Below are positions 1-64,000 of a DNA stretch of 64,000 bases, piece after piece; the stretch's first letter is position 1; each line of letters starts with the position of its first letter. Both the position numbers and the translations under genes were made by a program. The stretch lies in contig NZ_FOQV01000001.1 in the NCBI RefSeq assembly GCF_900113835.1, positions 682,001 to 746,000 on the forward strand. Direction: 5' to 3'. Source of the stretch: Allobosea sp. OK403 (GTDB taxonomy: Bacteria; Pseudomonadota; Alphaproteobacteria; Rhizobiales; Beijerinckiaceae). The notes under the pieces were generated by a model. The model did not search any database and had not been told where the DNA came from. It saw only the letters and a list, made by a program, of their open reading frames with translations.

Positions 1-614
1 CCGACCTCGGCCGGAGGCGAGGAGAGCGGCGTCGAGAGGATGTTGGCGCCGATGCCGACCGCCCAGTCGAAGGTGCCGGGATCGCGTGCCGCGACCCAAA
101 TGCTGGGATGCGGCTGCTGCAGCGGCTTGGGCACCGAGGTCGCGAGCGGGAACTTCCAGTAATGCCCGTCATGAGCATAGTCACCGGCCCAGAGCTTCTG
201 TACCGCCGGCACCAGTTCCTTCATGAAGGCGACGCCCTCCTGCTGGGGGATGCCGCCGGCCATGCGGTCGAACTCGTACTGGTACGCGCCGCGCGCGATG
301 CCGAATTCGAGCCTGCCGCCGGTCAGGTGGTCGCAAAGCGCCGCTTCGCCTGCGAGCCGGATCGGCGACCAATAGGGGGCGACCAGTGTCGCGGTGCCGA
401 GCCTGATCCTGTCGGTGTGCTGGCCGAGCCAGGTCAGCACCGTGAAGGGATTGGGCGAGACCGTGCACTCGATGGTGTGGTGCTCGGCGGTCCACAGCGT
501 CTCGAAGCCACCTTCATCGGCGATCTTTGCGAGTGCGCGCATGTTGGCAACCGCGTCCGACATCGAATCCTGGGGCGAGAAACGCTCCATGCTGATCGAA
601 ACGGCAAATTTCAT
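1..614 (-). CDS. LLM-class flavin-dependent oxidoreductase (3' part cut by window edge)
   Basis: About 204 codons of a luciferase-like monooxygenase are visible, reading leftward from an ATG at 614 (MKFAVSISMERFSPQDS). Typical family segments are present: GFETLWTAEHHTIE, the strand RIRLGTATLVAPY, and GGRLEFGIARGAYQYEFDR. These enzymes use reduced FMN from a partner reductase to oxygenate organic substrates in the cytoplasm. The flavin reductase at 2180-3178 lies upstream on the same strand, with one aldehyde dehydrogenase between them, so a two-component monooxygenase is likely. The substrate cannot be read from the sequence. The C-terminus lies outside the window. Confidence 0.85.
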   Translation of the reverse strand, partial: MKFAVSISMERFSPQDSMSDAVANMRALAKIADEGGFETLWTAEHHTIECTVSPNPFTVLTWLGQHTDRIRLGTATLVAPYWSPIRLAGEAALCDHLTGGRLEFGIARGAYQYEFDRMAGGIPQQEGVAFMKELVPAVQKLWAGDYAHDGHYWKFPLATSVPKPLQQPHPSIWVAARDPGTFDWAVGIGANILSTPLSSPPAEV

Positions 615-652
615 GATGGCCTCCCGGCTCGGCGTTCTTGGCTTTTTGGGGT

Positions 653-2164
653 TCAGCGCAGGCGGATCACGAACGGGTCCTGCATGGCGCCCGAGTAGTC
701 GATCACGACGTTCTTCAGGCGCGAGAACTCGCGCATGACCTCGAAGCCGCCGCGGCGGCCGTAGCCGCTGTTCTTCATGCCGCCATTGGCGGACATGTAG
801 GCGGCGGAGCGGTAGGTGTTGATCCAGACCGTGCCCGCCTCGATGTTGCGGGCGAAGCGCATCGCGCGGTCGATGTTTTGGGTCCAGATGCCCGATGCCA
901 GGCCGTATTCGGTGTCGTTGGCGAGAGCGATCATCTCCTCCTCGCTCTTGAACGGCACGACGCCGACCACCGGCCCGAAGATCTCCTCGCGCATGAAGCG
1001 CATGTCGTTGCTGGCCTCGGTCATCACCGTCGGCTCGAAATACCAGCCGCGCGCCAGTTCGCCGCTCTGCGGCTTGCGCCCGCCGGCCGCGATCTTGGCG
1101 CCCTCCCGCATGCCGGAGGCGACATAATCCTCGACCTTGGCGAGCTGCGCAGACAGCGCCAGCGGCCCGATATCGGTGTCCTCAAGCTGCGGGTGGCCGA
1201 CCTTGATGCGTTGGGTGCGCGCGACCAGCGCCTCGACGAAACGGTCATAGATCGGCTGCTCGACGAAGCAGCGCGAGCCGGCAACGCAGGTCTGCCCGGC
1301 CGCGGCGAAGACGCCGGAAACGACGCCGTTCACCGCCTTGTCGATGTCGACATCGGAGAAGATGACATGAGGCGACTTGCCGCCCAGCTCCATTTGGCAG
1401 GGCACGAGGTTTTCGGCGGCGTTGCCGGCGATCTTGCGGCCGGTGAAGGTCGAGCCGGTGAAGACGTATTTCGCGATGCCGGGATGGCGCGTCAGCGCGT
1501 CGCCCGTGGTCGCCCCGTCGCCGGTGACGACATTGACGACTCCGGGCGGAATGCCGGCCTCGATCACGAGTTCTGCCAGCGCCAGCGTCGAGGCCGTCGC
1601 GTGCTCGGAGGGCTTCACCACGATGGTGTTGCCGATCGCGAGGCAGGGCGCGAGCGTGCCGGTCAGCATCATCAATGGCGAGTTCCACGGGATGATCATC
1701 CCGACCACGCCGATCGGCTCGCGCAGATTGAAGTTCAGCGTGTCGAGCTTGTTGACCGGGATCGTGTCGCCCTGGAGCTTGTCGGCCATCCCCGCGAAAT
1801 AGAGATAGGAGTCCGGGATCGCCCGCATCTGGGCGCGCATTTCCTTGAGCAGCTTGCCGTTGTCGCGGCACTCGATCATCGCCAGCTCGTCGGCGTTCTC
1901 GAGCACGAGCTCGGCGAGGTGGCGCACCAGCTTGCCGCGCTCGGTCTGGGTCATGCGCCGCCAGGCCGGGTTGACCAGCGCAGCGCGGGCCGAGCGCACG
2001 GCGGCATCGACATCGGCGGCATCGCCTTGCGCGAAGGCGTACCAGGGCTCGGCGGTGGTCGGATCGTAGGAGGGCAGGTAGACGCCGCTCTTGGGCGCGA
2101 CGAAGCGGCCGTCGATGAAGAGATCCTGGCGTGAGCCTTCGAGGGTTTTGACCGTGGTCTGCAT
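653..2164 (-). CDS. NAD(P)-dependent aldehyde dehydrogenase
   Basis: This 503-residue protein has the full ALDH superfamily pattern: the cofactor-fold segment PWNSPLMMLTGTLAPCLA, the catalytic Glu motif [12 protein letters not shown], the catalytic Cys in GQTCVAGSRCF, and EEIFGPVVGVVPF near the C-terminus. It should oxidise an aldehyde to the carboxylate. It lies 15 bp downstream of the flavin reductase and 38 bp upstream of the LLM monooxygenase on the same strand, so it probably handles an aldehyde released by that monooxygenase. Substrate specificity is not visible. Confidence 0.92.
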   Translation of the reverse strand: MQTTVKTLEGSRQDLFIDGRFVAPKSGVYLPSYDPTTAEPWYAFAQGDAADVDAAVRSARAALVNPAWRRMTQTERGKLVRHLAELVLENADELAMIECRDNGKLLKEMRAQMRAIPDSYLYFAGMADKLQGDTIPVNKLDTLNFNLREPIGVVGMIIPWNSPLMMLTGTLAPCLAIGNTIVVKPSEHATASTLALAELVIEAGIPPGVVNVVTGDGATTGDALTRHPGIAKYVFTGSTFTGRKIAGNAAENLVPCQMELGGKSPHVIFSDVDIDKAVNGVVSGVFAAAGQTCVAGSRCFVEQPIYDRFVEALVARTQRIKVGHPQLEDTDIGPLALSAQLAKVEDYVASGMREGAKIAAGGRKPQSGELARGWYFEPTVMTEASNDMRFMREEIFGPVVGVVPFKSEEEMIALANDTEYGLASGIWTQNIDRAMRFARNIEAGTVWINTYRSAAYMSANGGMKNSGYGRRGGFEVMREFSRLKNVVIDYSGAMQDPFVIRLR

Positions 2165-2179
2165 ATCTGCTCTGCCGGC

Positions 2180-3178
2180 TCAGGATTGCGGGTTTGGTGC
2201 CCAGGGCTGGGCCTCGCCGACCATGGCGAGACGCCCGCCATCGTTGGAATCCATGTAGATCCCGAAGCGCTTGCTCGCGCTTTCGCGGGCATAGCGGCGC
2301 AGCATCGCGCTGATCTCGCGCGTCGGAATCGCGTCATAAGGAAGTTGGTCGATCGGGAAGAACTTCAACCCGGCGGACAGCGCAGCCGCAGCGGAATCCT
2401 GCGCGAGGCGGGCGCGGTAGATCAGGTATCCGGGGTCGCCGTCGGTGACGTCGAACACCGAGTAGAGGAAGGTGTCGTCCGGCACGAGCGTCAGCGCGTC
2501 GCCGCCCTCAAGCTTCAACTCGTTATCGGCAATGCGGCGCTGCGCGCTCGGCAGCACCCAGCCACCCCGACCATCCGCGCGCAGCAGCAATTGGCCATCG
2601 GCCTCGATCAGATATCCGACGATCATGCCATGCGAGGCGAGCCAGCCCGGCGGCAGCGGGTCCTTGACATTGGCGTAGCGGCCCCGGCAGAAGCCGAGCG
2701 GCGGCGACGGGCTCGTGCCGAAGGCCTGAATCTCGCCGATCAGCACGACATGGTCGCCGGCATCGACGCGGCGGTGGACCGTGCAGTCGAACCAGGTCAG
2801 GCAGTCCGTCAGGACCGGCGAGCCGGTATGGATGCGGTCATGGCTGACGGTGTCGAACTTGTTGGCCGCTTTCGAAGCGAACAGGTTCGAGACGTCGATC
2901 TGCCCCTCATGCAGCAGGTTGACCGCGAAGGCGGGCGAGCTGTTGAAGGCTGCGAAGCTGTGCGCGCCCTTGCCGACGCAGACCAGCAGCAGCGGCGGAT
3001 CGAGCGAGACCGAGGTGAACGAGTTCGCCGTCATGCCGCGCGGCGTGCCGTCGGCATCGCGGGTCGTGATGATGGTCACGCCCGTCACGAACGTCCCGAG
3101 TGCACGACGCAGCGCGACGGGATCGATCGTGTTGGGGGCGTTAGTGGCTGCAGCGAGCATGCGCTTCACCTCGATCAA
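2180..3178 (-). CDS. Flavin reductase with a C-terminal Nudix-like extension
   Basis: Residues 1-165 match the flavin reductase domain family of two-component monooxygenases (FVTGVTIITTRDADG, GMTANSFTSVSLDPPLLLVCV, HVVLIGEIQAFG). Such proteins supply FMNH2 or FADH2 from NAD(P)H. The protein is 332 residues, about twice the domain length. Residues 168-332 (starting near MIVGYLIEADGQLLLRADGR) look like a Nudix-type beta fold, but I do not see a complete Nudix box, so hydrolase activity is doubtful. An alternative start is MLAAATN at 3160. The likely partner is the LLM oxygenase at the left edge. Confidence 0.85.
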   Translation of the reverse strand: MIEVKRMLAAATNAPNTIDPVALRRALGTFVTGVTIITTRDADGTPRGMTANSFTSVSLDPPLLLVCVGKGAHSFAAFNSSPAFAVNLLHEGQIDVSNLFASKAANKFDTVSHDRIHTGSPVLTDCLTWFDCTVHRRVDAGDHVVLIGEIQAFGTSPSPPLGFCRGRYANVKDPLPPGWLASHGMIVGYLIEADGQLLLRADGRGGWVLPSAQRRIADNELKLEGGDALTLVPDDTFLYSVFDVTDGDPGYLIYRARLAQDSAAAALSAGLKFFPIDQLPYDAIPTREISAMLRRYARESASKRFGIYMDSNDGGRLAMVGEAQPWAPNPQS

Positions 3179-3283
3179 GTCGGGACCGGTGAAGGCTAGG
3201 CGGCGATGCAGGCCGCATCTTCCTACGAAAAGAAGGATGGATCCGTAGAATTCCTCTGCGAAGAGCGGGAAGGCATGGCCGCG

Positions 3284-3339
3284 CTAGAGCAGGATGCGAA
3301 AAAAGTGGGAACCGTTTTTTCGCATTGATCCGGCTCTAG
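3284..3339. repeat. Intergenic palindromic repeat, type A, copy 1
   Basis: A 56-bp near-perfect palindrome bounded by CTAGAGC and GCTCTAG. Inside are GCGAAAAA and TTTTTCGC arms around a GTGGGAACC core. The reverse complement of the second copy (28995-29047) matches it almost base for base. The TAG stop codon of the PucR-type gene (3336-3338 on the minus strand) lies inside the terminal GCTCTAG. Confidence 0.85.
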
Positions 3340-5141
3340 CGGCCCGCGGCATTGCCGTTCTCGATCACGCCATGCAGCCGGATCGCCAGTTCGATCGCGA
3401 AGCGGCGATCCGCCGTCTCCGGGTCGATCCCGAACAGGTCCTGAATGCGCGACAGCCGGTAGCGCAGCGTCGTCACATGCAGCCCCATCGCATCGGCGCA
3501 GGCCTGGGCGCGGCAGCCCTCGCGCAGATAAGCGGCGAGCGTTTCCAGATAGGGCGTGTCGTGCTTGCGGTCATGGGCGACGACCGCGCCGATGCTGCTA
3601 TCGACGAAGCTGCGCACATCGGCCGATTCAGCCGCGCCGATCAGCATCGGCATCGGGCCGAAGTCCGAGGCCGAGAGGGTCCCCGTACGGCCGAAAGCAC
3701 GCGCGATGCGGATCATCCGCCAGCAGCGCTCCCATTCCTTGGGGTAGCCATCGAGACCGCCGCAGATGCCGCCAAGCACCACGATCGGCTCCCGGTTGAA
3801 GCTGTGCCGCAGGGTCTCGACCATGCGGCGCGCGAGACGTCCGATCCGCTCCTGGTCGTCGTCCCCGTCATGCGGCAGGAGGCAGACCAGCCCGCCACCG
3901 ACGGCGACGACGCTTACGGGAACGTTCAGCTGGCGTGCCAGCCGCGTCACCGCGTGGTGGCAATCGACGCTGATGTCGGCCGGCAGTGACGGCATGTCCG
4001 GAAAATCGACGACCACCATGCGCGCCGGAGCCCCCAGCGCAAGGCCGAGCCGCCGGCCGCGCAGGAGGACGTCGTCTGCATCGCGCCAGCGACGCTCGAT
4101 GATCTCGAAGAACAGCTCGGTCAATGTCCGCGTCTCGAAGCGGAAGCGGATGACGCTGCGCATCATCTGAACGCTGAGGGCGAACTTCACGCTGTCGAGC
4201 AGGAGCCGTTCGAGATCGCCGGCAGCCTGCGCGGTCGGAAAGATCACGAGCGCGCCGACAGCCTGCCCATCGACATTCAGGGGCTCGATCCTGGCCATGA
4301 GTTGCAGCTGCCGCTCGCCGTCATCGAGCCGTAAGCCCCGCGGTTCGCTGCGTTGCGCCGCGACGGCGTCCCGCGCTGCCGCAATGATCTGGCTGCCAAG
4401 GCTGGTGTCGATCGCCCGCTGCCAGGCCGTGTCGTCGAAATGAAGCGGCGCCGGTGACCGGCTGGCGACCAGCGCATTGCCGGAGAAATCGACGACCAGC
4501 ACGGGGGGCGGCAGGAGATCCGCCAGCATCGCCGCCAGCGCCGAGGTTGACCCACCGGACAGCACCTCCTGAAGCAGCGTCGTCTGCGTCTGCAGGGCCT
4601 TGTGCAACTGCTCTGCCGCCTGGCGTTCGGCCCTGATCCGATGCTCGCGCTCGATCGCGATCCCACCGAGATGAACGATCATGCTCATGAAGGCGAGATC
4701 GTCCGGCGACACCTCGGTGATGCCGCGCGAGACGACGTTGAGCACCATCGGCCGGTTTTCGGCATCGGCGCAGCTCATCGGCAGCACGAGCACCGTGCGG
4801 TAGTCGCGTTCGAAGGCCTCGCGTCGATAGCCGGGGAACTCGTCGGAGGCGCGAGCGTCGCGGATATAGACCGGCTCGTTGCGTTGCAGCGCGATCAAGG
4901 CGGGGCTCGTCGCCAGCTCCCATCGATTCTCGAGCGGCCGGCGCAGCAGCGTCGGGTCATGCCGCACCATGACATGCGCCTCGCCATGGGCCGCATCGAT
5001 CGCCATGATCGATCCCAGTGTCCAGCCGCCATGCTCGCAGGCGGCATGGATGAGGTCGCGCAGGATCGTCTCGAGATCGCCGTCGGAATTGATCCGGCTT
5101 GCGACATCCCGCAACGAACGCATCTGCGATGCCTGATCCAC
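3336..5141 (-). CDS. PucR/CdaR-type transcriptional regulator with N-terminal GAF domain
   Basis: 601 residues. The N-terminal 180 residues look like a GAF sensor (LRDLIHAACEHGGWTLGSIM; MVRHDPTLLRRPLENRW). The C-terminus has the PucR-family helix-turn-helix: LAAYLREGCRAQACADAMGL followed by HVTTLRYRLSRIQDLFG. Proteins of this kind control purine, sugar-acid or aromatic catabolic genes. It lies upstream of the reductase/ALDH/LLM genes on the same strand and is divergent from the DUF1185 gene at 5289, so it probably regulates this cluster. The inducer is unknown. Its stop codon lies in a type A repeat. Confidence 0.85.
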   Translation of the reverse strand: MDQASQMRSLRDVASRINSDGDLETILRDLIHAACEHGGWTLGSIMAIDAAHGEAHVMVRHDPTLLRRPLENRWELATSPALIALQRNEPVYIRDARASDEFPGYRREAFERDYRTVLVLPMSCADAENRPMVLNVVSRGITEVSPDDLAFMSMIVHLGGIAIEREHRIRAERQAAEQLHKALQTQTTLLQEVLSGGSTSALAAMLADLLPPPVLVVDFSGNALVASRSPAPLHFDDTAWQRAIDTSLGSQIIAAARDAVAAQRSEPRGLRLDDGERQLQLMARIEPLNVDGQAVGALVIFPTAQAAGDLERLLLDSVKFALSVQMMRSVIRFRFETRTLTELFFEIIERRWRDADDVLLRGRRLGLALGAPARMVVVDFPDMPSLPADISVDCHHAVTRLARQLNVPVSVVAVGGGLVCLLPHDGDDDQERIGRLARRMVETLRHSFNREPIVVLGGICGGLDGYPKEWERCWRMIRIARAFGRTGTLSASDFGPMPMLIGAAESADVRSFVDSSIGAVVAHDRKHDTPYLETLAAYLREGCRAQACADAMGLHVTTLRYRLSRIQDLFGIDPETADRRFAIELAIRLHGVIENGNAAGR

Positions 5142-5288
5142 CGTTCAGCCCTCCCGCGCCAGCATAGCGACCTTACCCCGCATCGCAGGGGTAGTCCGCA
5201 GAATCTTCCAGCGATCCGGCGGAAGACGTTCGCGCGACCGGGCCGCTACCCTCCGGCCGCATCGGACAATCACAACAGGTGGGCACCC

Positions 5289-5879
5289 ATGGATTTCGGT
5301 TTGCGCAAGATCTCGACCTTCGTCGAGGAAACCTTCATCGAGGGCGGCAAAGCGGCCGACCGGCCGGTTCGCATGGTCATCGTCGCCGCCGTGCTGCGCA
5401 ACCCCTGGGCCGGTCAGGGCTTCGTCGAGAATCTGCGGCCCGAGATCCTGCGCATCGCGCCCCATCTCGGCATCGAGCTGACCAAGCGCCTCGTCGCCCT
5501 GATGCCGGCCGAACAGGTCGAGGCATACGGCAAGGCCGCGGCAGTCGGCACCAACGGCGAGATCGAGCATGCTTCGGCGCTGATCCACACGCTGCGCTTC
5601 GGCAACATGTTCCGCGATGCCGTCAAGGGTACGGCCTATCTTAGCTTTACGAACACGCGCAATGCGCCAGGCGCGCTGCTCTCGCTGCCGATGATCCACA
5701 AGAGCGAAACCGGCAAGCGCTCGCATTTCCTGACGGCGAACTTCCAGATCCCGGATGCGCCGGCCGCCGACGAGGTTCTGGTCGCGATCGGAGCCTGCGA
5801 CAACAGCCGGGCCCATCCGCGCCTCGCCGACCGTTTCCAGGATATGGACGAGATGAAGCAGGAGTTGGAGAACGCCTGA
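5289..5879 (+). CDS. Amino acid synthesis family protein (DUF1185-like)
   Basis: 196 residues starting MDFGLRKISTFVEETFIEGG at 5289; the frame is open further upstream but this is the family-like start. Segments VAAVLRNPWAGQGFVENLRPE and GALLSLPMIHKSETGKRSH match the amino acid synthesis (DUF1185) family as I recall it. The biochemical role of that family is poorly defined. Members often sit beside LLM monooxygenases and flavin reductases, as here, divergent from the PucR-type regulator. A clear terminator follows. Confidence 0.75.
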   Translation: MDFGLRKISTFVEETFIEGGKAADRPVRMVIVAAVLRNPWAGQGFVENLRPEILRIAPHLGIELTKRLVALMPAEQVEAYGKAAAVGTNGEIEHASALIHTLRFGNMFRDAVKGTAYLSFTNTRNAPGALLSLPMIHKSETGKRSHFLTANFQIPDAPAADEVLVAIGACDNSRAHPRLADRFQDMDEMKQELENA

Positions 5880-5921
5880 GCGCATTGCGCCGGCGCCTCT
5901 TGGCGTCCGCCACTCGAAACA

Positions 5922-5948
5922 GGGCCCGCCAACTCGGCGGGCCCTTTT
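5922..5948 (+). terminator. Rho-independent terminator
   Basis: A perfect 9-bp stem (GGGCCCGCC / GGCGGGCCC) with a 5-base loop is followed by TTTT. It lies 43 bp after the DUF1185 stop and between two convergent genes, so it may also block transcription arriving from the aminotransferase side. Confidence 0.85.
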
Positions 5949-5981
5949 GCATGGGATGAGCACCTGACGCATTGCGACGCC

Positions 5982-7388
5982 TCAGGCCACCGCGACCTTC
6001 TCGCGGACCAGTTCGTCCATGACCTGACGCACCGCTTGCTCGGCGATGGCGACGATCTCGTCGATCTCGCCTTTGGTCGTGACCAGCGGCGGGGCGAAGC
6101 CGAGAATATCGCCATGCGGCATGGCCCGCGCGATCAGGCCGCGATCACGCGCCGCCTTGGAGATGCGCGCCCCGACCTTCAGCGCCGCATCGAAGCGGGT
6201 CTTGGCCGCGCGGTCGGCGACAAATTCGAGCGCGCCCAGCATGCCGACGCCGCGCACCTCGCCGACGATCGGCAATTGCGCGAAGGTCACCTTCAGCCGG
6301 TCCTGGAAATAGCCGCCGACATCGCGCGCCTTACCCGCCAGATCCTCGCGCTCGACGATGTCGAGCACGGCATTGGCCGCGGCCGCGCCGATCGGATGCC
6401 CGGAATAGGTATAGCCGTGCGAGAAAGCTCCGACACGGTCCGCACCGTCCTCCAGAACCTTGTAGACCTTCTCTCCGACGATCGCGGCCGAGAGCGGGAA
6501 ATAGCCGGAGGTCAGGCCTTTCGCGACAGTGATCAGGTCCGGCTCGATGCCATAGAGATGCGAGCCGAAGGGCGTGCCGACACGGCCGAAACCGGTGATC
6601 ACCTCGTCGGCAATCAAGAGCACGTCGTATTTGCGCAGCACCAGCTGAATCTCGTGCCAGTAGCCCTGCGGCGGTGGGGTGATGCCGCCCGTGCCGAGCA
6701 CCGGCTCGCCGATGAAGGCGCCGACAGTCTCGGGACCCTCGCGCAGGATCAGGCCTTCGAGTTCGTCCGCAAGGCGCTTCGAGAACTCGATTTCGGTCTC
6801 GCCGGCTTGAGCACCCCAATAATGATGCGGTGCGCCGGTGTGCAGAATGCCGGGGAAGGGCAGATCCATATGATCGTGGTAGAAGCTCATTCCGGTCATC
6901 GAGCCGGAAACGACGCTGCAGCCGTGATAGCCGCGCAGCCGCGAGATGATCTTCTTCTTCCGCGGCTGGCCGCGCAGGTTGTTGTAATACCAGACCAGCT
7001 TGGCCTGGGTCTCGTTCGCGTCCGAGCCGGACATCCCGTAGAAGACCTTGCTCATCTGTCCCGGCGCCATCCTGACGAGGCGGTCGGAGAGGATGGCGAG
7101 CTCATCGGTCGTGTGGGCGGCGTAGCTATGATAATAGGCAAGCCGGTGGGCCTGCCGCGCAATCGCCTCGGCCACCTCGGTACGGCCATAGCCGATATTG
7201 ACGCAGTAGAGCCCGGCGAAGCCGTCGATATAGCTGCGGCCGGTCGCATCCTGAATGCGGATGCCTTTCCCGGTTTCGACGATGGTCGGCTCGCCGAGCT
7301 TGCCGCTGGCAAAATCCCTGAGCTGGGTGAAGGGGTGCAGGACGCTGGCGCGATCCAGCGCACCGATGGCTGCGACGTCGATCGTCAT
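5982..7388 (-). CDS. Class III (omega-type) aminotransferase
   Basis: 468 residues, PLP fold type I. Visible signatures are the N-terminal HPFTQLRDF, YHGCSVVSGSMTG, the PLP-binding Asp motif LLIADEVITGFGRVG and the catalytic Lys in ITVAKGLTSGYFPLSAA. The family moves amino groups from omega-amino acids, polyamines or beta-alanine to pyruvate or 2-oxoglutarate. It lies 15 bp downstream of a semialdehyde-dehydrogenase-like ALDH on the same strand. That pairing fits amine or GABA-type catabolism: transamination to a semialdehyde, then oxidation. The exact amine is not determinable. Confidence 0.9.
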   Translation of the reverse strand: MTIDVAAIGALDRASVLHPFTQLRDFASGKLGEPTIVETGKGIRIQDATGRSYIDGFAGLYCVNIGYGRTEVAEAIARQAHRLAYYHSYAAHTTDELAILSDRLVRMAPGQMSKVFYGMSGSDANETQAKLVWYYNNLRGQPRKKKIISRLRGYHGCSVVSGSMTGMSFYHDHMDLPFPGILHTGAPHHYWGAQAGETEIEFSKRLADELEGLILREGPETVGAFIGEPVLGTGGITPPPQGYWHEIQLVLRKYDVLLIADEVITGFGRVGTPFGSHLYGIEPDLITVAKGLTSGYFPLSAAIVGEKVYKVLEDGADRVGAFSHGYTYSGHPIGAAAANAVLDIVEREDLAGKARDVGGYFQDRLKVTFAQLPIVGEVRGVGMLGALEFVADRAAKTRFDAALKVGARISKAARDRGLIARAMPHGDILGFAPPLVTTKGEIDEIVAIAEQAVRQVMDELVREKVAVA

Positions 7389-7403
7389 GGGGGATCTCCT
7401 TGA

Positions 7404-8885
7404 TCAGGCTGCGAGATTCCCGAAGCAGACATATTTCGCTTCGAGATATTCGGTGATGCCGTGGCGCGAGCCCTCGCGGCCGAGGCCCGATTGCTTCCAG
7501 CCGCCAAAGGGGATCGGCGCCCCGGTGAATTTTGGCGTGTTGACCGCGACCATGCCGTATTCGAGCTGGTCGGTGAGCCGCATCGCACGGCGCAGGTCGT
7601 CGGTGTAGACATAGGCCGCGAGCCCCATCTCGGTGGCGTTGGCCCGGGCGACGACCTCGTCCTCGTCATCGAAAGGCAGGATCGCAGCCACGGGTCCAAA
7701 GGTCTCCTCGCGCGCGATCGTCATCGCATCGGTGACATCGGCGAGCACGGTCGGCTGGACGAAATTGCCACTGAGCGGACTGTCCTGCCCGCCCGTGACG
7801 ATCCGGGCGCCGGCCGCGACTGCCTGCGCGATCTGCTGGCGGCATTTTTCCGCGACGGAGGCCTTGGTCATTGGCCCGATATCGGTGCCCTCGGACAGAC
7901 CGTGTCCGACCCGCAAGCGCGCAGTCGCCTCGGAGAAGGCCGCAACGAAGCGCGGATAGGAGCTGCGCTGGACATAGATGCGGTTGGCTGCAAGGCAGTC
8001 CTGTCCCGAAGTTGCGAATTTCGCTGCGATGCAGCCGGCGACGGTGGCAGCAAGCGGGGCATCGTCGAAGACGATGAAGGGCGCGTGACCGCCGAGTTCG
8101 AGCGAGGCCCGCTTGACCGTCTGCGCCGCCTGCCCAAGCAGCAGCCGGCCGACCTCGGTGGAGCCCGTGAAGGAGAAGGCGCGGATATCGGTGTGAGACA
8201 TCAGGCGATGCGACAATGGCGCGGCCTCGCCGGTGACGATCTGGAGAACGCCGGCGGGCAAGCCGACCTCTTCCGCCAGCCGGGCAAGCGCCAACGCGGA
8301 CAGCGGCGTCTCAGGCGCAGGCTTCACGATCATGACGCAACCGGCAGCCAAGGCCGCGCCGGCCTTGCGCGTGATCATCGCGCTTGGAAAATTCCAGGGC
8401 GTGACGGCCGCCGCAACCCCGATCGGCTGCATCTGGACCGAAAGCCGGCTTCCCGGCAGGTGGCTCGGAATCGTCTCGCCATAGGTCCGCTCGCCCTCGG
8501 CCGCGAACCAATCGAGGAAGGCAGCCGCATAGGCGATCTCACCATGCGACTCCGCCAGCGGCTTGCCCTGTTCTGCCGTCATGATGACGGCGAGGTCGTC
8601 GGCATGGCGGCGCATCGCGGAGGCCCAGTCGCGCAGCAGGAGCCCGCGTTCGAGAGGAGGGCGCTCACGCCAGGAGCGTTGCGCCTGGACCGCGGCGGCA
8701 ACGGCCTCATCGACCATGCCAAGCTCGCAGGAGGCGACCTCCGCGATGGTCTCGCCGGTTGCGGGATCCGTGACCGGCTGGCGCAGCAAAGCGTCGCGCC
8801 ATGCGCCATTCACAAAAGCCCGGCTCTGCAGCAGATCGGCTCGCGCGAGCCCCTTCAGCGCTTTCGCGGATATGCCCTGCATCAA
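7404..8885 (-). CDS. Succinate-semialdehyde-type aldehyde dehydrogenase
   Basis: 493 residues with ALDH motifs: VTPWNFPSAMITRKAGAALA, FTGSTEVGRLLL, LELGGHAPFIVFDDA (catalytic Glu), ATSGQDCLAANRIYVQ (catalytic Cys) and ETFGPVAAILPF. The GabD-like pattern SGQ-x-C and the C-terminal GREGSRHGITEYLEAKY support a succinate- or glutarate-semialdehyde dehydrogenase. It lies directly upstream of the aminotransferase and is divergent from an Lrp/AsnC regulator. GabD is the best guess, not a proven assignment. Confidence 0.88.
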   Translation of the reverse strand: MMQGISAKALKGLARADLLQSRAFVNGAWRDALLRQPVTDPATGETIAEVASCELGMVDEAVAAAVQAQRSWRERPPLERGLLLRDWASAMRRHADDLAVIMTAEQGKPLAESHGEIAYAAAFLDWFAAEGERTYGETIPSHLPGSRLSVQMQPIGVAAAVTPWNFPSAMITRKAGAALAAGCVMIVKPAPETPLSALALARLAEEVGLPAGVLQIVTGEAAPLSHRLMSHTDIRAFSFTGSTEVGRLLLGQAAQTVKRASLELGGHAPFIVFDDAPLAATVAGCIAAKFATSGQDCLAANRIYVQRSSYPRFVAAFSEATARLRVGHGLSEGTDIGPMTKASVAEKCRQQIAQAVAAGARIVTGGQDSPLSGNFVQPTVLADVTDAMTIAREETFGPVAAILPFDDEDEVVARANATEMGLAAYVYTDDLRRAMRLTDQLEYGMVAVNTPKFTGAPIPFGGWKQSGLGREGSRHGITEYLEAKYVCFGNLAA

Positions 8886-8931
8886 GATCCTCCGGAACCA
8901 GTGATTGACCTGCGCTGGAAATTATCGCGGG

Positions 8932-8971
8932 CGGCGCAGCTCTTTGCTGTATAATCGGCGGTGCTGCGCCG
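8932..8971. promoter_or_regulatory. Candidate operator: 9-bp inverted repeat around a TATAAT
   Basis: Exact inverted arms CGGCGCAGC (8932-8940) and GCTGCGCCG (8963-8971) flank a TATAAT at 8950-8955, which lies at the centre of symmetry. The site lies in the divergent promoter region between the semialdehyde dehydrogenase and the Lrp/AsnC gene. This is where autoregulation or control by that regulator would be expected. No convincing -35 box is seen. Confidence 0.45.
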
Positions 8972-9011
8972 AATTTCGGCGTTGGCTCCCCCTTTCGCGC
9001 AGGATTTCTGC

Positions 9012-9479
9012 ATGACTTCGCTCGACAGCCTCGATCGGCGCCTTCTCGCTGCCGTCCAGCAGGACAACAGGCTGACCACCGCCGAACTCGGCCAGCAGGT
9101 CGGCCTCTCCGCCACTGCCTGCCAGCGTCGGCTGAAGCGGCTGCGCGACGAAGGCGTCATCGAGGCCGACATTGCAGTGGTCTCGCCCAGGGCCGTCGGG
9201 CGTCCGGTTTCCATGCTGGTGCTGGTGACGCTGGAGCGCGAGCGCGCCGACATCGTCGACCGCTTCAAGGCGTCGATCCGCGCGACGAAGGAGGTGATGA
9301 TCGGCCTCTACGTGACCGGCGACGCCGATTTTGTGCTCTATGTCACGGCCAGCGACATGGAAGATTATGAGCGCTTCACGCGCCGGTTCTTCTATGAGAA
9401 CCCTGACATCAAGGGCTTCAAGACGATGGTGGTGATGGACCGCGTGAAGGCGGGCTTCGCCCTGCCGATCGAGCCCTGA
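9012..9479 (+). CDS. Lrp/AsnC family transcriptional regulator
   Basis: 155 residues from the ATG at 9012 (MTSLDSLDRRLLAAVQQDNR); the open frame extends upstream but this is the conserved family start. It has a winged helix-turn-helix (LTTAELGQQVGLSATACQRR) followed by the RAM/AsnC ligand-binding beta-alpha domain (VGRPVSMLVLVTLERE; VTGDADFVLYVTASDMEDYE). Lrp-type regulators respond to amino acids. It is divergent from the semialdehyde dehydrogenase/aminotransferase pair, so it is probably their local regulator. Confidence 0.92.
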   Translation: MTSLDSLDRRLLAAVQQDNRLTTAELGQQVGLSATACQRRLKRLRDEGVIEADIAVVSPRAVGRPVSMLVLVTLERERADIVDRFKASIRATKEVMIGLYVTGDADFVLYVTASDMEDYERFTRRFFYENPDIKGFKTMVVMDRVKAGFALPIEP

Positions 9480-9670
9480 GCCCAAGCCGGGCAGCGCCTT
9501 CGCAGCGCCGTCATCGGTGAAGTAGCGGGCCGGATCATCCCGATATCCGTCGGCATGCGCGATTTCGCAGGAAGAGCGCGCCTCTCCATCCGCTTTGCCA
9601 CAGGAAGTTCTCTCAGTGCCGGCTCGCTACGAATCCTGACGGGGATCATGACCGCAGGAGATCGAAAACG

Positions 9671-10705
9671 ATGGCCGCATCCAGGACTGGCAAGACGGCG
9701 CTGCTATTCGCGTTCGCGTGCGCAGGGCTTCTGGCGCTGTCCCCGGCTGGCGCCCAATCCTTACCCGGCGAGGGCAGGACCGTCCGCATCGCCATCGGCG
9801 ATACGCTGGGTGCGACGCGGATGCATGACCACATCCTCGAAACCGCGTTCCGGAAGCTGGGCTACAAGACCGCCGAAACGCAAATCAACGCGACATTATT
9901 CTTCCAGGCCGCGGCGTTGGGCGATCTCGACATGCTCAGCGGGCTCAATTTTCCGCAGCGCGAGCCGCAGTTCAAGACGGTCGAAAGGCAGCTCGCCACG
10001 GTCGGCGACGGCACCATCATCGAGGGCGGCATCAACGGCTATCTCATCGACAAGAAGACGGCCGACGCCAACAATATCACCCAGCTCGACCAGTTGAAGG
10101 ATCCCAGGATCGCAGCAGTGCTCGCGGCAGACGGCAAGGTCAATCTGATCAATTGCGACCCGGGCTGGTCCTGCGGAGACGTCGTCGAGTACCAGCTCGA
10201 CAAGTTCGGTCTGAAGAACACGATCAAATCCGTGCGCGGCAAATACGAGGCGCTGATGGCCGAGGCGATCGGCCGGGCGCTGCGCGGCGAGCCGACGCTC
10301 TACTATGCCTGGAGCCCGTCCTGGGTGATGGACAAGCTCGTTCCGGGCAAGGATGTGGTCTGGCTGCCGACGCCGTTCGATGCGGTTCCGCCCAATCTCA
10401 AGGTCTCGACCAGCGCGCTGGTTTCCGGCGTCAAGGGCTGTGCCGGCGGGCAGGATCCGTGCCGCATGGCGCTCGGCCAGTGGAACTATCTGCCTGTCGC
10501 CAACCGCGACTTCCTAGCGAAGAACCCCGCCATCCGGCGCTTCCTCGAACTCGCCCGCTATCCCCGCGACACCTGGGCGAAATGGGAGGGCGTCATCGCG
10601 GCGGACAGCTCGCCACGCGCCATCAGGGCCGCCGGCGACAGCTGGATCAAGGAGAACCAGCCGCTGTTCGATGGCTGGATCGCCGAAGCGACGGCGGCCC
10701 GCTAG
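9671..10705 (+). CDS. Glycine betaine/proline-type ABC substrate-binding protein (ProX-like)
   Basis: 344 residues with a cleavable signal peptide (hydrophobic LLFAFACAGLLALSPAGAQS, likely cut after AGA or AQS). The mature part matches OpuAC/ProX-type binding proteins: VRIAIGDTLGATRMHDHILE, INCDPGWSCGDVVEYQLDKFG, PTLYYAWSPSWVMDKL. These periplasmic proteins deliver betaines or related quaternary amines to an ABC importer. No permease or ATPase gene is next to it, so it acts as an orphan receptor or with a distant transporter. Its TAG stop codon is the first triplet of a type B repeat. Confidence 0.85.
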   Translation: MAASRTGKTALLFAFACAGLLALSPAGAQSLPGEGRTVRIAIGDTLGATRMHDHILETAFRKLGYKTAETQINATLFFQAAALGDLDMLSGLNFPQREPQFKTVERQLATVGDGTIIEGGINGYLIDKKTADANNITQLDQLKDPRIAAVLAADGKVNLINCDPGWSCGDVVEYQLDKFGLKNTIKSVRGKYEALMAEAIGRALRGEPTLYYAWSPSWVMDKLVPGKDVVWLPTPFDAVPPNLKVSTSALVSGVKGCAGGQDPCRMALGQWNYLPVANRDFLAKNPAIRRFLELARYPRDTWAKWEGVIAADSSPRAIRAAGDSWIKENQPLFDGWIAEATAAR

Positions 10706-10764
10706 CGTTTTCGAGCGAGGCAGACACAGGTTCGCGAGAAAAACACGTCAAAACAATGCTCTAG
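10703..10764 (+). repeat. Intergenic repeat, type B, copy 1
   Basis: About 62 bp, starting TAGCGTTTTCGAGCGAG and ending GCTCTAG. It shares GTTTTCGAGCGA, GGTTCGCG and AAAACAA with the copy at 12001. The first three bases are the stop codon of the ProX-like gene. Confidence 0.75.
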
Positions 10765-10773
10765 GGCGCTGTT

Positions 10774-12003
10774 TTGATCCGACAAGCCAGCTTACGAGAA
10801 GAAATGAGGGACTTCGTGGACAACGCTCGTGAGATGAACGACGTCGGCGAGGCGATCGATGCGATCGTGCAGGATATCGCGCCCAAGCTGATCGGCATCA
10901 GGCGCGATCTGCACGCCCATCCCGAGATTGGTTTCGAGCTGCAGCGCACCGCCGGCATCGTCGCCGCCGAGCTCGAGCGGCTCGGTATCGCCTGCCGCAC
11001 CGGAGTGGGGCGCAGCGGCGTCGTGGCGGACATCGTCGGCGGAGCGCCGGGTCCTTGCCTGGTGATCCGGGCCGATATGGACGCCCTGCCGATCCAGGAG
11101 ATGACGGGCCTCGCTTATGCCAGCACCATCCCCGGCCGCATGCATGCCTGCGGGCACGACCTCCACACCGCAACGCTGCTCGGCGTGGGGGCCGTCCTCA
11201 ACCAGCTCTCGGACAAGTTGCGTGGCACGGTGAGGCTGGTCTTCCAGCCCGCCGAGGAGACGGTCGACAGTGGCGCTGCCGCGATGATCGCCGACGGCGT
11301 GCTCGATGGTGTCGACATGGCATTGGGCTTCCACAACGAACCCGGCCTGCCCGCCGGGACGGCCGCCTACACTCGCGGGGCGAGTTTCGCCTCGGCGGAC
11401 AGCTTCCAGATCACCATAGAGGGCCGCTCCGGCCACGCGGCGCAGCCGCATGAGGCTGTCGACCCGATCATGGTTGCCGGCTATCTCCTGACGCAGTTGC
11501 AGACCATCGTCTCGCGCGAGATCAACCCGATCCGCAGCGCGGTCCTCACCGTTGGCCGGATCGAGGGCGGCGATGCCTACAACATCATCCCCGACAGCTG
11601 CATGATGGCAGGCACGATCCGCACGCGCGCGCCCGAGACGCGCGACGTCATGGAAGCGGCCGTTCGCCGGATCTGCGCCGGCACGGAGATCATGCACCGC
11701 GTGACATGCAGGCTCGTCTATAGTCGCAACCTGCCTCCGGTCATGAACGATGACGGCTTGCTGGATCGCACCATCGCGGCGGTTCGCATGCAGGGCGGGG
11801 CTATTGACCAGATCGACGGCGGATTTGGCGCCGAGGATTTCGCCTTCTTCTCCGAGCGCGTGCCGTCGTCGCATCTTCGGATCGGCTCCTCGCAGCCCGG
11901 CCGGCGGGACCGCGTCCACAACTCGAACTACCAGCCGGACGAGAGCTGCATCGCAGATGGCGTGCTCGCCTTGTCGCGCACCGCCATGGAGTTGCTGAAC
12001 TAG
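10774..12003 (+). CDS. M20-family amidohydrolase
   Basis: 409 residues from a TTG at 10774, or 399 from the ATG at 10804 (MRDFVDNAREMND); the ATG is at least as likely. M20D metallopeptidase motifs are clear: RRDLHAHPEIGFE, IRADMDALPIQE, MHACGHDLHTATLLG, VFQPAEET and the dimerisation-domain segment GRSGHAAQPHEAVDP. Such enzymes hydrolyse N-acyl amino acids or similar amides with two metal ions. With the ProX-like receptor it may take up and cleave a conjugated amine, which is inference. The TAG stop codon belongs to a type B repeat. Confidence 0.9.
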   Translation: MIRQASLREEMRDFVDNAREMNDVGEAIDAIVQDIAPKLIGIRRDLHAHPEIGFELQRTAGIVAAELERLGIACRTGVGRSGVVADIVGGAPGPCLVIRADMDALPIQEMTGLAYASTIPGRMHACGHDLHTATLLGVGAVLNQLSDKLRGTVRLVFQPAEETVDSGAAAMIADGVLDGVDMALGFHNEPGLPAGTAAYTRGASFASADSFQITIEGRSGHAAQPHEAVDPIMVAGYLLTQLQTIVSREINPIRSAVLTVGRIEGGDAYNIIPDSCMMAGTIRTRAPETRDVMEAAVRRICAGTEIMHRVTCRLVYSRNLPPVMNDDGLLDRTIAAVRMQGGAIDQIDGGFGAEDFAFFSERVPSSHLRIGSSQPGRRDRVHNSNYQPDESCIADGVLALSRTAMELLN

Positions 12004-12065
12004 AGCGTTTTCGAGCGAAGTGGATACCGGTTCGCGCGAATAAAGTGCGTTAAAACAAAGAGATA
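12001..12065 (+). repeat. Intergenic repeat, type B, copy 2
   Basis: Starts TAGAGCGTTTTCGAGCGAAG and continues with GGATACCGGTTCGCG and a GCGTTAAAACAAAGAG-like right end that is slightly decayed. The first triplet is the stop codon of the M20 amidohydrolase. It matches copy 1 at 10703-10764. Confidence 0.8.
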
Positions 12066-12153
12066 CAGATGTTTGACGACCTAATCTGATCGGAAACGGC
12101 TCGAGCCGGGCCGATCGGTGGCCGCACTCCGGTTCGCTCCATCCCACATCGCG

Positions 12154-12636
12154 TCAGGTGCACACCCATTCGCGCACCGCGCATTGCGTGCCTGTCCGCT
12201 CGCAGGCCTGAACGGCCTGATCCTCGGCCTGCTGGCGCGTCGGCGCCGCCTTCGCGCTCCAAGGTGTGATGCGGTCGCTCTTGTCCTTTGCCACAGCGAG
12301 CGCGCCGCAGTGATGATAGGGAAACCCGGTGCGGTCATCGTCGTCCCAGTGGCGATGATTGCGGAAGACGCTCACGACGACGCAGTCCTCGCCTCCGGCC
12401 CGCCGGCAATGCGCGAGGGCCAGATCCGCCGCCTCTTGCCGCTTGTCCGCGCCCCAGAAGAAGCCGTGCTTCTCGTTGGCGCTCGCATAGGCGATCGCCG
12501 CCCAGATGCCGCTCTCCTTGGTCTGGGGCGGGACAGGTCCCTTGATCGGCCCGGCCGGCAGATCGGCCGCGCCTAGTTGCCCCGAACAGGCGAAAAGCAC
12601 ACCGATCGCTGCAATGGCAGAGCGGAGTTTCATCAT
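12154..12636 (-). CDS. Exported DUF4189-like protein
   Basis: 160 residues from the MMK start at 12636; the second ATG at 12633 is better spaced from the AAGGAG upstream. It has a signal peptide (SAIAAIGVLFACSGQLGAA) and then a DUF4189-like domain: WAAIAYASANEKHGFFWGA, DLALAHCRRAGGEDCVVVS, and a repeat-like QACERTGTQCAVREWVC. Paired cysteines suggest disulphides in the periplasm. It is the last gene of the adhesin operon, starting 7 bp after the preceding stop. Its function is unknown. Confidence 0.7.
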   Translation of the reverse strand: MMKLRSAIAAIGVLFACSGQLGAADLPAGPIKGPVPPQTKESGIWAAIAYASANEKHGFFWGADKRQEAADLALAHCRRAGGEDCVVVSVFRNHRHWDDDDRTGFPYHHCGALAVAKDKSDRITPWSAKAAPTRQQAEDQAVQACERTGTQCAVREWVCT

Positions 12637-12643
12637 GAGCTCC

Positions 12644-13321
12644 TTACTGTCGCGCGGCCGCGGCCACGGAGACGACGACGCAGCCATTCCCCGTCGGGAG
12701 AAGCAGTGCGTTTCCGCCATTATTGGCGAGGGCGTAGACGGCAATCTGCCCGAGATTGCTGGCGAGCTTGCTGCCTTGCGGGAGAACGGCCGGAATCTCG
12801 GCGCATGAGGCGGAGAAAGGCGCCACCCGGACCATCGTGCCTTCGCAGGTCGATTGCGTCGGTGCGGCGAAAACGACGCCGGCGGCCGGCCCGCTATAGT
12901 TCTGGGTGGTGTAGCTCATGCCGACCAGGGCCTGCACGGCATGGCTATCGGCGGCCTCAACGTTCCAGGACGACTGAACGTCGTATTTGGCGCCATTCGT
13001 CAGCAACTCGCCGAGAACGGGGAACACCGTGGAGCAGCTCTTCAGGCCCGCCTGCCTGGCGTGCAGCAGGAAGGGCGTTTCGGGGCGGGATCGGTCGGCT
13101 TTGTTCGTTTCCGCGATCGCCGGCTGCGCGAACAGGTCACGGATCGAGCCATAGTTCAGCGAGCCATAGGCAACTCCGCCCAAGGCGGCGATGCCGATGA
13201 CCGAATAGATCGCGACCTTGGCCCAGTTGCGCCTGGGTACGATCAGGTCGCTATTGTCGAGTCGGACCGGACGGCTCTGCTGTCGCGACATAATCCGGTC
13301 ATGGATGGATTGCTGATTCAT
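12644..13321 (-). CDS. Membrane-anchored periplasmic protein of unknown function
   Basis: 225 residues from the ATG at 13321 (MNQQSIHDRIMSRQQSRP); the frame is open upstream but overlaps the IalB-like gene. A short basic cytoplasmic N-terminus is followed by one membrane segment (VAIYSVIGIAALGGVAYGSL) and about 160 periplasmic residues with three or four cysteines. I recognise no family. Its position between the IalB-like and DUF4189-like genes suggests a role in adhesin assembly or surface presentation, which is context only. Confidence 0.7.
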   Translation of the reverse strand: MNQQSIHDRIMSRQQSRPVRLDNSDLIVPRRNWAKVAIYSVIGIAALGGVAYGSLNYGSIRDLFAQPAIAETNKADRSRPETPFLLHARQAGLKSCSTVFPVLGELLTNGAKYDVQSSWNVEAADSHAVQALVGMSYTTQNYSGPAAGVVFAAPTQSTCEGTMVRVAPFSASCAEIPAVLPQGSKLASNLGQIAVYALANNGGNALLLPTGNGCVVVSVAAAARQ

Positions 13322-13334
13322 CGGGATCGCCTGT

Positions 13335-13925
13335 TCATTTGATCGCCTCGACCGCTTTCGAGAGCCCTTTGAGGGTGGCAGCAAGCGTCACCGTCGTTCC
13401 GCTGGTCGTTTCATAGGAGACCTCCGGGGCTGCGCTCTTCGCGATCTGCTCGCGCACTGCCGGCCCGACGGGCAGCATTCCGACGCAGACCGCGGCGTTG
13501 CAGCCATCCAACTCGACCTTGAGCGGGTTGGCCTGGCCCTGAAACCGCAAGGCGACCAGTCCGGGGTATTTCGCATCCGAGGTGGTGCGCAGGATCATGT
13601 AGGGTTTGCCGTCCTTCGTGGCGGCAAGCGACCAGCTGAAAGCCAGGCGACCGGCCGAATCCTCGATGGTCTGGGTCACGTTGCAGATCTTTTGATGCGT
13701 CTGCAGGTTTTCGTCGCAGATCAAGATCCAGTTTTCGAAAGGCTGAGTGATCCGGCGGTAGCTGCCCAGCTTCGCATTGGCAGGCAAAGCTACGTCGGAG
13801 GGTTTGACCCTGTAGTCGGAGCCGGCCGGCATCTGCCCGGCCGAGTGCTGGCCGGACAGGAGCACGCAAGTCACGGCCAAGCCAATGACCATGGCGGAAA
13901 CGGATAGGGCGCGCCTGCCAGCCAT
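13335..13925 (-). CDS. Invasion-associated locus B (IalB)-like protein
   Basis: 196 residues with a signal peptide (SAMVIGLAVTCVLLSGQHSAG). The core matches IalB-family proteins: FENWILICDENLQTHQKIC, RLAFSWSLAATKDGKPYMIL, and the paired-Cys segment VELDGCNAAVCVGMLPVG. IalB proteins are periplasmic or outer-membrane-associated and were named from Bartonella invasion. In free-living relatives their role is uncertain. It starts 7 bp downstream of the adhesin stop, so it is almost surely co-transcribed with it. Confidence 0.85.
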   Translation of the reverse strand: MAGRRALSVSAMVIGLAVTCVLLSGQHSAGQMPAGSDYRVKPSDVALPANAKLGSYRRITQPFENWILICDENLQTHQKICNVTQTIEDSAGRLAFSWSLAATKDGKPYMILRTTSDAKYPGLVALRFQGQANPLKVELDGCNAAVCVGMLPVGPAVREQIAKSAAPEVSYETTSGTTVTLAATLKGLSKAVEAIK

Positions 13926-13932
13926 GCCGCCC

Positions 13933-16900
13933 TCAGTTCAGCGTGACGCTGATGCCTGCGCCGACGCCCCATTCGCCGCCGGTAGTCGCGCCGGTCAGGT
14001 TGGCGCGGACGCGGCCGTTCTCGCTGGTGTAGCCGGCGCCGAAGGCAAGCGCGCCTTCGCCACGCCAGACGCCGCCGCCGGCCGCCGCGCTGAACTTGCC
14101 GGGACGATCGTCGAAGCGCAGCGACGCCGCCGCCAGCCCGACCGCGGCCGCCTGCCGGGCTTCCTGGCGGGCTGCACGAATCTGCTGGTTGAGCTGCCCG
14201 AACTTCTGGTCGGTATAGTTCCTCGCCGCATCGGCCACGGCCCCCATCTGGCTGTCGGTATAGGACTTGGCCTCGGCGACGCCCCTGTTGAGCTGATTGA
14301 CGTTGACGGCGTCGGTTCCTTTCACGCCCTCGGCGACATTGGAGATGACGACCGGCGCATTGGGATCGCCGCCCTGCAGGGTGAGGCTGTTCTTCTTGCT
14401 GCCATCGATATTGAGGTCATAGAAGACGGCGCTGTTGTTGATCGAACCGATGCCGCCCTGCACGCTCTCCAGTGCCAGATTGGTCGCATAGAGCTGCGAG
14501 CCGTTGATCGCGTCGGTGCTGGTCGCCGAGATGCGGCCGGCGGCGACATTCGTCAGCGTCCGCTCCGCGCCGACATCGCCAATGCTGACGGTGCCGACCG
14601 GGGCGGCGCCGGCGAAGTTGTAGGTCGTGCCGCGGATCGTGGTGCTCGCAGTCGCCACCGTCGCCTGTGTCGCCGAGCCCCCGCCAAGCGCGACGCTGTT
14701 GGCGAAATTACTGGTGGCGCCCGCGCCCAGCGCCATGGATTGAATACCGCCTGCCGTCGCATTCGTACCGAGCGCGACGCCGTCGGCCAGCATGACATGC
14801 GCGTTCTGGCCGATGGCGGTTCCGCCCGGCGCGGTCAGGTCGACGATCGCGCCATTGCCCATGCCGATGCCGTTATCGCCGTTGACCACGGTCCTCGGGC
14901 CAACCGCGATCGACTCCGCCCCAACGGAAAGCGAGTCCAGCCCGGTCGAATTGGCGTGGAAATACATGCTGGGCGTCGTCGCGACCGAAGCGATGGCGCC
15001 CTGGAGCTGGCGGATCGTCACGGCATCCTGAGCCTGCGTGCCATCCGCGACATTGGTGATCTGGCGGTACGAGGTCGCCGTGCCGACCGAGACCGCGCCG
15101 AGCAGCGTCTTGTCGGTGGTATTGTACTGGATGATCGCCGAACCCGCCGGCAGCGTGCCGGTGAGGGGAGCCAGCGCGCGATCGGAGATCGAGCCGGAGC
15201 CGAGCGCGACGCCGCCCAGGATGGTGGCCTGGCTGTCGCGGCCGAGCGCCAGCGAATTATCGGCCACGGCGGTCGCCTGGTAGCCGACGGCGGTCGCCGC
15301 GATGCCTTGAGCGAAGGAATCGGTGATCGCAAGCGTCCGGTCATTGGTGCGGACATAGCGGATGCCCTCGCCATTGGCGTCGGTGTAGACGGTCGAGACA
15401 TTGCCGGCGATGTTTGTGATCGTCGTGCCGAGCGTGGCGATGTCGGTCGTGTTCACCGTGACCTGCTGGTTGGTCGCGAAGAGCTGCGAGCCGTTCACCG
15501 CATCGGTCGAGGCGGAGGTGAGCTGCCCGGCCGCGACGTTCTGGATCTGGCGCTCGGCGCCCGCCGAGCCGACCGAGAGGGCGCCCGCAGGCGTCGCGCC
15601 GGCGAAGCTGTAGGCCGTACCACCGATCGTCGCGCCCGCCACCGCCGTCGTCGTGCCCGACACCGAATTGAGGCCGATGGCGACGTCGCCAGTGTTGGTG
15701 GCGACCGCATTGGGGCCGATGGCGACGGAATTCGTCCCCAGCGCCTGCGAATCCGGCAGGGTCGAGTTGGCGTGGAAGTATTTGATGCCGCCGCCGGTGC
15801 TGATGTTGTTGACGGTGACGCCGATGGCGTCGACGGCCTGGTTGGTCGCGAAAAGCTGCGAGCCGTTGATCGCGTCGGTCGAGGAGCCGCTGATCCGGCC
15901 TGCCGCGACATTGGTGATGGTGCGCTCGGCGCCCACCGCGCCGACGCTCACGGTCGAGCCCGGCGTCGTGCCGGCGAAATTATAGGTCGTGCCGTTGATT
16001 ACGGTGCTCGCCGTGCCCACCGCTGTATCCGAGACCGAGCCCGAGCCCAAAGCGACATCGCGGGCGTTGGTGGCGACGGCCGTGTCACCGAAGGCGACCG
16101 CGCCCGCGGCTCCCGCGCGGCTGAAATTGCCGATCGCCACGGAGCCCTGGCCGATGGCGACATTGTTGTTGCCGATCGCGACCGCGCCATTGGCCTGGTT
16201 GGCGGCGGTGGCGCTCGCTGTGCCGTCAGCATTGGCGATGTTGTTCGCGCCGCCGGTGAAGGCGCCGGTGCCGCTGGCGAAGCTGGGATCGCCGATCGCC
16301 ACCGCGCCATCGCCAAAGGCGACATTGCCGGCGCCGATCGCCACCGCCTTGCCGCCGGTCGCGGTCGCGCCGGTGCCGATGGCCACCGCGTCGGCGGAGT
16401 CCGCAGTAGACTGGAGACCGACGGCGATGGCGTTGGTTGCAGTCGCCTGGCTTTCGCGTCCGATCGCAAGGGCGTCGTTCGCAGATGCCGTCACGTCCGT
16501 GCCGATGCCGATGGCGCTCTGTCCACTGGCGCTCGTCGCAAAACTACTCGAGCCGAGATAGACGGAGTTTATCCCGGTCGCCCTCGTCCCAGCGCCGATA
16601 GAGACGGCATTCTGGGCGTTGGTTTGGGCCCCGCGGCCGAGCGCGGTACCGTTGATTCCGCTGGCGGTCGCGCCCAGTCCCAGTGCGGTCGCGTTCGCGG
16701 CGGTCGCCGTGGCGTTGTTGCCGAGTGCCGTGGTGGAGACGGCTGTGGCCTGGGCTCCCGACCCAGCCGCGACCGCGCCGACTCCACTCGACACGGCCGA
16801 ATTACCCAGGGCCAGCGCGAAGTTGCCAGAAGCGCTGGCGACGTTGCCGAGCGCTGCCGAGTTGACCCCGCTGGCATTGGCCTGAGGGCCGACCGCAACA

Positions 16901-18075
16901 GTATTGTCGGCGGTTGCCATGGCATGGAAGCCGATCGATGTCGTTGTATTGGCGGCGACGCCGATGCCGGCATTGGTTCCGATCGCAATATTATCATTAC
17001 CCGTCACCAGGTTGCCCGCCGAAGCCGAAAGCGTGCCATCGTAAGTGACGGTGCCGTCGCCGGTTCCCAGGGCGAGGTTGCGTGCTCCGGTAACGCCCGA
17101 GCCGGCGCCTCTCATGGCGCTGGGAATGCCGCTGCCGACGGCGGTATTCTGTGCGCCGCTCACGAGCGTGCCGGCTGCGACGCCCATCGCAACCGAACTG
17201 GAATTGCCAACGGTTGAGCCGGCGCCGGCGCCCTGTCCGACCGCAACCGTGCTGCTGCCGATCGCGAGAGCCTGCGCGCCGAGCGCGAGCGAACTGTCTC
17301 CAGTGGCCCGGGCGCCGTTTCCGACGGCGGTGGCAGCACTATTTGTCGCTTGGCTGAGGCTGCCGATGGCGACAGCATTGGTGGAGGTTGCCTGGCTCGA
17401 TACGCCAACGGCCGTAGCGGCAGCGCCGGCAGTGGCCGCGGTGCCGATGGCAGTCCCGTTCGCCCCGTTGGCAGTGGTGTTGACGCCAAAGGCCGATGCT
17501 CCATCCGCGAGTGCACGGGCGTTCCCGCCTATGGCGAGGGCATTGACGCCGGTCGCGTTCGCGAAAACGCCCATGCCGATGGCGTTGAGGCCATTGACAC
17601 TCATCGAATAGCCGATGGCGATCGAAGCATTGCCCGTTGCGCTGTTGGAGGTGCCCAACGCCACGCTGTCCTGGCCATTCGCTTGGACACCAGTACCGAT
17701 GGCGGTTGCGGCGACGCCAGTGGCCGTGGCGCCACAACCGATAGCTGTGCTGCTTAACGCTGCAGAGGGAGACGTGCAATTCGCGGTGTTGGTCAGAACC
17801 CCATTACCGATGGCGAGCTGCGCGAAAGCCGCCTGCGGGGCCATGATCCCCATGACGGCAAGCAAGGCCGGCCCGCCGACGCCCAATGTCCCGAGCCCCA
17901 GACCTTTGCGATCGACGCCGAGCACGCGATGGGCCAGGCGCAGCACCGCCATCAGCCGGCGGCGGAGCGAGCGGCTCTCGCCGCCGCCTGATACCCAATT
18001 GCCGGCGAAGCCGCCACGGAACCCACTCTGCGCGTGCCGGTCGGTGCAGTCAGTCATCAGCTCACTTGCGATCAT
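13933..18075 (-). CDS. Trimeric autotransporter adhesin (YadA/Hia-like)
   Basis: 1380 residues. The N-terminal ~85 residues are an extended signal region ending in ALLAVMGIMAPQAAFA. The passenger is built of YadA-head repeats (AIGxxAxAxGxxAxALG pattern, dozens of copies), HANSTxxDSxAxG head modules, and neck/stalk units of the form NVAAGRIS-STDAINGSQLFATN. The last ~100 residues are the YadA anchor: a coiled coil (YTDQKFGQLNQQIRAARQEA) and beta strands ending WGVGAGISVTLN, which form one third of the 12-strand outer-membrane pore. It mediates attachment or autoaggregation. Its start overlaps the preceding small gene (TGATG). Confidence 0.95.
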   Translation of the reverse strand: MIASELMTDCTDRHAQSGFRGGFAGNWVSGGGESRSLRRRLMAVLRLAHRVLGVDRKGLGLGTLGVGGPALLAVMGIMAPQAAFAQLAIGNGVLTNTANCTSPSAALSSTAIGCGATATGVAATAIGTGVQANGQDSVALGTSNSATGNASIAIGYSMSVNGLNAIGMGVFANATGVNALAIGGNARALADGASAFGVNTTANGANGTAIGTAATAGAAATAVGVSSQATSTNAVAIGSLSQATNSAATAVGNGARATGDSSLALGAQALAIGSSTVAVGQGAGAGSTVGNSSSVAMGVAAGTLVSGAQNTAVGSGIPSAMRGAGSGVTGARNLALGTGDGTVTYDGTLSASAGNLVTGNDNIAIGTNAGIGVAANTTTSIGFHAMATADNTVAVGPQANASGVNSAALGNVASASGNFALALGNSAVSSGVGAVAAGSGAQATAVSTTALGNNATATAANATALGLGATASGINGTALGRGAQTNAQNAVSIGAGTRATGINSVYLGSSSFATSASGQSAIGIGTDVTASANDALAIGRESQATATNAIAVGLQSTADSADAVAIGTGATATGGKAVAIGAGNVAFGDGAVAIGDPSFASGTGAFTGGANNIANADGTASATAANQANGAVAIGNNNVAIGQGSVAIGNFSRAGAAGAVAFGDTAVATNARDVALGSGSVSDTAVGTASTVINGTTYNFAGTTPGSTVSVGAVGAERTITNVAAGRISGSSTDAINGSQLFATNQAVDAIGVTVNNISTGGGIKYFHANSTLPDSQALGTNSVAIGPNAVATNTGDVAIGLNSVSGTTTAVAGATIGGTAYSFAGATPAGALSVGSAGAERQIQNVAAGQLTSASTDAVNGSQLFATNQQVTVNTTDIATLGTTITNIAGNVSTVYTDANGEGIRYVRTNDRTLAITDSFAQGIAATAVGYQATAVADNSLALGRDSQATILGGVALGSGSISDRALAPLTGTLPAGSAIIQYNTTDKTLLGAVSVGTATSYRQITNVADGTQAQDAVTIRQLQGAIASVATTPSMYFHANSTGLDSLSVGAESIAVGPRTVVNGDNGIGMGNGAIVDLTAPGGTAIGQNAHVMLADGVALGTNATAGGIQSMALGAGATSNFANSVALGGGSATQATVATASTTIRGTTYNFAGAAPVGTVSIGDVGAERTLTNVAAGRISATSTDAINGSQLYATNLALESVQGGIGSINNSAVFYDLNIDGSKKNSLTLQGGDPNAPVVISNVAEGVKGTDAVNVNQLNRGVAEAKSYTDSQMGAVADAARNYTDQKFGQLNQQIRAARQEARQAAAVGLAAASLRFDDRPGKFSAAAGGGVWRGEGALAFGAGYTSENGRVRANLTGATTGGEWGVGAGISVTLN

Positions 18076-18509
18076 CAGCCCACTTGCTCCTTAAGCCCGC
18101 TCGACAGCGTGCGATGCGCCGGATCGGCCCCGGCGTCTGTGTGGTCGTTTCGATCGCGCTGTTCGGCCAGCGTCATTCCGATTTTGGTTCCGTGCTCTTC
18201 CGCCAGGTCAAAGGCTCTTTCGACCCATGGCTGGCTGGGTTCAGGAACGGCATGCAAAGCCGCATGGGCGCGCTCGGGCGGCAGCTTGCGCCCGACGAGT
18301 TCACCACAGACATTGAAATGAAGCGCTGGCTCGCGCTCGGCGTAGAACGGCGAGCTCAGACCAAGGACGAGGCGGGAGAACAGAAAATCGATCTCCGCCG
18401 CAGTCAATCTCTCAGCGTATTGCGTCTGAAGCGCAGCCCATGCTGCGTCGACTTTTGAACAAATTACTTCAAATTCAGAAATTAATTTGCTCATATTCTG
18501 GTCAATCAC
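18075..18509 (-). CDS. Small protein of unknown function upstream of the adhesin
   Basis: 144 residues from a GTG at 18509, or from the ATG at 18494 (MSKLISEFEVIC). No clear ribosome binding site is seen. It is soluble, with no signal peptide, and contains LTAAEIDFLFSRLVLGLSSP. The stop codon overlaps the adhesin ATG (TGATG), which indicates translational coupling and supports that it is real. I recognise no family. By position it could be a cytoplasmic partner or leader cistron for the adhesin. Confidence 0.6.
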   Translation of the reverse strand: MIDQNMSKLISEFEVICSKVDAAWAALQTQYAERLTAAEIDFLFSRLVLGLSSPFYAEREPALHFNVCGELVGRKLPPERAHAALHAVPEPSQPWVERAFDLAEEHGTKIGMTLAEQRDRNDHTDAGADPAHRTLSSGLKEQVG

Positions 18510-18940
18510 CGCGTTGGTTGCTTACTTGAGCTTCCGTTGCGTACTCATGACTGCTCGACCAGGTAAAGCGCCAATTTGGCCTCTTTGAAGACACGAAATC
18601 AGCGCATTGAATTCGTGACATGACCAAAGCAGGGTAAAGGCCAGAAAAATCGGGAAAAAATCGAGAAACGTAGCAGCGCAGGCCGCCTGTCATGCATCGC
18701 CGCGCAATCCGTCATGCATCATCCCGGCATATGGTATGCCGCTGAATCATGGCGGATCCAGCCATTCGCTGGCCGGACGGGGCGTCTGCGCGGCAAGGCG
18801 GCTTGCCTTGGTCGCCGATCGGCGCCTTCCCGCCTTGCCCGGCAGCGCTCTCGTTCGCGCTATGCCGGCCTTGGCGATTCGGCATCCCCGACGTTCGACG
18901 AAATCGCCTCAAGGCCTGGATCCGCGGGATCGGGAACTGT
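18510..18940. other. Intergenic region upstream of the adhesin operon
   Basis: About 430 bp without a supported gene. It should carry the adhesin operon promoter. The notable element is a direct repeat GTCATGCATC at 18689-18698 and 18711-18720, spaced 22 bp (two helical turns), each containing the palindrome ATGCAT. It could be an operator. I see no clear terminator for the LysR gene. Confidence 0.4.
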
Positions 18941-19891
18941 CTATCCTTCTCCAGCTTGACCGGAACGGGCTTCGCGATGTCCGAATGCTCTCAAAGCATC
19001 GCAGACGACGTCTGCGAATGCCGCGGCAGCGGGCGAAAGGTTGCGATCGGGCAATTTGCAGCATGCGAGCACGTTCTGCGAGAGAAGGGCGTCCTTGATC
19101 TCGACATGAACGAGCCGCGGCCGGCCGTCCTCCCTTTGCGCCCGTCCCGTCACGATGCTGATGCCGGCGCCGTATTCCACCAACGAATGGATCAGCTCGA
19201 AGGAGTTTGTCTCGACGAGAGGATGGATCTGCGCATTGGAGCCACGAAACGCGACGTCGAAGATCTGGCGCAGAAACCCCGAGCCGTCCGGCAGGATGAG
19301 GTTGAAGCCAGCGAGGTCGGCAAGCGTAACCGACGAGCGCGCAGCGAGCGGATGATCGGGCGAGGCGGCCAGGTACATCCTGAGAGAGACGCTCTCCAGG
19401 CAGGACAACTCGACATCCGAAGCAAAATTATAGGCGACCGCGAAATCGATATCGCCATCCTTCAACCGCGAAACGAGGCCGCGCGTACTATCGACCCTGA
19501 CTCCGAACGTAATGCCCGGATGTGTCCGGTTGAACGTCTTGATCGCCCCCGGCAATATGGAATTCACGACGACATCGTTGAAGCCGATGGTCACATGCCC
19601 GCGCTGCAGTCCTTGCAGCGCAATGATTTCATCGTTGGCGATGCGCAGTTCATTGATCGCCGAACGCAGGCGGAACTGCAGGATGCGGCCTGCATCCGTC
19701 AATTGCAGCCCTGCGCGACCGCGCGCTCTTTCGAACAGTTTCACGCCGAGGTCGGTCTCGAGGTTGCTGACCTGCCGGTTGATCGCCGACGCCGCGATCC
19801 GAAGCGATTCAGCCGCAGCACGAAAGGAACCTCGCTCGGCCACCTCGGAGAAGTAGCGGAGCGTGGTCGAACCCACCAATTTAGGAATCAC
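18941..19891 (-). CDS. LysR-family transcriptional regulator
   Basis: 316 residues. The N-terminal winged helix-turn-helix is canonical: LRYFSEVAERGSFRAAAESL, RIAASAINRQVSNLETDLGV, KLFERARGRAGLQLTDAGR. The rest is a periplasmic-binding-like effector domain (GHVTIGFNDVVVNSILPGA; LAASPDHPLAARSSVTLADL). Its target is not evident: the exporter at 20344 is divergent, and the adhesin operon lies downstream on the same strand. The effector is unknown. Confidence 0.92.
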   Translation of the reverse strand: MIPKLVGSTTLRYFSEVAERGSFRAAAESLRIAASAINRQVSNLETDLGVKLFERARGRAGLQLTDAGRILQFRLRSAINELRIANDEIIALQGLQRGHVTIGFNDVVVNSILPGAIKTFNRTHPGITFGVRVDSTRGLVSRLKDGDIDFAVAYNFASDVELSCLESVSLRMYLAASPDHPLAARSSVTLADLAGFNLILPDGSGFLRQIFDVAFRGSNAQIHPLVETNSFELIHSLVEYGAGISIVTGRAQREDGRPRLVHVEIKDALLSQNVLACCKLPDRNLSPAAAAFADVVCDALRAFGHREARSGQAGEG

Positions 19892-20343
19892 CGAATGCTC
19901 CGATAGCGGTGCAACCTCCTGGCTTTCCGTCGAAAATTCACAGGCGTTGCGATGTCTGATGGCTCGGCGCCCCCGCGCCGCTCTCCCGATAGAGGCGTTA
20001 TGACGTAAGGCGACTGCAATCGGCTGTGCCGGCAGACCCGCTCAGATGGTTAATGTTCCGAATTTCGAACCTTTTCCTGACTTTTGACACCAGGCCCGCG
20101 CTGGGAATGCGGCAGACGCACAGATCGGAATGGCTCGCCGCCATTGAAGAGCCTGGGCTCAGTCTAATGCATGCTCGGCTTGCGCGAGATCAATGAGTGG
20201 TGCCGATTTCGAGCAAAGATAGCGCCAAGCATGACTCCCGCTCCGGCATGAGGCGCAGATATGAGCCATATCGCAGTCGATCCTCGAAAAGACGGCCAGC
20301 CCATCCTCCGGGCGCGGGACCGCGCCATGTATCACCCCCAACA
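19892..20343. other. Divergent intergenic region between LysR and exporter genes
   Basis: About 450 bp. It holds an interrupted palindrome GTTC-N8-GAAC at 20055-20070, which could be a regulator site, and a TTGACA at 20084-20089 pointing toward the exporter with no good -10. The exporter frame is open from 20197, so part of this region could be coding if an earlier start is used. Confidence 0.35.
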
Positions 20344-21714
20344 ATGACCCTGCACATGCGCCCCCAGGAACCAGGCTCTGTCGATAAGGCTCCGCCGCCA
20401 GTTGATCCGTCGGGCGCGGTACAAGCCTTCCCGGGGGCGGTGCCGAAGCGGGCCGCATCCCGCGTGGCACCGGAGCCCGGCCGCGGCGCGGGGGCAGCCG
20501 GGCCGCTGCACTGGCTCTGGGCCCATCGCTGGTTCGCGCTGGCCGTCATCGCCCTCTTGGGGGCGGGGACGTGGCAGGTGGCGCGGGTTCTGATCGGTCC
20601 CGCAGTCGTGGTCGATGTCATCAGGCGGGCCGATCTGGTGCAGACGGTCGTGGCCAGCGGCCATGTCGAGACGCCCTACCGCGTCGAGATCGCCAGCCAG
20701 ATCACCGGGACGGTCGAGGAGGTGCTCGTCGAGGAGGGGCAGTCGGTCGCGAAGGGCCAGCAGCTGGTCACCCTCGAGGCGCGCGAACTCGGCGCGGCCT
20801 TCCTCCAGGCGCAGGCTGCGGTCGCGCAGGCGCAGGCGAAGCTGCGACAGACCGAGGAACTCACCCTGCCATCGGCGCGGGAGACGCTCACCCAGGCTCA
20901 GGCCGTGCTGCTCAATGCCCAGCGCAGCTATGACCGGGTCGCCGAGCTCGCCCGGACCGGGTCCGCCACCAGGGCGACGCTCGACGATGCGCTCAAGGCG
21001 CTCGACGTGGCGCGGACGCAGGTCCGCAGCGCCGAGCTGCAGGTCTTCACTTCAAGCCCCGGCGGGAGCGACGCCGTCATGGCCCAGACCCAGCTCGACC
21101 AGGCGCGCGCCAGCCTCGACACCGCCTCGTCCCGGCTGTCCTATGCGACGATCGTCGCGCCGCGCGACGGCGTGCTGATCTCCCGCGCCGTCGAGCGGGG
21201 CAGCGTCGTCCAACCGGGCAAGGCTCTGATGGTGCTGGCGCCGCGCGGCGAAACGCAACTGGTCATCCAGATCGACGAGCGCAACCTCGGCCGCATCGCG
21301 CTCGGCCAGACGGCGCTGGCCTCCGCCGATGCCTATCCCGACGAGCGGATGAAGGCCACGGTCGTCTACATCAATCCCGGCATCGACATCAGCCGGGCCT
21401 CGGTCGAGGCAAAGCTCAAGGTCGAGGATCCGCCGGCCTATCTGCGCCAGGACATGACGGTGTCGGTCGATATCGAGACGGCACGTCGGGCCGCTACGCT
21501 CGTCCTGCCTGCGCGCGCGGTGCGCGATGCGGTGTCGTCGGCGCCTTGGGTGATGCGCGTCAGGGACGGACGCGCGGCCAAGCAACCGGTCCGGCTCGGC
21601 CTGCGCGGCGCGACCAGTGTCGAGATCCTCGACGGGCTCGCCGAGGGCGACACGGTGGTCCCGGCCAATGCCGGCATTGTCACCGGACAGAAGATCAGGG
21701 CGGTCCTGCCATGA
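20344..21714 (+). CDS. HlyD/MacA-type periplasmic adaptor subunit
   Basis: 456 residues from the ATG at 20344; the start is uncertain because no ribosome binding site is clear. A proline-rich cytoplasmic head is followed by one membrane anchor (WFALAVIALLGAGTWQVARV) and then adaptor domains: the lipoyl-like half-motif GTVEEVLVEEGQSVAKGQQL, an alpha-helical hairpin (residues ~205-300), the second half-lipoyl IVAPRDGVLISRAVERGSVV, and a beta barrel with DMTVSVDIETARRA. It links an inner-membrane ABC permease to the outer membrane or envelope. It overlaps the permease gene by 4 bp (ATGA). Confidence 0.88.
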   Translation: MTLHMRPQEPGSVDKAPPPVDPSGAVQAFPGAVPKRAASRVAPEPGRGAGAAGPLHWLWAHRWFALAVIALLGAGTWQVARVLIGPAVVVDVIRRADLVQTVVASGHVETPYRVEIASQITGTVEEVLVEEGQSVAKGQQLVTLEARELGAAFLQAQAAVAQAQAKLRQTEELTLPSARETLTQAQAVLLNAQRSYDRVAELARTGSATRATLDDALKALDVARTQVRSAELQVFTSSPGGSDAVMAQTQLDQARASLDTASSRLSYATIVAPRDGVLISRAVERGSVVQPGKALMVLAPRGETQLVIQIDERNLGRIALGQTALASADAYPDERMKATVVYINPGIDISRASVEAKLKVEDPPAYLRQDMTVSVDIETARRAATLVLPARAVRDAVSSAPWVMRVRDGRAAKQPVRLGLRGATSVEILDGLAEGDTVVPANAGIVTGQKIRAVLP

Positions 21715-22937
21715 TCCGCTGGATGCCCTTCGTCTGGACGGGCGCGCTGCGCTTCCTGGCGGAGGGGCGTCTGCAGACCGGCTTCATCGTCGGCGGCATC
21801 ACGATCGGCGTCGCCGTCATCGTCTTCATGTCGGCGATGCTGGCCGGGCTCGAGGCGAATTTCATCAGGCGCGTGCTGACATCCCAGCCGCAGATCCAGC
21901 TTCTGCCGCCTGACCAGATCGCCAGGCCGCTGCGCAGCGGGCCGCGCGAAATCGAGGATGCACTCGTCCAGCGCCCGAGCCAGCGCGTGTTGTCGATCGA
22001 CCAGTGGCAGATGATCGCGCGCCGGATGGAGGCGCTGCCGGAGGTCACGGTGGTCGCGACCAGCATGTCGGGTGCAGCCCTGGCGGTGCGGGGCAGCGCC
22101 AGCCGCTCGGTCTCCGTCCTGGGCATCGAGCCCGAGACCTATCTGCGGATCGTGAAGCTGCCAGATTATCTCGTCGCCGGCCGCATTCGCCTGACCAGCG
22201 ACGATATCGTGGTGGGAACCGAGCTCGCCGCCGATCTCGGCGCCGTAGTCGGGGACAAGCTGCTGCTGAACGGCGCGAGCGGATCGAGCCGGCTTCTGAC
22301 GATCACCGGCATCGTCGATTTCGGCAACAAAGGCGCCAATCTGCGCAACACCTATGTCGCCTTGCGCACGTCGCAGTCCCTGCTCGGCATGATCGGCGGC
22401 GTCACCGAGATCGGGCTTTCGGTCGGGGACATCTATGCCGCGGAGACGATTGCGCAGCAGATCCAGGCTTCGAACGCTGTGCAGGCGGATAGCTGGATCA
22501 AGACGAATGCGCAGTTCTTCACTGCGGTCCAGGCGCAGAAGAACACTAATCTCCTGATCCGCCTGTTTGTTGGGCTCTCGGTTGCCTTCGGCATCGCGGC
22601 GGTTCTCGTCGTCTCGGTCATCCAGCGCTCGAAGGACATCGGCATCCTGCGCGCCATGGGCACGACGCGGACCCAGATCCTCAAGTTGTTCCTGCTCCAG
22701 GGCGGGCTTCTGGGCTTTGCTGGTTCCCTGACCGGGTCGACATTCGGTGCCCTTGCCCTGGTCTACTGGCACCAGACGACGCGGCAGGCCGACGGCAGCG
22801 AGCTGTTCCCCCTGATCATCGAGCCGCAGCTCTTCGTGACCACGGCGCTACTGGCGACGCTGACCGGTGTCGTCGCGGCGATGGCGCCGGCGCTGCGCGC
22901 CTCGCGGCTCGATCCGGTGGAGGCGATCCGTGGCTGA
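21711..22937 (+). CDS. FtsX-type ABC transporter permease (MacB/LolC-like)
   Basis: 408 residues from the ATG at 21711, which overlaps the adaptor stop (ATGA). It has one N-terminal membrane segment ([19 protein letters not shown]), a large periplasmic MacB-like domain (residues ~45-270), then three C-terminal membrane helices with the FtsX-family coupling motif [20 protein letters not shown]. It likely moves a lipid, lipoprotein or small molecule out of the inner membrane by mechanotransmission. The ATPase is encoded next door, so this is a split MacB. Confidence 0.9.
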
Positions 22938-23631
22938 GGCGATCGTCAGGCTCGAACAGGTCTGCAAGGCCTATAATATCGGCGAGCCGAGCGAGACGGA
23001 GGTCCTGCATGCAATCGATCTCGAGCTCGAGGCCGGCGGGTTTCTCGCGCTGGTCGGACCATCGGGCTCCGGCAAGAGCACGCTGCTCAACATTATCGGC
23101 TTGCTCGACCGCCCGACCAGCGGCTCGCTCTCGATCGCAGGTGAGCCGACGAGCCGCCTCGACGATGCCGAGATCACTCATCTGCGCGGCCATGAGATCG
23201 GCTTTGTCTTCCAATCGCATATGCTGATCTCGGCCTTCACGGCCTGCGAGAACGTGATGATGCCGATGGTGGTGGCCAATGGCCGGGCAAGCGCTGCCAT
23301 CGAGCAGCGGGCGCTCGATCTGCTCGATCGCGTCGGGCTTGCGCCGGTCGCCCATAACCGCGCGCTCAATATGTCGGGAGGACAACAGCAGCGCGTCGCG
23401 ATCGCGCGGGCCCTGGCGATGCGCCCCCGCCTGATCCTTGCCGACGAGCCGACCGGCAATCTCGACACGCAATCGGCGGAAGGCGTCTTCCAACTGATGC
23501 GGGACGAGAACCTCGCCTCCGGCACGACCTTCCTGATCGTGACGCATAATATGGCGCTGGCCTCGCGCTGCGACCGGATCATCGAGGTCGTCGACGGGCG
23601 GATCACGCAGGGCCGGCGGCCGCGGGGCTGA
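22930..23631 (+). CDS. ABC transporter ATPase (MacB/LolD-like)
   Basis: 233 residues from a GTG at 22930 that overlaps the permease end by 8 bp. All nucleotide-binding motifs are present: Walker [11 protein letters not shown]-loop [13 protein letters not shown], signature [17 protein letters not shown], Walker [13 protein letters not shown] and the H-loop IVTHN. It energises the FtsX-type permease. Its 3' end overlaps the convergent membrane gene by 29 bp. Confidence 0.93.
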
Positions 23632-24619
23632 GGGGAGGACGCCCGGCTGCCGCGGGATCGTCGCCCAAGGGCGAGCACCCATCGACGATCAGACGATATT
23701 TGACCCGTGTGACCGCGAGGTTGCGCGCCCAATCGACCATGTCGTTCCAAGGGTCGACCACCTTCGACATGGCAGAGACGAAGGTGACGACCGTCGCGAT
23801 CTCCAACTGCCCGCGCAGCACCAGCAGGCTGCCAATACCGAGAACGAGGACGTTCCCGAGCGAATAGCTGAGGTTCATCAGGAAATTCAGCGAGAATTTC
23901 AACTTGAAGATCCCCATGGCGAGAGAGAAGGCGGCGTTGAGCGGTGCTCCGGCCTCAATCCCCAAGGGCGATACCAGCCCGTCTCCAAGCTGGCGCAACA
24001 CCAGCGTTCGGTCGGCGACGCGCCGGTTGATCGCCTTCTGCATGATCGGCACGAATAGAAACTGCGATGCCAGCACGACCAGGCTGAGCAGCATCATCGC
24101 TGAATCGAGCCTGGCGAGGTAGATGAACACGCTGATCAGGAATCCGGCTTCGACGATCGGCACGCTGATGCTGGATCCGACGAAAGCGCCGACATCATCG
24201 GCCTCGGCGAAGATCATCGATAGCCCCGTGCCATCTCCGGCATGGCGCTGTCGCGGCTCGGTCCGGGCGAAGAGGCTCCGGTCTACGGTGAGCCGCAGGG
24301 TCCGGGTGGCGCACTCGCCGAGCCAGGCCCGATAGATATTCATCAGCAGCTTGATCAGGCCGAAGGACAGAATGACTGCGCAGTTGATCAGCAGAGCGGT
24401 CATGATCGCGCTCGCCGGCCCGCCCTTCACCGCCATATCGATAATGCGCCGCTGCAATTCGATCGGTGCGGCATTGAGCAGAAAGACCGCGATCGAGAGG
24501 AAGCAGACCAGCAACTGATGCCAACCTCCGGAACGAAGCACAAAGGCATAGAATGAAGTGGGCAGGGGGCTCACCAGCGCCAAATCTTGTGAACGGCGTG
24601 AAGGCTTGGCGAAGATCAT
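23603..24619 (-). CDS. ABC six-transmembrane protein without ATPase domain
   Basis: 338 residues with about six membrane helices ([78 protein letters not shown]). The layout resembles an exporter-type ABC membrane domain (the six-TM family I recall as PF13748) with no nucleotide-binding domain. It starts 3 bp after the MlaF-like ATPase gene and ends a four-gene operon with the YeeE/YedE pair. It probably works with that ATPase, although ATPases of that type normally pair with MlaE-like permeases. Its substrate is unknown. Confidence 0.75.
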
Positions 24620-24622
24620 CGC

Positions 24623-25423
24623 TTATGCTGCTGCGACATTGGTGCGCATGATCCGGTCCGCGAAGATTGTCCGGCCGCGCTCGCCCGCGAAATAGGCCTT
24701 GACCCAAGGATGCTGGGAGGAGAGCAAATCTTGGAGCGTGCCGATCGCCACGATCTTGCCGCCGGCAATGGCCGCGATCCTATCACAGGCTGTGTGCAGG
24801 GTACTGAGGTCGTGCGTGATCATCATCACCGTGAGGTTGAGGCTGGCCTTGAGTGTCAGGATGAGCTGGTCGAAGGCATCCGCCGCAATCGGGTCGAGGC
24901 CCGAGGTCGGCTCGTCCAGAAATAGGATCTCGGGATCAAGAGCGAGCGCCCGCGCCAAGGCGGCGCGCTTGGTCATGCCGCCGGAGAGCTGAGCGGGATA
25001 TTTGCCTGCCGCGTCGCGCGGGAGCCCGACCATTTCGAGCTTCAGCATCGCCATCTCGTCGAGGAGGCCGGGCGACAGCGAGAGGCATTCGCGCATCGGA
25101 AGCTGGATATTCTCAGTGATGGTCAAGGAGGAGAAGAGGGCGCCTTGCTGGAACATCACGCCGCAGCGCTGTTCCATCATGCGGCGCTCGGCTTGCGGCA
25201 GCGGGTCGATGTCCTGGCCAAAGATTTCGATGGTGCCGCTGCGCTTCGGCACGAGACCGAGGATGGTGCGGGTCAGGACCGATTTGCCGGAGCCGGATGC
25301 TCCGATCACACCGAGGATTTCGCCGCGCATGATATCGAGGTCGAGGTGATCGAGAATGATTTTGTTGTCGAAGGCGACATCGAGCCTGCGAACGCTGATC
25401 GCCACGTTTTTGTTCGTGGTCAT
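24623..25423 (-). CDS. MlaF/Ttg2A-like ABC ATPase
   Basis: 266 residues from the ATG at 25423 (MTTNKNVAISVRRLDVAF); an in-frame ATG at 25453 is an alternative. Motifs: Walker A GASGSGKS, MFQQGALFSSLTITENIQLP (a hallmark of MlaF-type ATPases), signature QLSGGMTKRAALARALA, Walker B ILFLDEPTSGLDP and ITHDLSTL. MlaF proteins drive phospholipid or hydrophobic compound transport with MlaE/MlaD. No mlaE or mlaD is present here; instead the next gene encodes a six-TM exporter-type domain, an unusual pairing. Confidence 0.88.
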   Translation of the reverse strand: MTTNKNVAISVRRLDVAFDNKIILDHLDLDIMRGEILGVIGASGSGKSVLTRTILGLVPKRSGTIEIFGQDIDPLPQAERRMMEQRCGVMFQQGALFSSLTITENIQLPMRECLSLSPGLLDEMAMLKLEMVGLPRDAAGKYPAQLSGGMTKRAALARALALDPEILFLDEPTSGLDPIAADAFDQLILTLKASLNLTVMMITHDLSTLHTACDRIAAIAGGKIVAIGTLQDLLSSQHPWVKAYFAGERGRTIFADRIMRTNVAAA

Positions 25424-25458
25424 CGCCGTTCCCGCGGAAAATCGAGAGGACATGGTCG

Positions 25459-26034
25459 CTATCTCGGGCTCCGCCGCAGATGCGGCGGAACCGTATGACG
25501 CTCGATGAAGACAAAGAAGGCGGTGGCTATTGCGGTCAGGCCGATGAACCAGACCAGGTCGGGAATGCCCGTCAGATCCGGAAGGCGGACCTTGCCGAAC
25601 CTCCAGACCGCCAGGACATGAGCCTGCATCCAGTCGAATGAGAGGGCGTAAAGGATCCCGCCCGTGATCATGCCGAATGCGCCGACCAGCGCGTGGATGC
25701 TGCCGGTGCCGATCGCTGCCAGGCCAGTGCCCGGGCAATAGCCATAAATGACCATGCCGACCCCGAATATGGAGGCTCCGAGCCCGACTGCGAGCAGATT
25801 GGCATCTTTGATGTGATAATTCGCCCAGCCGGATTGATGGAGAGCGAGCACGCCGACGCCGCCTACGATGATCGCGGTCAGCATGACTTTGAGCACCGTG
25901 AAATCGCGCAGCAGGAACTGATCGATAATGACGTTATAGTCGGTGACTTTCCCGCGATGCAGAAGCCATCCGAAAGCGAAGCCGAAGAGCAGCCCGAATG
26001 CTGCGAAGGTGAGCCCGACCATGATGATGAACAT
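25459..26034 (-). CDS. YeeE/YedE-family membrane protein, second half-unit
   Basis: 191 residues from the ATG at 26034, preceded by an AAGGGGG-type binding site. It has about five membrane helices and the conserved Cys signature MVIYGYCPGTGLAAIGTGS, which lines the thiosulphate path in YeeE-type proteins. YeeE/YedE proteins import sulphur compounds such as thiosulphate. In alphaproteobacteria they are often split into two half-size genes, as here (gap to the first half 11 bp). Confidence 0.82.
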   Translation of the reverse strand: MFIIMVGLTFAAFGLLFGFAFGWLLHRGKVTDYNVIIDQFLLRDFTVLKVMLTAIIVGGVGVLALHQSGWANYHIKDANLLAVGLGASIFGVGMVIYGYCPGTGLAAIGTGSIHALVGAFGMITGGILYALSFDWMQAHVLAVWRFGKVRLPDLTGIPDLVWFIGLTAIATAFFVFIERHTVPPHLRRSPR

Positions 26035-26045
26035 CGTTTCCCCCT

Positions 26046-26600
26046 TCAGGCCTGACGCTGGAATGTGAGATGCGCGGTTGCAATGCCGACGGGGAACATC
26101 ACCGCCAGGAAGACCCAGCTCGACAGGGCCAGCTGCAGTCCGCCGGATATGCCGTGTCCGCTTGTGCAGCCTCCCGCCAGCCGCGCCCCGAACATCGTCA
26201 GAATCCCGCCGAGGAAGGCGGCCGAAAGGCGCTTGGCGACCGACGGCCCAAAGCGCTCCCGCCAGACCGACGGGATGGTCTCGATATGGAAGCGGCGCGA
26301 TAGCAGGGCGGAAGCGAATGCCCCCAGCAACGTGCCCGCCAGGAAGATGACGCCATAGTCGAGAACGAACGGATTTCCTGCCCAATAGCTGTTGGCGGAG
26401 ACGGCATCCGACCCAAGAAACGGGATAGCGGCCCCGGCAGATAGTTGTGAAAGCGCTGTCGTGATGCCGATCGGCTGATCGACTACGGCAAACACAATCC
26501 AGCTCAGGACCCCGATGCCGGCGCCGGCGAGATAGGGCGACCAGTCGACCGTATGTGAGTAGCTTAGCGAATAAGAGAGATCGGATGTGTGCGTGACCAT
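26046..26600 (-). CDS. YeeE/YedE-family membrane protein, first half-unit
   Basis: 184 residues from the ATG at 26600, with a good AAAGGAG 8 bp upstream. It has several membrane helices and the family Cys motif RLAGGCTSGHGISGGLQLA. It forms a pair with the next gene. A perfect FixK-type box (26653-26666) is centred 60 bp upstream of the start, so the four-gene operon (two YeeE halves, MlaF-like ATPase, six-TM protein) is probably switched on at low oxygen. Confidence 0.85.
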   Translation of the reverse strand: MVTHTSDLSYSLSYSHTVDWSPYLAGAGIGVLSWIVFAVVDQPIGITTALSQLSAGAAIPFLGSDAVSANSYWAGNPFVLDYGVIFLAGTLLGAFASALLSRRFHIETIPSVWRERFGPSVAKRLSAAFLGGILTMFGARLAGGCTSGHGISGGLQLALSSWVFLAVMFPVGIATAHLTFQRQA

Positions 26601-26652
26601 GCTGGCGCTCCTTTCTATTTGCCGCAGTGTGCGCTTCGAGCCGCGGCTGTCC

Positions 26653-26666
26653 TTGATCCGGCTCAA
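26653..26666 (-). promoter_or_regulatory. FixK/FNR-type box upstream of the yeeE operon
   Basis: TTGATCCGGCTCAA fits TTG(A/C)-N6-(T/G)CAA. The centre lies 60 bp from the start at 26600. The box overlaps the stop codon of ftsH (26663-26665). Confidence 0.7.
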
Positions 26667-28504
26667 GACGCTTTGGCGATAGCCACCCGCGCGCCGTCGC
26701 AGGCTAGAGCCGGAAAATCTGCCGCAGTGATGGTCTCCTGTTTGATCAGCAACTGCGCCCCTGCCTCGAGGTCCGCCCTGCGCCTTGTCAGAATCTGGGT
26801 CGCGTCGTTCAAGGCGGCTGCCACGAGGTCGCGCACGGCCAGGTCGATCTCGCGTTCAGTGGCTTCCGAGGCCGTCGGGCGTTCGGTTCCGCTTGTCGCG
26901 AGAAAAGGGTTCGTTGGCGGAAGGTAGGTCCGGTCTCCGAGCGTGGCGGCCATGCCGTAGCGCGTGACCATATCGAGCGCGAGTTCTGTCGCCCGCTGCA
27001 GGTCGTCGGCAGCTCCTGTCGAGATGTCGCCTGCGAAGACGAGCGCCTCGGCGGCGCGGCCGCCCATCAGGACTGCGAGCTTGTCGCGCAACTCCGCGGT
27101 GGTGAGGAGGAAGCGGTCGCGCGTCGGCCGCTGGATCGTGTAGCCCAGCGCGCCGATGCCGCGGGGAATAATGGAGACCTTCAGCACCGGATCCGCGCCC
27201 GGCACGCTCGCGGCGACCAGCGCATGGCCCACTTCATGGAAGGCCACGCGGCGCTTCTCCTCAGGACTAAGCAGCCGGCCGCGCTTCTCAATGCCGGCGA
27301 CCACCCGTTCCATAGCGGCGGTAAGATCGTCGAGCGTGATCGCAGCGGCCTTGCGGCGCGTCGCGACGATTGCCGCCTCGTTGACGAGGTTGGCGAGATC
27401 GGCCCCGGTGAATCCTGTCGTTATCGCGGCGACCTGGTCGAGATCGAGACCTTCGGCGAGGCGGACCTTCTTGGCGTGGACCTTGAGAATGTCGAGCCGT
27501 CCCTTGCGGTCGGGGCGGTCGACAAGCACCTGCCGGTCGAAACGGCCGGGCCGCAGCAGGGCGGGGTCGAGCACCTCCGGGCGGTTCGTCGCGGCCAGCA
27601 GGATGACGCCGATCGTCGGATCGAAACCGTCGAGTTCCGCCAGCAATTGGTTGACCGTCTGCTCGCGCTCGTCATAGCCGCCAAACGGCGTCGCACCCGC
27701 ACGGCTGCGCCCGAGCGAGTCGAGTTCGTCGATGAAGATGATCGCGGGCGCCGCCTGGCGCGCTTGCTCGAAGAGGTCGCGCACCCGCGCAGCGCCGACG
27801 CCTACGAACATTTCAATGAACTGCGCGCCCGAGATCGAAAAGAAGGCAACACCCGCTTCGCCGGCGACAGCGCGCGCCAGCAGCGTCTTGCCGGTTCCTG
27901 GCGGCCCGACGAGCAGGATGCCCTTCGGCATGCGTGCACCGAGGCGCCCGAATGAGGCCGGATCCTTCAGGAAGGAGATGACCTCCTGCAACTCGAATTT
28001 GGCCTCGTCGACACCCGCGACGTCCTTGAAGGTCACTTTCGTGTCGGTCTCGACGAAGATCTTCGCCTTCGACTTGCCGATCGTCATGATGCCGCCCAAC
28101 CCTTGCCGCTCTGCGACGCGCCGGATGAGGAAGGTCCAGATCAGGTAGAAGGCGAGAGTGGGTAAGACCCAGGACATCAGGCTGGCCAGGAAGGCGCCGG
28201 ATCCAGCGCCACGGATCACGATGTCCTTGCCGGCCAACCGGTCGGCCAGTGCTGGATCGACTCGCTTCGCCGTGAAGAAGCGCCTGCCGTCAGCGGTAGT
28301 CTCCCGGAACGTGCCTGTGATCGTCTCGGCGCCGACCACGACCTCGGCGACCTTGCCGTCCTGGATCAGTTGCTCGAATTGGCTGTAGGGAATGGTCTCG
28401 GTCTGGCGCCATGCCGTCAGCACATCCTGGACCAGCAGGATGCCCATCACCGCCGCGAACACGTACCAGATCAGCCAGTTCGTTTTGGGCGTCGTCTCGG
28501 CCAT
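26663..28504 (-). CDS. ftsH: ATP-dependent zinc metalloprotease FtsH
   Basis: 613 residues. Two membrane segments (about residues 9-30 and 101-127) flank a periplasmic domain. The AAA module has Walker [15 protein letters not shown], Walker [15 protein letters not shown], the pore motif [13 protein letters not shown] and the second region of homology [17 protein letters not shown]. The zinc site is [14 protein letters not shown]. It degrades membrane and regulatory proteins. A FixK-type box centred 62 bp upstream and its place in the stress island suggest a second, hypoxia-induced FtsH rather than the housekeeping copy. Confidence 0.95.
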
Positions 28505-28559
28505 CGCATCGGCTCCTGCTGCAGAGCCCGAATGATGGCCGACCGCGGCTCATCTGCGC

Positions 28560-28573
28560 TTGCGCTGGATCAA
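28560..28573 (-). promoter_or_regulatory. FixK/FNR-type box upstream of ftsH
   Basis: On the + strand it reads TTGCGCTGGATCAA, fitting TTG(A/C)-N6-(T/G)CAA; on the - strand it reads TTGATCCAGCGCAA. The centre lies 62 bp from the ftsH start. Confidence 0.65.
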
Positions 28574-28629
28574 GTCTGGCCCGGGCAACCAGGACCGCAG
28601 GCCGTGCCGCCATGCTGTTCGTATCGTGA

Positions 28630-28643
28630 TTGATCTTCGACAA
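28630..28643 (+). promoter_or_regulatory. Imperfect FixK/FNR-type box upstream of chaB
   Basis: TTGATCTTCGACAA differs from the consensus at one position (ACAA instead of TCAA or GCAA). The centre lies 58 bp from the chaB start, the same spacing as the better boxes. Confidence 0.4.
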
Positions 28644-28694
28644 CCATGCGCCCTTGGCGGGCCGGTATCACTGCAGGCGATATTGGAGTGAGCC

Positions 28695-28907
28695 ATGCCG
28701 TACCGCTTGCTTGACGATTTGCCCGAATCCGTGCGTGCGCATCTCCCTCCGCATGCGCAGGAGATTTATCGCGCGGCCTTCAACTCCGCCTGGGCGAACT
28801 ATTCGGATGAGAACGGGCAAGGGCACGAGGAGCGCGCTCATCGCGTCGCCTGGGCGGCAGTGAAGCACAAATACCGCAAGGAAGGAGCGGCCTGGGTCGC
28901 GCGATGA
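28695..28907 (+). CDS. chaB: ChaB-family protein
   Basis: 70 residues, preceded by a good GGAG at the right distance. The whole protein matches the ChaB family: MPYRLLDDLPESVRAHLPPH, AQEIYRAAFNSAWANY, AHRVAWAAVKHKYRKEG. ChaB was named as a regulator of the ChaA cation/proton antiporter, but the role of most members is unknown. It is divergent from ftsH. Confidence 0.9.
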   Translation: MPYRLLDDLPESVRAHLPPHAQEIYRAAFNSAWANYSDENGQGHEERAHRVAWAAVKHKYRKEGAAWVAR

Positions 28908-28994
28908 CGGGCCGACCTGCAAGAGCCGGATGATTTCAGACGGGGTCACTTCGTGATCCCGTCTGAAATCTGAATCCGTCTCTCATCAAGGAGT

Positions 28995-29047
28995 TAGAGC
29001 AGGATCAATGCGAAAAACCGGTGCCCACTTTTTCGCATCCTGCTCTA
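28995..29047. repeat. Intergenic palindromic repeat, type A, copy 2
   Basis: 53-bp palindrome from TAGAGCAGGATC to GATGCG-type right arm ending CCTGCTCTA. Its reverse complement matches the copy at 3284-3339. The TAG stop codon of the alcohol dehydrogenase (29045-29047, minus strand) is the terminal triplet. Confidence 0.85.
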
Positions 29048-30028
29048 CGGAACGAGCACGGCAGCGCCTTGCAGCCTGCCGTCGCGGAGATCGTCGAGAG
29101 CCTCATTCGCCTGTTCAAGCCGATAGGTCTTGGTTGTGGTCCTGATCCCGGCTCGCGGCGCGATTGCGAGGAAATCGAGGCCGTCTTGCCGTGTCAGGTT
29201 CGCAACGGAGAGGAGTTGCCGCTCCTGCCACAGCAACCGGTAGGGGAATTGCGGAATGTCGCTCATATGGATACCGCCGCAAACGACGCGGCCGCCTTTG
29301 CGAACGGCCTTCAGTGCGACGGGGACGAGTGCGCCAACCGGCGCGAAAATGATCGCAGCATCCAGCGGCTCAGGCGGCATTTCGTCCGACGATCCGACCC
29401 AGCAGGCTCCCAGTGACCGCGCCAAGGCCTGGGCGGGCGCGTCGCCGGAGCGCGTGAAAGCGTAGACGTCGCGGCCCTGCCAGCGACAGATCTGGGCGAC
29501 GATGTGGGCGGCTGCACCGAAGCCATAGAGGCCGATCCGGTGCGCCGGCCCTGCGATCTGAAGCGAGCGCCAACCGATCAGCCCAGCGCACATCAGCGGG
29601 GCGGTTGCTATGGCGTCGGAGAACCCATCCAGAGGAAAGGCGAAGGCCGCGTCGGCGAGCATGTGGGTCGCAAAGCCGCCATCGCGCGTGTAGCCGGTGA
29701 AGGTCGGCTCGTCGCATAGGTTCTCATGGCCGCCGGCGCAGTAGCTGCAGTGGCCGCAGGCGCGACCGAGCCAGCCAATCCCGACGCGAGAGCCGATCAG
29801 GCCCGATGATACGCCCGGCCCCACAGCATCGACGATGCCGACCACCTCATGACCCGGTACGATCGGGACTCTGATATCGGGCAGCTCGCCGTCCACGACA
29901 TGAAGATCGGTCCGGCAGACGGCGCAAGCCTCGACATGGATGAGCAGTTCGCCGTTCCCGGGACAGGGGACGGGCCGCGCTTCATAGGCCAGGCGCTCGC
30001 CGACCTTGCGCAGCACCATCGCCTTCAT
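29045..30028 (-). CDS. Zinc-dependent alcohol dehydrogenase
   Basis: 327 residues of the medium-chain dehydrogenase family. It has the catalytic zinc Cys in CAVCRTDLHVVDGE, the GHE motif PIVPGHEVVGIVDAVGPG, the four-Cys structural zinc site CGHCSYCAGGHENLC and a Rossmann segment IGLYGFGAAAHIVAQI. It converts alcohols to aldehydes with NAD(P). Its ATG overlaps the stop of the CBS-BON gene (ATGA at 30025-30028), so the two are translationally coupled and share the FixK-type box at 30866. The substrate is unknown. Confidence 0.9.
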   Translation of the reverse strand: MKAMVLRKVGERLAYEARPVPCPGNGELLIHVEACAVCRTDLHVVDGELPDIRVPIVPGHEVVGIVDAVGPGVSSGLIGSRVGIGWLGRACGHCSYCAGGHENLCDEPTFTGYTRDGGFATHMLADAAFAFPLDGFSDAIATAPLMCAGLIGWRSLQIAGPAHRIGLYGFGAAAHIVAQICRWQGRDVYAFTRSGDAPAQALARSLGACWVGSSDEMPPEPLDAAIIFAPVGALVPVALKAVRKGGRVVCGGIHMSDIPQFPYRLLWQERQLLSVANLTRQDGLDFLAIAPRAGIRTTTKTYRLEQANEALDDLRDGRLQGAAVLVP

Positions 30029-30771
30029 GCGGAAGGCCGTGCAGAGGCGGCGGTCTTAACTTCGCCCATCTCCGAGGGCGTGATCACGACGCCCGACATT
30101 GGCTCTATCCATGCCAGCTGATCCGATATGGATCGCACACCGGCGACATTCTCCGCGACGACATGAGCCGCCTGGCGCTCGCGTTCGTCGAAGATCGCGC
30201 CGCTGAGCTCGACGGCGCCGTGGTCGACATGGACATGGATCATCTGCCCGCCCCAGCTTTGCTTGGCGAGTTCACTCAGAATGTCCGTGCGGATGCGTTC
30301 ATCGTCGACGACGACCGCATCGGCGGTAGGCAGCGCGTCGGCCATCGCGCGCAACAGGTCGGAGCGCGCGACGATGCCGACCAGCTTGCCGTTCTCGACG
30401 ACGGGGAGCCGCTTGATCCGGCGGCGGCTCATCGTCTCCACGACCTCCTCGAGCGTCGCATCCCGGCGGGTCGTCTCGATATTGCTCGACATGACCTCGC
30501 CGACCTTACGGCCATGCGCATGAACATAATCGTCCGCGACTGTGCCGGGTCCGACCAGGAATTCGAGCCACCACGAGCGCTTGCGCTGCGTTCCGAGCTC
30601 GCCGCGCCGCAGGAAATCTCCTTCGCTGACCATGCCGACCAGCGCCCCGTCGCCGGCGACGACGGGCAGGCCGCTGATCCGATGGGCCAGCATCAGGCGG
30701 GCGGCGTCACGGACCGAGGTCGCGGGGGCGACGCTGATCACCGGGGTGGTCATGATGGCTTGGACGAGCAT
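30025..30771 (-). CDS. CBS-pair and BON-domain protein
   Basis: 248 residues from the ATG at 30771, with GGGAG 9 bp upstream; a TTG at 30789 is an alternative. Residues 1-140 are two CBS domains (MTTPVISVAPATSVRDAARL; SSNIETTRRDATLEEVVETM), which bind adenosyl nucleotides. Residues ~155-225 are a BON domain (GQMIHVHVDHGAVELSGAIF), linked to membrane or phospholipid binding. CBS-BON proteins are common in hypoxia and stress regulons of alphaproteobacteria. It overlaps the alcohol dehydrogenase gene. Confidence 0.88.
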   Translation of the reverse strand: MLVQAIMTTPVISVAPATSVRDAARLMLAHRISGLPVVAGDGALVGMVSEGDFLRRGELGTQRKRSWWLEFLVGPGTVADDYVHAHGRKVGEVMSSNIETTRRDATLEEVVETMSRRRIKRLPVVENGKLVGIVARSDLLRAMADALPTADAVVVDDERIRTDILSELAKQSWGGQMIHVHVDHGAVELSGAIFDERERQAAHVVAENVAGVRSISDQLAWIEPMSGVVITPSEMGEVKTAASARPSA

Positions 30772-30865
30772 GGCGGCAATCTCCCGCAAGGTTGCGGCAC
30801 GCGGGCTTGCGCACCGACAATGTCTTCATTGCTGGCAGTTCTGGCACAGTGGCCGCGATGGCGAT

Positions 30866-30879
30866 TTGATCGGAGTCAA
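30866..30879 (-). promoter_or_regulatory. FixK/FNR-type box upstream of the CBS-BON gene
   Basis: TTGATCGGAGTCAA, an exact match to TTG(A/C)-N6-(T/G)CAA. The centre lies 101 bp from the ATG at 30771 and 84 bp from the alternative TTG start. Confidence 0.65.
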
Positions 30880-30924
30880 GCAGGGGAGCTCTTAGAGTCA
30901 CCCTCGCAGCCCTGCCCACCGGCA

Positions 30925-31075
30925 CTCGTCGATGCGCCATCAGGATCGGCAGGTTCGAGCTCTGGGGCAGATCACCGGCCGCGCTGCCGAGGAACCATTC
31001 GCGTAGCGTGTGACCATAGGCCCTGCAACGATCAGGTCTTCGGAAACCCGATGGGGCCCGGCGAGGCGCGTAGCA
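30925..31075 (-). pseudogene. Frameshifted universal stress protein (UspA) remnant
   Basis: Two frames together give the C-terminal UspA signature. Frame one reads RVSEDLIVAG; frame two continues AYGHTLREWFLGSAAGDL and then SSNLPILMAHR. Restoring one G in the GGG run near 31020 joins them as VAGAYGHT. The N-terminal part is absent. It is downstream of the FNR/FixK remnant and upstream of the CBS gene. Confidence 0.7.
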
Positions 31076-31163
31076 GCGGGCGCGTCGCTGCCGGAGAGAA
31101 GGCTTGCCGCCGGGTTTCAAAGTGGAATGGACGAGTTCTGGAGAGGGGAACTGCCGCGTCCTT

Positions 31164-31387
31164 CTACCGGGAAGCCTTCAGCTGCACCGCCTGTCGAAAT
31201 GTTTTGGATTTCAGGGCAGGGGGCCGAAAGATGCCCCCTGCAACACGAAAGCTCACGATCTGCCGTGAACCGTTCTCGCCATTGATCTGCGGCCCGACGC
31301 TGTCGCCGATGAACAGAGGCTGTCGGACAGATCGCCTTCGTTGTAGATCAGACGCCCTTTTGGCAAATCGGACGGGCTAGCGTTCAT
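31164..31387 (-). pseudogene. Frameshifted Crp/FNR-family regulator remnant
   Basis: From the ATG at 31387 the frame reads LPKGRLIYNEGDLSDSL, a typical cyclic-nucleotide-binding-fold start. It then goes out of frame; another frame continues NGENGSRQIVSFRVAGGIF, the matching FixK/FNR segment. After that the similarity stops and no DNA-binding domain remains. This looks like a lost paralogue of the intact FixK-type gene at 46309. Confidence 0.65.
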
Positions 31388-31530
31388 CGAGCGAAGATGG
31401 AAATGTCCTGCCATGAAGATGCCTTGACGCAAGTCTTTGCGTTGAGCTGATCTTAGGTCAGCCCCCTCGGGGCGGGCAGGACGGAGGGAGCGGCCGGCAA
31501 GGTGGTGAGAACTCACCGGCCACGGGAGCG

Positions 31531-32178
31531 TCAGGCCACCAGGAGATGGTCATCGACGGATTTGACACCGGGGGCCGACCATGCGGCGCGTTCCGCGACG
31601 CCGCGCTCATACCAGGCATGGACCTTGCCATCGAGTGTGACGCGGTTGTCGTTGCCGACCGTCACCCGGATCGTGCTCGCCTCAAGCTCGGCGTTGCGCT
31701 TGAGCGCGTCCTCGATCGCCTTCTTCACGTCATTGGCGCTCGCGCGCTGCTTCAGCTCGATCAGATTGCTGACGCCGACGACGCCCGACAGCTTTCGGAT
31801 GGCGTTCTCCGCAGCACGCCGCTGGTACTGCCAATCGACGGTGCCCGACAGCTGCACCCAACCCTTCTCGACCTTGACCTTCACGGCATCGGGCACCGTG
31901 ACATCCCAGGCGATGATGCTGAGCGCGCGCTGGGCGATTTCGGTGTCGCTGGTCTTCTTGTCGTGCGGGTAGCGCACTTCGATCTCTTCCGCGATGGCGC
32001 GTACGCCCTTGACGCGACGGACGGCCTTCTCGGCGGCGATCTTCTCGGCGTAGCTCTGGACGTGTCCGGTCAGCGTCACCACGCCGTCTTCCACCGCGAC
32101 GCCGATATGGGCGGCCTCGATGCTCGGTTCGAAATCGAGTTCGTCGATGATCGTCAGTCGCAACTGCTTGTCAGTCAT
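31531..32178 (-). CDS. Protein with three BON domains
   Basis: 215 residues from the ATG at 32178, with GGAG 7 bp upstream. Three BON repeats can be seen: GVAVEDGVVTLTGHVQSYAE, VKVEKGWVQLSGTVDWQYQR and VTVGNDNRVTLDGKVHAWYE. No signal peptide is visible, so it is probably cytoplasmic or peripheral. BON proteins of this OsmY-like kind are induced by osmotic or hypoxic stress. A perfect FixK-type box lies at 32315-32328. Confidence 0.88.
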   Translation of the reverse strand: MTDKQLRLTIIDELDFEPSIEAAHIGVAVEDGVVTLTGHVQSYAEKIAAEKAVRRVKGVRAIAEEIEVRYPHDKKTSDTEIAQRALSIIAWDVTVPDAVKVKVEKGWVQLSGTVDWQYQRRAAENAIRKLSGVVGVSNLIELKQRASANDVKKAIEDALKRNAELEASTIRVTVGNDNRVTLDGKVHAWYERGVAERAAWSAPGVKSVDDHLLVA

Positions 32179-32314
32179 GTCTGTTCTCCAGGATTGGGAC
32201 ATCCGACCCGTGTCCGTGGGCGAGCCGTATTGTAGCTCTCGGCGGTCGACCGGCCGCAAACGCGGAGCCGAAACCCACCGTGCCCGCAGAATGGCAGCAC
32301 CCGGGCTGCCGTCA

Positions 32315-32328
32315 TTGATCGGCGTCAA
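32315..32328 (-). promoter_or_regulatory. FixK/FNR-type box upstream of the BON gene
   Basis: TTGATCGGCGTCAA, an exact match to TTG(A/C)-N6-(T/G)CAA, centred about 143 bp from the BON start. This is the largest distance in the set, so the transcript would have a long leader. It could also serve the Hsp20 remnant on the other side. Confidence 0.6.
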
Positions 32329-32495
32329 GGTGCGGTGCCACGCCCGTGATCGAATTCGAGATCGGGAACAGCAGTGACCGGATGTCTTGCCGGGGGCTGT
32401 CGTTGACCGAGGCCCGAACGCTTACGCGTCATGCCCACAGGGTTCTTCGGCCCGCGGGCAGGCTACCGCAAACGTCACAGAACAGGAGAATTGTC

Positions 32496-32728
32496 ATGGC
32501 TGAAGCCGCAACCAAGTTTCCCGTGCGCTCGGAGCAGAAGCCGGCGGCGGAAAAAAACCTGCCGAAGCCTGGACCCCTATCGACAGTCTATTCCACGAGG
32601 TCGAACGCCTGTTCGAGCACTTCGGTGCGGGCGCAGTCCGGCATCCCATCGGCCGGGGATCACTGTTCCACAGCACATCGCTATCAAGGCGGCCTGACAT
32701 CTCCGCGGGAGGAGCGCGCCTGGTGTGA
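32496..32728 (+). pseudogene. Hsp20 small heat-shock protein remnant (frameshifted, 3' deleted)
   Basis: The frame starts MAEAATKFPVRSEQKPAAEK and enters a run of seven A (32551-32557). Adding one A restores a reading EKKPAEAWTPIDSLFHEVER, then LFEHFGAGAVRHPIGRGSLF, the typical N-terminal arm of class A Hsp20 proteins. The restored frame stops at 32726-32728 without the alpha-crystallin domain. So there is both a one-base deletion and a 3' truncation. Confidence 0.8.
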
Positions 32729-32769
32729 TCCTCCCGCGCTCCTCTCTGTTTCGTCTCAGAGCGCGAAGC

Positions 32770-33222
32770 TCACCCGCCGAAATGCCGCTCGATCTCCGGG
32801 ATGGGCAGCTTGGTCAGATCCTTGCCAATCTCGGCCACGACGAGGGCTTGTACAGGCGGCGTCAGGCAGCGCCTGAGTTCTCCCAGCAGCTTCGGCGGCG
32901 CGACCAGCACGAGTTTCAAGACGGCTTGTCCACGGACGGATTTTTCGACCATCGCGGAGACGTCCTTCACAAAGGACAGCTGCTCGGCGAGATGCAGATC
33001 CGGCTCCTCGACGGCGCTGCGAGCTGACCCGTGCGACTGGTGCACGCGACCCGGACGATCCCGTCCGAGTTCATGCGAGGGTGGCGAGCGATGCTGCATC
33101 GCTTCGACCAGTTCGAGCTGCGGCGCCTGTTCATTGCCGATGTTGCGCAGGATCAGCGCCTTGGCTCCGTCGAAGACGACGAGCCAGCTCTTGTGAGGGA
33201 GGCGAACTGGATGGGTCGACAT
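32770..33222 (-). CDS. Host-attachment family protein
   Basis: 150 residues from the ATG at 33222 (MSTHPVRLPHKSWLVVFDGA). It matches the family annotated as protein required for attachment to host cells (PF10116 as I recall): SWLVVFDGAKALILRN at the start and a C-terminal KLVLVAPPKLLGELRRCL. The fold is related to eRF1-like domains. The name comes from an Agrobacterium attachment mutant, and the biochemical role is unclear. It is divergent from the MgtC/DUF4010 gene. Confidence 0.8.
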   Translation of the reverse strand: MSTHPVRLPHKSWLVVFDGAKALILRNIGNEQAPQLELVEAMQHRSPPSHELGRDRPGRVHQSHGSARSAVEEPDLHLAEQLSFVKDVSAMVEKSVRGQAVLKLVLVAPPKLLGELRRCLTPPVQALVVAEIGKDLTKLPIPEIERHFGG

Positions 33223-33300
33223 GGCTCTGAACCTCATTCGGTCAAGCGTCGCCGGGATGCGACGCATTTCGCACCTTATGCGCCCCAGCTGGACGAGGAT

Positions 33301-33314
33301 TTGATGCGGCTCAA
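33301..33314 (+). promoter_or_regulatory. FixK/FNR-type box upstream of the MgtC/DUF4010 gene
   Basis: TTGATGCGGCTCAA, an exact match to the consensus, centred 51 bp from the GTG start (57 bp from the alternative ATG). It also lies about 85 bp upstream of the divergent host-attachment gene. Confidence 0.65.
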
Positions 33315-33358
33315 GCGCCTTTGCGGCACAGTCTCATGTGCCCCGGCAGAGGATCACC

Positions 33359-34621
33359 GTGACGATGACGGAGGATGTCTATTTCAGGTTCGGCGTTGCG
33401 CTTGCGATCGGTCTCGTGATCGGGATCGAACGTGGCTGGCGCGACCGCGACGGCCCGCCTGGCAGCCGAACGGCCGGGATTCGAACCTTTGCGCTGGCGG
33501 GGTTGCTCGGGGCGGTCAGCGCGACAGTCGCCAGGGACATGGCCGCGCCTTTCGTCTTCATCGCATTGCTGATTGCGTTCACGAGCGTTTTCGCCTGGTT
33601 CAAGGTCCGCGAAGCCGATGAAGACAATGATTTCAGCGTCACTTCGGTCGTCGCGGCTCTGCTCGTTTTTGTCCTGGGCGCCTATTGCGTGGTTGGTTCT
33701 CCTCAAACGGCGGCGGCGGCGGGCGTCGCTGCGGCGGGCCTCCTCGCCAGTCGCGATTTTCTCCACGGGGCGCTTGCGCGTCTGACCTGGCCCGAATTGC
33801 GATCGGCCCTGCTCCTGCTGGCGATGTCGGTGATCGTCCTGCCGATCCTCCCCAACACGGCGATTGATCCGTTCGGCAGCGTCAATCCGCGCGAGGTCTG
33901 GATTTTTACGGTCCTCGCCGGAGCGATTTCCTATTTCGGCTACATCGCTGTGCGCCTGTTGGGCGCGTCCCGTGGTTTGCTCGTCACCAGCGCGGCGGGA
34001 GCGCTGGTGTCTTCGACCGCCGTTACTGTCCTGCTCGCGCGCCGGGCCGGGGAAGGGGAGGCAACAGCCAGGCTTGCCGGAGCTGCCGCCCTCGCCGGCA
34101 TGATTTCTATCCTGCGGGTCCTGGTGCTCGTGGCGGCTGTTGCTCCGGCTGTTCTGGTCCATGCCGGTCCGGCTGCTTTGGCAGGTGCGGGGGCGTTCGG
34201 AATGGCTTCATTGCTCTTGCTCCGCTCGTCCGGGCAGGAGCTCGACGGCAAGGCACCGCCCCTGACCAACCCGTTCGACTTGCAGCCTTTGCTCGCCTTC
34301 GCCGTCACGTTGACGCTGGTCCTGTTACTGGTCGGATGGTTGACTAGCCTGATCAGCCAGCAGGGGCTGTTTCTCTCTTCCGGTCTCGTGGGCCTCGTCG
34401 ATGTCGATGTCGCCGCTCTGACTGCGGCGCGAAACGTCGAGGCGCTCGGTGGCCCGCGTCGAGCTGCGATCGCGATCCTTCTGGCGCTCGCTGTCAATGC
34501 GGTCGCGAGAGTCGGCTACGCCATGATCACGGGGCCGCTGGCGTTTTCAGCCTGGCTCCTGCTGATAACGGGGGCGGCATTCGGTTGCGGACTATCGATC
34601 CTTGCCATACTCGCGCTCTGA
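33359..34621 (+). CDS. MgtC/SapB plus DUF4010 membrane protein
   Basis: 420 residues from a GTG at 33359 with AGAGG 7 bp upstream; ATG 33365 is an alternative. Residues 1-140 are an MgtC/SapB domain (RFGVALAIGLVIGIERGW; GIRTFALAGLLGAVSATVA). The rest is a DUF4010 region with many helices (ILRVLVLVAAVAPAVLVHAG; LLAFAVTLTLVLLLVGWLTS). MgtC proteins are linked to growth at low magnesium and to control of ATP synthase or phosphate. The next gene, convergent, is an MgtA-type ATPase, and both have FixK boxes. Confidence 0.85.
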   Translation: MTMTEDVYFRFGVALAIGLVIGIERGWRDRDGPPGSRTAGIRTFALAGLLGAVSATVARDMAAPFVFIALLIAFTSVFAWFKVREADEDNDFSVTSVVAALLVFVLGAYCVVGSPQTAAAAGVAAAGLLASRDFLHGALARLTWPELRSALLLLAMSVIVLPILPNTAIDPFGSVNPREVWIFTVLAGAISYFGYIAVRLLGASRGLLVTSAAGALVSSTAVTVLLARRAGEGEATARLAGAAALAGMISILRVLVLVAAVAPAVLVHAGPAALAGAGAFGMASLLLLRSSGQELDGKAPPLTNPFDLQPLLAFAVTLTLVLLLVGWLTSLISQQGLFLSSGLVGLVDVDVAALTAARNVEALGGPRRAAIAILLALAVNAVARVGYAMITGPLAFSAWLLLITGAAFGCGLSILAILAL

Positions 34622-34711
34622 GCGAGTTATTGCCCCCGCGACGGGAGCACTGCGCGAAAGTCCGCCGGAGTGGCGAATGACTGGCTCCGCAATGGTTGGT
34701 TTTCCAACATG

Positions 34712-37369
34712 TTACGCTGTCGGGCGTTTGCCAGAGTGTCTGGTACGCTGAATCGCTGGGGCATGTTCGATAGCGCGTGCGTGAGCGAGCTGGCCAGCGG
34801 GCGCATGGGATTTTGACCTCATCGCGAAGCGCTTCAGGATCTCTGCCGCGGCGAGATAGCTCAGGCTGATGCCGGTGATCGCGGCGAGGATCGGTAGCGG
34901 CAATGCGGCGAAACCGATGAAGCCACCGAGTGGCGTCAAGGCCAGGATAAGCGCGACGGCAAGCGCGCCGAGCGATGTTGCCGCGAGCACGGGATGGGGG
35001 CGGCTCGTCCAGAGCGGCCTCGCGGTCCGGATGATGAAGATCACGAGAATCTGGGTCGCGATCGACTCGACAAACCAGGCTGTCCGGAACACGGCGACAT
35101 CAGCGCCGAACCCCCAGCGCAGCAGAACGAAGGTCGCGATATCGAAGAGGGACGAGAGCGGCCCCATCACGAGAGTGAAGCGCAGCACCGATTTCATGTC
35201 CCAGACTTGCGGTGTCGCAAGCGTCTCCTCGTCGGCGCTGTCGAAGGGAATGCCGATCTCGGAGAGGTCATAGAGCAGGTTGTTGAGCAGGATCTGCAGC
35301 GGTGCCAACGGCAGGAAAGGCAACACCAGCGAGGCGAGCGCCATCGACAGCATGTTGCCGAAATTGGAACTCGTGCCCATGCGGACGTATTTCATGATGT
35401 TGGCGTAGGTACGCCGGCCTTCCGCCACCCCCGTGGCGAGAACGCCCAGATCGGGGGCGAGCAGGATGATGTCGGCGGCCTCGCGGCCGACATCGGTGCC
35501 GCCCTCGACTGACAAGCCGACATCGGCTGCATGGATTGCCGGTGCATCGTTGATGCCATCGCCGATGAAGCCGACCGTATGACCGCGCCGGCGCAACGCC
35601 CTCACGATCCGGCTCTTCTGGTCGGGCGAGACGCGCACGAAGAGGTCGGTCTTGCCCACACGTGCCGCGAGCGCCGCCTCGGAGAGACGAGAAATATCTT
35701 CGCCTGTCATCAGGCCGCGTGTCGGAAGGCCGAGCGTCTCGACCAGGTGCTGAACGACAGGCGCAGCGTCGCCGGAGATGATCTTGACGCATATGCCGGC
35801 CTTGACGAGCCGGGCCACAGCCTCTGTCGCCGACGCCTTGGGCGGATCAAGGAAGGCCGCGCAGCCGATGAAGACGAGACCAGCCTCGTCGGAGAGGCCA
35901 ACCTGCCGGCAGTCGGCCCGCATCCTCCGCCTTGCGACCGCGAGCAGGCGGAAGCCCTGCCTACCCTTGTCGTCCAGTAGCACTGCGATCCGGGCGCGCT
36001 GCGCCTCATCGAGCGCGGAGACGGCGCCGTCGGGCGCCTCGACATGCGTGCACAGGCTTAGCACTGCCTCCGGCGCGCCCTTGGTGACGAGCGCGCGCTC
36101 CCCATCGTGCGAGACCAGGACCGAGGCACGACGCCGTTCGAAGTCGAAGGGCAGGTCGTCGATATGCGCCCAACCGTCCTCATCGGCCGCCGGCGCGCCC
36201 GCCAGGATCGCATCGTCGAGATTGCTGCGCATGCCGCTGGCAAATCGGCTGTTGAGGCGGATGAATTGGGCAGCACGCGCGCTGTCGCGGCCATCGGCTC
36301 CGAAGCTGCCGATATGGACGATCTTCGCCTCGGTCAGCGTGCCGGTCTTGTCGGTACAGAGCACATCCATGGCGCCGAGGTCATGGATGGCCGAGAGACG
36401 TTTCACCACGACTTTGCTGGCCGCCATGCGCACTGCGCCGCGCGCGAGGGTGACCGTCATGACCATAGGCAAGAGCTCGGGAGTCAGGCCGACCGCCAGC
36501 GCCACAGCGAACAGGAAGCTCTCCAGCGACAGGCCGTGATGGATGAGCTGGGTCAGGAGGACGAAGAGGACGAGGAAGCCGGTCAGCCGTAGGATCAGCA
36601 TGCCGAGCGCATGGACGCCGCGCTCGAAGGCGGTCGGCGGTTCCTTGGCCAGCACCGAGGCCGAGATGGCGCCGAAGCGGGTCGCCGCGCCTGTGGCGGC
36701 CACCAGCATGAGCGCTTCGCCACCGACCATGCTGGTGCCGCCGAACAGAGCGTTGAAGGCGTCGGAGGGAGAAGAGCCCGAGGCCGGACCCGGCCGCTTC
36801 TCGACCGGATAAGGCTCGCCGGTCAGGATGGCTTCATTGGCGAGCGCGCCGTGGCCCGACAGCACGATGCCGTCAGCTGGTACCAGGTCACCGGCGCGCA
36901 ATTCCACGACATCGCCCGGTACGATGTCCTTGACCGGCAACTCCTCGACCTTGCCGTCCCGGCGTACGGAGGCTGTCACGGCGACCGAACGCTTCAGAGC
37001 CTCGACGGCACTCTCGGCCTTCTGCTCCTGAGCGAGGTCGAGCCCGATGGAGAAGAAGACGATGATCAGGATGATGACGAAGCTCTGCCAGTCTCCCGTG
37101 GCGCCTGAAATGCCCGCCGCAATGAGCAGGATGGCGATCAGTGGCTCGGAGAGCCGCTTGGCGAGCTTTGCAATGAGACTGCGGTGAAGGCCCACGACCG
37201 CGCGGTTCGGGCCGTAATGGTCCAGTCGGTCGCGTGCCTCCGCCGAGGTCAGCCCCTCCGGTCGGGCGTCGAGCATCCGCAGGCTGTCGTTGTTGCTCGC
37301 GGTCCAGAAAGCTGGTTGCTCGCCCTTGCGGGCCAGCGCTGCCGTTGCAGCATCGATCGCTCCATTCAT
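34712..37369 (-). CDS. mgtA: Magnesium-translocating P-type ATPase
   Basis: 885 residues, close to the usual ~900 of MgtA/MgtB. P-type motifs are all present: ANEAILTGEPYPVEKR, the phosphorylation site VLCTDKTGTLTEAK, GDGINDAPAIHAADVGLSVE, and the P3B-type C-terminal helices (PLQILLNNLLYDLSEIGIPF). The transmembrane sequence PTELLPMVMTVTLARGAVRM-like near residue 300 supports the Mg2+ subfamily. It imports Mg2+ into the cytoplasm. A FixK-type box 77 bp upstream points to control by oxygen rather than only by magnesium. Confidence 0.92.
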   Translation of the reverse strand: MNGAIDAATAALARKGEQPAFWTASNNDSLRMLDARPEGLTSAEARDRLDHYGPNRAVVGLHRSLIAKLAKRLSEPLIAILLIAAGISGATGDWQSFVIILIIVFFSIGLDLAQEQKAESAVEALKRSVAVTASVRRDGKVEELPVKDIVPGDVVELRAGDLVPADGIVLSGHGALANEAILTGEPYPVEKRPGPASGSSPSDAFNALFGGTSMVGGEALMLVAATGAATRFGAISASVLAKEPPTAFERGVHALGMLILRLTGFLVLFVLLTQLIHHGLSLESFLFAVALAVGLTPELLPMVMTVTLARGAVRMAASKVVVKRLSAIHDLGAMDVLCTDKTGTLTEAKIVHIGSFGADGRDSARAAQFIRLNSRFASGMRSNLDDAILAGAPAADEDGWAHIDDLPFDFERRRASVLVSHDGERALVTKGAPEAVLSLCTHVEAPDGAVSALDEAQRARIAVLLDDKGRQGFRLLAVARRRMRADCRQVGLSDEAGLVFIGCAAFLDPPKASATEAVARLVKAGICVKIISGDAAPVVQHLVETLGLPTRGLMTGEDISRLSEAALAARVGKTDLFVRVSPDQKSRIVRALRRRGHTVGFIGDGINDAPAIHAADVGLSVEGGTDVGREAADIILLAPDLGVLATGVAEGRRTYANIMKYVRMGTSSNFGNMLSMALASLVLPFLPLAPLQILLNNLLYDLSEIGIPFDSADEETLATPQVWDMKSVLRFTLVMGPLSSLFDIATFVLLRWGFGADVAVFRTAWFVESIATQILVIFIIRTARPLWTSRPHPVLAATSLGALAVALILALTPLGGFIGFAALPLPILAAITGISLSYLAAAEILKRFAMRSKSHAPAGQLAHARAIEHAPAIQRTRHSGKRPTA

Positions 37370-37439
37370 CGCTGATCATCCTTGCGATATGCGTACCTCA
37401 TCGCCGTGGGCATCGTAGAAGCCTGCGCGGCCCCATCAT

Positions 37440-37453
37440 TTGATCCAGGGCAA
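37440..37453 (-). promoter_or_regulatory. FixK/FNR-type box upstream of mgtA
   Basis: TTGATCCAGGGCAA fits TTG(A/C)-N6-(T/G)CAA with the GCAA variant. The centre lies 77 bp from the mgtA start. Confidence 0.6.
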
Positions 37454-37720
37454 GCCGCGCATGCGTCGCAGGAGGCAGGGCCGTACGGATGTCCGCCCGC
37501 AAGAGAAGCTCAATCGGCGCGGTTGAAGTTGGTATGAGCCGAGGGCGCTTCCGCGTTCGTCGCAATGATGGTCGTGGGCGCAGGAGGACGTCATCGCACG
37601 CCGGGTGTCGGACATCGCGCTTGGTTTCAGCTAGGCTTTCGCTCTGCAGAGGCCACGCTTTCACCCTCGGTGGCAGCCCACGATTGCGCGGCCCTGAAAA
37701 GCCGAAGGAGCAGATGCCGG

Positions 37721-38332
37721 ATGACGCACCGCATGCAGGAGTTGGCCAGCGAGATCGTCCGGCTGCAAGTCGAATTGGACCGCGAAATCGAGGCACGCCG
37801 CAAGATCCTCGGCTGGCGTCTCAAGAAGCGGATCGTCGAATTCGAGCACGGCATCGTGTTCGAGCATCGCCGCCTGCGCAAGAGCGTCCGGGGCTTTCTG
37901 GCGCGCTCGCCGATCACCACGATCATAACCGCGCCAGTGATCTATTCGCTGATCGTTCCGATGCTCATCGTTGATGCCTGGGCAAGCCTGTACCAGGCGA
38001 TCTGCTTTCGGGCCTATCGCATCCCGCGTGTCAGCCGCGGCCGCTATATCATGTTCGACCGGCGGCACCTCGCCTATCTGAACTGGATTGAGGCGCTCAA
38101 CTGCCTCTATTGCGGTTATGCCAACGGCGTGATCGCCTATGTCAGGGAAATCGGTAGCCGCACGGAACAATATTGGTGTCCGATCAAGCACGCGTTGCGG
38201 GTCAGCGATCCACATCGTCGGTACTATGATTTCCTCGAATACGGCGATGCCGACGGGTATCGCGCCCGGCTCGACGAGTTTCGTAAGCGCCTGCGGGACG
38301 CCCCGCTGGAGGAGGTAGCCCAGCGCGACTGA
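37721..38332 (+). CDS. Conserved membrane protein of unknown function
   Basis: 203 residues from the ATG at 37721 (MTHRMQELASEIVRLQVELD). A charged, probably coiled-coil N-terminus (residues 1-45) leads to one or two hydrophobic stretches (SPITTIITAPVIYSLIVPML). Then comes a soluble part with LNWIEALNCLYCGYANGVIA and two cysteines CLYC that could bind metal. I do not recognise a named family. It is divergent from mgtA, with the 37440 box about 275 bp upstream. Confidence 0.75.
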   Translation: MTHRMQELASEIVRLQVELDREIEARRKILGWRLKKRIVEFEHGIVFEHRRLRKSVRGFLARSPITTIITAPVIYSLIVPMLIVDAWASLYQAICFRAYRIPRVSRGRYIMFDRRHLAYLNWIEALNCLYCGYANGVIAYVREIGSRTEQYWCPIKHALRVSDPHRRYYDFLEYGDADGYRARLDEFRKRLRDAPLEEVAQRD

Positions 38333-38474
38333 GCGGCTGGGACGTGTGTCCGAGATGCTCGGTCATCATGCGCATGAGTGCCGCGCGCTCGAGACTGTCG
38401 AGGTCGTCAAGGCCTGAGCGGCGGAGGAACGCTTTGACAGCAGCGCCTGTTCGGCAGGCGCATTTCAGGCCCGA

Positions 38475-39368
38475 TCACACGGGTGCCGTGCCTGCGGATT
38501 GAGCGCCTTGTGGCGCTAACGCCCGGTGCTCCTTCTCGCGTCCGCGCACAACCCTTCGGCCTTGCAGGCGCCCTTTGACAGGCGTCACGACGGTGCATTG
38601 GCCTTCCGGCCCAGCCGAAGAATGATAATAAATGATCACCCAGTCGTGGGTCCGACCCAGCTCATGCGCGAGCGGGGTATTGGAATATAGCGCTGTAAAC
38701 GACCAATCGTCCCGCTTGGTATGAAGCACCGGCAACCAGGCTTCGCCCTGCGGGTTGAAGCGCTTCGGCGCGATCGTGCGGAGTGTTCCGGCCTTGGCCC
38801 GCTCACGATACTCTCTGTCGACATCGAGCAGGAGCCCGAGCGGCGGCAACGCTTCGCCCGGACTGCCTTGGCTCAGGCGGAAGCGCCCCAGTCTTTCGTT
38901 CAGCGCCGTTCGCACCATCTGCGTGCGTCTGGTTCCAAAACCTTCGATCGCTTCAAGACTGCCATCGTGAGCGGCGAGTTCGAGCGCCTCCAGGGTGTCG
39001 ATTTGCAGTTCACGAACAATTCGGTCGGCAAGATTGCGACCGATCCCAGGAATAGAGCGGAAGATAATTTCGGGCTCAAGGTCCCCCCGTAACCGCGCAA
39101 GCTGCGACCATCGGCCTGTCGCGGTCATCTCGGCGAGAGCGCTGGCGATACTTTGCCCGATAGCAGGCAGTTTCGTCAGGCCGTCTCTTCCCTCGGCCTT
39201 GATGATCTGGCTGATGGGGCGGAATTGTTCTTCGACGACGTCTGCAGCCGCGCGATAGGCCTGAATGCGAAAATGGTCGGCGCCCTGAGCCGTCAACAAA
39301 TCCGCATACTCCCGCAACTTGGCAGCCAGCGAGAGGTTCTCCGAAATCGATGTTCGCAGATCATTCAT
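38475..39368 (-). CDS. Helix-hairpin-helix protein related to the PolX N-terminus
   Basis: 297 residues from the ATG at 39368. Residues 1-150 resemble the DNA polymerase beta/PolX N-terminal domain: LREYADLLTAQGADHFRIQA, LPAIGQSIASALAEM, IPGIGRNLADRIVRELQI and IEGFGTRRTQMV, that is, two or three helix-hairpin-helix units. The nucleotidyltransferase and PHP domains of PolX are missing. The C-terminal half (HTKRDDWSFTALYSNTPLAH) is a separate domain I cannot name. It probably binds DNA. A near-match FixK box lies at 39403. Confidence 0.78.
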   Translation of the reverse strand: MNDLRTSISENLSLAAKLREYADLLTAQGADHFRIQAYRAAADVVEEQFRPISQIIKAEGRDGLTKLPAIGQSIASALAEMTATGRWSQLARLRGDLEPEIIFRSIPGIGRNLADRIVRELQIDTLEALELAAHDGSLEAIEGFGTRRTQMVRTALNERLGRFRLSQGSPGEALPPLGLLLDVDREYRERAKAGTLRTIAPKRFNPQGEAWLPVLHTKRDDWSFTALYSNTPLAHELGRTHDWVIIYYHSSAGPEGQCTVVTPVKGRLQGRRVVRGREKEHRALAPQGAQSAGTAPV

Positions 39369-39402
39369 CTTGGAAAGATCGCAGATGAATTGCGTCCATC
39401 CC

Positions 39403-39416
39403 TTGATCCAAATCAT
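39403..39416 (-). promoter_or_regulatory. Imperfect FixK/FNR-type box near the helix-hairpin-helix gene
   Basis: TTGATCCAAATCAT on the + strand has one mismatch (TCAT). It lies only about 42 bp from the start of the helix-hairpin-helix gene, closer than the others, so it is less convincing. Confidence 0.3.
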
Positions 39417-39544
39417 CATCAGGGATTGGAGAGGCCATCACCTGACCATGACAAGTCTGCAGACAACGATGGCTGATTCAGGCGAGCAATTCCGGCACGG
39501 GCGTACGTGGTAAGCCGGGCGCCGACGATGTCGCTTCTGGTGCG

Positions 39545-39558
39545 TTGATCTCGCTCAA
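39545..39558 (+). promoter_or_regulatory. FixK/FNR-type box upstream of the beta-CASP gene
   Basis: TTGATCTCGCTCAA, an exact match, centred 62 bp from the ATG at 39614. The identical 14-mer occurs upstream of adhP at 43728. Confidence 0.7.
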
Positions 39559-39613
39559 AGGTCAATCCGCGCGGGCTGCTACGTTTCGCGTGAAGACATG
39601 CGGAGCCGTCGTC

Positions 39614-41227
39614 ATGCCGAGATCAGAAGCCGTTGCGAAAGGCGAGATTCGTTTGCGCTTCCACGGTGCGGCCCAGGCGGTCACCGGATCCTGCTTCGCC
39701 CTCCAGACGAGCGAGGCCAATATCCTCGTCGATTGCGGGCTATTCCAGGGTTCGAAGACGGAGAAGGAGCTGAACTACCGGCCCTTTCCCTTCACCCCCG
39801 CATCGGTTGACGCGGTCCTCCTGACCCATGCTCATATCGATCACAGCGGGCTGTTGCCGAAGCTCGCGAAAGACGGCTTCGTCGGACCAATCTTCGCGAC
39901 CGCTGCGACGATAGACCTCTGTTCGGTGATGCTGCCGGATTCCGGGCATATCCAGGAGATGGAAGTCGAACAGCTCAACCGGCGCAATGCCCGGCGCGGC
40001 CGGCCGATGGTCCAGGCTATTTATGACGCGGAGCAAGCGCTGGCGACCCTCACGCAGTTCCGGCCTATGCCTTTCGGGACTTGGGCTCCGGTCGCCAAGG
40101 GAATTCGCGCGCGGTACTGGAATGCCGGGCACCTGCTGGGCTCCGCCTCGATAGAGCTCGAGATTGACAGACAGGGCGTTCGGCCGCTGCGGCTGCTCTT
40201 CTCCGGCGATATCGGCCCCAACCACAAGCTCCTGCAGTCGGACCCCGCCGCGCCGCATGATCTCGACTATGTCGTTTGCGAAGCGACTTACGGGGATGTC
40301 GATCGTCCGGACGCCTCATTTGAACGGCGGCTGCAGGTCTTGCGGTCAGAGGTTCAGGCCGCGGTGAAAGCTTCCGGTGTGCTGCTTATTCCGTCCTTCG
40401 CCGTCGAGCGAACCCAGGAACTGCTCGTCGACCTCGTCCACCTGATGAAATCTGGCGATATTCCGAGCGCACCGATTTTCGTCGACTCGCCACTCGCGAC
40501 CAAGGCGAGTGCCGTATTCGAAAAACACTCGGGCGACATCGAGCGCGGCGAGGAGTTGCGCGACGCCTTGCGGTCCCCTCAGGTCAGGTTCACGGAATCG
40601 GCAGAGCAGAGCAAAGCCATCGCTCGTATCCGAGGCTTTCATATCGTGATGGCGGCAAGCGGAATGTGCGAAGCCGGCCGGATTCGCCATCACCTCAAGG
40701 ACTGGCTCTGGCGTGAGCAAGCGACAGTGCTTCTTGTCGGATTCCAGGCACAGGGGACACTCGGCCGGATCTTGCTCGATGGCGCCCCCCGCGTCCGGCT
40801 GATGGGCGAAGAGGTCCAGGTCAGGGCACGCATCCGCTCTGTCGATCTCTATTCAGGCCATGCCGACGGGCCTGAACTCGCCGCCTGGCTGGCTGGGCGT
40901 CAGCCGGTCTCAGGCTCGATTTTCCTGACCCACGGTGAACGGGAGGCCATCGATGGCCTGCGAAACCGACTGATCGATGCAGGCATGGGCGCGCGCGTCG
41001 TGGTGCCAACGCTCGACAGCGCCTTCGACTTATCCGCAGAAGCCGCCCACCAGATCAAGCATGAGGAGCCTGTGCGCATCGCTGCCGACAGCGCTGGTCG
41101 GCGCGACTGGCACAACGATCTCTCCAAGCTGATCCTCGACATCGATGAAGCCGTGGCCAAGGCAGTTGACGAGCGGGCCCGCAAGCAGATCATCCGCCAG
41201 CTGCGGAAGGCGCTTGCGCCGGATTGA
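39614..41227 (+). CDS. Beta-CASP metallo-beta-lactamase-fold ribonuclease-like protein
   Basis: 537 residues from the ATG at 39614 (MPRSEAVAKGEIRLRFHGAA). The MBL zinc motif is AVLLTHAHIDHSGLLPKL. It also has GAAQAVTGSCF, the beta-CASP insert with SFAVERTQELL, the FVDSPLATKASAVFEKH and MAASGMCEAGRIRHHLKDW segments, and a C-terminal RNA-specificity (RMMBL) part YSGHADGPELAAWL. Homologues (YsfH/CPSF-like) are endo- or exoribonucleases. It is often found with phosphoketolase and acetate kinase in hypoxia islands, as here. Confidence 0.9.
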   Translation: MPRSEAVAKGEIRLRFHGAAQAVTGSCFALQTSEANILVDCGLFQGSKTEKELNYRPFPFTPASVDAVLLTHAHIDHSGLLPKLAKDGFVGPIFATAATIDLCSVMLPDSGHIQEMEVEQLNRRNARRGRPMVQAIYDAEQALATLTQFRPMPFGTWAPVAKGIRARYWNAGHLLGSASIELEIDRQGVRPLRLLFSGDIGPNHKLLQSDPAAPHDLDYVVCEATYGDVDRPDASFERRLQVLRSEVQAAVKASGVLLIPSFAVERTQELLVDLVHLMKSGDIPSAPIFVDSPLATKASAVFEKHSGDIERGEELRDALRSPQVRFTESAEQSKAIARIRGFHIVMAASGMCEAGRIRHHLKDWLWREQATVLLVGFQAQGTLGRILLDGAPRVRLMGEEVQVRARIRSVDLYSGHADGPELAAWLAGRQPVSGSIFLTHGEREAIDGLRNRLIDAGMGARVVVPTLDSAFDLSAEAAHQIKHEEPVRIAADSAGRRDWHNDLSKLILDIDEAVAKAVDERARKQIIRQLRKALAPD

Positions 41228-41474
41228 ACCGCGCATCTCTGCCAACCACGACGGCGAGCGCGAGTTCAGAGTGGCTCGATGCTCCGATCTTTCACGCCAG
41301 AACGAGATCGAGCGGTCCTTCCATGCCCTGGCGATCTCGACTGCGATCGGAATGCCATCGCGCGGCCGTGCATAGACGACAGGCAGTCGAGGCGGCGCGC
41401 TCAAGGACAGGTCGCGAGCATCTGCGACGCGTCGGCCAGGTCTAGAAATGGTGCTCAGGCATTGGCGTTTGGCT

Positions 41475-42047
41475 TCAGAATTTATCCATGGCGACATGTC
41501 GAATGTCGGGTGTCCGCCGCTCAGTGGCCTGGGTCGGGCCTCCCGGATAACCGATGATGATGGGGGCGACGGGCCTGAATTCGACCGGAATACCAAGCCT
41601 GGCCTTGCCTGCCGGCGTGTTCAACCACGCCTCCGAAAAGCCGATCCAACAGGTTCCGAGACCTTGGGCATGAGCGGCCAGCATCAGGATCTGGGCGGCG
41701 AGACAACAATCCTTGAGCGCCATTTCGTCGGGTGTGGTCGAGCAGATCACGATCAGGACGGGTGCGTTGTAAAAGATGTTGAACTCGGGCGATGCCAGTC
41801 GCTCGCGCATGTCAGCAAGTTTTGGATGTAGCTCTGTTTGCTTCAGCATCAAGGCCTTGGCCGCAGCCGAGCAAGCAGCCAGCGTGGCCGGGTCATCTAC
41901 CACAAAAAAGCACCAAGGCTGGAGATTGATGCCGCTCGGCGCCCAGACGGCCTCGCCGATGAGGGAGTGGATCACGGATTCCGACAGAGGTTTATCCGCA
42001 TAGTCACGAACCGCGCGCCGTCCATGGATGGCTTCAAAAATGTCCAT
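41475..42047 (-). CDS. Nitroreductase-family protein
   Basis: 190 residues from the ATG at 42047, with a strong AGGAGG upstream. FMN-binding nitroreductase motifs: HGRRAVRDYADKPLSESVIH, AVWAPSGINLQPWCFFVV and AAHAQGLGTCWIGFSEAW. It reduces nitro compounds, quinones or flavins with NAD(P)H. It lies 82 bp downstream of the aldehyde dehydrogenase on the same strand and may be co-transcribed. Nitroreductases are frequent FNR/FixK or Dos-type regulon members. Confidence 0.9.
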   Translation of the reverse strand: MDIFEAIHGRRAVRDYADKPLSESVIHSLIGEAVWAPSGINLQPWCFFVVDDPATLAACSAAAKALMLKQTELHPKLADMRERLASPEFNIFYNAPVLIVICSTTPDEMALKDCCLAAQILMLAAHAQGLGTCWIGFSEAWLNTPAGKARLGIPVEFRPVAPIIIGYPGGPTQATERRTPDIRHVAMDKF

Positions 42048-42129
42048 GAAATCCTCCTGCCAAGCCCGTCTTGGAAACACTCGATCGCCGGCGATCTGCC
42101 GGCCCGGCGTCCACACGCCGCCTCCGACG

Positions 42130-43650
<1,521 letters not shown>

Positions 43651-43727
43651 AACGTCCTCCTTCTGTGGAAGCCGGCGATCGGCGCCTAGCTTACGATCTC
43701 ATGCTAGATGCCGCGCATGTTGCGGCT

Positions 43728-43741
43728 TTGATCTCGCTCAA
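43728..43741 (+). promoter_or_regulatory. FixK/FNR-type box between aldehyde and alcohol dehydrogenase genes
   Basis: TTGATCTCGCTCAA, an exact match to the consensus. The centre lies 60 bp from the adhP ATG and 84 bp from the divergent aldehyde dehydrogenase start, so it may serve both directions. Confidence 0.7.
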
Positions 43742-43794
43742 GGTCGAGCCCGCCAATGCGTCTAGCCTTGCCGGATCGACAGAGGAGACGAGGC

Positions 43795-44868
43795 ATGGCG
43801 AAGATGATGAAGGCTGCGGTGGTGCACGCGTTCGGCAAGCCGCTGGTGATTCAGGATGTTCCGGTGCCCGTGCCAGGACCTGGCGAACTTCTCGTCAAGG
43901 TGCTGGCCTGCGGCGTCTGCCATACCGACCTCCACGCGGCCGAGGGCGATTGGCCGGTGAAGCCGGTACCGCCCTTCATTCCCGGCCATGAAGTGGTCGG
44001 AGTGGTTGCGCAGCTCGGGCCGGGCGTGACCGACTTCAAGGAAGGTGACCCGGTGGGCGTCGCCTGGCTGCACGATTCCTGCCTGCGCTGCGAGTATTGC
44101 GAGACCGGTTGGGAGACGCTGTGCGAGCATCAGCACGACACCGGCTATAGTTGCGACGGCGGTTTTGCCGAATATGTCATCGCCTCGGCGGCCTTCGCGG
44201 CTCGCCTTCCCACCAATGTCGATGCCGCGCAGATGGCCCCGATCCTGTGTGCCGGTGTCACCACCTACAAGGGGCTGAAGGAAACCGAGGCACGCCCGGG
44301 CGAATGGGTGGCCATCTCCGGTATCGGCGGTCTGGGCCATGTCGCCATCCAGTACGCCAAGGCCATGGGCCTCAAGGTGGTCGCGCTCGACATCGCGCCG
44401 GACAAGCTTGCTCTGGCGCGCACGACCGGAGCCGATATCGTCATCGATGCGGGCTCGCCCGATGCGGTGGCTCAGGTGGTGAAGGCGACGGGCGGCGGAG
44501 CCCACGGCATCCTGGTGACTGCGGTCTCGCCGCCGGCCTTCTCCCAAGCTGTGCGCATGGTTCGCCGGAAAGGCACGGTTGTCCTCGTCGGGCTGCCCCC
44601 TGGGGAGTTTCCCACTCCGATCTTCGATGTCGTGCTGAAGCGGATCACCCTGCGAGGATCGATCGTCGGCACCCGGCGTGACCTCGATGAAGCCATCGCC
44701 TTTGCCGTGGAAGGCAAGGTCAAGGCTGAGATCACCAAGGCGCCGTTAGCGGACATCAACGCGATCTTCGCCAAGCTTAAGGCCGGTAAAGTCGAGGGCC
44801 GCATCGTCCTGGATCTCACCATGCCGGCCGAGGCGTCCATGCAGAAGGCTGAACCCGCCTACGTTTAG
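43795..44868 (+). CDS. adhP: Zinc-dependent alcohol dehydrogenase AdhP
   Basis: 357 residues from the ATG at 43795, with GAGGAG-type pairing upstream. Catalytic zinc ligands lie in ACGVCHTDLHAAEGDW and FIPGHEVVGVV. The structural zinc site is CLRCEYCETGWETLC, followed by the Rossmann motif AISGIGGLGHVAIQYAKAMG. It matches propanol-preferring AdhP enzymes, which reduce acetaldehyde to ethanol or the reverse with NAD. It probably recycles NADH under low oxygen together with the divergent aldehyde dehydrogenase. Confidence 0.93.
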   Translation: MAKMMKAAVVHAFGKPLVIQDVPVPVPGPGELLVKVLACGVCHTDLHAAEGDWPVKPVPPFIPGHEVVGVVAQLGPGVTDFKEGDPVGVAWLHDSCLRCEYCETGWETLCEHQHDTGYSCDGGFAEYVIASAAFAARLPTNVDAAQMAPILCAGVTTYKGLKETEARPGEWVAISGIGGLGHVAIQYAKAMGLKVVALDIAPDKLALARTTGADIVIDAGSPDAVAQVVKATGGGAHGILVTAVSPPAFSQAVRMVRRKGTVVLVGLPPGEFPTPIFDVVLKRITLRGSIVGTRRDLDEAIAFAVEGKVKAEITKAPLADINAIFAKLKAGKVEGRIVLDLTMPAEASMQKAEPAYV

Positions 44869-44954
44869 ACGGCTGTCAGCCCATTCTGCGCTTTGAGGCA
44901 GATCATGGTCCGGCGACTGGCCGAACCTAACCTGTAGGTGGGAGGAGCCTCGCG

Positions 44955-45425
44955 ATGCAGCCAACCTACAAGATCGGCCAAATAGCCGACCAAGAGATCG
45001 ACCGGGCCTATCTCTTGGTCGGTCTGGTCGCGCCCAGGCTCGCTCTTGAGGAATGGCGGGCCCTTTGCTGCGACGCCCTGACCCGGAAACGCCTGGCGAT
45101 CGCCCAGGATGACATTGTCGTCGCGGTGAATCCCGTCGGATACGTTCAGGGCGTGTGTGTCTACGCCGTGAGAAAACACCCCTTTCATGACCGAATCCTG
45201 GACGTCTCAATCTTCGTGATCACCAGCGCGGCCGACGAAGCCGGCGTCGCGAGCGAATTACTAGGTTACCTCCGGGGTCTGGCGCGGCGGGAGGTTTGCC
45301 AGGCGATACGCATCTGGACATTGGGACAAGACAATTGGAGCCGCCATCTCCGCGAGGGGGAGATCAGCCGGTCCGACCATGGCGTGCTAGTGCTCCTCGA
45401 TGCACCAAGGGCTGCCCAAGCCTGA
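44955..45425 (+). CDS. Hypothetical protein, possibly acetyltransferase-like
   Basis: 156 residues, with GGAGG 9 bp before the ATG. Sequence pattern: YLLVGLVAPRLALEEWRALC, VVAVNPVGYVQGVCVYAVRK and then a helix-rich end. The alternation of a strand with PVGYVQGVCVYAV and a helix resembles a GNAT-like fold, but I do not see the acetyl-CoA loop, so the function is open. It follows adhP by 86 bp and converges on the response regulator with a 5-bp gap. Confidence 0.7.
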   Translation: MQPTYKIGQIADQEIDRAYLLVGLVAPRLALEEWRALCCDALTRKRLAIAQDDIVVAVNPVGYVQGVCVYAVRKHPFHDRILDVSIFVITSAADEAGVASELLGYLRGLARREVCQAIRIWTLGQDNWSRHLREGEISRSDHGVLVLLDAPRAAQA

Positions 45426-45430
45426 TCTCT

Positions 45431-46171
45431 CTAAAGTCGTGAGGAATCGGGCTTGCCGGTGAAAACGTAGCCGATGCCGCGAACAGATTTTATCAATGAT
45501 GGTCGCTTGGGGTCGCGTTCCACCTTTTTCCGCAGCCGCGCAATCTGCGCGTCGATCGTCCGATCGAAGGCCTCCAGCGTCCGCCCATGCGTCAGATCCA
45601 TCAGCACGTCGCGGGAGAAGACGCGCCCCGGATGCTTCGCCAGCACCGCCAGCATATCGAACTCGCCGGTCGTGAGGATGATTTCCTCGCCTTCCGCCGT
45701 CACGAGCTCGCGGCGTGCGAGGTCCAGGCGCCAGCCGTCGAAGTGAAAAATCTCGCTGTCGGCGCCGCTTGCCGACGCTATCGCAGGCTGCCGACGGCGC
45801 AGCACCGTCCTGAGCCGCGCCAGCACCTCCCGAAGGTGGAACGGCTTGGCGATATAGTCGTCGGCACCGACTTCGAGTCCGACGATCCGGTCGACCACGT
45901 CATCGCGTCCGGTCAGCATGATGATCGGTACATCCGACTGTGAGCGGATTTCGCGGGCGAGTACGAGACCATCCTCGCTGCCGGGGAGAACAAGATCGAG
46001 CAGGATGATGTCGACGACGGTCATTTGCAGGCATTCCCGCATGGCTTGGCCGCCGGCAACTGCGGTTATGCGGTAGCCCTCATCCTCGAAGTAGTGAATG
46101 AGCATCTGGCGAATGCGCGCATCGTCATCCACGACGAGGATATGTTCACTACGGCCCCGCGGCTCAGACAT
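45431..46171 (-). CDS. OmpR-type response regulator
   Basis: 246 residues. The receiver domain (1-125) has the acidic pair VVDDD, phospho-acceptor Asp in DIILLDLVLPGSEDG and the conserved Lys in DDYIAKPFHLREVL. The C-terminal winged helix (145-240) has LTTGEFDMLAVLAKHPGRVF and IKSVRGIGYVFTGKP. It binds promoter DNA when phosphorylated. The obvious cognate kinase is absent. It is divergent from the FixK-type gene and hybrid kinase and may take phosphate from that kinase. Confidence 0.93.
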   Translation of the reverse strand: MSEPRGRSEHILVVDDDARIRQMLIHYFEDEGYRITAVAGGQAMRECLQMTVVDIILLDLVLPGSEDGLVLAREIRSQSDVPIIMLTGRDDVVDRIVGLEVGADDYIAKPFHLREVLARLRTVLRRRQPAIASASGADSEIFHFDGWRLDLARRELVTAEGEEIILTTGEFDMLAVLAKHPGRVFSRDVLMDLTHGRTLEAFDRTIDAQIARLRKKVERDPKRPSLIKSVRGIGYVFTGKPDSSRL

Positions 46172-46308
46172 GTTCGAGCTTCAAGGCCATAGGCCATTCC
46201 TGCCTGTTACAATCCGTCACGTCATCGCACCGATTGTGACGCTGGCATCGTCTCGCCGTGACGGGAGTGACGTCAATTCTCTGCATCGACAGGCAAAGAG
46301 AGACGCTC
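46172..46308. promoter_or_regulatory. Divergent promoter region with GTGAC/GTCAC repeats
   Basis: Between the response regulator and the FixK-type gene lie an inverted pair CGTCAC and GTGACG about 15 bp apart, then two more GTGAC copies before the FixK-type start. They could be sites for the response regulator. No FixK-type box is seen here, so autoregulation through such a box is not evident. Confidence 0.3.
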
Positions 46309-47067
46309 ATGTTCACGGAAACCATCATGTCACAGCGGCCCGGCTTTGTCAGCGCCATCGCTGATACAACGCCTCCTGCCGTGAACCTGCGGACCCTGTT
46401 CAGCAAGCAGGTGGTCGAGACGTTCGAAGGCGGTTCCGCCGTGTTCTGGGAAGGGGACGCGGCCAAGCATGTCTTCGAAGTCGTCGAGGGCGTCCTGCGC
46501 GTATTCAAGATTACAGGCGACGGCCACCGGGTGATCACTGGTTTCATCTATCCTGGCGATCTGCTGGGCGTTTCCGTCAAGGACCAGTATCTTTATACCG
46601 CTGAAGCCGTGACGAAGACCAAGCTTCGCCGCTTCACCCGCAGGCGCTTTCAAGAGGAGATCAACCGGTCTCCGGAGCTCCGGCCGCAACTCTTCGCACG
46701 TCTCTGCGATGAGATGGCTGCGGCACAGGACCAGATGGTGCTGCTCGCGCGAAAGAGCGCCGAGGAACGGGTCAGCAGCTTTCTGCTTGTCATTGCCCGT
46801 CGGCTGTCGAGCGTCCAGCTAGCCCAGCCGATCGTCGAGATTCCGATGACACGGCTCGATATGGCGGATTATCTCGGCCTTACCATCGAGACGGTCTCGC
46901 GGACCATGACCAAATTGATCGGCGCGGGGGTGATTGCTCAAAGCGGTCGCCATTCCGTCATCGTTCGAAAACTGGCAAAGCTTGCCCGGCTTGCAGGCGA
47001 GGGGGATGATGACGATAAGCAGACATGGGGCCCGGCTTCGGTTCGGCAGGCGGTCTGGCCTCAATGA
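46309..47067 (+). CDS. Crp/FNR-family regulator, FixK type
   Basis: 252 residues from the ATG at 46309. Residues 25-140 are the cyclic-nucleotide-binding-like fold (SAVFWEGDAAKHVFEVVEGV; RVITGFIYPGDLLGVS). The C-terminal helix-turn-helix is MTRLDMADYLGLTIETVSRT; the ETVSR recognition helix is that of FNR/FixK proteins, which contact TTGA half-sites. The N-terminal cysteine cluster of true FNR is absent, so it does not sense oxygen itself. Its stop overlaps the start of the hybrid kinase (ATGA), so the kinase likely provides the oxygen input. It is the best candidate to bind the boxes listed here. Confidence 0.88.
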   Translation: MFTETIMSQRPGFVSAIADTTPPAVNLRTLFSKQVVETFEGGSAVFWEGDAAKHVFEVVEGVLRVFKITGDGHRVITGFIYPGDLLGVSVKDQYLYTAEAVTKTKLRRFTRRRFQEEINRSPELRPQLFARLCDEMAAAQDQMVLLARKSAEERVSSFLLVIARRLSSVQLAQPIVEIPMTRLDMADYLGLTIETVSRTMTKLIGAGVIAQSGRHSVIVRKLAKLARLAGEGDDDDKQTWGPASVRQAVWPQ

Positions 47068-49031
47068 TGGATCGAGCCGGTCGTGAGGTGGCGCTTGTAA
47101 TGAAGTCCAAGCTCACCAGCGATCACAGCCTGGGCGAGATCGTGCGCGTCCTCGACGGCGCCAACATCATCGTCCATGGCTTCGATGGCGTCATCAGCCG
47201 TTGGACGACAGGATGCGAGGAACTTTACGGCTGGACCCGCGAGGAGGCGGTTGGGGCGGTCGCGCATGATCTGCTCGAAACCGTTTTTCCTGTGCCACTC
47301 CATGAGATTCACGCTCATTTGCGCCAGCACGATATCTGGGCTGGAGATCTGACACATCGGCACAAGGACGGTCATGTGATCGTTGTGGCCGGCCGTTGGG
47401 TGGCTGTCAGATCGGAGGCTCCGTCGGACCTCGTGATCGTCGAGACCAATATCGACGTCAGCGCCCTGAAGCATACCCAGACCGATCTCATCGCCCGGGA
47501 AGCGCATCTCCGCTCGATCCTCAACACCGTGCCCGAAGCCATGGTGGTCATTGATGAAACTGGCACGATCACCTCCTTCAGCCCTGCTGCGGAGCGCCTG
47601 TTCGGCTATGCGGCAAACGCTATCTGCGGGGAGAACGTCCGCTGTCTGATGCCGCAGCCGGACCGCGACGCGCATGACGGCTATCTCTCGCGCTACCTGA
47701 CCACGGGCGAACGGCGCATCATAGGCTACGGGCGTGTCGTGACGGGCCTCAAGAAGGACGGCACCCGCTTTCCGATGGAACTGGCGATCGGCGAAGCGAT
47801 CGCCAATGGCAATCGCATCTTCACCGGCTTCATCCGTGATCTGACCAGCCGTCACAGGATAGAAGAAGAGCTACGCCAGGCCCAGAAGATGGAAGCCGTC
47901 GGGCATTTGAGCGGCGGTATAGCTCACGACTTCAACAACCTCCTGACCGTCATCAATGGCAATCTGGAGATGATCGAGCGGCGCCTCGATGATGTGAAAC
48001 TGCGGGCTCTTCTGCGCGAGGCGCAGGATGCGGCCGATGACGGCGCCATCCTCACCGCGCAGTTGCTGGCATTCGGCAGAAGGCAACCGCTCAACCCGAA
48101 GCTTGCTGATGTCGGCCAGCTGGTGTCGAATTTCTCTGATCTTTTGCGCCGGACGCTTGGGGAAGCGATCGAACTGCGGACAATCGTGAGTGGAGCCATG
48201 AATCGGGCTCTTGTGGACGCGTCGCAATTGCAGAACGCGTTGCTCAACCTGGCCTTGAACGCCCGCGATGCGATGCCGCGCGGTGGGCGCCTCACCGTCG
48301 AGGTTTCTCCCGCGCAGATCGACGCGGATTATGCGCGCATGTTTCCCGAAGTGCGCTCCGGCAGCTATTTGCTGATTTCCGTCACCGATACCGGGGTCGG
48401 GATGCCGCCTGAGGTCCGGCAGCGCGCATTCGAGCCCTTCTTCACGACGAAGGATGTCGGCGCAGGGACCGGCCTTGGTCTCAGCATGGTCTACGGCTTT
48501 GCCAAACAGTCGGGCGGACATGTCCAGCTCTACAGCGAACCGGGGCAGGGCACGAGCGTGCGGCTGTTTCTGCCTGCGACCGCCGCCGGCAAGGTCCACG
48601 AGGACCCCGCCGCGACCGAAAGCAAGGGCGTGGCCGATATGCCGAAAGGTACCGAAACGATTCTCGTCGTCGAGGACGATGCCCGCGTACGCCGCGTCGC
48701 GGTCGCTCGGTTGGAGGATACAGGCTATCGGGTCATCCAGGCGGCGGCCGGGGCGCAGGCGCTGCAACTGCTTGCCGCCCATCCCGAAATCAGGCTGCTC
48801 TTCACGGATATTATCATGCCGGGCGGTATGACGGGCGACGAGTTGGCGAAGAAGGCAAGGGTAGCGCGGCCCGACATCAAGATCCTCTTCACTTCAGGCT
48901 ACGCGGAGCCAAGCGTCGCCGGACGCGAGCTGGCAGCGGAGGGCAGTTGGCTAAAGAAGCCCTACACCGCCTGGGAGCTTGCCATTCGGCTGCGCGAGCT
49001 GCTCGATGAGAGAAGCGGGTCGTTGGCGTAG
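47064..49031 (+). CDS. FixL-like haem-PAS hybrid histidine kinase
   Basis: 655 residues from the ATG at 47064. PAS 1 spans about 25-130. PAS 2 (about 145-262) closely follows the FixL haem domain: MPQPDRDAHDGYLSRY with His204 at the haem ligand place, and RRIIGYGRVVTGLKKDG with Arg224, the same 20-residue spacing as His200/Arg220 of Bradyrhizobium FixL. HisKA follows with H288 in SGGIAHDFNNLL, then HATPase motifs (NLALNARDAMPRGG; DTGVGM; GLGLSMVYGF), and a C-terminal receiver (ILVVEDDARVRRVAVARLED; TDIIMPGG). It probably senses oxygen or NO. Confidence 0.9.
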   Translation: MMDRAGREVALVMKSKLTSDHSLGEIVRVLDGANIIVHGFDGVISRWTTGCEELYGWTREEAVGAVAHDLLETVFPVPLHEIHAHLRQHDIWAGDLTHRHKDGHVIVVAGRWVAVRSEAPSDLVIVETNIDVSALKHTQTDLIAREAHLRSILNTVPEAMVVIDETGTITSFSPAAERLFGYAANAICGENVRCLMPQPDRDAHDGYLSRYLTTGERRIIGYGRVVTGLKKDGTRFPMELAIGEAIANGNRIFTGFIRDLTSRHRIEEELRQAQKMEAVGHLSGGIAHDFNNLLTVINGNLEMIERRLDDVKLRALLREAQDAADDGAILTAQLLAFGRRQPLNPKLADVGQLVSNFSDLLRRTLGEAIELRTIVSGAMNRALVDASQLQNALLNLALNARDAMPRGGRLTVEVSPAQIDADYARMFPEVRSGSYLLISVTDTGVGMPPEVRQRAFEPFFTTKDVGAGTGLGLSMVYGFAKQSGGHVQLYSEPGQGTSVRLFLPATAAGKVHEDPAATESKGVADMPKGTETILVVEDDARVRRVAVARLEDTGYRVIQAAAGAQALQLLAAHPEIRLLFTDIIMPGGMTGDELAKKARVARPDIKILFTSGYAEPSVAGRELAAEGSWLKKPYTAWELAIRLRELLDERSGSLA

Positions 49032-49102
49032 CCTTGCGCACTTGGCTTGCTGCCTGCGAGCCGTTCGATGGAACAGCTGAGAATGACTGCGCTGCGCGCT
49101 CA

Positions 49103-50278
49103 TTAGCCGATGGCGCGGCAGACATGGCGTGCGATCGTCAGTTCCTCATCGGTGCCGAGAACCAGCACTTCAATGCGGCTGTCATCGCGGGATATCCGTT
49201 GCTTGCCTTCCAGATTGGCCTTGTCCTCGAAGCATAGGCCCAGCCATTCCAGGCGCCGGGATGTAAGAGCCCTGATCTGATGGGCGTGCTCTCCAATTCC
49301 GCCGGTGAAGACGAGGCGATCGAGCCCGCCCAGCGTATTGGCCATTGCCGCGATCTCACGGGTCAGCCGGAATACGAAGAGATCAATCGCTTCAGCGGCA
49401 TGCGGGTCTTGGCTCGCGAGCAGCGTTCGCATGTCACCGGAGATGCCGGAGACGCCAAGCAGGCCCGATTGGCGATAAAGCAGATCTTCCAGTTCCACGA
49501 CCGAGAGACCCTCGACCTGTTGAAGATAGAGCAGGACGCCGGGATCGAGCGCGCCGCAGCGCGTGCCCATGACGAGGCCATCGAGCGCCGAGAAGCCCAT
49601 TGTCGTATCGAGGCTCTTGCCATCTCGCATGGCGCACAGGCTCGCACCATTGCCGAGATGGGCCACCACTGTCCGCTTGCCGGTCTCCTCAGGCGCGATC
49701 TCGGTAAGGAGCCTTGCGATGAACTCATACGACAGCCCGTGAAAGCCGTAGCGCCGTATGCCTTTCTCCTCCAAGGCGCGTGGAATTGCGAAGCGGCTGA
49801 CCGGCGATGTCAGGCCATGGTGAAAGGCGGTGTCGAAGCAGCCGAATTGCGGCAAGTCGGGGCGCAGGCGTGCGAGCGCCCGTACTGGCGCGAGGCTGCG
49901 CGGCTGATGCAATGGCGCGAGCGATGTTAGGGCGGTCAGCGCTGCGATCGCGCGCTCATCCAGCCGGCAGGTTTCGAAGTACTCGCGGCCACCATGGACG
50001 ATCCGATGGCCGGCCGCGACCAAGCGATCCTTGCCGAGATGGGCTTCGATCCAGCCAAGCAACTCACCGAGCAGATCGTCCTGCTCGGCTCGTTGCGAGC
50101 CCCAGCGACGATCGGCGAGGCTTTGGCCGGCTGCATTCCTGGCGACGAGACGAGGCGAACCGTCATTCTCCTCGATCTCGCCGCGCACCAAAAGTGAGGG
50201 GTTGCCGGAAGCAATCTCAAACAGGCTGAACTTGATGCTCGAAGAGCCTGCATTCAACGCAAGGATCGCATCCGTCAT
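49103..50278 (-). CDS. ackA: Acetate kinase
   Basis: 391 residues. ASKHA-fold motifs: ILALNAGSSSIKFSLFEI at the N-terminus, VAAGHRIVHGGREYFETC, AHLGNGASLCAMRDGKSLDT, MGFSALDGLVMGTRCGALDP and the C-terminal GGLDRLVFTGGIGEHAHQIR. It converts acetyl phosphate and ADP to acetate and ATP. It lies 22 bp after the phosphoketolase gene, which produces acetyl phosphate, so the pair gives one ATP per cleavage without oxygen. Confidence 0.96.
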   Translation of the reverse strand: MTDAILALNAGSSSIKFSLFEIASGNPSLLVRGEIEENDGSPRLVARNAAGQSLADRRWGSQRAEQDDLLGELLGWIEAHLGKDRLVAAGHRIVHGGREYFETCRLDERAIAALTALTSLAPLHQPRSLAPVRALARLRPDLPQFGCFDTAFHHGLTSPVSRFAIPRALEEKGIRRYGFHGLSYEFIARLLTEIAPEETGKRTVVAHLGNGASLCAMRDGKSLDTTMGFSALDGLVMGTRCGALDPGVLLYLQQVEGLSVVELEDLLYRQSGLLGVSGISGDMRTLLASQDPHAAEAIDLFVFRLTREIAAMANTLGGLDRLVFTGGIGEHAHQIRALTSRRLEWLGLCFEDKANLEGKQRISRDDSRIEVLVLGTDEELTIARHVCRAIG

Positions 50279-50300
50279 GGCTTCGCCCTACCGAGAAGGG

Positions 50301-52694
50301 TCATGGAATGCCCGCGGCAGATGCATCGTGCGGCCAGCGCCAATCGCGAATCTCCGGCATGTCCTCACCATATGCGCGGATATAGGCCGCATGGGCGATC
50401 AGCTGGTCGCGGAAGCATTGACGCGCGCGTGAGCCATCGGAGCCGAGCTCCGGGAGCCGGTCGATCACGGCGATGGCGAGATGGAAGCGGTCGAGTTCGT
50501 TCAGCACCAGCATATCGAACGGAGTCGTGGTGGTGCCTTCCTCCTGATAACCGTGGACATGCATGCCGGCATGGTTGCCTCGATCATAGGTCAGCCGGTG
50601 GATCAGCTGCGGGTAGCCGTGAAAGGCGAAGATCGCCGGCCGATCCCGCGTGAACACGGCGTCGAAATCCCGGTCGCTCAGCCCATGAGGGTGCTGTTTG
50701 TGGCTCTGCAGCGTCATCAGGTCGACTACGTTGACGACGCGGATGGTGATTTGGGGCATTGCCGCCCGCAGCAATGCGACGGCGGCGAGGGTCTCGATCG
50801 TGGGCACATCGCCAGCGCAAGCCATGACAACGTCGGGCTCCGAGCCCGTCTTCTCGTTGCCGGCCCACTCCCAGATGCCGATTCCCGCGGCACAATGGAT
50901 CGCCGCGGCCTCGCTGTTCAGCCATTGCGGCGCCGGAGCCTTGCCGGCGACGATGACATTGATGCGATCATAGGTGCGCAGGCAGTGATCCGTGACCCAG
51001 AGCAGGGTGTTGGCATCCGGCGGCAGATAGATTCTGCCAATATCTGCCTTCTTGTTGGCAATGAGATCGAGGAAGCCCGGGTCCTGGTGGCTGAAGCCGT
51101 TATGATCCTGCTGCCAGACATGCGAGGTCAGGAGATAGTTCAGCGAAGCAATCGGCTGACGCCACGGGATTCCGCGCGAGACCTTCAACCATTTGGCGTG
51201 CTGATTCACCATCGAATCGACGATGTGGATAAAGGCCTCGTAGCAGGAGAATAAGCCGTGGCGGCCGGTGAGCAGGTAGCCCTCGAGCCAGCCCTGGCAA
51301 AGGTGTTCGCTCAGCACCTCCATGACCCGGCCATCCCGGGCGAGATGGACGTCATAGGGCTCTATCGGCTCCATCCAGACGCGTTCTGTAACATCGAACA
51401 CCGCGTCAAGGCGGTTTGAGGCTGTCTCGTCGGGACCCATGATGCGGAAATTGCGTGCTGGCGCGTTCAGCACCGCGACGTCTTTAAGATAGGCGCCCAT
51501 AACTCGCGTCGCCTCTGCGACGAGGCCGCCAGGGCAGGGCAGTTCGAGGCTGTAATTGCGATAATCCGGCAATTTCAAACTGCGTTTGAGCAGACCGCCA
51601 TTGGCGTGCGGGTTGGCGCCCATGCGGCGCGTCCCCGACGGCGCCAGCGCTCGCAGCTCTGAGCGCAGCTCGCCAGCCTCGTCGAACAGCGTCTCGGGCT
51701 CATAGCTCCGCATCCACTCTTCGAGCAGCTTGAGATGGGCGGCGTTGCCGCGCGCGTCGGTAATCGGCACCTGGTGAGACCGCCAGAAGCCCTCGACCTT
51801 CTTGCCATCGACGAATTTCGGTCCGGTCCAGCCCTTTGGGCTGCGCAGCACGATCATTGGCCAGCGCGGGCGTTCGTCGATGCGTCCAGCGTCGCGAGCC
51901 TCTGTCTGGATGGCATGGATGCGGTCGAACACCGTGTCCAGCGTGCCCGCCATGAGCTGGTGCATCACCTCCGGTTCGCTGCCTTCGACGAAGAAGGGCT
52001 CGTAGCCATAGCCCATGAGCAGGTTGCGCAGCTCTTCGGGCGGCATCCGGGCCAGCATCGTCGGATTGGCGATCTTGTAGCCATTGAGGTGCAGGATCGG
52101 CAGGACAGCGCCGTCATGGACCGGATTGAGGAATTTATTGGAATGCCAGGAGGCGGCGAGCGGCCCGGTCTCGGCCTCACCGTCGCCGATGACGCAAGCA
52201 ACGATCAGGTCCGGGTTGTCGAGCGCGGCGCCGAAGGCGTGAACCAGCGCATACCCCAGCTCGCCGCCCTCATGGATCGAGCCTGGCGTCTCGGGCGCAG
52301 CATGGCTCGGAATCCCGCCAGGAAACGAGAACTGCCGGAAGAGCTTGTGCAGTCCTTCCGCATCGCGGGAGATATCGGGATAGGTCTCGCTATAGGAGCC
52401 TTCGAGATAGGTGTTGGCGACCATGCCGGGGCCGCCATGCCCGGGGCCGCAGACATAGATCATGTCGAGATCGCGTGCCGCGATCATTCGGTTCAGATGC
52501 GCATAGATGAAGTTGAGGCCCGGCGTCGTGCCCCAGTGGCCGAGGAGGCGCGGCTTGACGTGCTCAGGCCGGAGCGGTTCGCGAAGCAGAGGATTGTCGA
52601 GCAGATAGATCTGGCCGACCGAGAGATAGTTCGCGGCGCTCCAATAGCGATGGATGAGGCTTAGCTCGTCTCGGCTCATGGGGTCGGCGATCAT
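50301..52694 (-). CDS. xfp: Xylulose-5-phosphate/fructose-6-phosphate phosphoketolase
   Basis: 797 residues, the normal length. Family segments: [57 protein letters not shown], the thiamine-diphosphate motif [20 protein letters not shown], and [17 protein letters not shown]. It splits xylulose-5-phosphate or fructose-6-phosphate with phosphate to acetyl phosphate and glyceraldehyde- or erythrose-phosphate. GAGGAG precedes the ATG. A near-consensus FixK box is centred 63 bp upstream. Confidence 0.97.
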
Positions 52695-52750
52695 GGTTTC
52701 TCCTCAATCCCGTTGCCTGCGGAATGGAGCATACCCTTTCGCTGCGCGTG

Positions 52751-52764
52751 CTGATCTAGCGCAA
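52751..52764 (-). promoter_or_regulatory. Near-consensus FixK/FNR-type box upstream of xfp
   Basis: CTGATCTAGCGCAA matches TTG(A/C)-N6-(T/G)CAA except for the first base. The centre lies 63 bp from the xfp start, the preferred spacing in this window. Confidence 0.5.
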
Positions 52765-52889
52765 GGAACGCGGGCTTCGCCGATGCATAGCGCTCACATG
52801 TCGCGGCAAGCACGGCCTGCCTGGCCCCAATGGCGCGCCGTGCGATAAGCGCGACATTGATCGATCAGCGTACGGGTCGCCTGTTCTTC

Positions 52890-53111
52890 TCAGCCTTCCG
52901 CGTCCATCGCGTGCAGCTTCTCGACACGACGGCGGAAATCCTCGTCGGTCGAAAATTCGGCCGCCAGGAAGGCTGTGATGAGATCGCTCGCCAACCATGG
53001 GCCGATGATCTGCGCGCAGATGCACATGACGTCGGCGCGGATGCCCTTCCTCTTATTGGCCGCGATCGAGGCGCCGACCACGCTCCGGCCTGGATGTCCC
53101 TGTGCTGACAT
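52890..53111 (-). pseudogene. Ribose-5-phosphate isomerase B (RpiB) remnant with internal deletion
   Basis: The 73-codon frame reads GASIAANKRKGIRADVMCIC, AQIIGPWLASDLITAFLAAE and then a charged C-terminal tail. In RpiB/LacA proteins, about 20 residues with the conserved histidines separate NKxxGIRA from the NVLCLGARVIG-like strand. Here they are missing, and so is the N-terminal half with the catalytic Cys. It lies upstream of xfp, which uses the pentose phosphates that RpiB interconverts. Confidence 0.65.
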
Positions 53112-53129
53112 TTCGATCTCGACAGGCCG

Positions 53130-53384
53130 TCACAGCGCGCGGATCTGCTCTTCGAACTCCTCTGGAATCGCGCCATGGCGCGCCAGGACGGAGAGCGCGC
53201 TGACCTCGCCGGTTTCATCGTCGGCGGTGACATGGATCACGGCGAGCCCCTCGGCAGTGCGCGCCATGCGCTCTCCATCGTTGATCGCGTGATGTTTCGT
53301 CCTCGCCAGCACCCGCTGCCCCGGTACGAGACGCTTGCGATGCGTTTTGAAGGGTTGGAGGAAGAACGTCTCGACATTGGCCAT
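53130..53384 (-). CDS. Small conserved hypothetical protein
   Basis: 84 residues (MANVETFFLQPFKTHRKRLV) with GGAG 7 bp before the ATG. It is a compact soluble protein with RVLARTKHHAINDGERMART and a likely beta-rich middle (GLAVIHVTADDETGEVSALS). I recognise no named family. It is divergent from the helicase operon. Confidence 0.65.
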   Translation of the reverse strand: MANVETFFLQPFKTHRKRLVPGQRVLARTKHHAINDGERMARTAEGLAVIHVTADDETGEVSALSVLARHGAIPEEFEEQIRAL

Positions 53385-53443
53385 AGCTTGACTCCGCAGG
53401 CAGCTATGTTCTCATTACGTTCGCATTTCCGGGAACGCAATCG

Positions 53444-53665
53444 ATGTCGTCACAGCCGCTTGAAAAGACCGAGCCGGAGGTTTCAGAGCAGGAAATCGAC
53501 GACGTCCTGGCCGAGTTCAACGGGGATCCCCGGGCGGCGATTCGAGCCCTGCTGCATGATCAGGCCGCGTTGATCCGGGATGCGCAGCAGGCAGTGTCGC
53601 GCGGCTTTATCCGTGGCGTGTTCTCAGCTGGAGCCCGACGCCTGGACGTTGAGGACGAGGTTTGA
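53444..53665 (+). CDS. Small protein, first gene of the helicase operon
   Basis: 73 residues (MSSQPLEKTEPEVSEQEIDD) that are acidic and mostly helical: VLAEFNGDPRAAIRALLHDQ then a basic stretch SRGFIRGVF. The pattern DVLAEFxGDxRxAIRALL recalls small proteins found next to helicases and site-specific DNA enzymes in Rhizobiales, but I cannot name a family. Its stop overlaps the next start (TGATG). Confidence 0.65.
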   Translation: MSSQPLEKTEPEVSEQEIDDVLAEFNGDPRAAIRALLHDQAALIRDAQQAVSRGFIRGVFSAGARRLDVEDEV

Positions 53666-53895
53666 TGGTCCAGAGAACCAAGCGCGGCCTAGCGCCGGGG
53701 AAAGCCCGCGAGACGCAGGCGAAGCTGAAGGCGTTCCACGACGACGTGCGAAAACGGTGCGTCGAAATCCCGATCGGCTCAACCCTCTATGTCGCGTTGG
53801 ATGCGCTCAACTCCTCCCTGAACTTGAACGCTGATCAGCTCAATGCGGGCTTTGCTTCGAACGACGTGTCGGCGAGCGTGGGCTGGAAGAGATGA
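53665..53895 (+). CDS. Small protein, second gene of the helicase operon
   Basis: 76 residues from the ATG at 53665 (MVQRTKRGLAPGKARETQAK). The first half is basic, the second half (STLYVALDALNSSLNLNADQ) is helical. It overlaps both neighbours (TGATG upstream, ATGA downstream), so all three genes are tightly coupled. The function is unknown; a helicase accessory role is inferred from position only. Confidence 0.65.
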   Translation: MVQRTKRGLAPGKARETQAKLKAFHDDVRKRCVEIPIGSTLYVALDALNSSLNLNADQLNAGFASNDVSASVGWKR

Positions 53896-55964
53896 ACGCC
53901 ATAACCCCGATCTCCTATCTGGACACGCTGAATCCCGCGCAACGTCGCGCAGTCATTCACGGCGTCGGTTCCCTTTTCGCGTCCCCGCTTCTCGTCATTG
54001 CTGGTGCCGGCTCGGGCAAGACCAACACGCTCGCCCATCGCGTGGCGCATCTGATGGTGAGCGGCGTCGATCCACGCCGCATTCTGCTGATGACCTTCTC
54101 CCGCCGCGCGGCCGCGGAGATGGCAAAGCGCGTCGAGCGGATCGCCCGGAAGGTGCTTGGCGATGGCGCCGGTGTCCTGGCGGACGCGCTGACATGGGCA
54201 GGTACCTTCCACGGGATCGGCGCGCGCCTGCTGCGTGACTATGCCGACCAGATTGGGCTCGATCCTGCCTTCACGATCCATGACCGCGAGGACGCTGCCG
54301 ACCAGATGAACCTCGTCCGGCACCAGCTCGGCTTTTCCAAGACCGAGACACGCTTCCCGACGAAGGGGACATGTCTTTCGATCTATTCGCGCTGCGTGAA
54401 TGCGGAGATGCCGATCGAGGATGTCCTTGACCGATCCTTTCCCTGGTGCGTGGCCTGGGCGGCGGAGCTGCGGGACCTGTTCGCGGCCTATGTTGAGGCC
54501 AAGCAGAGCCAGAATGTGCTCGATTACGACGACCTGCTGCTCTATTGGGCCCAGGTCATGGCGGACCCTGATCTTGCCGCCGATATCGGCGGGCGCTTCG
54601 ATCATGTCATGGTCGACGAGTATCAGGACACCAACCGGCTCCAATCCTCGATCCTGCTGGCGATGAAGCCAGGCGGCCACGGGCTCACCGTCGTCGGCGA
54701 CGATGCCCAGTCGATCTATTCCTTCAGGGCCGCGACGGTCCGCAATATCCTCGACTTCCCCGCGGCCTTCTCGCCTCCGGCCGAGATCATCACGCTCGAT
54801 CAGAACTACCGCTCGACCAGCGCCATCCTGGCGGCAGCCAATGGCGTCATCGACCTGGCAGCGGAGCGCTTCACCAAGAATCTCTGGACCGATCGGGCAG
54901 CCGGCGCGGCGCCGCAACTCGTCAATGTGCGCGATGAGGCGGATCAGGCTCGCTTCATCGCCGAGCGGGTGCTCGAGAACCGCGAGGCGGGATCCACGCT
55001 CAAGCAGCAGGCCGTGCTCTTTCGAGCGTCGCATCACAGCGGCCCGCTGGAGATCGAACTGACCCGGCGCAATATTCCTTTCGTCAAATTCGGGGGCCTC
55101 AAATTCCTTGACGCCGCCCATATCAAGGATGTCCTGGCATTTCTGCGCTTCGTCGAGAATCCGCGCGACCGGGTCGCCGGTTTCCGCATCCTGCAGCTTC
55201 TGCCCGGCGTCGGGCCAACCTCGGCGCAGCGCGTGCTCGACCACATGGCCAAAGCCTGCGACCCCATCGCGGCGCTGCATGACGCTCCCGCGCCGCCGCG
55301 CGCCGGCGAGGATTGGACAAGCTTCCAGATTGCCGTCGCCGCGTTGCGTTCGGGCGGCTGCGGCTGGCCCGCTGAGATCGGGCGCGCGCGGCTCTGGTAC
55401 GAACCCCATCTGGAACGCATCCATGAAGACGCCTCGACGCGACAAGCCGACCTTGTCCAGCTCGAGCAGATCGCCGGAGGCTATTCCTCGCGAGAGCGCT
55501 TCCTGACCGAACTCACGCTCGATCCGCCTGACGCGACCAGCGATCAGGCCGGAGTGCCACTGCTTGACGAGGACTACCTGATCCTCTCGACCATCCATTC
55601 GGCCAAGGGCCAGGAGTGGAAATCGGTCTTCGTCATGAACGTCGTCGATGGCTGCATTCCGATCGATCTCGGTGTCGGCACGTCGGAGGAGATCGAGGAA
55701 GAGCGGCGACTGCTCTACGTCGCAATGACGCGGGCCAAGGACGATCTGCATCTCGTCGTGCCGCAGCGCTTCTTCACCCATGGCCAATCATCGACCGGCG
55801 ACCGCCACGTCTATGCGAGCCGGACCCGGTTCATTCCCAACGGCCTGCTCGGGCATTTCGAGCGCTGCGCCTGGCCGCGCGTCGCGGCTGAGGAGGCCGG
55901 CCGGATGCCCGGCAATGGGCCGAGGATCGATGTGCGTGCGCAAATGCGGGGCATGTGGCGCTAA
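53892..55964 (+). CDS. UvrD/Rep-family superfamily 1 DNA helicase
   Basis: 690 residues. All SF1A motifs are visible: Q-motif LNPAQRRAVIHG, Walker A VIAGAGSGKTNTLAHRV, motif Ia MTFSRRAAAEMAKRV, Walker B VMVDEYQDTN, motif III VVGDDAQSIYSFRAA, motif IV LDQNYRSTSAIL, motif V STIHSAKGQEWKSVF and motif VI EERRLLYVAMTRAKDDL. It unwinds DNA 3'-5' in repair or replication restart. The fused partner domains of AddA or RecB are absent. It is shorter than housekeeping UvrD, so it may be an accessory helicase with the two upstream small proteins. Confidence 0.93.
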   Translation: MNAITPISYLDTLNPAQRRAVIHGVGSLFASPLLVIAGAGSGKTNTLAHRVAHLMVSGVDPRRILLMTFSRRAAAEMAKRVERIARKVLGDGAGVLADALTWAGTFHGIGARLLRDYADQIGLDPAFTIHDREDAADQMNLVRHQLGFSKTETRFPTKGTCLSIYSRCVNAEMPIEDVLDRSFPWCVAWAAELRDLFAAYVEAKQSQNVLDYDDLLLYWAQVMADPDLAADIGGRFDHVMVDEYQDTNRLQSSILLAMKPGGHGLTVVGDDAQSIYSFRAATVRNILDFPAAFSPPAEIITLDQNYRSTSAILAAANGVIDLAAERFTKNLWTDRAAGAAPQLVNVRDEADQARFIAERVLENREAGSTLKQQAVLFRASHHSGPLEIELTRRNIPFVKFGGLKFLDAAHIKDVLAFLRFVENPRDRVAGFRILQLLPGVGPTSAQRVLDHMAKACDPIAALHDAPAPPRAGEDWTSFQIAVAALRSGGCGWPAEIGRARLWYEPHLERIHEDASTRQADLVQLEQIAGGYSSRERFLTELTLDPPDATSDQAGVPLLDEDYLILSTIHSAKGQEWKSVFVMNVVDGCIPIDLGVGTSEEIEEERRLLYVAMTRAKDDLHLVVPQRFFTHGQSSTGDRHVYASRTRFIPNGLLGHFERCAWPRVAAEEAGRMPGNGPRIDVRAQMRGMWR

Positions 55965-56087
55965 TCGGACAGCTAATCTGGCAGCAGTATCGATACGCCT
56001 CGGCCGAGAAATTCCGTGACATAATTCCCGGGAACCAGCCTCAAGGCGATGTCCGGGCATTGGCGAGCTCACACAAGCGCCTGGTCA

Positions 56088-56114
56088 TGGCCCGATCGAT
56101 CGTCGACCGGGCCA
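56088..56114 (+). terminator. Possible terminator after the helicase gene
   Basis: A 7-bp stem TGGCCCG / CGGGCCA with a 13-base loop, followed within a few bases by TTTT. It lies between the convergent helicase and M20 genes. The long loop makes it only a moderate candidate. Confidence 0.4.
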
Positions 56115-56186
56115 GGGTTTTCCTTGTGTCAGAAATGGCTTCCCACGCGTCAGAATTGGCTTTCCAGCCAGAGCTGGCTTTGCCCG

Positions 56187-57599
56187 TCAGAACATGTGGA
56201 AAGGCGGCTTGGCGTCGTCCGGCAGGAGCGGCTTATAGGGTGTCCGGACAAGGCGCTCCGCGAAGTCGGCCTTGGCCTTTTCCAGCAATCCCGGTTCGAC
56301 GAGCACATCTGCGGCAACGCCCGCCATGACCTTGGCAACGTGAACCATGCCCTTATGCGCCAGCGGCGATTGGCCATGGGCCGTCAGCTGCCAGGAATGC
56401 CCGGGTGTGCCGATCGTATAGGTCGCGCCACGCGCCTGGACCGTGGGGACGGCCCAGGAGACATCGCCGACATCGGTCGAACCCATCATCCGCGGCCCCG
56501 GCACCTCCCGGGGGGCGATCGCGTTGCACAGGGGAAAATCCGTCACCGGCAAGCCCGAGCGGCGAAATGCGCTTTCGATATGCGCGGGCGTCACGGTCTT
56601 CTGCATACGCCTGGCGAAGGCGACGTCGTCTGCGTCGAAAGGGGGCGGGCCGAGCCGATCGAAGTTGCGCTGCATCGCATCTTCCAGCGGCGTGTTCGCC
56701 AGCAGGCTGCTCATCGCGCTGACGATTTCGCTGGTGACGGTCGTCTCGGTCATCAGCGCCGCGCCTTCGGCGATTTTCCGGACGCGGGCGATGAGCTCAT
56801 GGACCTGGGAGACCATCGTCGCGCGCACGACATAGCGCAGCCTGGCCTTGGCCTGCACGACGTTGGGCGCGATGCCGCCGGCATCGAGATAGGCATAGTG
56901 AATGCGGGCGTCCGAGGGCATGTGCTCGCGCATATAGTTGACGCCGACATTCATCAGCTCGGCGGCATCGAGCGCCGAACGGCCGAGATGCGGCGCGGCG
57001 GCGGCATGCGAGGCGCGGCCGGAGAACTCGAAATCGAGCGTCGTGTTGGCCAGGGATATAGCTGCCGTCACCGCCGCGAAATCGGCCGGATGCCAGGAAA
57101 TGGCGATGTCGACATCCTTGAAGGCACCGTCCTTGACCATGAACGCTTTGCCTGCCCCGCCTTCTTCGGCCGGGCAGCCATAATATCGGACGCGGCCCTT
57201 GAGCCCACGCTCCGCGAGGAAATCCTTGACCGCCGCGGCCGCCAGCATGGCGCCGGCGCCCAGCAGGTTGTGGCCGCAGCCATGGCCGGCCGGCTGGTTG
57301 GGAAGCGGCTGATGCTCGGACACGCCAGGAGCCTGCGACAGCTCCGGCAGCGCGTCGTACTCCCCGAGGATGGCGATCACCGGCCCGTCTTCTCCCGCTT
57401 CGCCCATGACGGCGGTCGGCAATCCGGCAATGCCCGTCTCCACGCGAAATCCCTCGCGCCGAAGCTGCTCGGCGTGGGCGGCAGCCGATTTGACCTCCCG
57501 GTAGTTGAGCTCGGGCATCTCAAAGACGCGGTCGCTCAGCTCGATATAGTCCGCCTGCTTTGCATCGACGATCGTCCAAATCCTATCGGTATTCTGCAC
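56187..57599 (-). CDS. M20-family amidohydrolase (AbgB-like)
   Basis: 470 residues. Motifs: ILGEYDALPELSQAPGV, AGHGCGHNLLGAGAMLAAAA, YYGCPAEEGGAGKAFMVKDG, SHAAAAPHLGRSALDAAELM and a C-terminal GSTDVGDVSWAVP with APGHSWQLT-like end. The arrangement resembles AbgB, one subunit of p-aminobenzoyl-glutamate hydrolase, but no abgA partner is nearby. Indole- or aryl-acyl-amide cleavage is also possible. It differs in subgroup from the M20 gene at 10774. Confidence 0.9.
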   Translation of the reverse strand: MQNTDRIWTIVDAKQADYIELSDRVFEMPELNYREVKSAAAHAEQLRREGFRVETGIAGLPTAVMGEAGEDGPVIAILGEYDALPELSQAPGVSEHQPLPNQPAGHGCGHNLLGAGAMLAAAAVKDFLAERGLKGRVRYYGCPAEEGGAGKAFMVKDGAFKDVDIAISWHPADFAAVTAAISLANTTLDFEFSGRASHAAAAPHLGRSALDAAELMNVGVNYMREHMPSDARIHYAYLDAGGIAPNVVQAKARLRYVVRATMVSQVHELIARVRKIAEGAALMTETTVTSEIVSAMSSLLANTPLEDAMQRNFDRLGPPPFDADDVAFARRMQKTVTPAHIESAFRRSGLPVTDFPLCNAIAPREVPGPRMMGSTDVGDVSWAVPTVQARGATYTIGTPGHSWQLTAHGQSPLAHKGMVHVAKVMAGVAADVLVEPGLLEKAKADFAERLVRTPYKPLLPDDAKPPFHMF

Positions 57600-57818
57600 A
57601 GCCTTCTCCCGAGATTGCGTTCGCGCCCATAGCCGCCGCTCTTGCCGCCATCATCCGCAATAACTCGGCGTCGGCAGCCCCAGCTGCGAGAGGCTACTAC
57701 AAGGCGGATGGCAGAATGGCTGAATTTTGCTCCGAAGAATCGGCGATTATTGCAGGCTCGACCTTTGCCTGTGCCCTCCGAAATTTGGGTTATCGGGTCC
57801 CGTGTCCCGGCAAGTGGT

Positions 57819-58109
57819 GTAGCTGAGGCCCGGCAGCGCTGCCGCGTCCACTTCATGCGCAACGCCCTGGTTCATGTCATCCTTGGCGAACGGTGCGTTG
57901 TCTCCGCTTTCATCGCCACGGCCTTCGCCTAGAAGGACGCCGCTGCCAGCCTGCGATGGCGCAGGGTCTCCGACCAGCTCGGGCCGACCGTCCCCAAGCG
58001 CGCCGCCCTCATTGAGAAATCCAAGATTGACGTGCTCGCCTACATGATCTTACCGACGCAGCATCGCGCCATGCTGCTCAGCCCTAGAGGACACGACCTG
58101 AACTGCTGA
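57819..58109 (+). pseudogene. IS256/mutator-family transposase remnant
   Basis: The frame reads QRCRVHFMRNALVHV, then VVSAFIATAFA, an in-frame TAG at 57930-57932 where a Gln codon is expected, and continues SLRWRRVSDQLGPTVPK and DVLAYMILPTQHRAMLLS. This is a well-known stretch of IS256-family transposases. The N-terminal half and the C-terminal end (after HRAMLLS) are missing. No terminal inverted repeats are seen. Confidence 0.8.
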
Positions 58110-58438
58110 TCTTGGGAAAATGCGTAGCTGAAATGTATGATTTATGGCGTCGAAATCATTCATGCAGCAATACATTCTTAGAAAATACTATTCTCGTATC
58201 GCAGTAAGGCTGCATCTGAGAGATTTTAAAATACGTCAGATCGGCGATGACAGCTAACTCGGATATTCAGCAAATTGTTATCGAGTGGCGACTGAGTGGC
58301 GATCTATATCGATATCTCAAGACCGTTCTGTTTGATCGAAATCAATCTCCGTTTGGCAGTTCGTAAATTGCCCCACCAGTTATGAATTGATCAATGTCCC
58401 AAGCGCAGCATCGCGCGTGTCCTTAGGAGGGACGAAAC
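58110..58438. other. AT-rich intergenic stretch
   Basis: About 330 bp, visibly lower in GC than the rest, with several AT-rich runs between the transposase remnant and the small 60-residue gene. I see no gene in it. It ends with the FixK/FNR-type box at 58332 and a strong AGGAGG site. The composition suggests foreign or decayed DNA. Confidence 0.5.
58332..58345 (+). promoter_or_regulatory. Perfect FNR/FixK palindrome upstream of the 60-residue gene
   Basis: TTGATCGAAATCAA is a full match to both the FNR consensus TTGAT-N4-ATCAA and the FixK box. The centre lies about 101 bp from the start at 58439. Confidence 0.7.
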
Positions 58439-58621
58439 ATGTCAGTATCAGCCACCACGAGCAGCACTGCCGCGCAGAGTCTCTTGCAGACGAAGGGCGC
58501 GCCCCCGGCGGCCCCACTCGACGCCGATGGCGACCATGATGGGACGACGGCGGCCGCGACCGAGAAAGCAAAGGCACCGCTCCCGCCCGGCTCCGGAGGC
58601 AACATCGACACGACGGCTTGA
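58439..58621 (+). CDS. 60-residue protein with an acidic DADGDHDGT motif
   Basis: 60 residues with a strong AGGAGG 8-10 bp before the ATG. It begins MSVSATTSSTAAQSLLQTKG, has the acidic motif DADGDHDGT (alternating Asp as in calcium-binding loops), and ends in a low-complexity Gly/Pro/Thr tail NIDTTA. Similar tiny proteins exist in Rhizobiales as I recall, with no known function. A perfect FNR/FixK box upstream suggests induction at low oxygen. A hairpin follows. Confidence 0.75.
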   Translation: MSVSATTSSTAAQSLLQTKGAPPAAPLDADGDHDGTTAAATEKAKAPLPPGSGGNIDTTA

Positions 58622-58630
58622 ACAAAAACG

Positions 58631-58659
58631 GGGCCGTTCACCCTCGGCGTGAGCGGCCC
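58631..58659 (+). terminator. Hairpin after the 60-residue gene
   Basis: An 11-bp stem GGGCCGTTCAC / GTGAGCGGCCC with one G-T pair and a 7-base loop. No T run follows, so it is a stabilising or weak termination hairpin rather than a classic terminator. Confidence 0.45.
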
Positions 58660-58892
58660 AAGTCACGCATTAGACGCTCTTCATCCGCTGTGGCCGCCTC
58701 ACCGGAGCTTGGGCGCCTGCATTTGGCCGCGGAAGTGATACGACGCGCCTGATCGGATTTCGCGCTAGTCTATCAAAAAGGGCAGGGCGGTTTGACTGCA
58801 CCGCGTCGTAATCACGCAGCCTTCCTTTGGAACTGCATTGCCCACTGAGACGTAGTCATCATAATGCCGCAGCGTCGCCCGCATCCTGTGCC

Positions 58893-59018
58893 TCAACGCT
58901 TGATCGGCAGCATCCGCATCAGGGTCGCGTCCTTGCGGATGAAGCGATGCCAGAGAGCGGCGAGGGCATGGATGCAGGCCAGCATCAGGGCGGCCATCAG
59001 CCAGTGCAGCATGCGCAC
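58893..59018 (-). pseudogene. Cytochrome b561 remnant with internal deletion
   Basis: Reading leftward: SVVRMLHWLMAALMLA, the first-helix start of cytochrome b561, is joined directly to CIHALAALWHRFIRKDATLM and then RMLPIKR, the typical C-terminus. The two middle helices and haem ligands are gone, and a TAG lies just upstream. The nearby 58622-58892 and 59019-59192 regions hold nothing I can identify. Confidence 0.55.
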
Positions 59019-59192
59019 GACGCTGTCCTAGCGGGCAATTCCGCTGGATGGCGCGGAAGGTCTGGGAATCATCGAGCGGCTCGCATCCTGTTTGTCGCCA
59101 AATGGCGCGGCATCAATGCTCGGTGACGCGATAATCTGGCTGTGCGACGATTCCGACTGGCCCCCGAGCGCCTATCCGGAATCGCCAATCTC

Positions 59193-61232
59193 TCAACTCT
59201 GCGGCAACGCCTTCGAATCCGACGCCTGTGCAGTCCGTGGCAACCTCATCTTATCAGCGGCGGGGAGCAGCCGCGCCGAGTTGGAGATGAAGATCAGTTC
59301 CGACGAGACATGGATGAAGGCGGCCAAGAGCGGGTTCAGGAAGCCGAACGCGGCAAGGGCGATGCCCAGAGCATCGACGGCGATCGTGCCGGAGAAGTTC
59401 TGCCAGATGACGCCGCGCGTACGCTGGGCGATCCGAACCGTCTCAACGAGGCGCTCCAGGTTGTTGGCAAGCAGGACGATGTCGGCACTCTCCTTGGCGA
59501 CATCGGTGCCCGAGCCCATCGCGATCCCGACACTCGCAGCCGTCAAAGCCGGAGCGTCATTGATGCCGTCGCCGAGCATGGCGACCTTGGCGCCGGACGC
59601 CGCCAGCGCCCGCACGCGCTCCAGCTTTTGCTCGGGCAGCATGCCAGCCTCGACCGTACCGATTCCCAAGCTGGTACCGACGCTCTCGGCCACCTCGGCA
59701 TTGTCGCCGGTCAGCAGGATGGTGCGGATCTTCATCGCGTGCAGGGCGCGGATAGCGTCTGCGGCCTCCGGACGCACCTCGTCGGCGACGGCGAAAGCCC
59801 CGGCATAGAGCCCGTTGACCGCGACGTAGATCTCGGAGGAGAGGGCGTCGCTCGCACGGCCGGCGGCAACGTCGATCCCCTCAGCCTGCAGGAGCTTGAC
59901 GCTGCCGATCAGGATGCGGTCATCGCCCAGCTTTGCCGTGACACCGCGCCCAAGCGTGTAGTCGAAGCTGTCGGGCTCCGGCACCGCGATATCTCGAACG
60001 CGGGCCTCCGCCACGATCGCCTTGGCCAGCGGGTGCTCGGAGCGGAGTTCTGCCGATGCAGCCAGCCTGAGCAGGTCGGCCTCTGTGCGGCCGGGCGCCG
60101 GATGAATCGCCGAGACGCGCGGCTCGCCGAAGGTCAGCGTGCCCGTCTTGTCGAGCACGATCGTGTCGATGCGGCCGAGCATCTCGAGATGCATGCCGCC
60201 CTTGATGATTGCGCCGTTACGCGCCGCGCGACCAATGCCGCCCAGTACCGCCAGAGGCGTTCCTGCCGCGACGCCGCAGGCGCCGGCGACGATGATCACC
60301 GAGATCGTGTCGCGGATGTTGCCAGTGAGCAGGTAGGTAACGATCGCCGCGGCGAAGGAGAAATAGACGAGATAGCCTGCCAGCTGATCGGCGAGGCGCT
60401 GGACCGGAGCGCGCGACTGCTCGGCGTTCTCGATCGCATCGATGATGCGCCCGAAGCTGGTGTCACGCCCGATCCGGTCGACCTGGATGTCGAGCGCGCC
60501 AGACTGATTAATCGAGCCGGCGAAGACGGCATCGCCTGCGCTACGCCTGACCGGCATGGATTCGCCGGTGATGCGCGCCTGATCGACATAGGAGAGGCCC
60601 GACTTCACGACACCGTCGACAGGGATGTTTTCGCCGGGCGCGACTAAGACGCGGTCGCCGACGACGATTGTATCGATTGGAACCAGCGAGATCACGCCAG
60701 CGCGGCGCACCGTCGCCTCATGGGGCATCACGTCGATGAGGTCGGCGATGGCGGCCCGCCCGCGATCGACGGTGAGATGTTCGAGCTCCTCGGCGACGAG
60801 CACGAAGAAGGTGACGACCAGCGCAGTGAAGAACTCCGAGATAGCCGCGGCCGCCAGGATGGCGATCGACATGGAAAGTTCCATGGTCATCCGCCGGTCT
60901 TTGATGTTCTCGACCGCCTCGCGGACGATCGGCCAGGCACCGACCAGCAGACCGACCACGCCGACCAAGTCCAAGCCGGCCACGGAACGGATAGCGCCGA
61001 ACCAGACCAGCGTCGCCGAGACAGCGACGACCGCGACGCGCAAGACTTCGACTGTCTCGACGTCATGACCGAACAGGCTCAGCGCCCGCGGAACACGGTT
61101 CCCGAACCAGCCTGCAGAGACCTTGGCCTGCTGGGCCGCGCTCGCCGAGCAGGTGCGCTCGAACGGACGAAAGCAGGTGCAGGGCTGCGCGCTGGCAGGG
61201 CAGAGCGGTGGGGAAGCAACGACGGTCGTCAT
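59193..61232 (-). CDS. P1B-type heavy-metal ATPase with non-canonical TM6 motif
   Basis: 679 residues. P-type motifs: ARITGESMPVRRSAGDAVFA, phosphorylation site TIVLDKTGTLTFGEP, the P1B hallmark SEHPLAKAIVAEAR, and MLGDGINDAPALTAASVGIA. The usual CPC of TM6 is replaced: the segment reads VAGACGVAAGTPLAVLGGIG, with one Cys left. The N-terminus is Cys-rich (CPASAQPCTCFRPFERTC) and might bind metal, but no canonical HMA domain is seen. It should export a transition metal; the ion cannot be predicted because its ligand motif is altered. Confidence 0.85.
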   Translation of the reverse strand: MTTVVASPPLCPASAQPCTCFRPFERTCSASAAQQAKVSAGWFGNRVPRALSLFGHDVETVEVLRVAVVAVSATLVWFGAIRSVAGLDLVGVVGLLVGAWPIVREAVENIKDRRMTMELSMSIAILAAAAISEFFTALVVTFFVLVAEELEHLTVDRGRAAIADLIDVMPHEATVRRAGVISLVPIDTIVVGDRVLVAPGENIPVDGVVKSGLSYVDQARITGESMPVRRSAGDAVFAGSINQSGALDIQVDRIGRDTSFGRIIDAIENAEQSRAPVQRLADQLAGYLVYFSFAAAIVTYLLTGNIRDTISVIIVAGACGVAAGTPLAVLGGIGRAARNGAIIKGGMHLEMLGRIDTIVLDKTGTLTFGEPRVSAIHPAPGRTEADLLRLAASAELRSEHPLAKAIVAEARVRDIAVPEPDSFDYTLGRGVTAKLGDDRILIGSVKLLQAEGIDVAAGRASDALSSEIYVAVNGLYAGAFAVADEVRPEAADAIRALHAMKIRTILLTGDNAEVAESVGTSLGIGTVEAGMLPEQKLERVRALAASGAKVAMLGDGINDAPALTAASVGIAMGSGTDVAKESADIVLLANNLERLVETVRIAQRTRGVIWQNFSGTIAVDALGIALAAFGFLNPLLAAFIHVSSELIFISNSARLLPAADKMRLPRTAQASDSKALPQS

Positions 61233-61380
61233 GGCGGAATCATCCCGTTCGAAAGGATGCCTGGCTGGCCCGCTCTATCTAGTTTGGAATTATTCTAATT
61301 ACAAGAACTGCTTCACTTTGACGAGACCTCCTCTCATTGTGGCGATCGCTAGCGAGCGGTCACCACAGAGGAGACAACCG

Positions 61381-61710
61381 ATGAAACAGGGAGGCTTGGT
61401 TTTTGCTGGCGCCGTCGCGGCGCTGACGTTTTGCACGATGAGCCCGGCCTATGCGGACGCTATCGATGGTGCTTGGTGCTCCGAGAATGGGCGGCGCTTC
61501 ACAATCGAGGGCTCCGCCGTCACGACGACCAAGGGACTGAGGCTGTCGGGGAACTACACGCGACATACGTTCAACTTCACCCTGCCTCCCGAGGAGGCGG
61601 ATGCAGGCTCGCCTGTTGATATGGTCCTTCAGGGTGAAACGCAGGTGCGGGTGACGATCGGTTCCGCCGCCGCCCAAACATGGCGCCGGTGTACGCCCGG
61701 AATCAGTTGA
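61381..61710 (+). CDS. Small exported protein of unknown function
   Basis: 109 residues with GAGGAG before the ATG. A signal peptide is clear (GLVFAGAVAALTFCTMSPAYA, cut after AYA). The mature ~85 residues have two cysteines in WCSENGRRFTIEGSAV and RRCTPG and a beta-rich lipocalin-like pattern (GNYTRHTFNFTLPPEEADAG; VDMVLQGETQVRVTI). It is divergent from the P1B ATPase, so a periplasmic metal or stress role is possible but unproven. Confidence 0.75.
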   Translation: MKQGGLVFAGAVAALTFCTMSPAYADAIDGAWCSENGRRFTIEGSAVTTTKGLRLSGNYTRHTFNFTLPPEEADAGSPVDMVLQGETQVRVTIGSAAAQTWRRCTPGIS

Positions 61711-62208
61711 CGAGAAACGCTTCCCCTCGCTTTAGGGAGGAGGTCTATCTGGGAGTCGCGAAGCGGATAACGATGTCGTCGACGCTGTCCGACGCTTCCA
61801 GTCTCACAGCGAGGGGCCCTCGCGAGCCACTCGCATTTCGAAGTGAATTTCTTGCTGAAGTGACGCCCTTCCGGAGGGCGGATTGGATTGCCCGCTGTCG
61901 GAAAAACCGAACTTCTCAGCTCGTCTGGATAAGGAAGCGACGCCCGGCAAGCCGGGCGCCGCGTATCAGATTGCGGAACTTTTCCGACAAGCGCGGCGAC
62001 ACTATGCCTCGCTCTTCAATATCCCCAGCGATGCAGACTAGCTGCACCCCGTCGTTAATCCGCACAAACAAAAATCAGTATTTCGTTTTCTGCCAATTTA
62101 TCAACAGGTTATGCTGCGGCATACGGGTGTGGCATATGCCGGTCTTCGTTGTGCATCAGTTGAGCTTGTGCGGCCGGCCTAAGCGGATCAGGTCGTTGTC
62201 GCGTAGCG
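61711..62208. other. Degraded region with an orphan coding tail
   Basis: About 500 bp without an intact gene. A plus-strand frame ending at the TAG at about 62041 reads LDKEATPGKPGAAYQIAELF and RQARRHYASLFNIPSDAD with no start codon nearby. It may be the C-terminal tail of a lost gene. The rest is non-coding as far as I can see. Confidence 0.35.
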
Positions 62209-62379
62209 CTAGTCCACAGTGCTTGGCCCGCCCAAAGGAGAGCACTCGTCGACGAGATCACGGACTGTGACTTTTAACGCCTGAGCCATTTGCCAAAGGT
62301 TAGTGGTGGTCGGGTTTCTCTGGCCCATTTCCAGCGCGCTGACATGAGCCCGATCTACGCCCAATCCATGGTGTTGGGA
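62209..62379 (-). pseudogene. XRE-family helix-turn-helix regulator remnant
   Basis: The frame reads GLGVDRAHVSALEMGQRNPT and TTNLWQMAQALKVTVRDLVDE, matching the second half of an XRE/Cro-type DNA-binding domain (VDRxHVSxLExGxRNPTxxxLWxMAxAL). The first helices are missing, and upstream codons belong to another frame. It overlaps the end of the gene at 62355. Confidence 0.6.
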
Positions 62380-62888
62380 TTTAGGCGAACGAAATCGCAG
62401 TGTACTTGAAGGCTTTCGGTCGGATTCTGATGAATCTGGAAACCACAAATGCTTAGCGCGCCGCGCACATCCTCTAGTAGCAGGCGGTATTTTTTCACTC
62501 GCCGTGCCTGCCACCGAAGCGGAGTAAACACGCTGACGGGCAGGAACGATAGCCTTCGGCCATCCAACTCGATCGAGATGTCAACATGGGTACCATCCAG
62601 GTCGTGACCATTGGCTCCGAAGATCTCGTCGACTTCATTGTGGCGGTTTGAAAACAACAATCTAAACAGCTTTCTTCCAGCGTAACGGCTAAGAGTTCGA
62701 TGAATGCTGAGATAGGAACTGCGTGGTTCGTGGCCGCGCGTTAGGATCAGTCGAAGATTTCGTGGCAGCCTCAAATGGACGAGTTGGAGGCTGGCAAAAG
62801 CAGCCTCGTCGACTATGACCCTGGTCGATGGCCATCGAGGCGCAACTTTTATGCCAAAATGAACTCCAGAATTCAGAACAAGGGGCAT
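62355..62888 (-). CDS. Hypothetical protein
   Basis: 177 residues with an AAGAGG 5 bp before the ATG. It is basic and Arg/Leu-rich (LQLVHLRLPRNLRLILTRGH; LSRYAGRKLFRLLFSNRHNE) with no signal peptide or membrane segment. I recognise no family. Codon use is more AT-rich than in neighbouring genes, consistent with acquired DNA in a decayed region. It could be spurious. Confidence 0.4.
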   Translation of the reverse strand: MPLVLNSGVHFGIKVAPRWPSTRVIVDEAAFASLQLVHLRLPRNLRLILTRGHEPRSSYLSIHRTLSRYAGRKLFRLLFSNRHNEVDEIFGANGHDLDGTHVDISIELDGRRLSFLPVSVFTPLRWQARRVKKYRLLLEDVRGALSICGFQIHQNPTESLQVHCDFVRLNPNTMDWA

Positions 62889-63064
62889 TATTTCCTCTTA
62901 CCGGCTGGATTTGCGCGACCTGAATATTGTCGTGATGTCCAATCTGCGCGTTCGTTACCGCTACAGCTTATGCGGGCAAATAAGTCGTGGCGATAGCAAC
63001 AGAGCCAGACTTGGCAGCCTAGGCCTTCTTAGCATGAACGTGGCGCGTCTTGGTTCCTTCTCCA

Positions 63065-63140
63065 CTGAGGGCTGGCGCGAAGCCGAGGATATCGCCCTCC
63101 GCATGGCGCGGCCGATGACGCCTTTTTTGACCAGGACGGA
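63065..63140 (-). pseudogene. Class III aminotransferase C-terminal remnant (frameshifted)
   Basis: One frame reads VLVKKGVIGRAM; a shifted frame continues GDILGFAPAL. The intact aminotransferase at 5982 has the corresponding RGLIARAMPHGDILGFAPPL near its C-terminus. Only this short piece remains. Confidence 0.55.
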
Positions 63141-63212
63141 TCGGATTTTTGTAGTGTCATCGGAAATCCCAATCGAGAGGGGACGAGGAGCGTGAAAAGG
63201 GTTGCCGTCTGT

Positions 63213-63581
63213 TCATTGCGGCCTCCTGACGCGGTCGGGCCCGCCGCTGGCCAAGTCAAATCCGGCTTCCCCGACGCTGCGCCAATCCTCTTCGGTTAGT
63301 TCCTTCAGCGAGACGTCTCGCCCTCTCTGGATTACTGCGCCGACGACTTCACAGGTCCTGATTGCAACGTAGCAGGGCAGGGCGTCGAGCCACAGGGAGC
63401 CGGTGAGCCCGTCTAGCCTTTTCTGGACGTAGTGCTCAAGGCGGGTCGGTTCGCGCTTGATGGCTTCGGCGGCCAGTTGTGGAATACGAGGGATCGTCGC
63501 AGCCGCGCTTCGCGCGAAGTCCTGGACCAGCGAGAGATTGTCGGTATGGGCAACGCACACGAGGTCGACGTGGTGAACCAT
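63213..63581 (-). CDS. Hypothetical protein near the right edge
   Basis: 122 residues from the ATG at 63581 (MVHHVDLVCVAHTDNLSLVQ); the frame is open to 63722, but that part is low-complexity and the ATG is the more protein-like start. No good binding site is visible. It contains WLDALPCYVAIRTCEVVGAV and LKELTEEDWRSVGEAGFD. This pattern faintly recalls C-terminal segments of TniQ-like transposon proteins, but I am not confident. Confidence 0.45.
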   Translation of the reverse strand: MVHHVDLVCVAHTDNLSLVQDFARSAAATIPRIPQLAAEAIKREPTRLEHYVQKRLDGLTGSLWLDALPCYVAIRTCEVVGAVIQRGRDVSLKELTEEDWRSVGEAGFDLASGGPDRVRRPQ

Positions 63582-63728
63582 GCAGATGCGTGAGTGCTGA
63601 AAAAGACAGGCGGCTCTTGACCGAGGCTCTCGGGGGGGGGAAGGCGGACGGGTAGGAGGGCTGCAATCGCCACCCAGCGGAGCTGTTTCACGAAGGGGGC
63701 TGGCTAGCGAGCCGCGCCCCATAGCAGA

Positions 63729-63760
63729 AGAGGAGCCCCCGGTTCAGCGGAAGCTCCTCT
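63729..63760 (-). terminator. Hairpin downstream of nrdJ
   Basis: An 8-bp stem AGAGGAGC / GCTCCTCT with a 16-base loop, followed on the minus strand by TCTG. It lies 50 bp after the nrdJ stop, where a terminator is expected. Confidence 0.5.
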
Positions 63761-63809
63761 CGCGTGTCTAATCGCTCAACTCTGTATGGCCAAACATCAA
63801 CTCGGCATA

Positions 63810-64000
63810 TCAGGAACAGCCGGTTGTGCTACCGCAGGTGTTGCACTTCAGGCAGGTGCCGTTGCGGACCAGGGTGAAGTTGCCGCATTCGCCGCAGCTG
63901 TCCCCGACATAGCCCTTCATGATCGCCTCGGCGCGGCGCTCGGATGCGCTGGGCTGGGCGGCGGGGGCCGAGAAGCCGAGCTTGGCCATGTCGGCCTCGC
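63810..64000 (-). CDS. nrdJ: B12-dependent ribonucleotide reductase, C-terminus (5' part cut by window edge)
   Basis: Sixty-three codons of the C-terminus are visible. The end DSCGECGNFTLVRNGTC and LKCNTCGSTTGCS is the conserved Cys-rich tail of class II NrdJ, with CxxC and CxxC metal- or redox-active cysteines that re-reduce the active site. The enzyme makes deoxyribonucleotides with adenosylcobalamin and works with or without oxygen. The main catalytic part is outside the window. Confidence 0.9.
   Translation of the reverse strand, partial: EADMAKLGFSAPAAQPSASERRAEAIMKGYVGDSCGECGNFTLVRNGTCLKCNTCGSTTGCS

What the first reader, a model, noticed from the sequence alone, without database searches (positions are those of the whole stretch)
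26653..58345. Candidate oxygen-responsive FixK regulon spread over about 32 kb
Eight exact and three or four near matches to TTG(A/C)-N6-(T/G)CAA lie upstream of genes in this interval: 26653, 28560, 30866, 32315, 33301, 37440, 39545, 43728 and 58332, with near matches at 28630, 39403 and 52751. Six are centred 51-63 bp from the start codon, the usual class II activator distance. The same interval encodes a FixK-type activator and an oxygen-sensor-like kinase. By eye I did not find such boxes before genes in 1-24 kb.
Basis: partly seen in the sequence, partly recalled or inferred. Interest (0 to 1): 0.78.

Follow-up and report, generated by a model that had tools for sequence, protein, structure and literature searches.

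The report
Low-oxygen gene island with own sensor
A roughly 33-kb stretch of a soil bacterium's genome carries its own oxygen-sensing switch and about ten matching control sites in front of survival genes, so it probably turns on as a block when oxygen runs low; the parts are known, but they are packed together unusually neatly here.

Summary
The observation largely holds. All nine listed exact boxes exist (12 in the window, shuffle mean 3.1, maximum 8). The interval is the genome's densest stretch for TTGATN5TCAA: 7 of 60 sites, next best 5. With the starts I chose, 10 of 10 strict boxes from 20 kb on are intergenic; six, plus near match 52751, lie 57-64 bp from a start. Of 12 alignable boxes, 11 are identical at all ten motif positions in relative G060, 2.8 expected. 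One claim fails: a conserved box also precedes an export operon at 20180.

hFixL, FxkR and FixK match those of Rhizobium plasmid pRL9 at 63%, 67% and 61%. An FxkR operator (K-box) lies between fxkR and fixK here and in 17 of 17 close loci with that pair. Three rhizobial plasmids have similar islands with 15-19 boxes. Against: most genus relatives examined carry the regulators with few boxes.

Unproven: expression, and which of three FNR-type activators binds. A GNAT-fold protein (44955-45425) accompanies the module. Verdict: new member of a known kind.

The parts
45431..46171 (-). OmpR/PhoB-type response regulator, FxkR orthologue
   Evidence: NCBIfam OmpR-family hits, the best below their own cut-offs; 67% identical to FxkR9 of pRL9; divergent from fixK in 20 of 21 loci examined
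46206..46221 (+). K-box-like operator GTTACAATCCGTCACG between fxkR and fixK
   Evidence: Only hit with at most 2 mismatches in the 64-kb window; hits with up to 3 mismatches are not in excess (5 against 6.1). At most 2 mismatches in 18 of 18 close loci, the window included; the same scan recovers the pRL9 K-boxes
46309..47067 (+). FixK, Crp/Fnr activator without Fe-S cysteines (ATG start; a longer GTG start is possible)
   Evidence: PDB best hit FixK2 4i2o; E-xx-SR recognition helix invariant in 6 sequences; falls with FixK9a/9b
47025..49031 (+). hFixL, hybrid haem-PAS histidine kinase with C-terminal receiver domain
   Evidence: Pfam PAS, HisKA, HATPase, Response_reg; FixL PAS chains in PDB; H217, R237, D595 invariant in 4 sequences; 63% identical to hFixL9
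44955..45425 (+). 156-aa uncharacterised GNAT-fold protein that accompanies the module
   Evidence: No NCBIfam hit at 0.001 and only a sub-cut-off Pfam hit; AlphaFold pLDDT 76.9; top Foldseek hits are GNAT acetyltransferases; present in 15 of 19 distinct loci examined
43795..44868 (+). AdhP-type alcohol dehydrogenase; box 43728 at 60.5 bp
   Evidence: NCBIfam AdhP above cut-off; box before it in G060, G096, G068, G086, G067 and on pRL9
43728..43741 (.). FixK/FNR box TTGATCTCGCTCAA, between adhP (60.5 bp) and the aldehyde dehydrogenase gene (84.5 bp)
42130..43650 (-). aldehyde dehydrogenase (ExaC-like)
   Evidence: just below the ExaC cut-off
41475..42116 (-). nitroreductase-family protein; no strict box of its own
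   Evidence: BluB/FbiB-type hits below cut-off
39614..41227 (+). beta-CASP metallo-beta-lactamase-fold protein
   Evidence: box before its gene in 9 of the 11 genomes (of 61 searched) that have it, and in S. fredii and S. meliloti
39545..39558 (.). box TTGATCTCGCTCAA, 62.5 bp before the MBL gene
38475..39368 (-). helix-hairpin-helix (PolX N-terminal-like) protein; near-match box 39403 at 41.5 bp
37440..37453 (.). box TTGATCCAGGGCAA, 77.5 bp before the Mg ATPase gene; not conserved in G060
34712..37369 (-). magnesium-translocating P-type ATPase (type IIIB)
   Evidence: NCBIfam TIGR01524 above cut-off
33365..34621 (+). MgtC/DUF4010 membrane protein; box 33301 at 57.5 bp
33301..33314 (.). box TTGATGCGGCTCAA between the Host_attach and MgtC genes
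32770..33222 (-). Host_attach / baeRF family protein
32315..32328 (.). box TTGATCGGCGTCAA before the triple-BON gene (143.5 bp to the preferred ATG)
31531..32178 (-). triple BON-domain protein
30866..30879 (.). box TTGATCGGAGTCAA, 101.5 bp before the CBS-BON gene
29045..30771 (-). CBS-BON protein and overlapping Zn alcohol dehydrogenase, probable operon
28560..28573 (.). box TTGCGCTGGATCAA, 62.5 bp before ftsH (near match 28630 beside it)
26663..28504 (-). FtsH-family protease
   Evidence: NCBIfam TIGR01241 above cut-off
26653..26666 (.). box TTGATCCGGCTCAA, 59.5 bp before a YeeE/YedE-type gene (26046-26600)
49103..52694 (-). phosphoketolase (xfp) and acetate kinase, probable operon
   Evidence: NCBIfam above cut-off
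52751..52764 (.). near-match box CTGATCTAGCGCAA, 63.5 bp before xfp, conserved in G060
58332..58345 (.). perfect palindrome TTGATCGAAATCAA, 100.5 bp before a 60-aa ORF (58439-58621); no matching DNA in the G060 stretch

Best explanation
This is a self-contained low-oxygen persistence island. Inferred chain: when O2 leaves the haem-PAS domain, the hybrid kinase hFixL signals to FxkR; FxkR binds the K-box at 46206 and switches on the fixK-hfixL transcription unit; FixK binds TTGAT-N4-ATCAA boxes, most often about 60 bp before the start codon, and activates fermentation and redox genes (phosphoketolase-acetate kinase, alcohol and aldehyde dehydrogenases), protein and RNA housekeeping genes (FtsH, beta-CASP, baeRF/Host_attach), ion transport (Mg ATPase, MgtC) and CBS/BON proteins, plus an export operon at 20.2 kb. 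Shown from sequence: the regulators' kinship, the K-box, and the boxes with their spacing and conservation. Inferred: O2 response, binding, activation, and that this FixK rather than FnrN or FixK2 is the main activator.
For: Box excess and clustering. Intergenic position of 10 of 10 strict boxes in the window from 20 kb on, 13 of 15 in S. fredii and 16 of 17 in S. meliloti, with coding fractions 0.82-0.89 (window starts chosen by me). Spacing peak at 57-74 bp. Conservation of 11 of 12 boxes against 2.8 expected. Regulators 61-67% identical to the experimentally studied pRL9 set (PMC7888657 passages), with K-boxes. FixL haem-PAS residues kept. Box-rich islands around the same module on three rhizobial plasmids and in G060. 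In B. diazoefficiens, xfp/ackA, MBL, Host_attach, nitroreductase and CBS genes are listed 10- to 95-fold lower in a fixK2 deletion, each with a box at the gene or at the head of its operon (PMC9104804 table passages).
Against: No expression or binding data for this genome. FnrN and FixK2 are encoded elsewhere and could read the same boxes; G011 and G088 have boxes before MBL without an island-type FixK at E 1e-60. In 40 kb (35 kb in G096) around FixK, seven genus relatives have only 1-3 strict boxes (G096 3, G083 1, G068 2, G086 2, G077 1, G067 3) or 6 (G071), not the full island; three family members have 5 in 120 kb. Boxes 37440 and 58332 lack conservation support. Xfp has a strong box in only 4 of 16 genomes. 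The match of window genes to Bradyrhizobium genes rests on family names, not on an alignment made here.
Confidence: 0.75

Rival explanations
1. The boxes are real and respond to low oxygen, but the genome's core regulators (the cysteine-bearing FnrN or FixLJ-controlled FixK2 at C11:1.14-1.16 Mb) do most of the work; the island FixK is redundant or fine-tunes.
For: One search shows FixL, FixJ, FixK2, a cysteine-rich FnrN, hemN and a cbb3 oxidase cluster in the same genome (named by reading translations and by tblastn). FNR and FixK motifs are virtually identical (PMC2908626 passages). G011 and G088 have MBL boxes without an island FixK at E 1e-60; a more distant FixK in them was not excluded.
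Against: The island FixK co-occurs with MBL (8 of 11, P 2.5e-4) and Xfp (9 of 16, P 1.5e-3) among 61 genomes, phylogeny not controlled. The module sits inside box-rich islands on three rhizobial plasmids, in the window and in G060; but in seven other genus relatives it does not.
Confidence: 0.17
2. The FixK island answers a signal other than oxygen (for example NO, redox or another ligand of the PAS kinase).
For: Haem-PAS domains can bind other gases (recalled). No biochemical data.
Against: The haem-ligand His and the distal Arg of FixL are conserved (residue roles recalled). The close pRL9 system responds to 1% O2 (PMC7888657 abstract).
Confidence: 0.06
3. Chance: the boxes are a by-product of local composition.
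For: The loose pattern is expected 3 times per window.
Against: 0 strict hits in the reversed sequence, 0 of 100 shuffles reach 12, intergenic bias and conservation.
Confidence: 0.02

Closest known systems
hFixL-FxkR-FixK cascade of Rhizobium etli and R. leguminosarum (pRL9 clusters of Rlv3841)
   Same: Hybrid haem-PAS kinase, OmpR-type FxkR divergent from fixK, K-box between them, box-preceded adhP beside fxkR (PMC7888657 passages)
   Different: On pRL9 the regulators are linked to fixNOQP, fixGHIS and hemN; here they sit among stress and fermentation genes, in a genus probably outside Rhizobiaceae. PMC4999443 (passages) places the origin of the cascade in the ancestor of Rhizobiaceae.
Bradyrhizobium FixK2 regulon
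   Same: Overlapping target families (xfp-ackA, MBL, Host_attach, nitroreductase, CBS) with boxes of the same form (PMC9104804 table passages)
   Different: There the locus tags are spread over the chromosome and FixK2 is driven by FixLJ (PMC9104804 abstract start); FixK2 carries a redox-active cysteine (PMC2908626 passage)
lxa (low-oxygen-activated) locus of Burkholderia cenocepacia
   Same: A contiguous low-oxygen block with BON, nitro/flavin-reductase, Zn-ADH and MBL proteins (PMC6127331 table passages)
   Different: Has six universal stress proteins; a different class of bacteria; the suggested regulator BCAM0049 (Anr-like) lies outside the locus
Plasmid islands of Sinorhizobium fredii pSF45436d and S. 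meliloti LMB1 pB
   Same: Same hyp156-FxkR-FixK-hFixL module, same order, 15 and 17 strict boxes, MBL, BON, P-type ATPases, and Host_attach or CBS/Xfp
   Different: Carry USPs and, in one or both, Hsp20, GroEL, ArgF, PpsA and a trypsin-like protease that were not found among the window proteins scanned; no AdhP hit in their 40 kb

Membership tests
hFixL-FxkR-FixK cascade | Kinase with FixL-type haem-PAS and a C-terminal receiver domain | tested here: met
   Pfam architecture; H217, R237, D595 invariant in 4 sequences; 63% to hFixL9
hFixL-FxkR-FixK cascade | OmpR-type FxkR, not a FixJ | tested here: met
   OmpR-family hits, sub-cut-off for each named equivalog shown; 67% to FxkR9, 31% to own FixJ over the receiver part only
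hFixL-FxkR-FixK cascade | K-box GTTACA-N4-GTTACA upstream of fixK | tested here: met
   46206-46221 with 2 mismatches of 12; 21 loci examined, one without an adjacent pair; at most 2 mismatches in 20 of 20 pairs, 18 of them reached by at most 2 of 200 mononucleotide shuffles, the two distant ones by 8 and 3
hFixL-FxkR-FixK cascade | O2-dependent phosphorelay and fixK induction | not testable with these tools
   needs biochemistry and expression data
FixK (Crp/Fnr, not Fnr) | No N-terminal Fe-S cysteine cluster; FNR-type recognition helix E-xx-SR | tested here: met
   Sequence and alignment of 6; own FnrN has the cysteines
FixK regulon | Boxes at activator spacing before targets, conserved among relatives | tested here: met
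FixK regulon | Targets bound and activated by this FixK | not testable with these tools
   needs binding and mutant expression data
lxa locus of Burkholderia | Block of universal stress proteins | tested here: not met
   No USP hit among the window proteins scanned (the smallest ORFs only against NCBIfam); so it works like lxa but is not filed as one
GNAT acetyltransferase (44955-45425) | GNAT fold | tested here: met
   Predicted topology and Foldseek, best E 1.9e-6, TMq 0.48-0.72 in the 50 rows shown; a prediction from 4 sequences
GNAT acetyltransferase (44955-45425) | Acetyl-CoA motif R/Q-x-x-G-x-G/A | tested here: inconclusive
   The motif place reads D-E-A-G-V-A; D94 is invariant in 7 sequences, G97 in 4 of 4 but not in the L034 row; motif recalled; may be inactive or atypical

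The most novel reading that the evidence does not exclude
The hFixL-FxkR-FixK cascade has a fourth, unrecognised member: the small GNAT-fold protein at 44955-45425. FixK switches it on (a box precedes it, or the adhP gene in front of it, in 11 of 15 distinct loci that have it), and it feeds back on the cascade, for example by acetylating or binding FxkR, FixK or hFixL, in the place that FixT holds in the FixLJ system. A distant homologue sits between hemN and fnrN in the same genome, so this would be a general companion of Fnr/FixK regulators. The whole unit would move between genomes as a portable low-oxygen programme.
Probability: 0.2. Interest if true: 0.65.

Novelty: new member of a known kind. 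Interest (0 to 1): 0.45.

Why it matters
It shows the hFixL-FxkR-FixK cascade, described from Rhizobiaceae in the papers seen here, in a genus that is probably of another family, packaged with its likely targets in one accessory island (island-type FixK at E 1e-60 in 15 of 61 genomes of the genus). One regulator knock-out would test the whole block. It also links three known low-oxygen programmes (FixK2 regulon, lxa, rhizobial plasmid clusters) by shared gene content and offers a testable new component, the GNAT-fold protein.

Tried and rejected
Chance origin of the box cluster: rejected. Classical FixLJ control of this fixK: set aside, because the neighbouring regulator is OmpR-type and the site is a K-box; FixLJ-FixK2 is elsewhere. 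FixT homology of the 156-aa protein: not supported; FixT is a receiver domain (PMC7078487 passages), this is a predicted GNAT fold. Membership in lxa: rejected for lack of USPs. A phosphoketolase promoter box as a general feature of the genus: rejected, 4 of 16. tRNA genes and Rfam families that could mark an island edge: none found in the window. The co-occurrence P values do not control for phylogeny. My first count of boxes before MBL and Xfp did not turn minus-strand loci and was replaced. The K-box control used mononucleotide shuffles, and in G060 and G037 the best-scoring hit reported was an overlapping or opposite-strand reading of the site. 'Intergenic' in the window depends on start codons that I chose; boxes 26653, 32315 and 39545 lie within longer mechanical ORFs. 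Rows dropped: two hFixL sequences (L033, L034) whose translated stretch held a stop were left out of the kinase alignment. The FixK tree had an unsettled bootstrap and several long branches. The GNAT profile hit on the fnrN neighbour is 25 bits in a search of 12 sequences and weak in pairwise BLAST. In one search, boxes about 1 kb or more from hyp156 without an adhP between (R. jaguaris, G038) were not counted.

Full report
What was claimed.

Check of the boxes. All nine exact sites are there, with one more inside the interval (35207, inside the Mg ATPase gene) and two outside it (19041, 20180); 12 in all against a shuffle mean of 3.1 and maximum of 8. A stricter scan, intact TTG and CAA and at least 9 of 10 motif positions, gives 10 hits in the window and none in the reversed sequence. 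In the whole genome (6.64 Mb, 24 contigs) TTGATN5TCAA occurs 82 times by strand, 6 for the control pattern. This is 60 distinct sites; 7 fall in the interval, and no stretch of that length elsewhere has more than 5. The two other clusters are C3:31-49 kb and C11:1.15-1.18 Mb; the stretch next to and overlapping the latter holds the genome's core FixL, FixJ, FixK2, FnrN, hemN and a cbb3 oxidase cluster, named by tblastn and by reading the translations.

Position. With starts that I chose by reading frame, Shine-Dalgarno match and domain limits, all 10 strict boxes from 20 kb onward are intergenic, although about 82% of the 20-59 kb stretch is coding. Distances from box centre to start codon: HlyD 61.5, YeeE 59.5, FtsH 62.5, MgtC 57.5, MBL 62.5, AdhP 60.5, phosphoketolase (near match) 63.5; others are 77.5 (Mg ATPase), 84.5 (aldehyde dehydrogenase), 85.5 (Host_attach), 100.5 (60-aa ORF), 101.5 (CBS-BON) and 143.5 (BON).

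Conservation. The closest of the 61 genus genomes searched (G060, FixK 92% identical) has a largely colinear island, with the window's 53-59 kb not matched. Of 13 boxes examined, 12 had a matching stretch and 58332 had none. Of the 12 (nine exact or strict sites and the three near matches), 11 are identical at all ten motif positions; neighbouring 14-mers would give 2.8. 37440 is the exception.

Regulators. The kinase at 47.0 kb has PAS, HisKA, HATPase and receiver domains; after a histidine-kinase domain entry, its best PDB hits are FixL PAS chains, and the His and Arg aligned with the haem-binding positions of FixL (roles recalled) are invariant in four homologues. The activator at 46.3 kb is nearest to FixK2 in the PDB, has no N-terminal cysteine cluster and keeps E-xx-SR. 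The response regulator at 45.4 kb is OmpR-type. Compared with plasmid pRL9 of R. johnstonii 3841, where the cascade has been studied (PMC7888657, passages), FxkR is 67%, FixK9b 61%, hFixL9 63% and AdhP 78% identical. In a tree of 25 proteins the window's FixK falls with FixK9a/9b and the other island-type FixKs, apart from its own genome's FixK2 and FnrN (95/98, bootstrap not settled).

K-box. GTTACAATCCGTCACG at 46206 is the only hit with at most two mismatches in the window; hits with up to three are not in excess. In 21 loci examined one had no adjacent fxkR-fixK pair; the other 20 all had a match with at most two mismatches of 12. In 18 of them (the window and 17 close relatives) at most 2 of 200 shuffles did as well; in the two distant ones 8 and 3. 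The same scan recovers the pRL9 K-boxes.

Relatives. On plasmids of S. fredii, S. meliloti and R. jaguaris the same regulators lie in 40-kb stretches with 15, 17 and 19 strict boxes against 1, 0 and 0 in reversed sequence. In S. fredii and S. meliloti 13 of 15 and 16 of 17 are intergenic; the spacing peaks near 57-74 bp over the three sets taken together. Against a fixed island: G060 has 20 strict boxes in 88 kb, but seven other genus genomes keep the regulators with 3, 1, 2, 2, 1, 3 and 6 strict boxes in 35-40 kb, and three family members (G059, G037, G038) with 5 in 120 kb. So the module also occurs without a box-rich island. In the genus, island-type FixK is found in 15 of 61 genomes, the MBL gene in 11 and phosphoketolase in 16, at the thresholds used; 8 of 11 and 9 of 16 overlap with FixK. 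The MBL gene has a box in 9 of 11, two of them (G011, G088) without island-type FixK; phosphoketolase has one in 4 of 16. The genus is probably Bosea: contigs of the named B. vaviloviae SD260 and of a Bosea MAG have the same lengths (129,384 and 127,396 bp) as contigs of unnamed genus members G096 and G086. NCBI now lists B. vaviloviae as Allobosea in Alloboseaceae.

Known biology. Table passages of PMC9104804 list B. diazoefficiens phosphoketolase, acetate kinase, MBL, host attachment, nitroreductase and CBS genes as 10- to 95-fold lower in a fixK2 deletion, with a box at the gene or its operon. PMC6515984 table passages list several of them among proteins and genes that differ in its microoxia comparison (column heads not seen). 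PMC6127331 table passages show BON, nitro/flavin-reductase, Zn-ADH and MBL proteins in the B. cenocepacia lxa locus. The match is by family name. In searches for Bosea with FixK/FixL and for hFixL/FxkR with Bosea or Beijerinckiaceae (open-access library only, the 8 and 5 rows listed of 95 and 416) no listed paper held both Bosea and these regulators.

The small companion. The 156-aa protein beside fxkR has no family hit above a cut-off. Its model (pLDDT 76.9) has a GNAT-like order of strands and helices and GNAT enzymes as top structural matches. It is present in 15 of 19 distinct loci examined, and a box stands before it, or before the adhP in front of it, in 11 of these 15; in R. jaguaris, G037, G038 and E. 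sesbaniae none stands close. A distant homologue lies between hemN and fnrN in the same genome. Its acetyl-CoA loop is atypical, so catalysis is open.

Conclusion. The finding is a real, conserved, probably FixK-driven low-oxygen island. What is not shown is expression and which FNR-type activator dominates.

Noticed in passing
window 44955-45425: Conserved unannotated GNAT-fold protein beside fxkR; distant homologue between hemN and fnrN in the same genome (L040:11193-11762, reverse strand).
   Followed up: partly
window 58439-58621: 60-aa ORF with a 6-of-6 Shine-Dalgarno match, 100 bp after a perfect FixK palindrome; no homologue sought.
   Followed up: no
window 13933-18075: 1380-aa trimeric autotransporter (YadA head, stalk and anchor repeats).
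   Followed up: no
window 52890-55964: Segment not colinear with G060: a C-terminal fragment resembling RpiB (52890-53111) and a UvrD-type helicase with small ORFs before it.
   Followed up: no
window 46222-46231: A GCAC element follows the K-box after five bases; the same in 12 of the 16 close loci whose reported hit was in register and after one pRL9 K-box; possibly an extended operator.
   Followed up: partly
L033:20001-21884 and L034:2847-4661 (reverse): The matched hFixL stretch holds one in-frame stop in each; real break or alignment edge not decided.
   Followed up: no
L040:6540-6968 (reverse): Single receiver-domain protein between FixK2 and FixJ in the core oxygen locus, FixT-like by position.
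   Followed up: no
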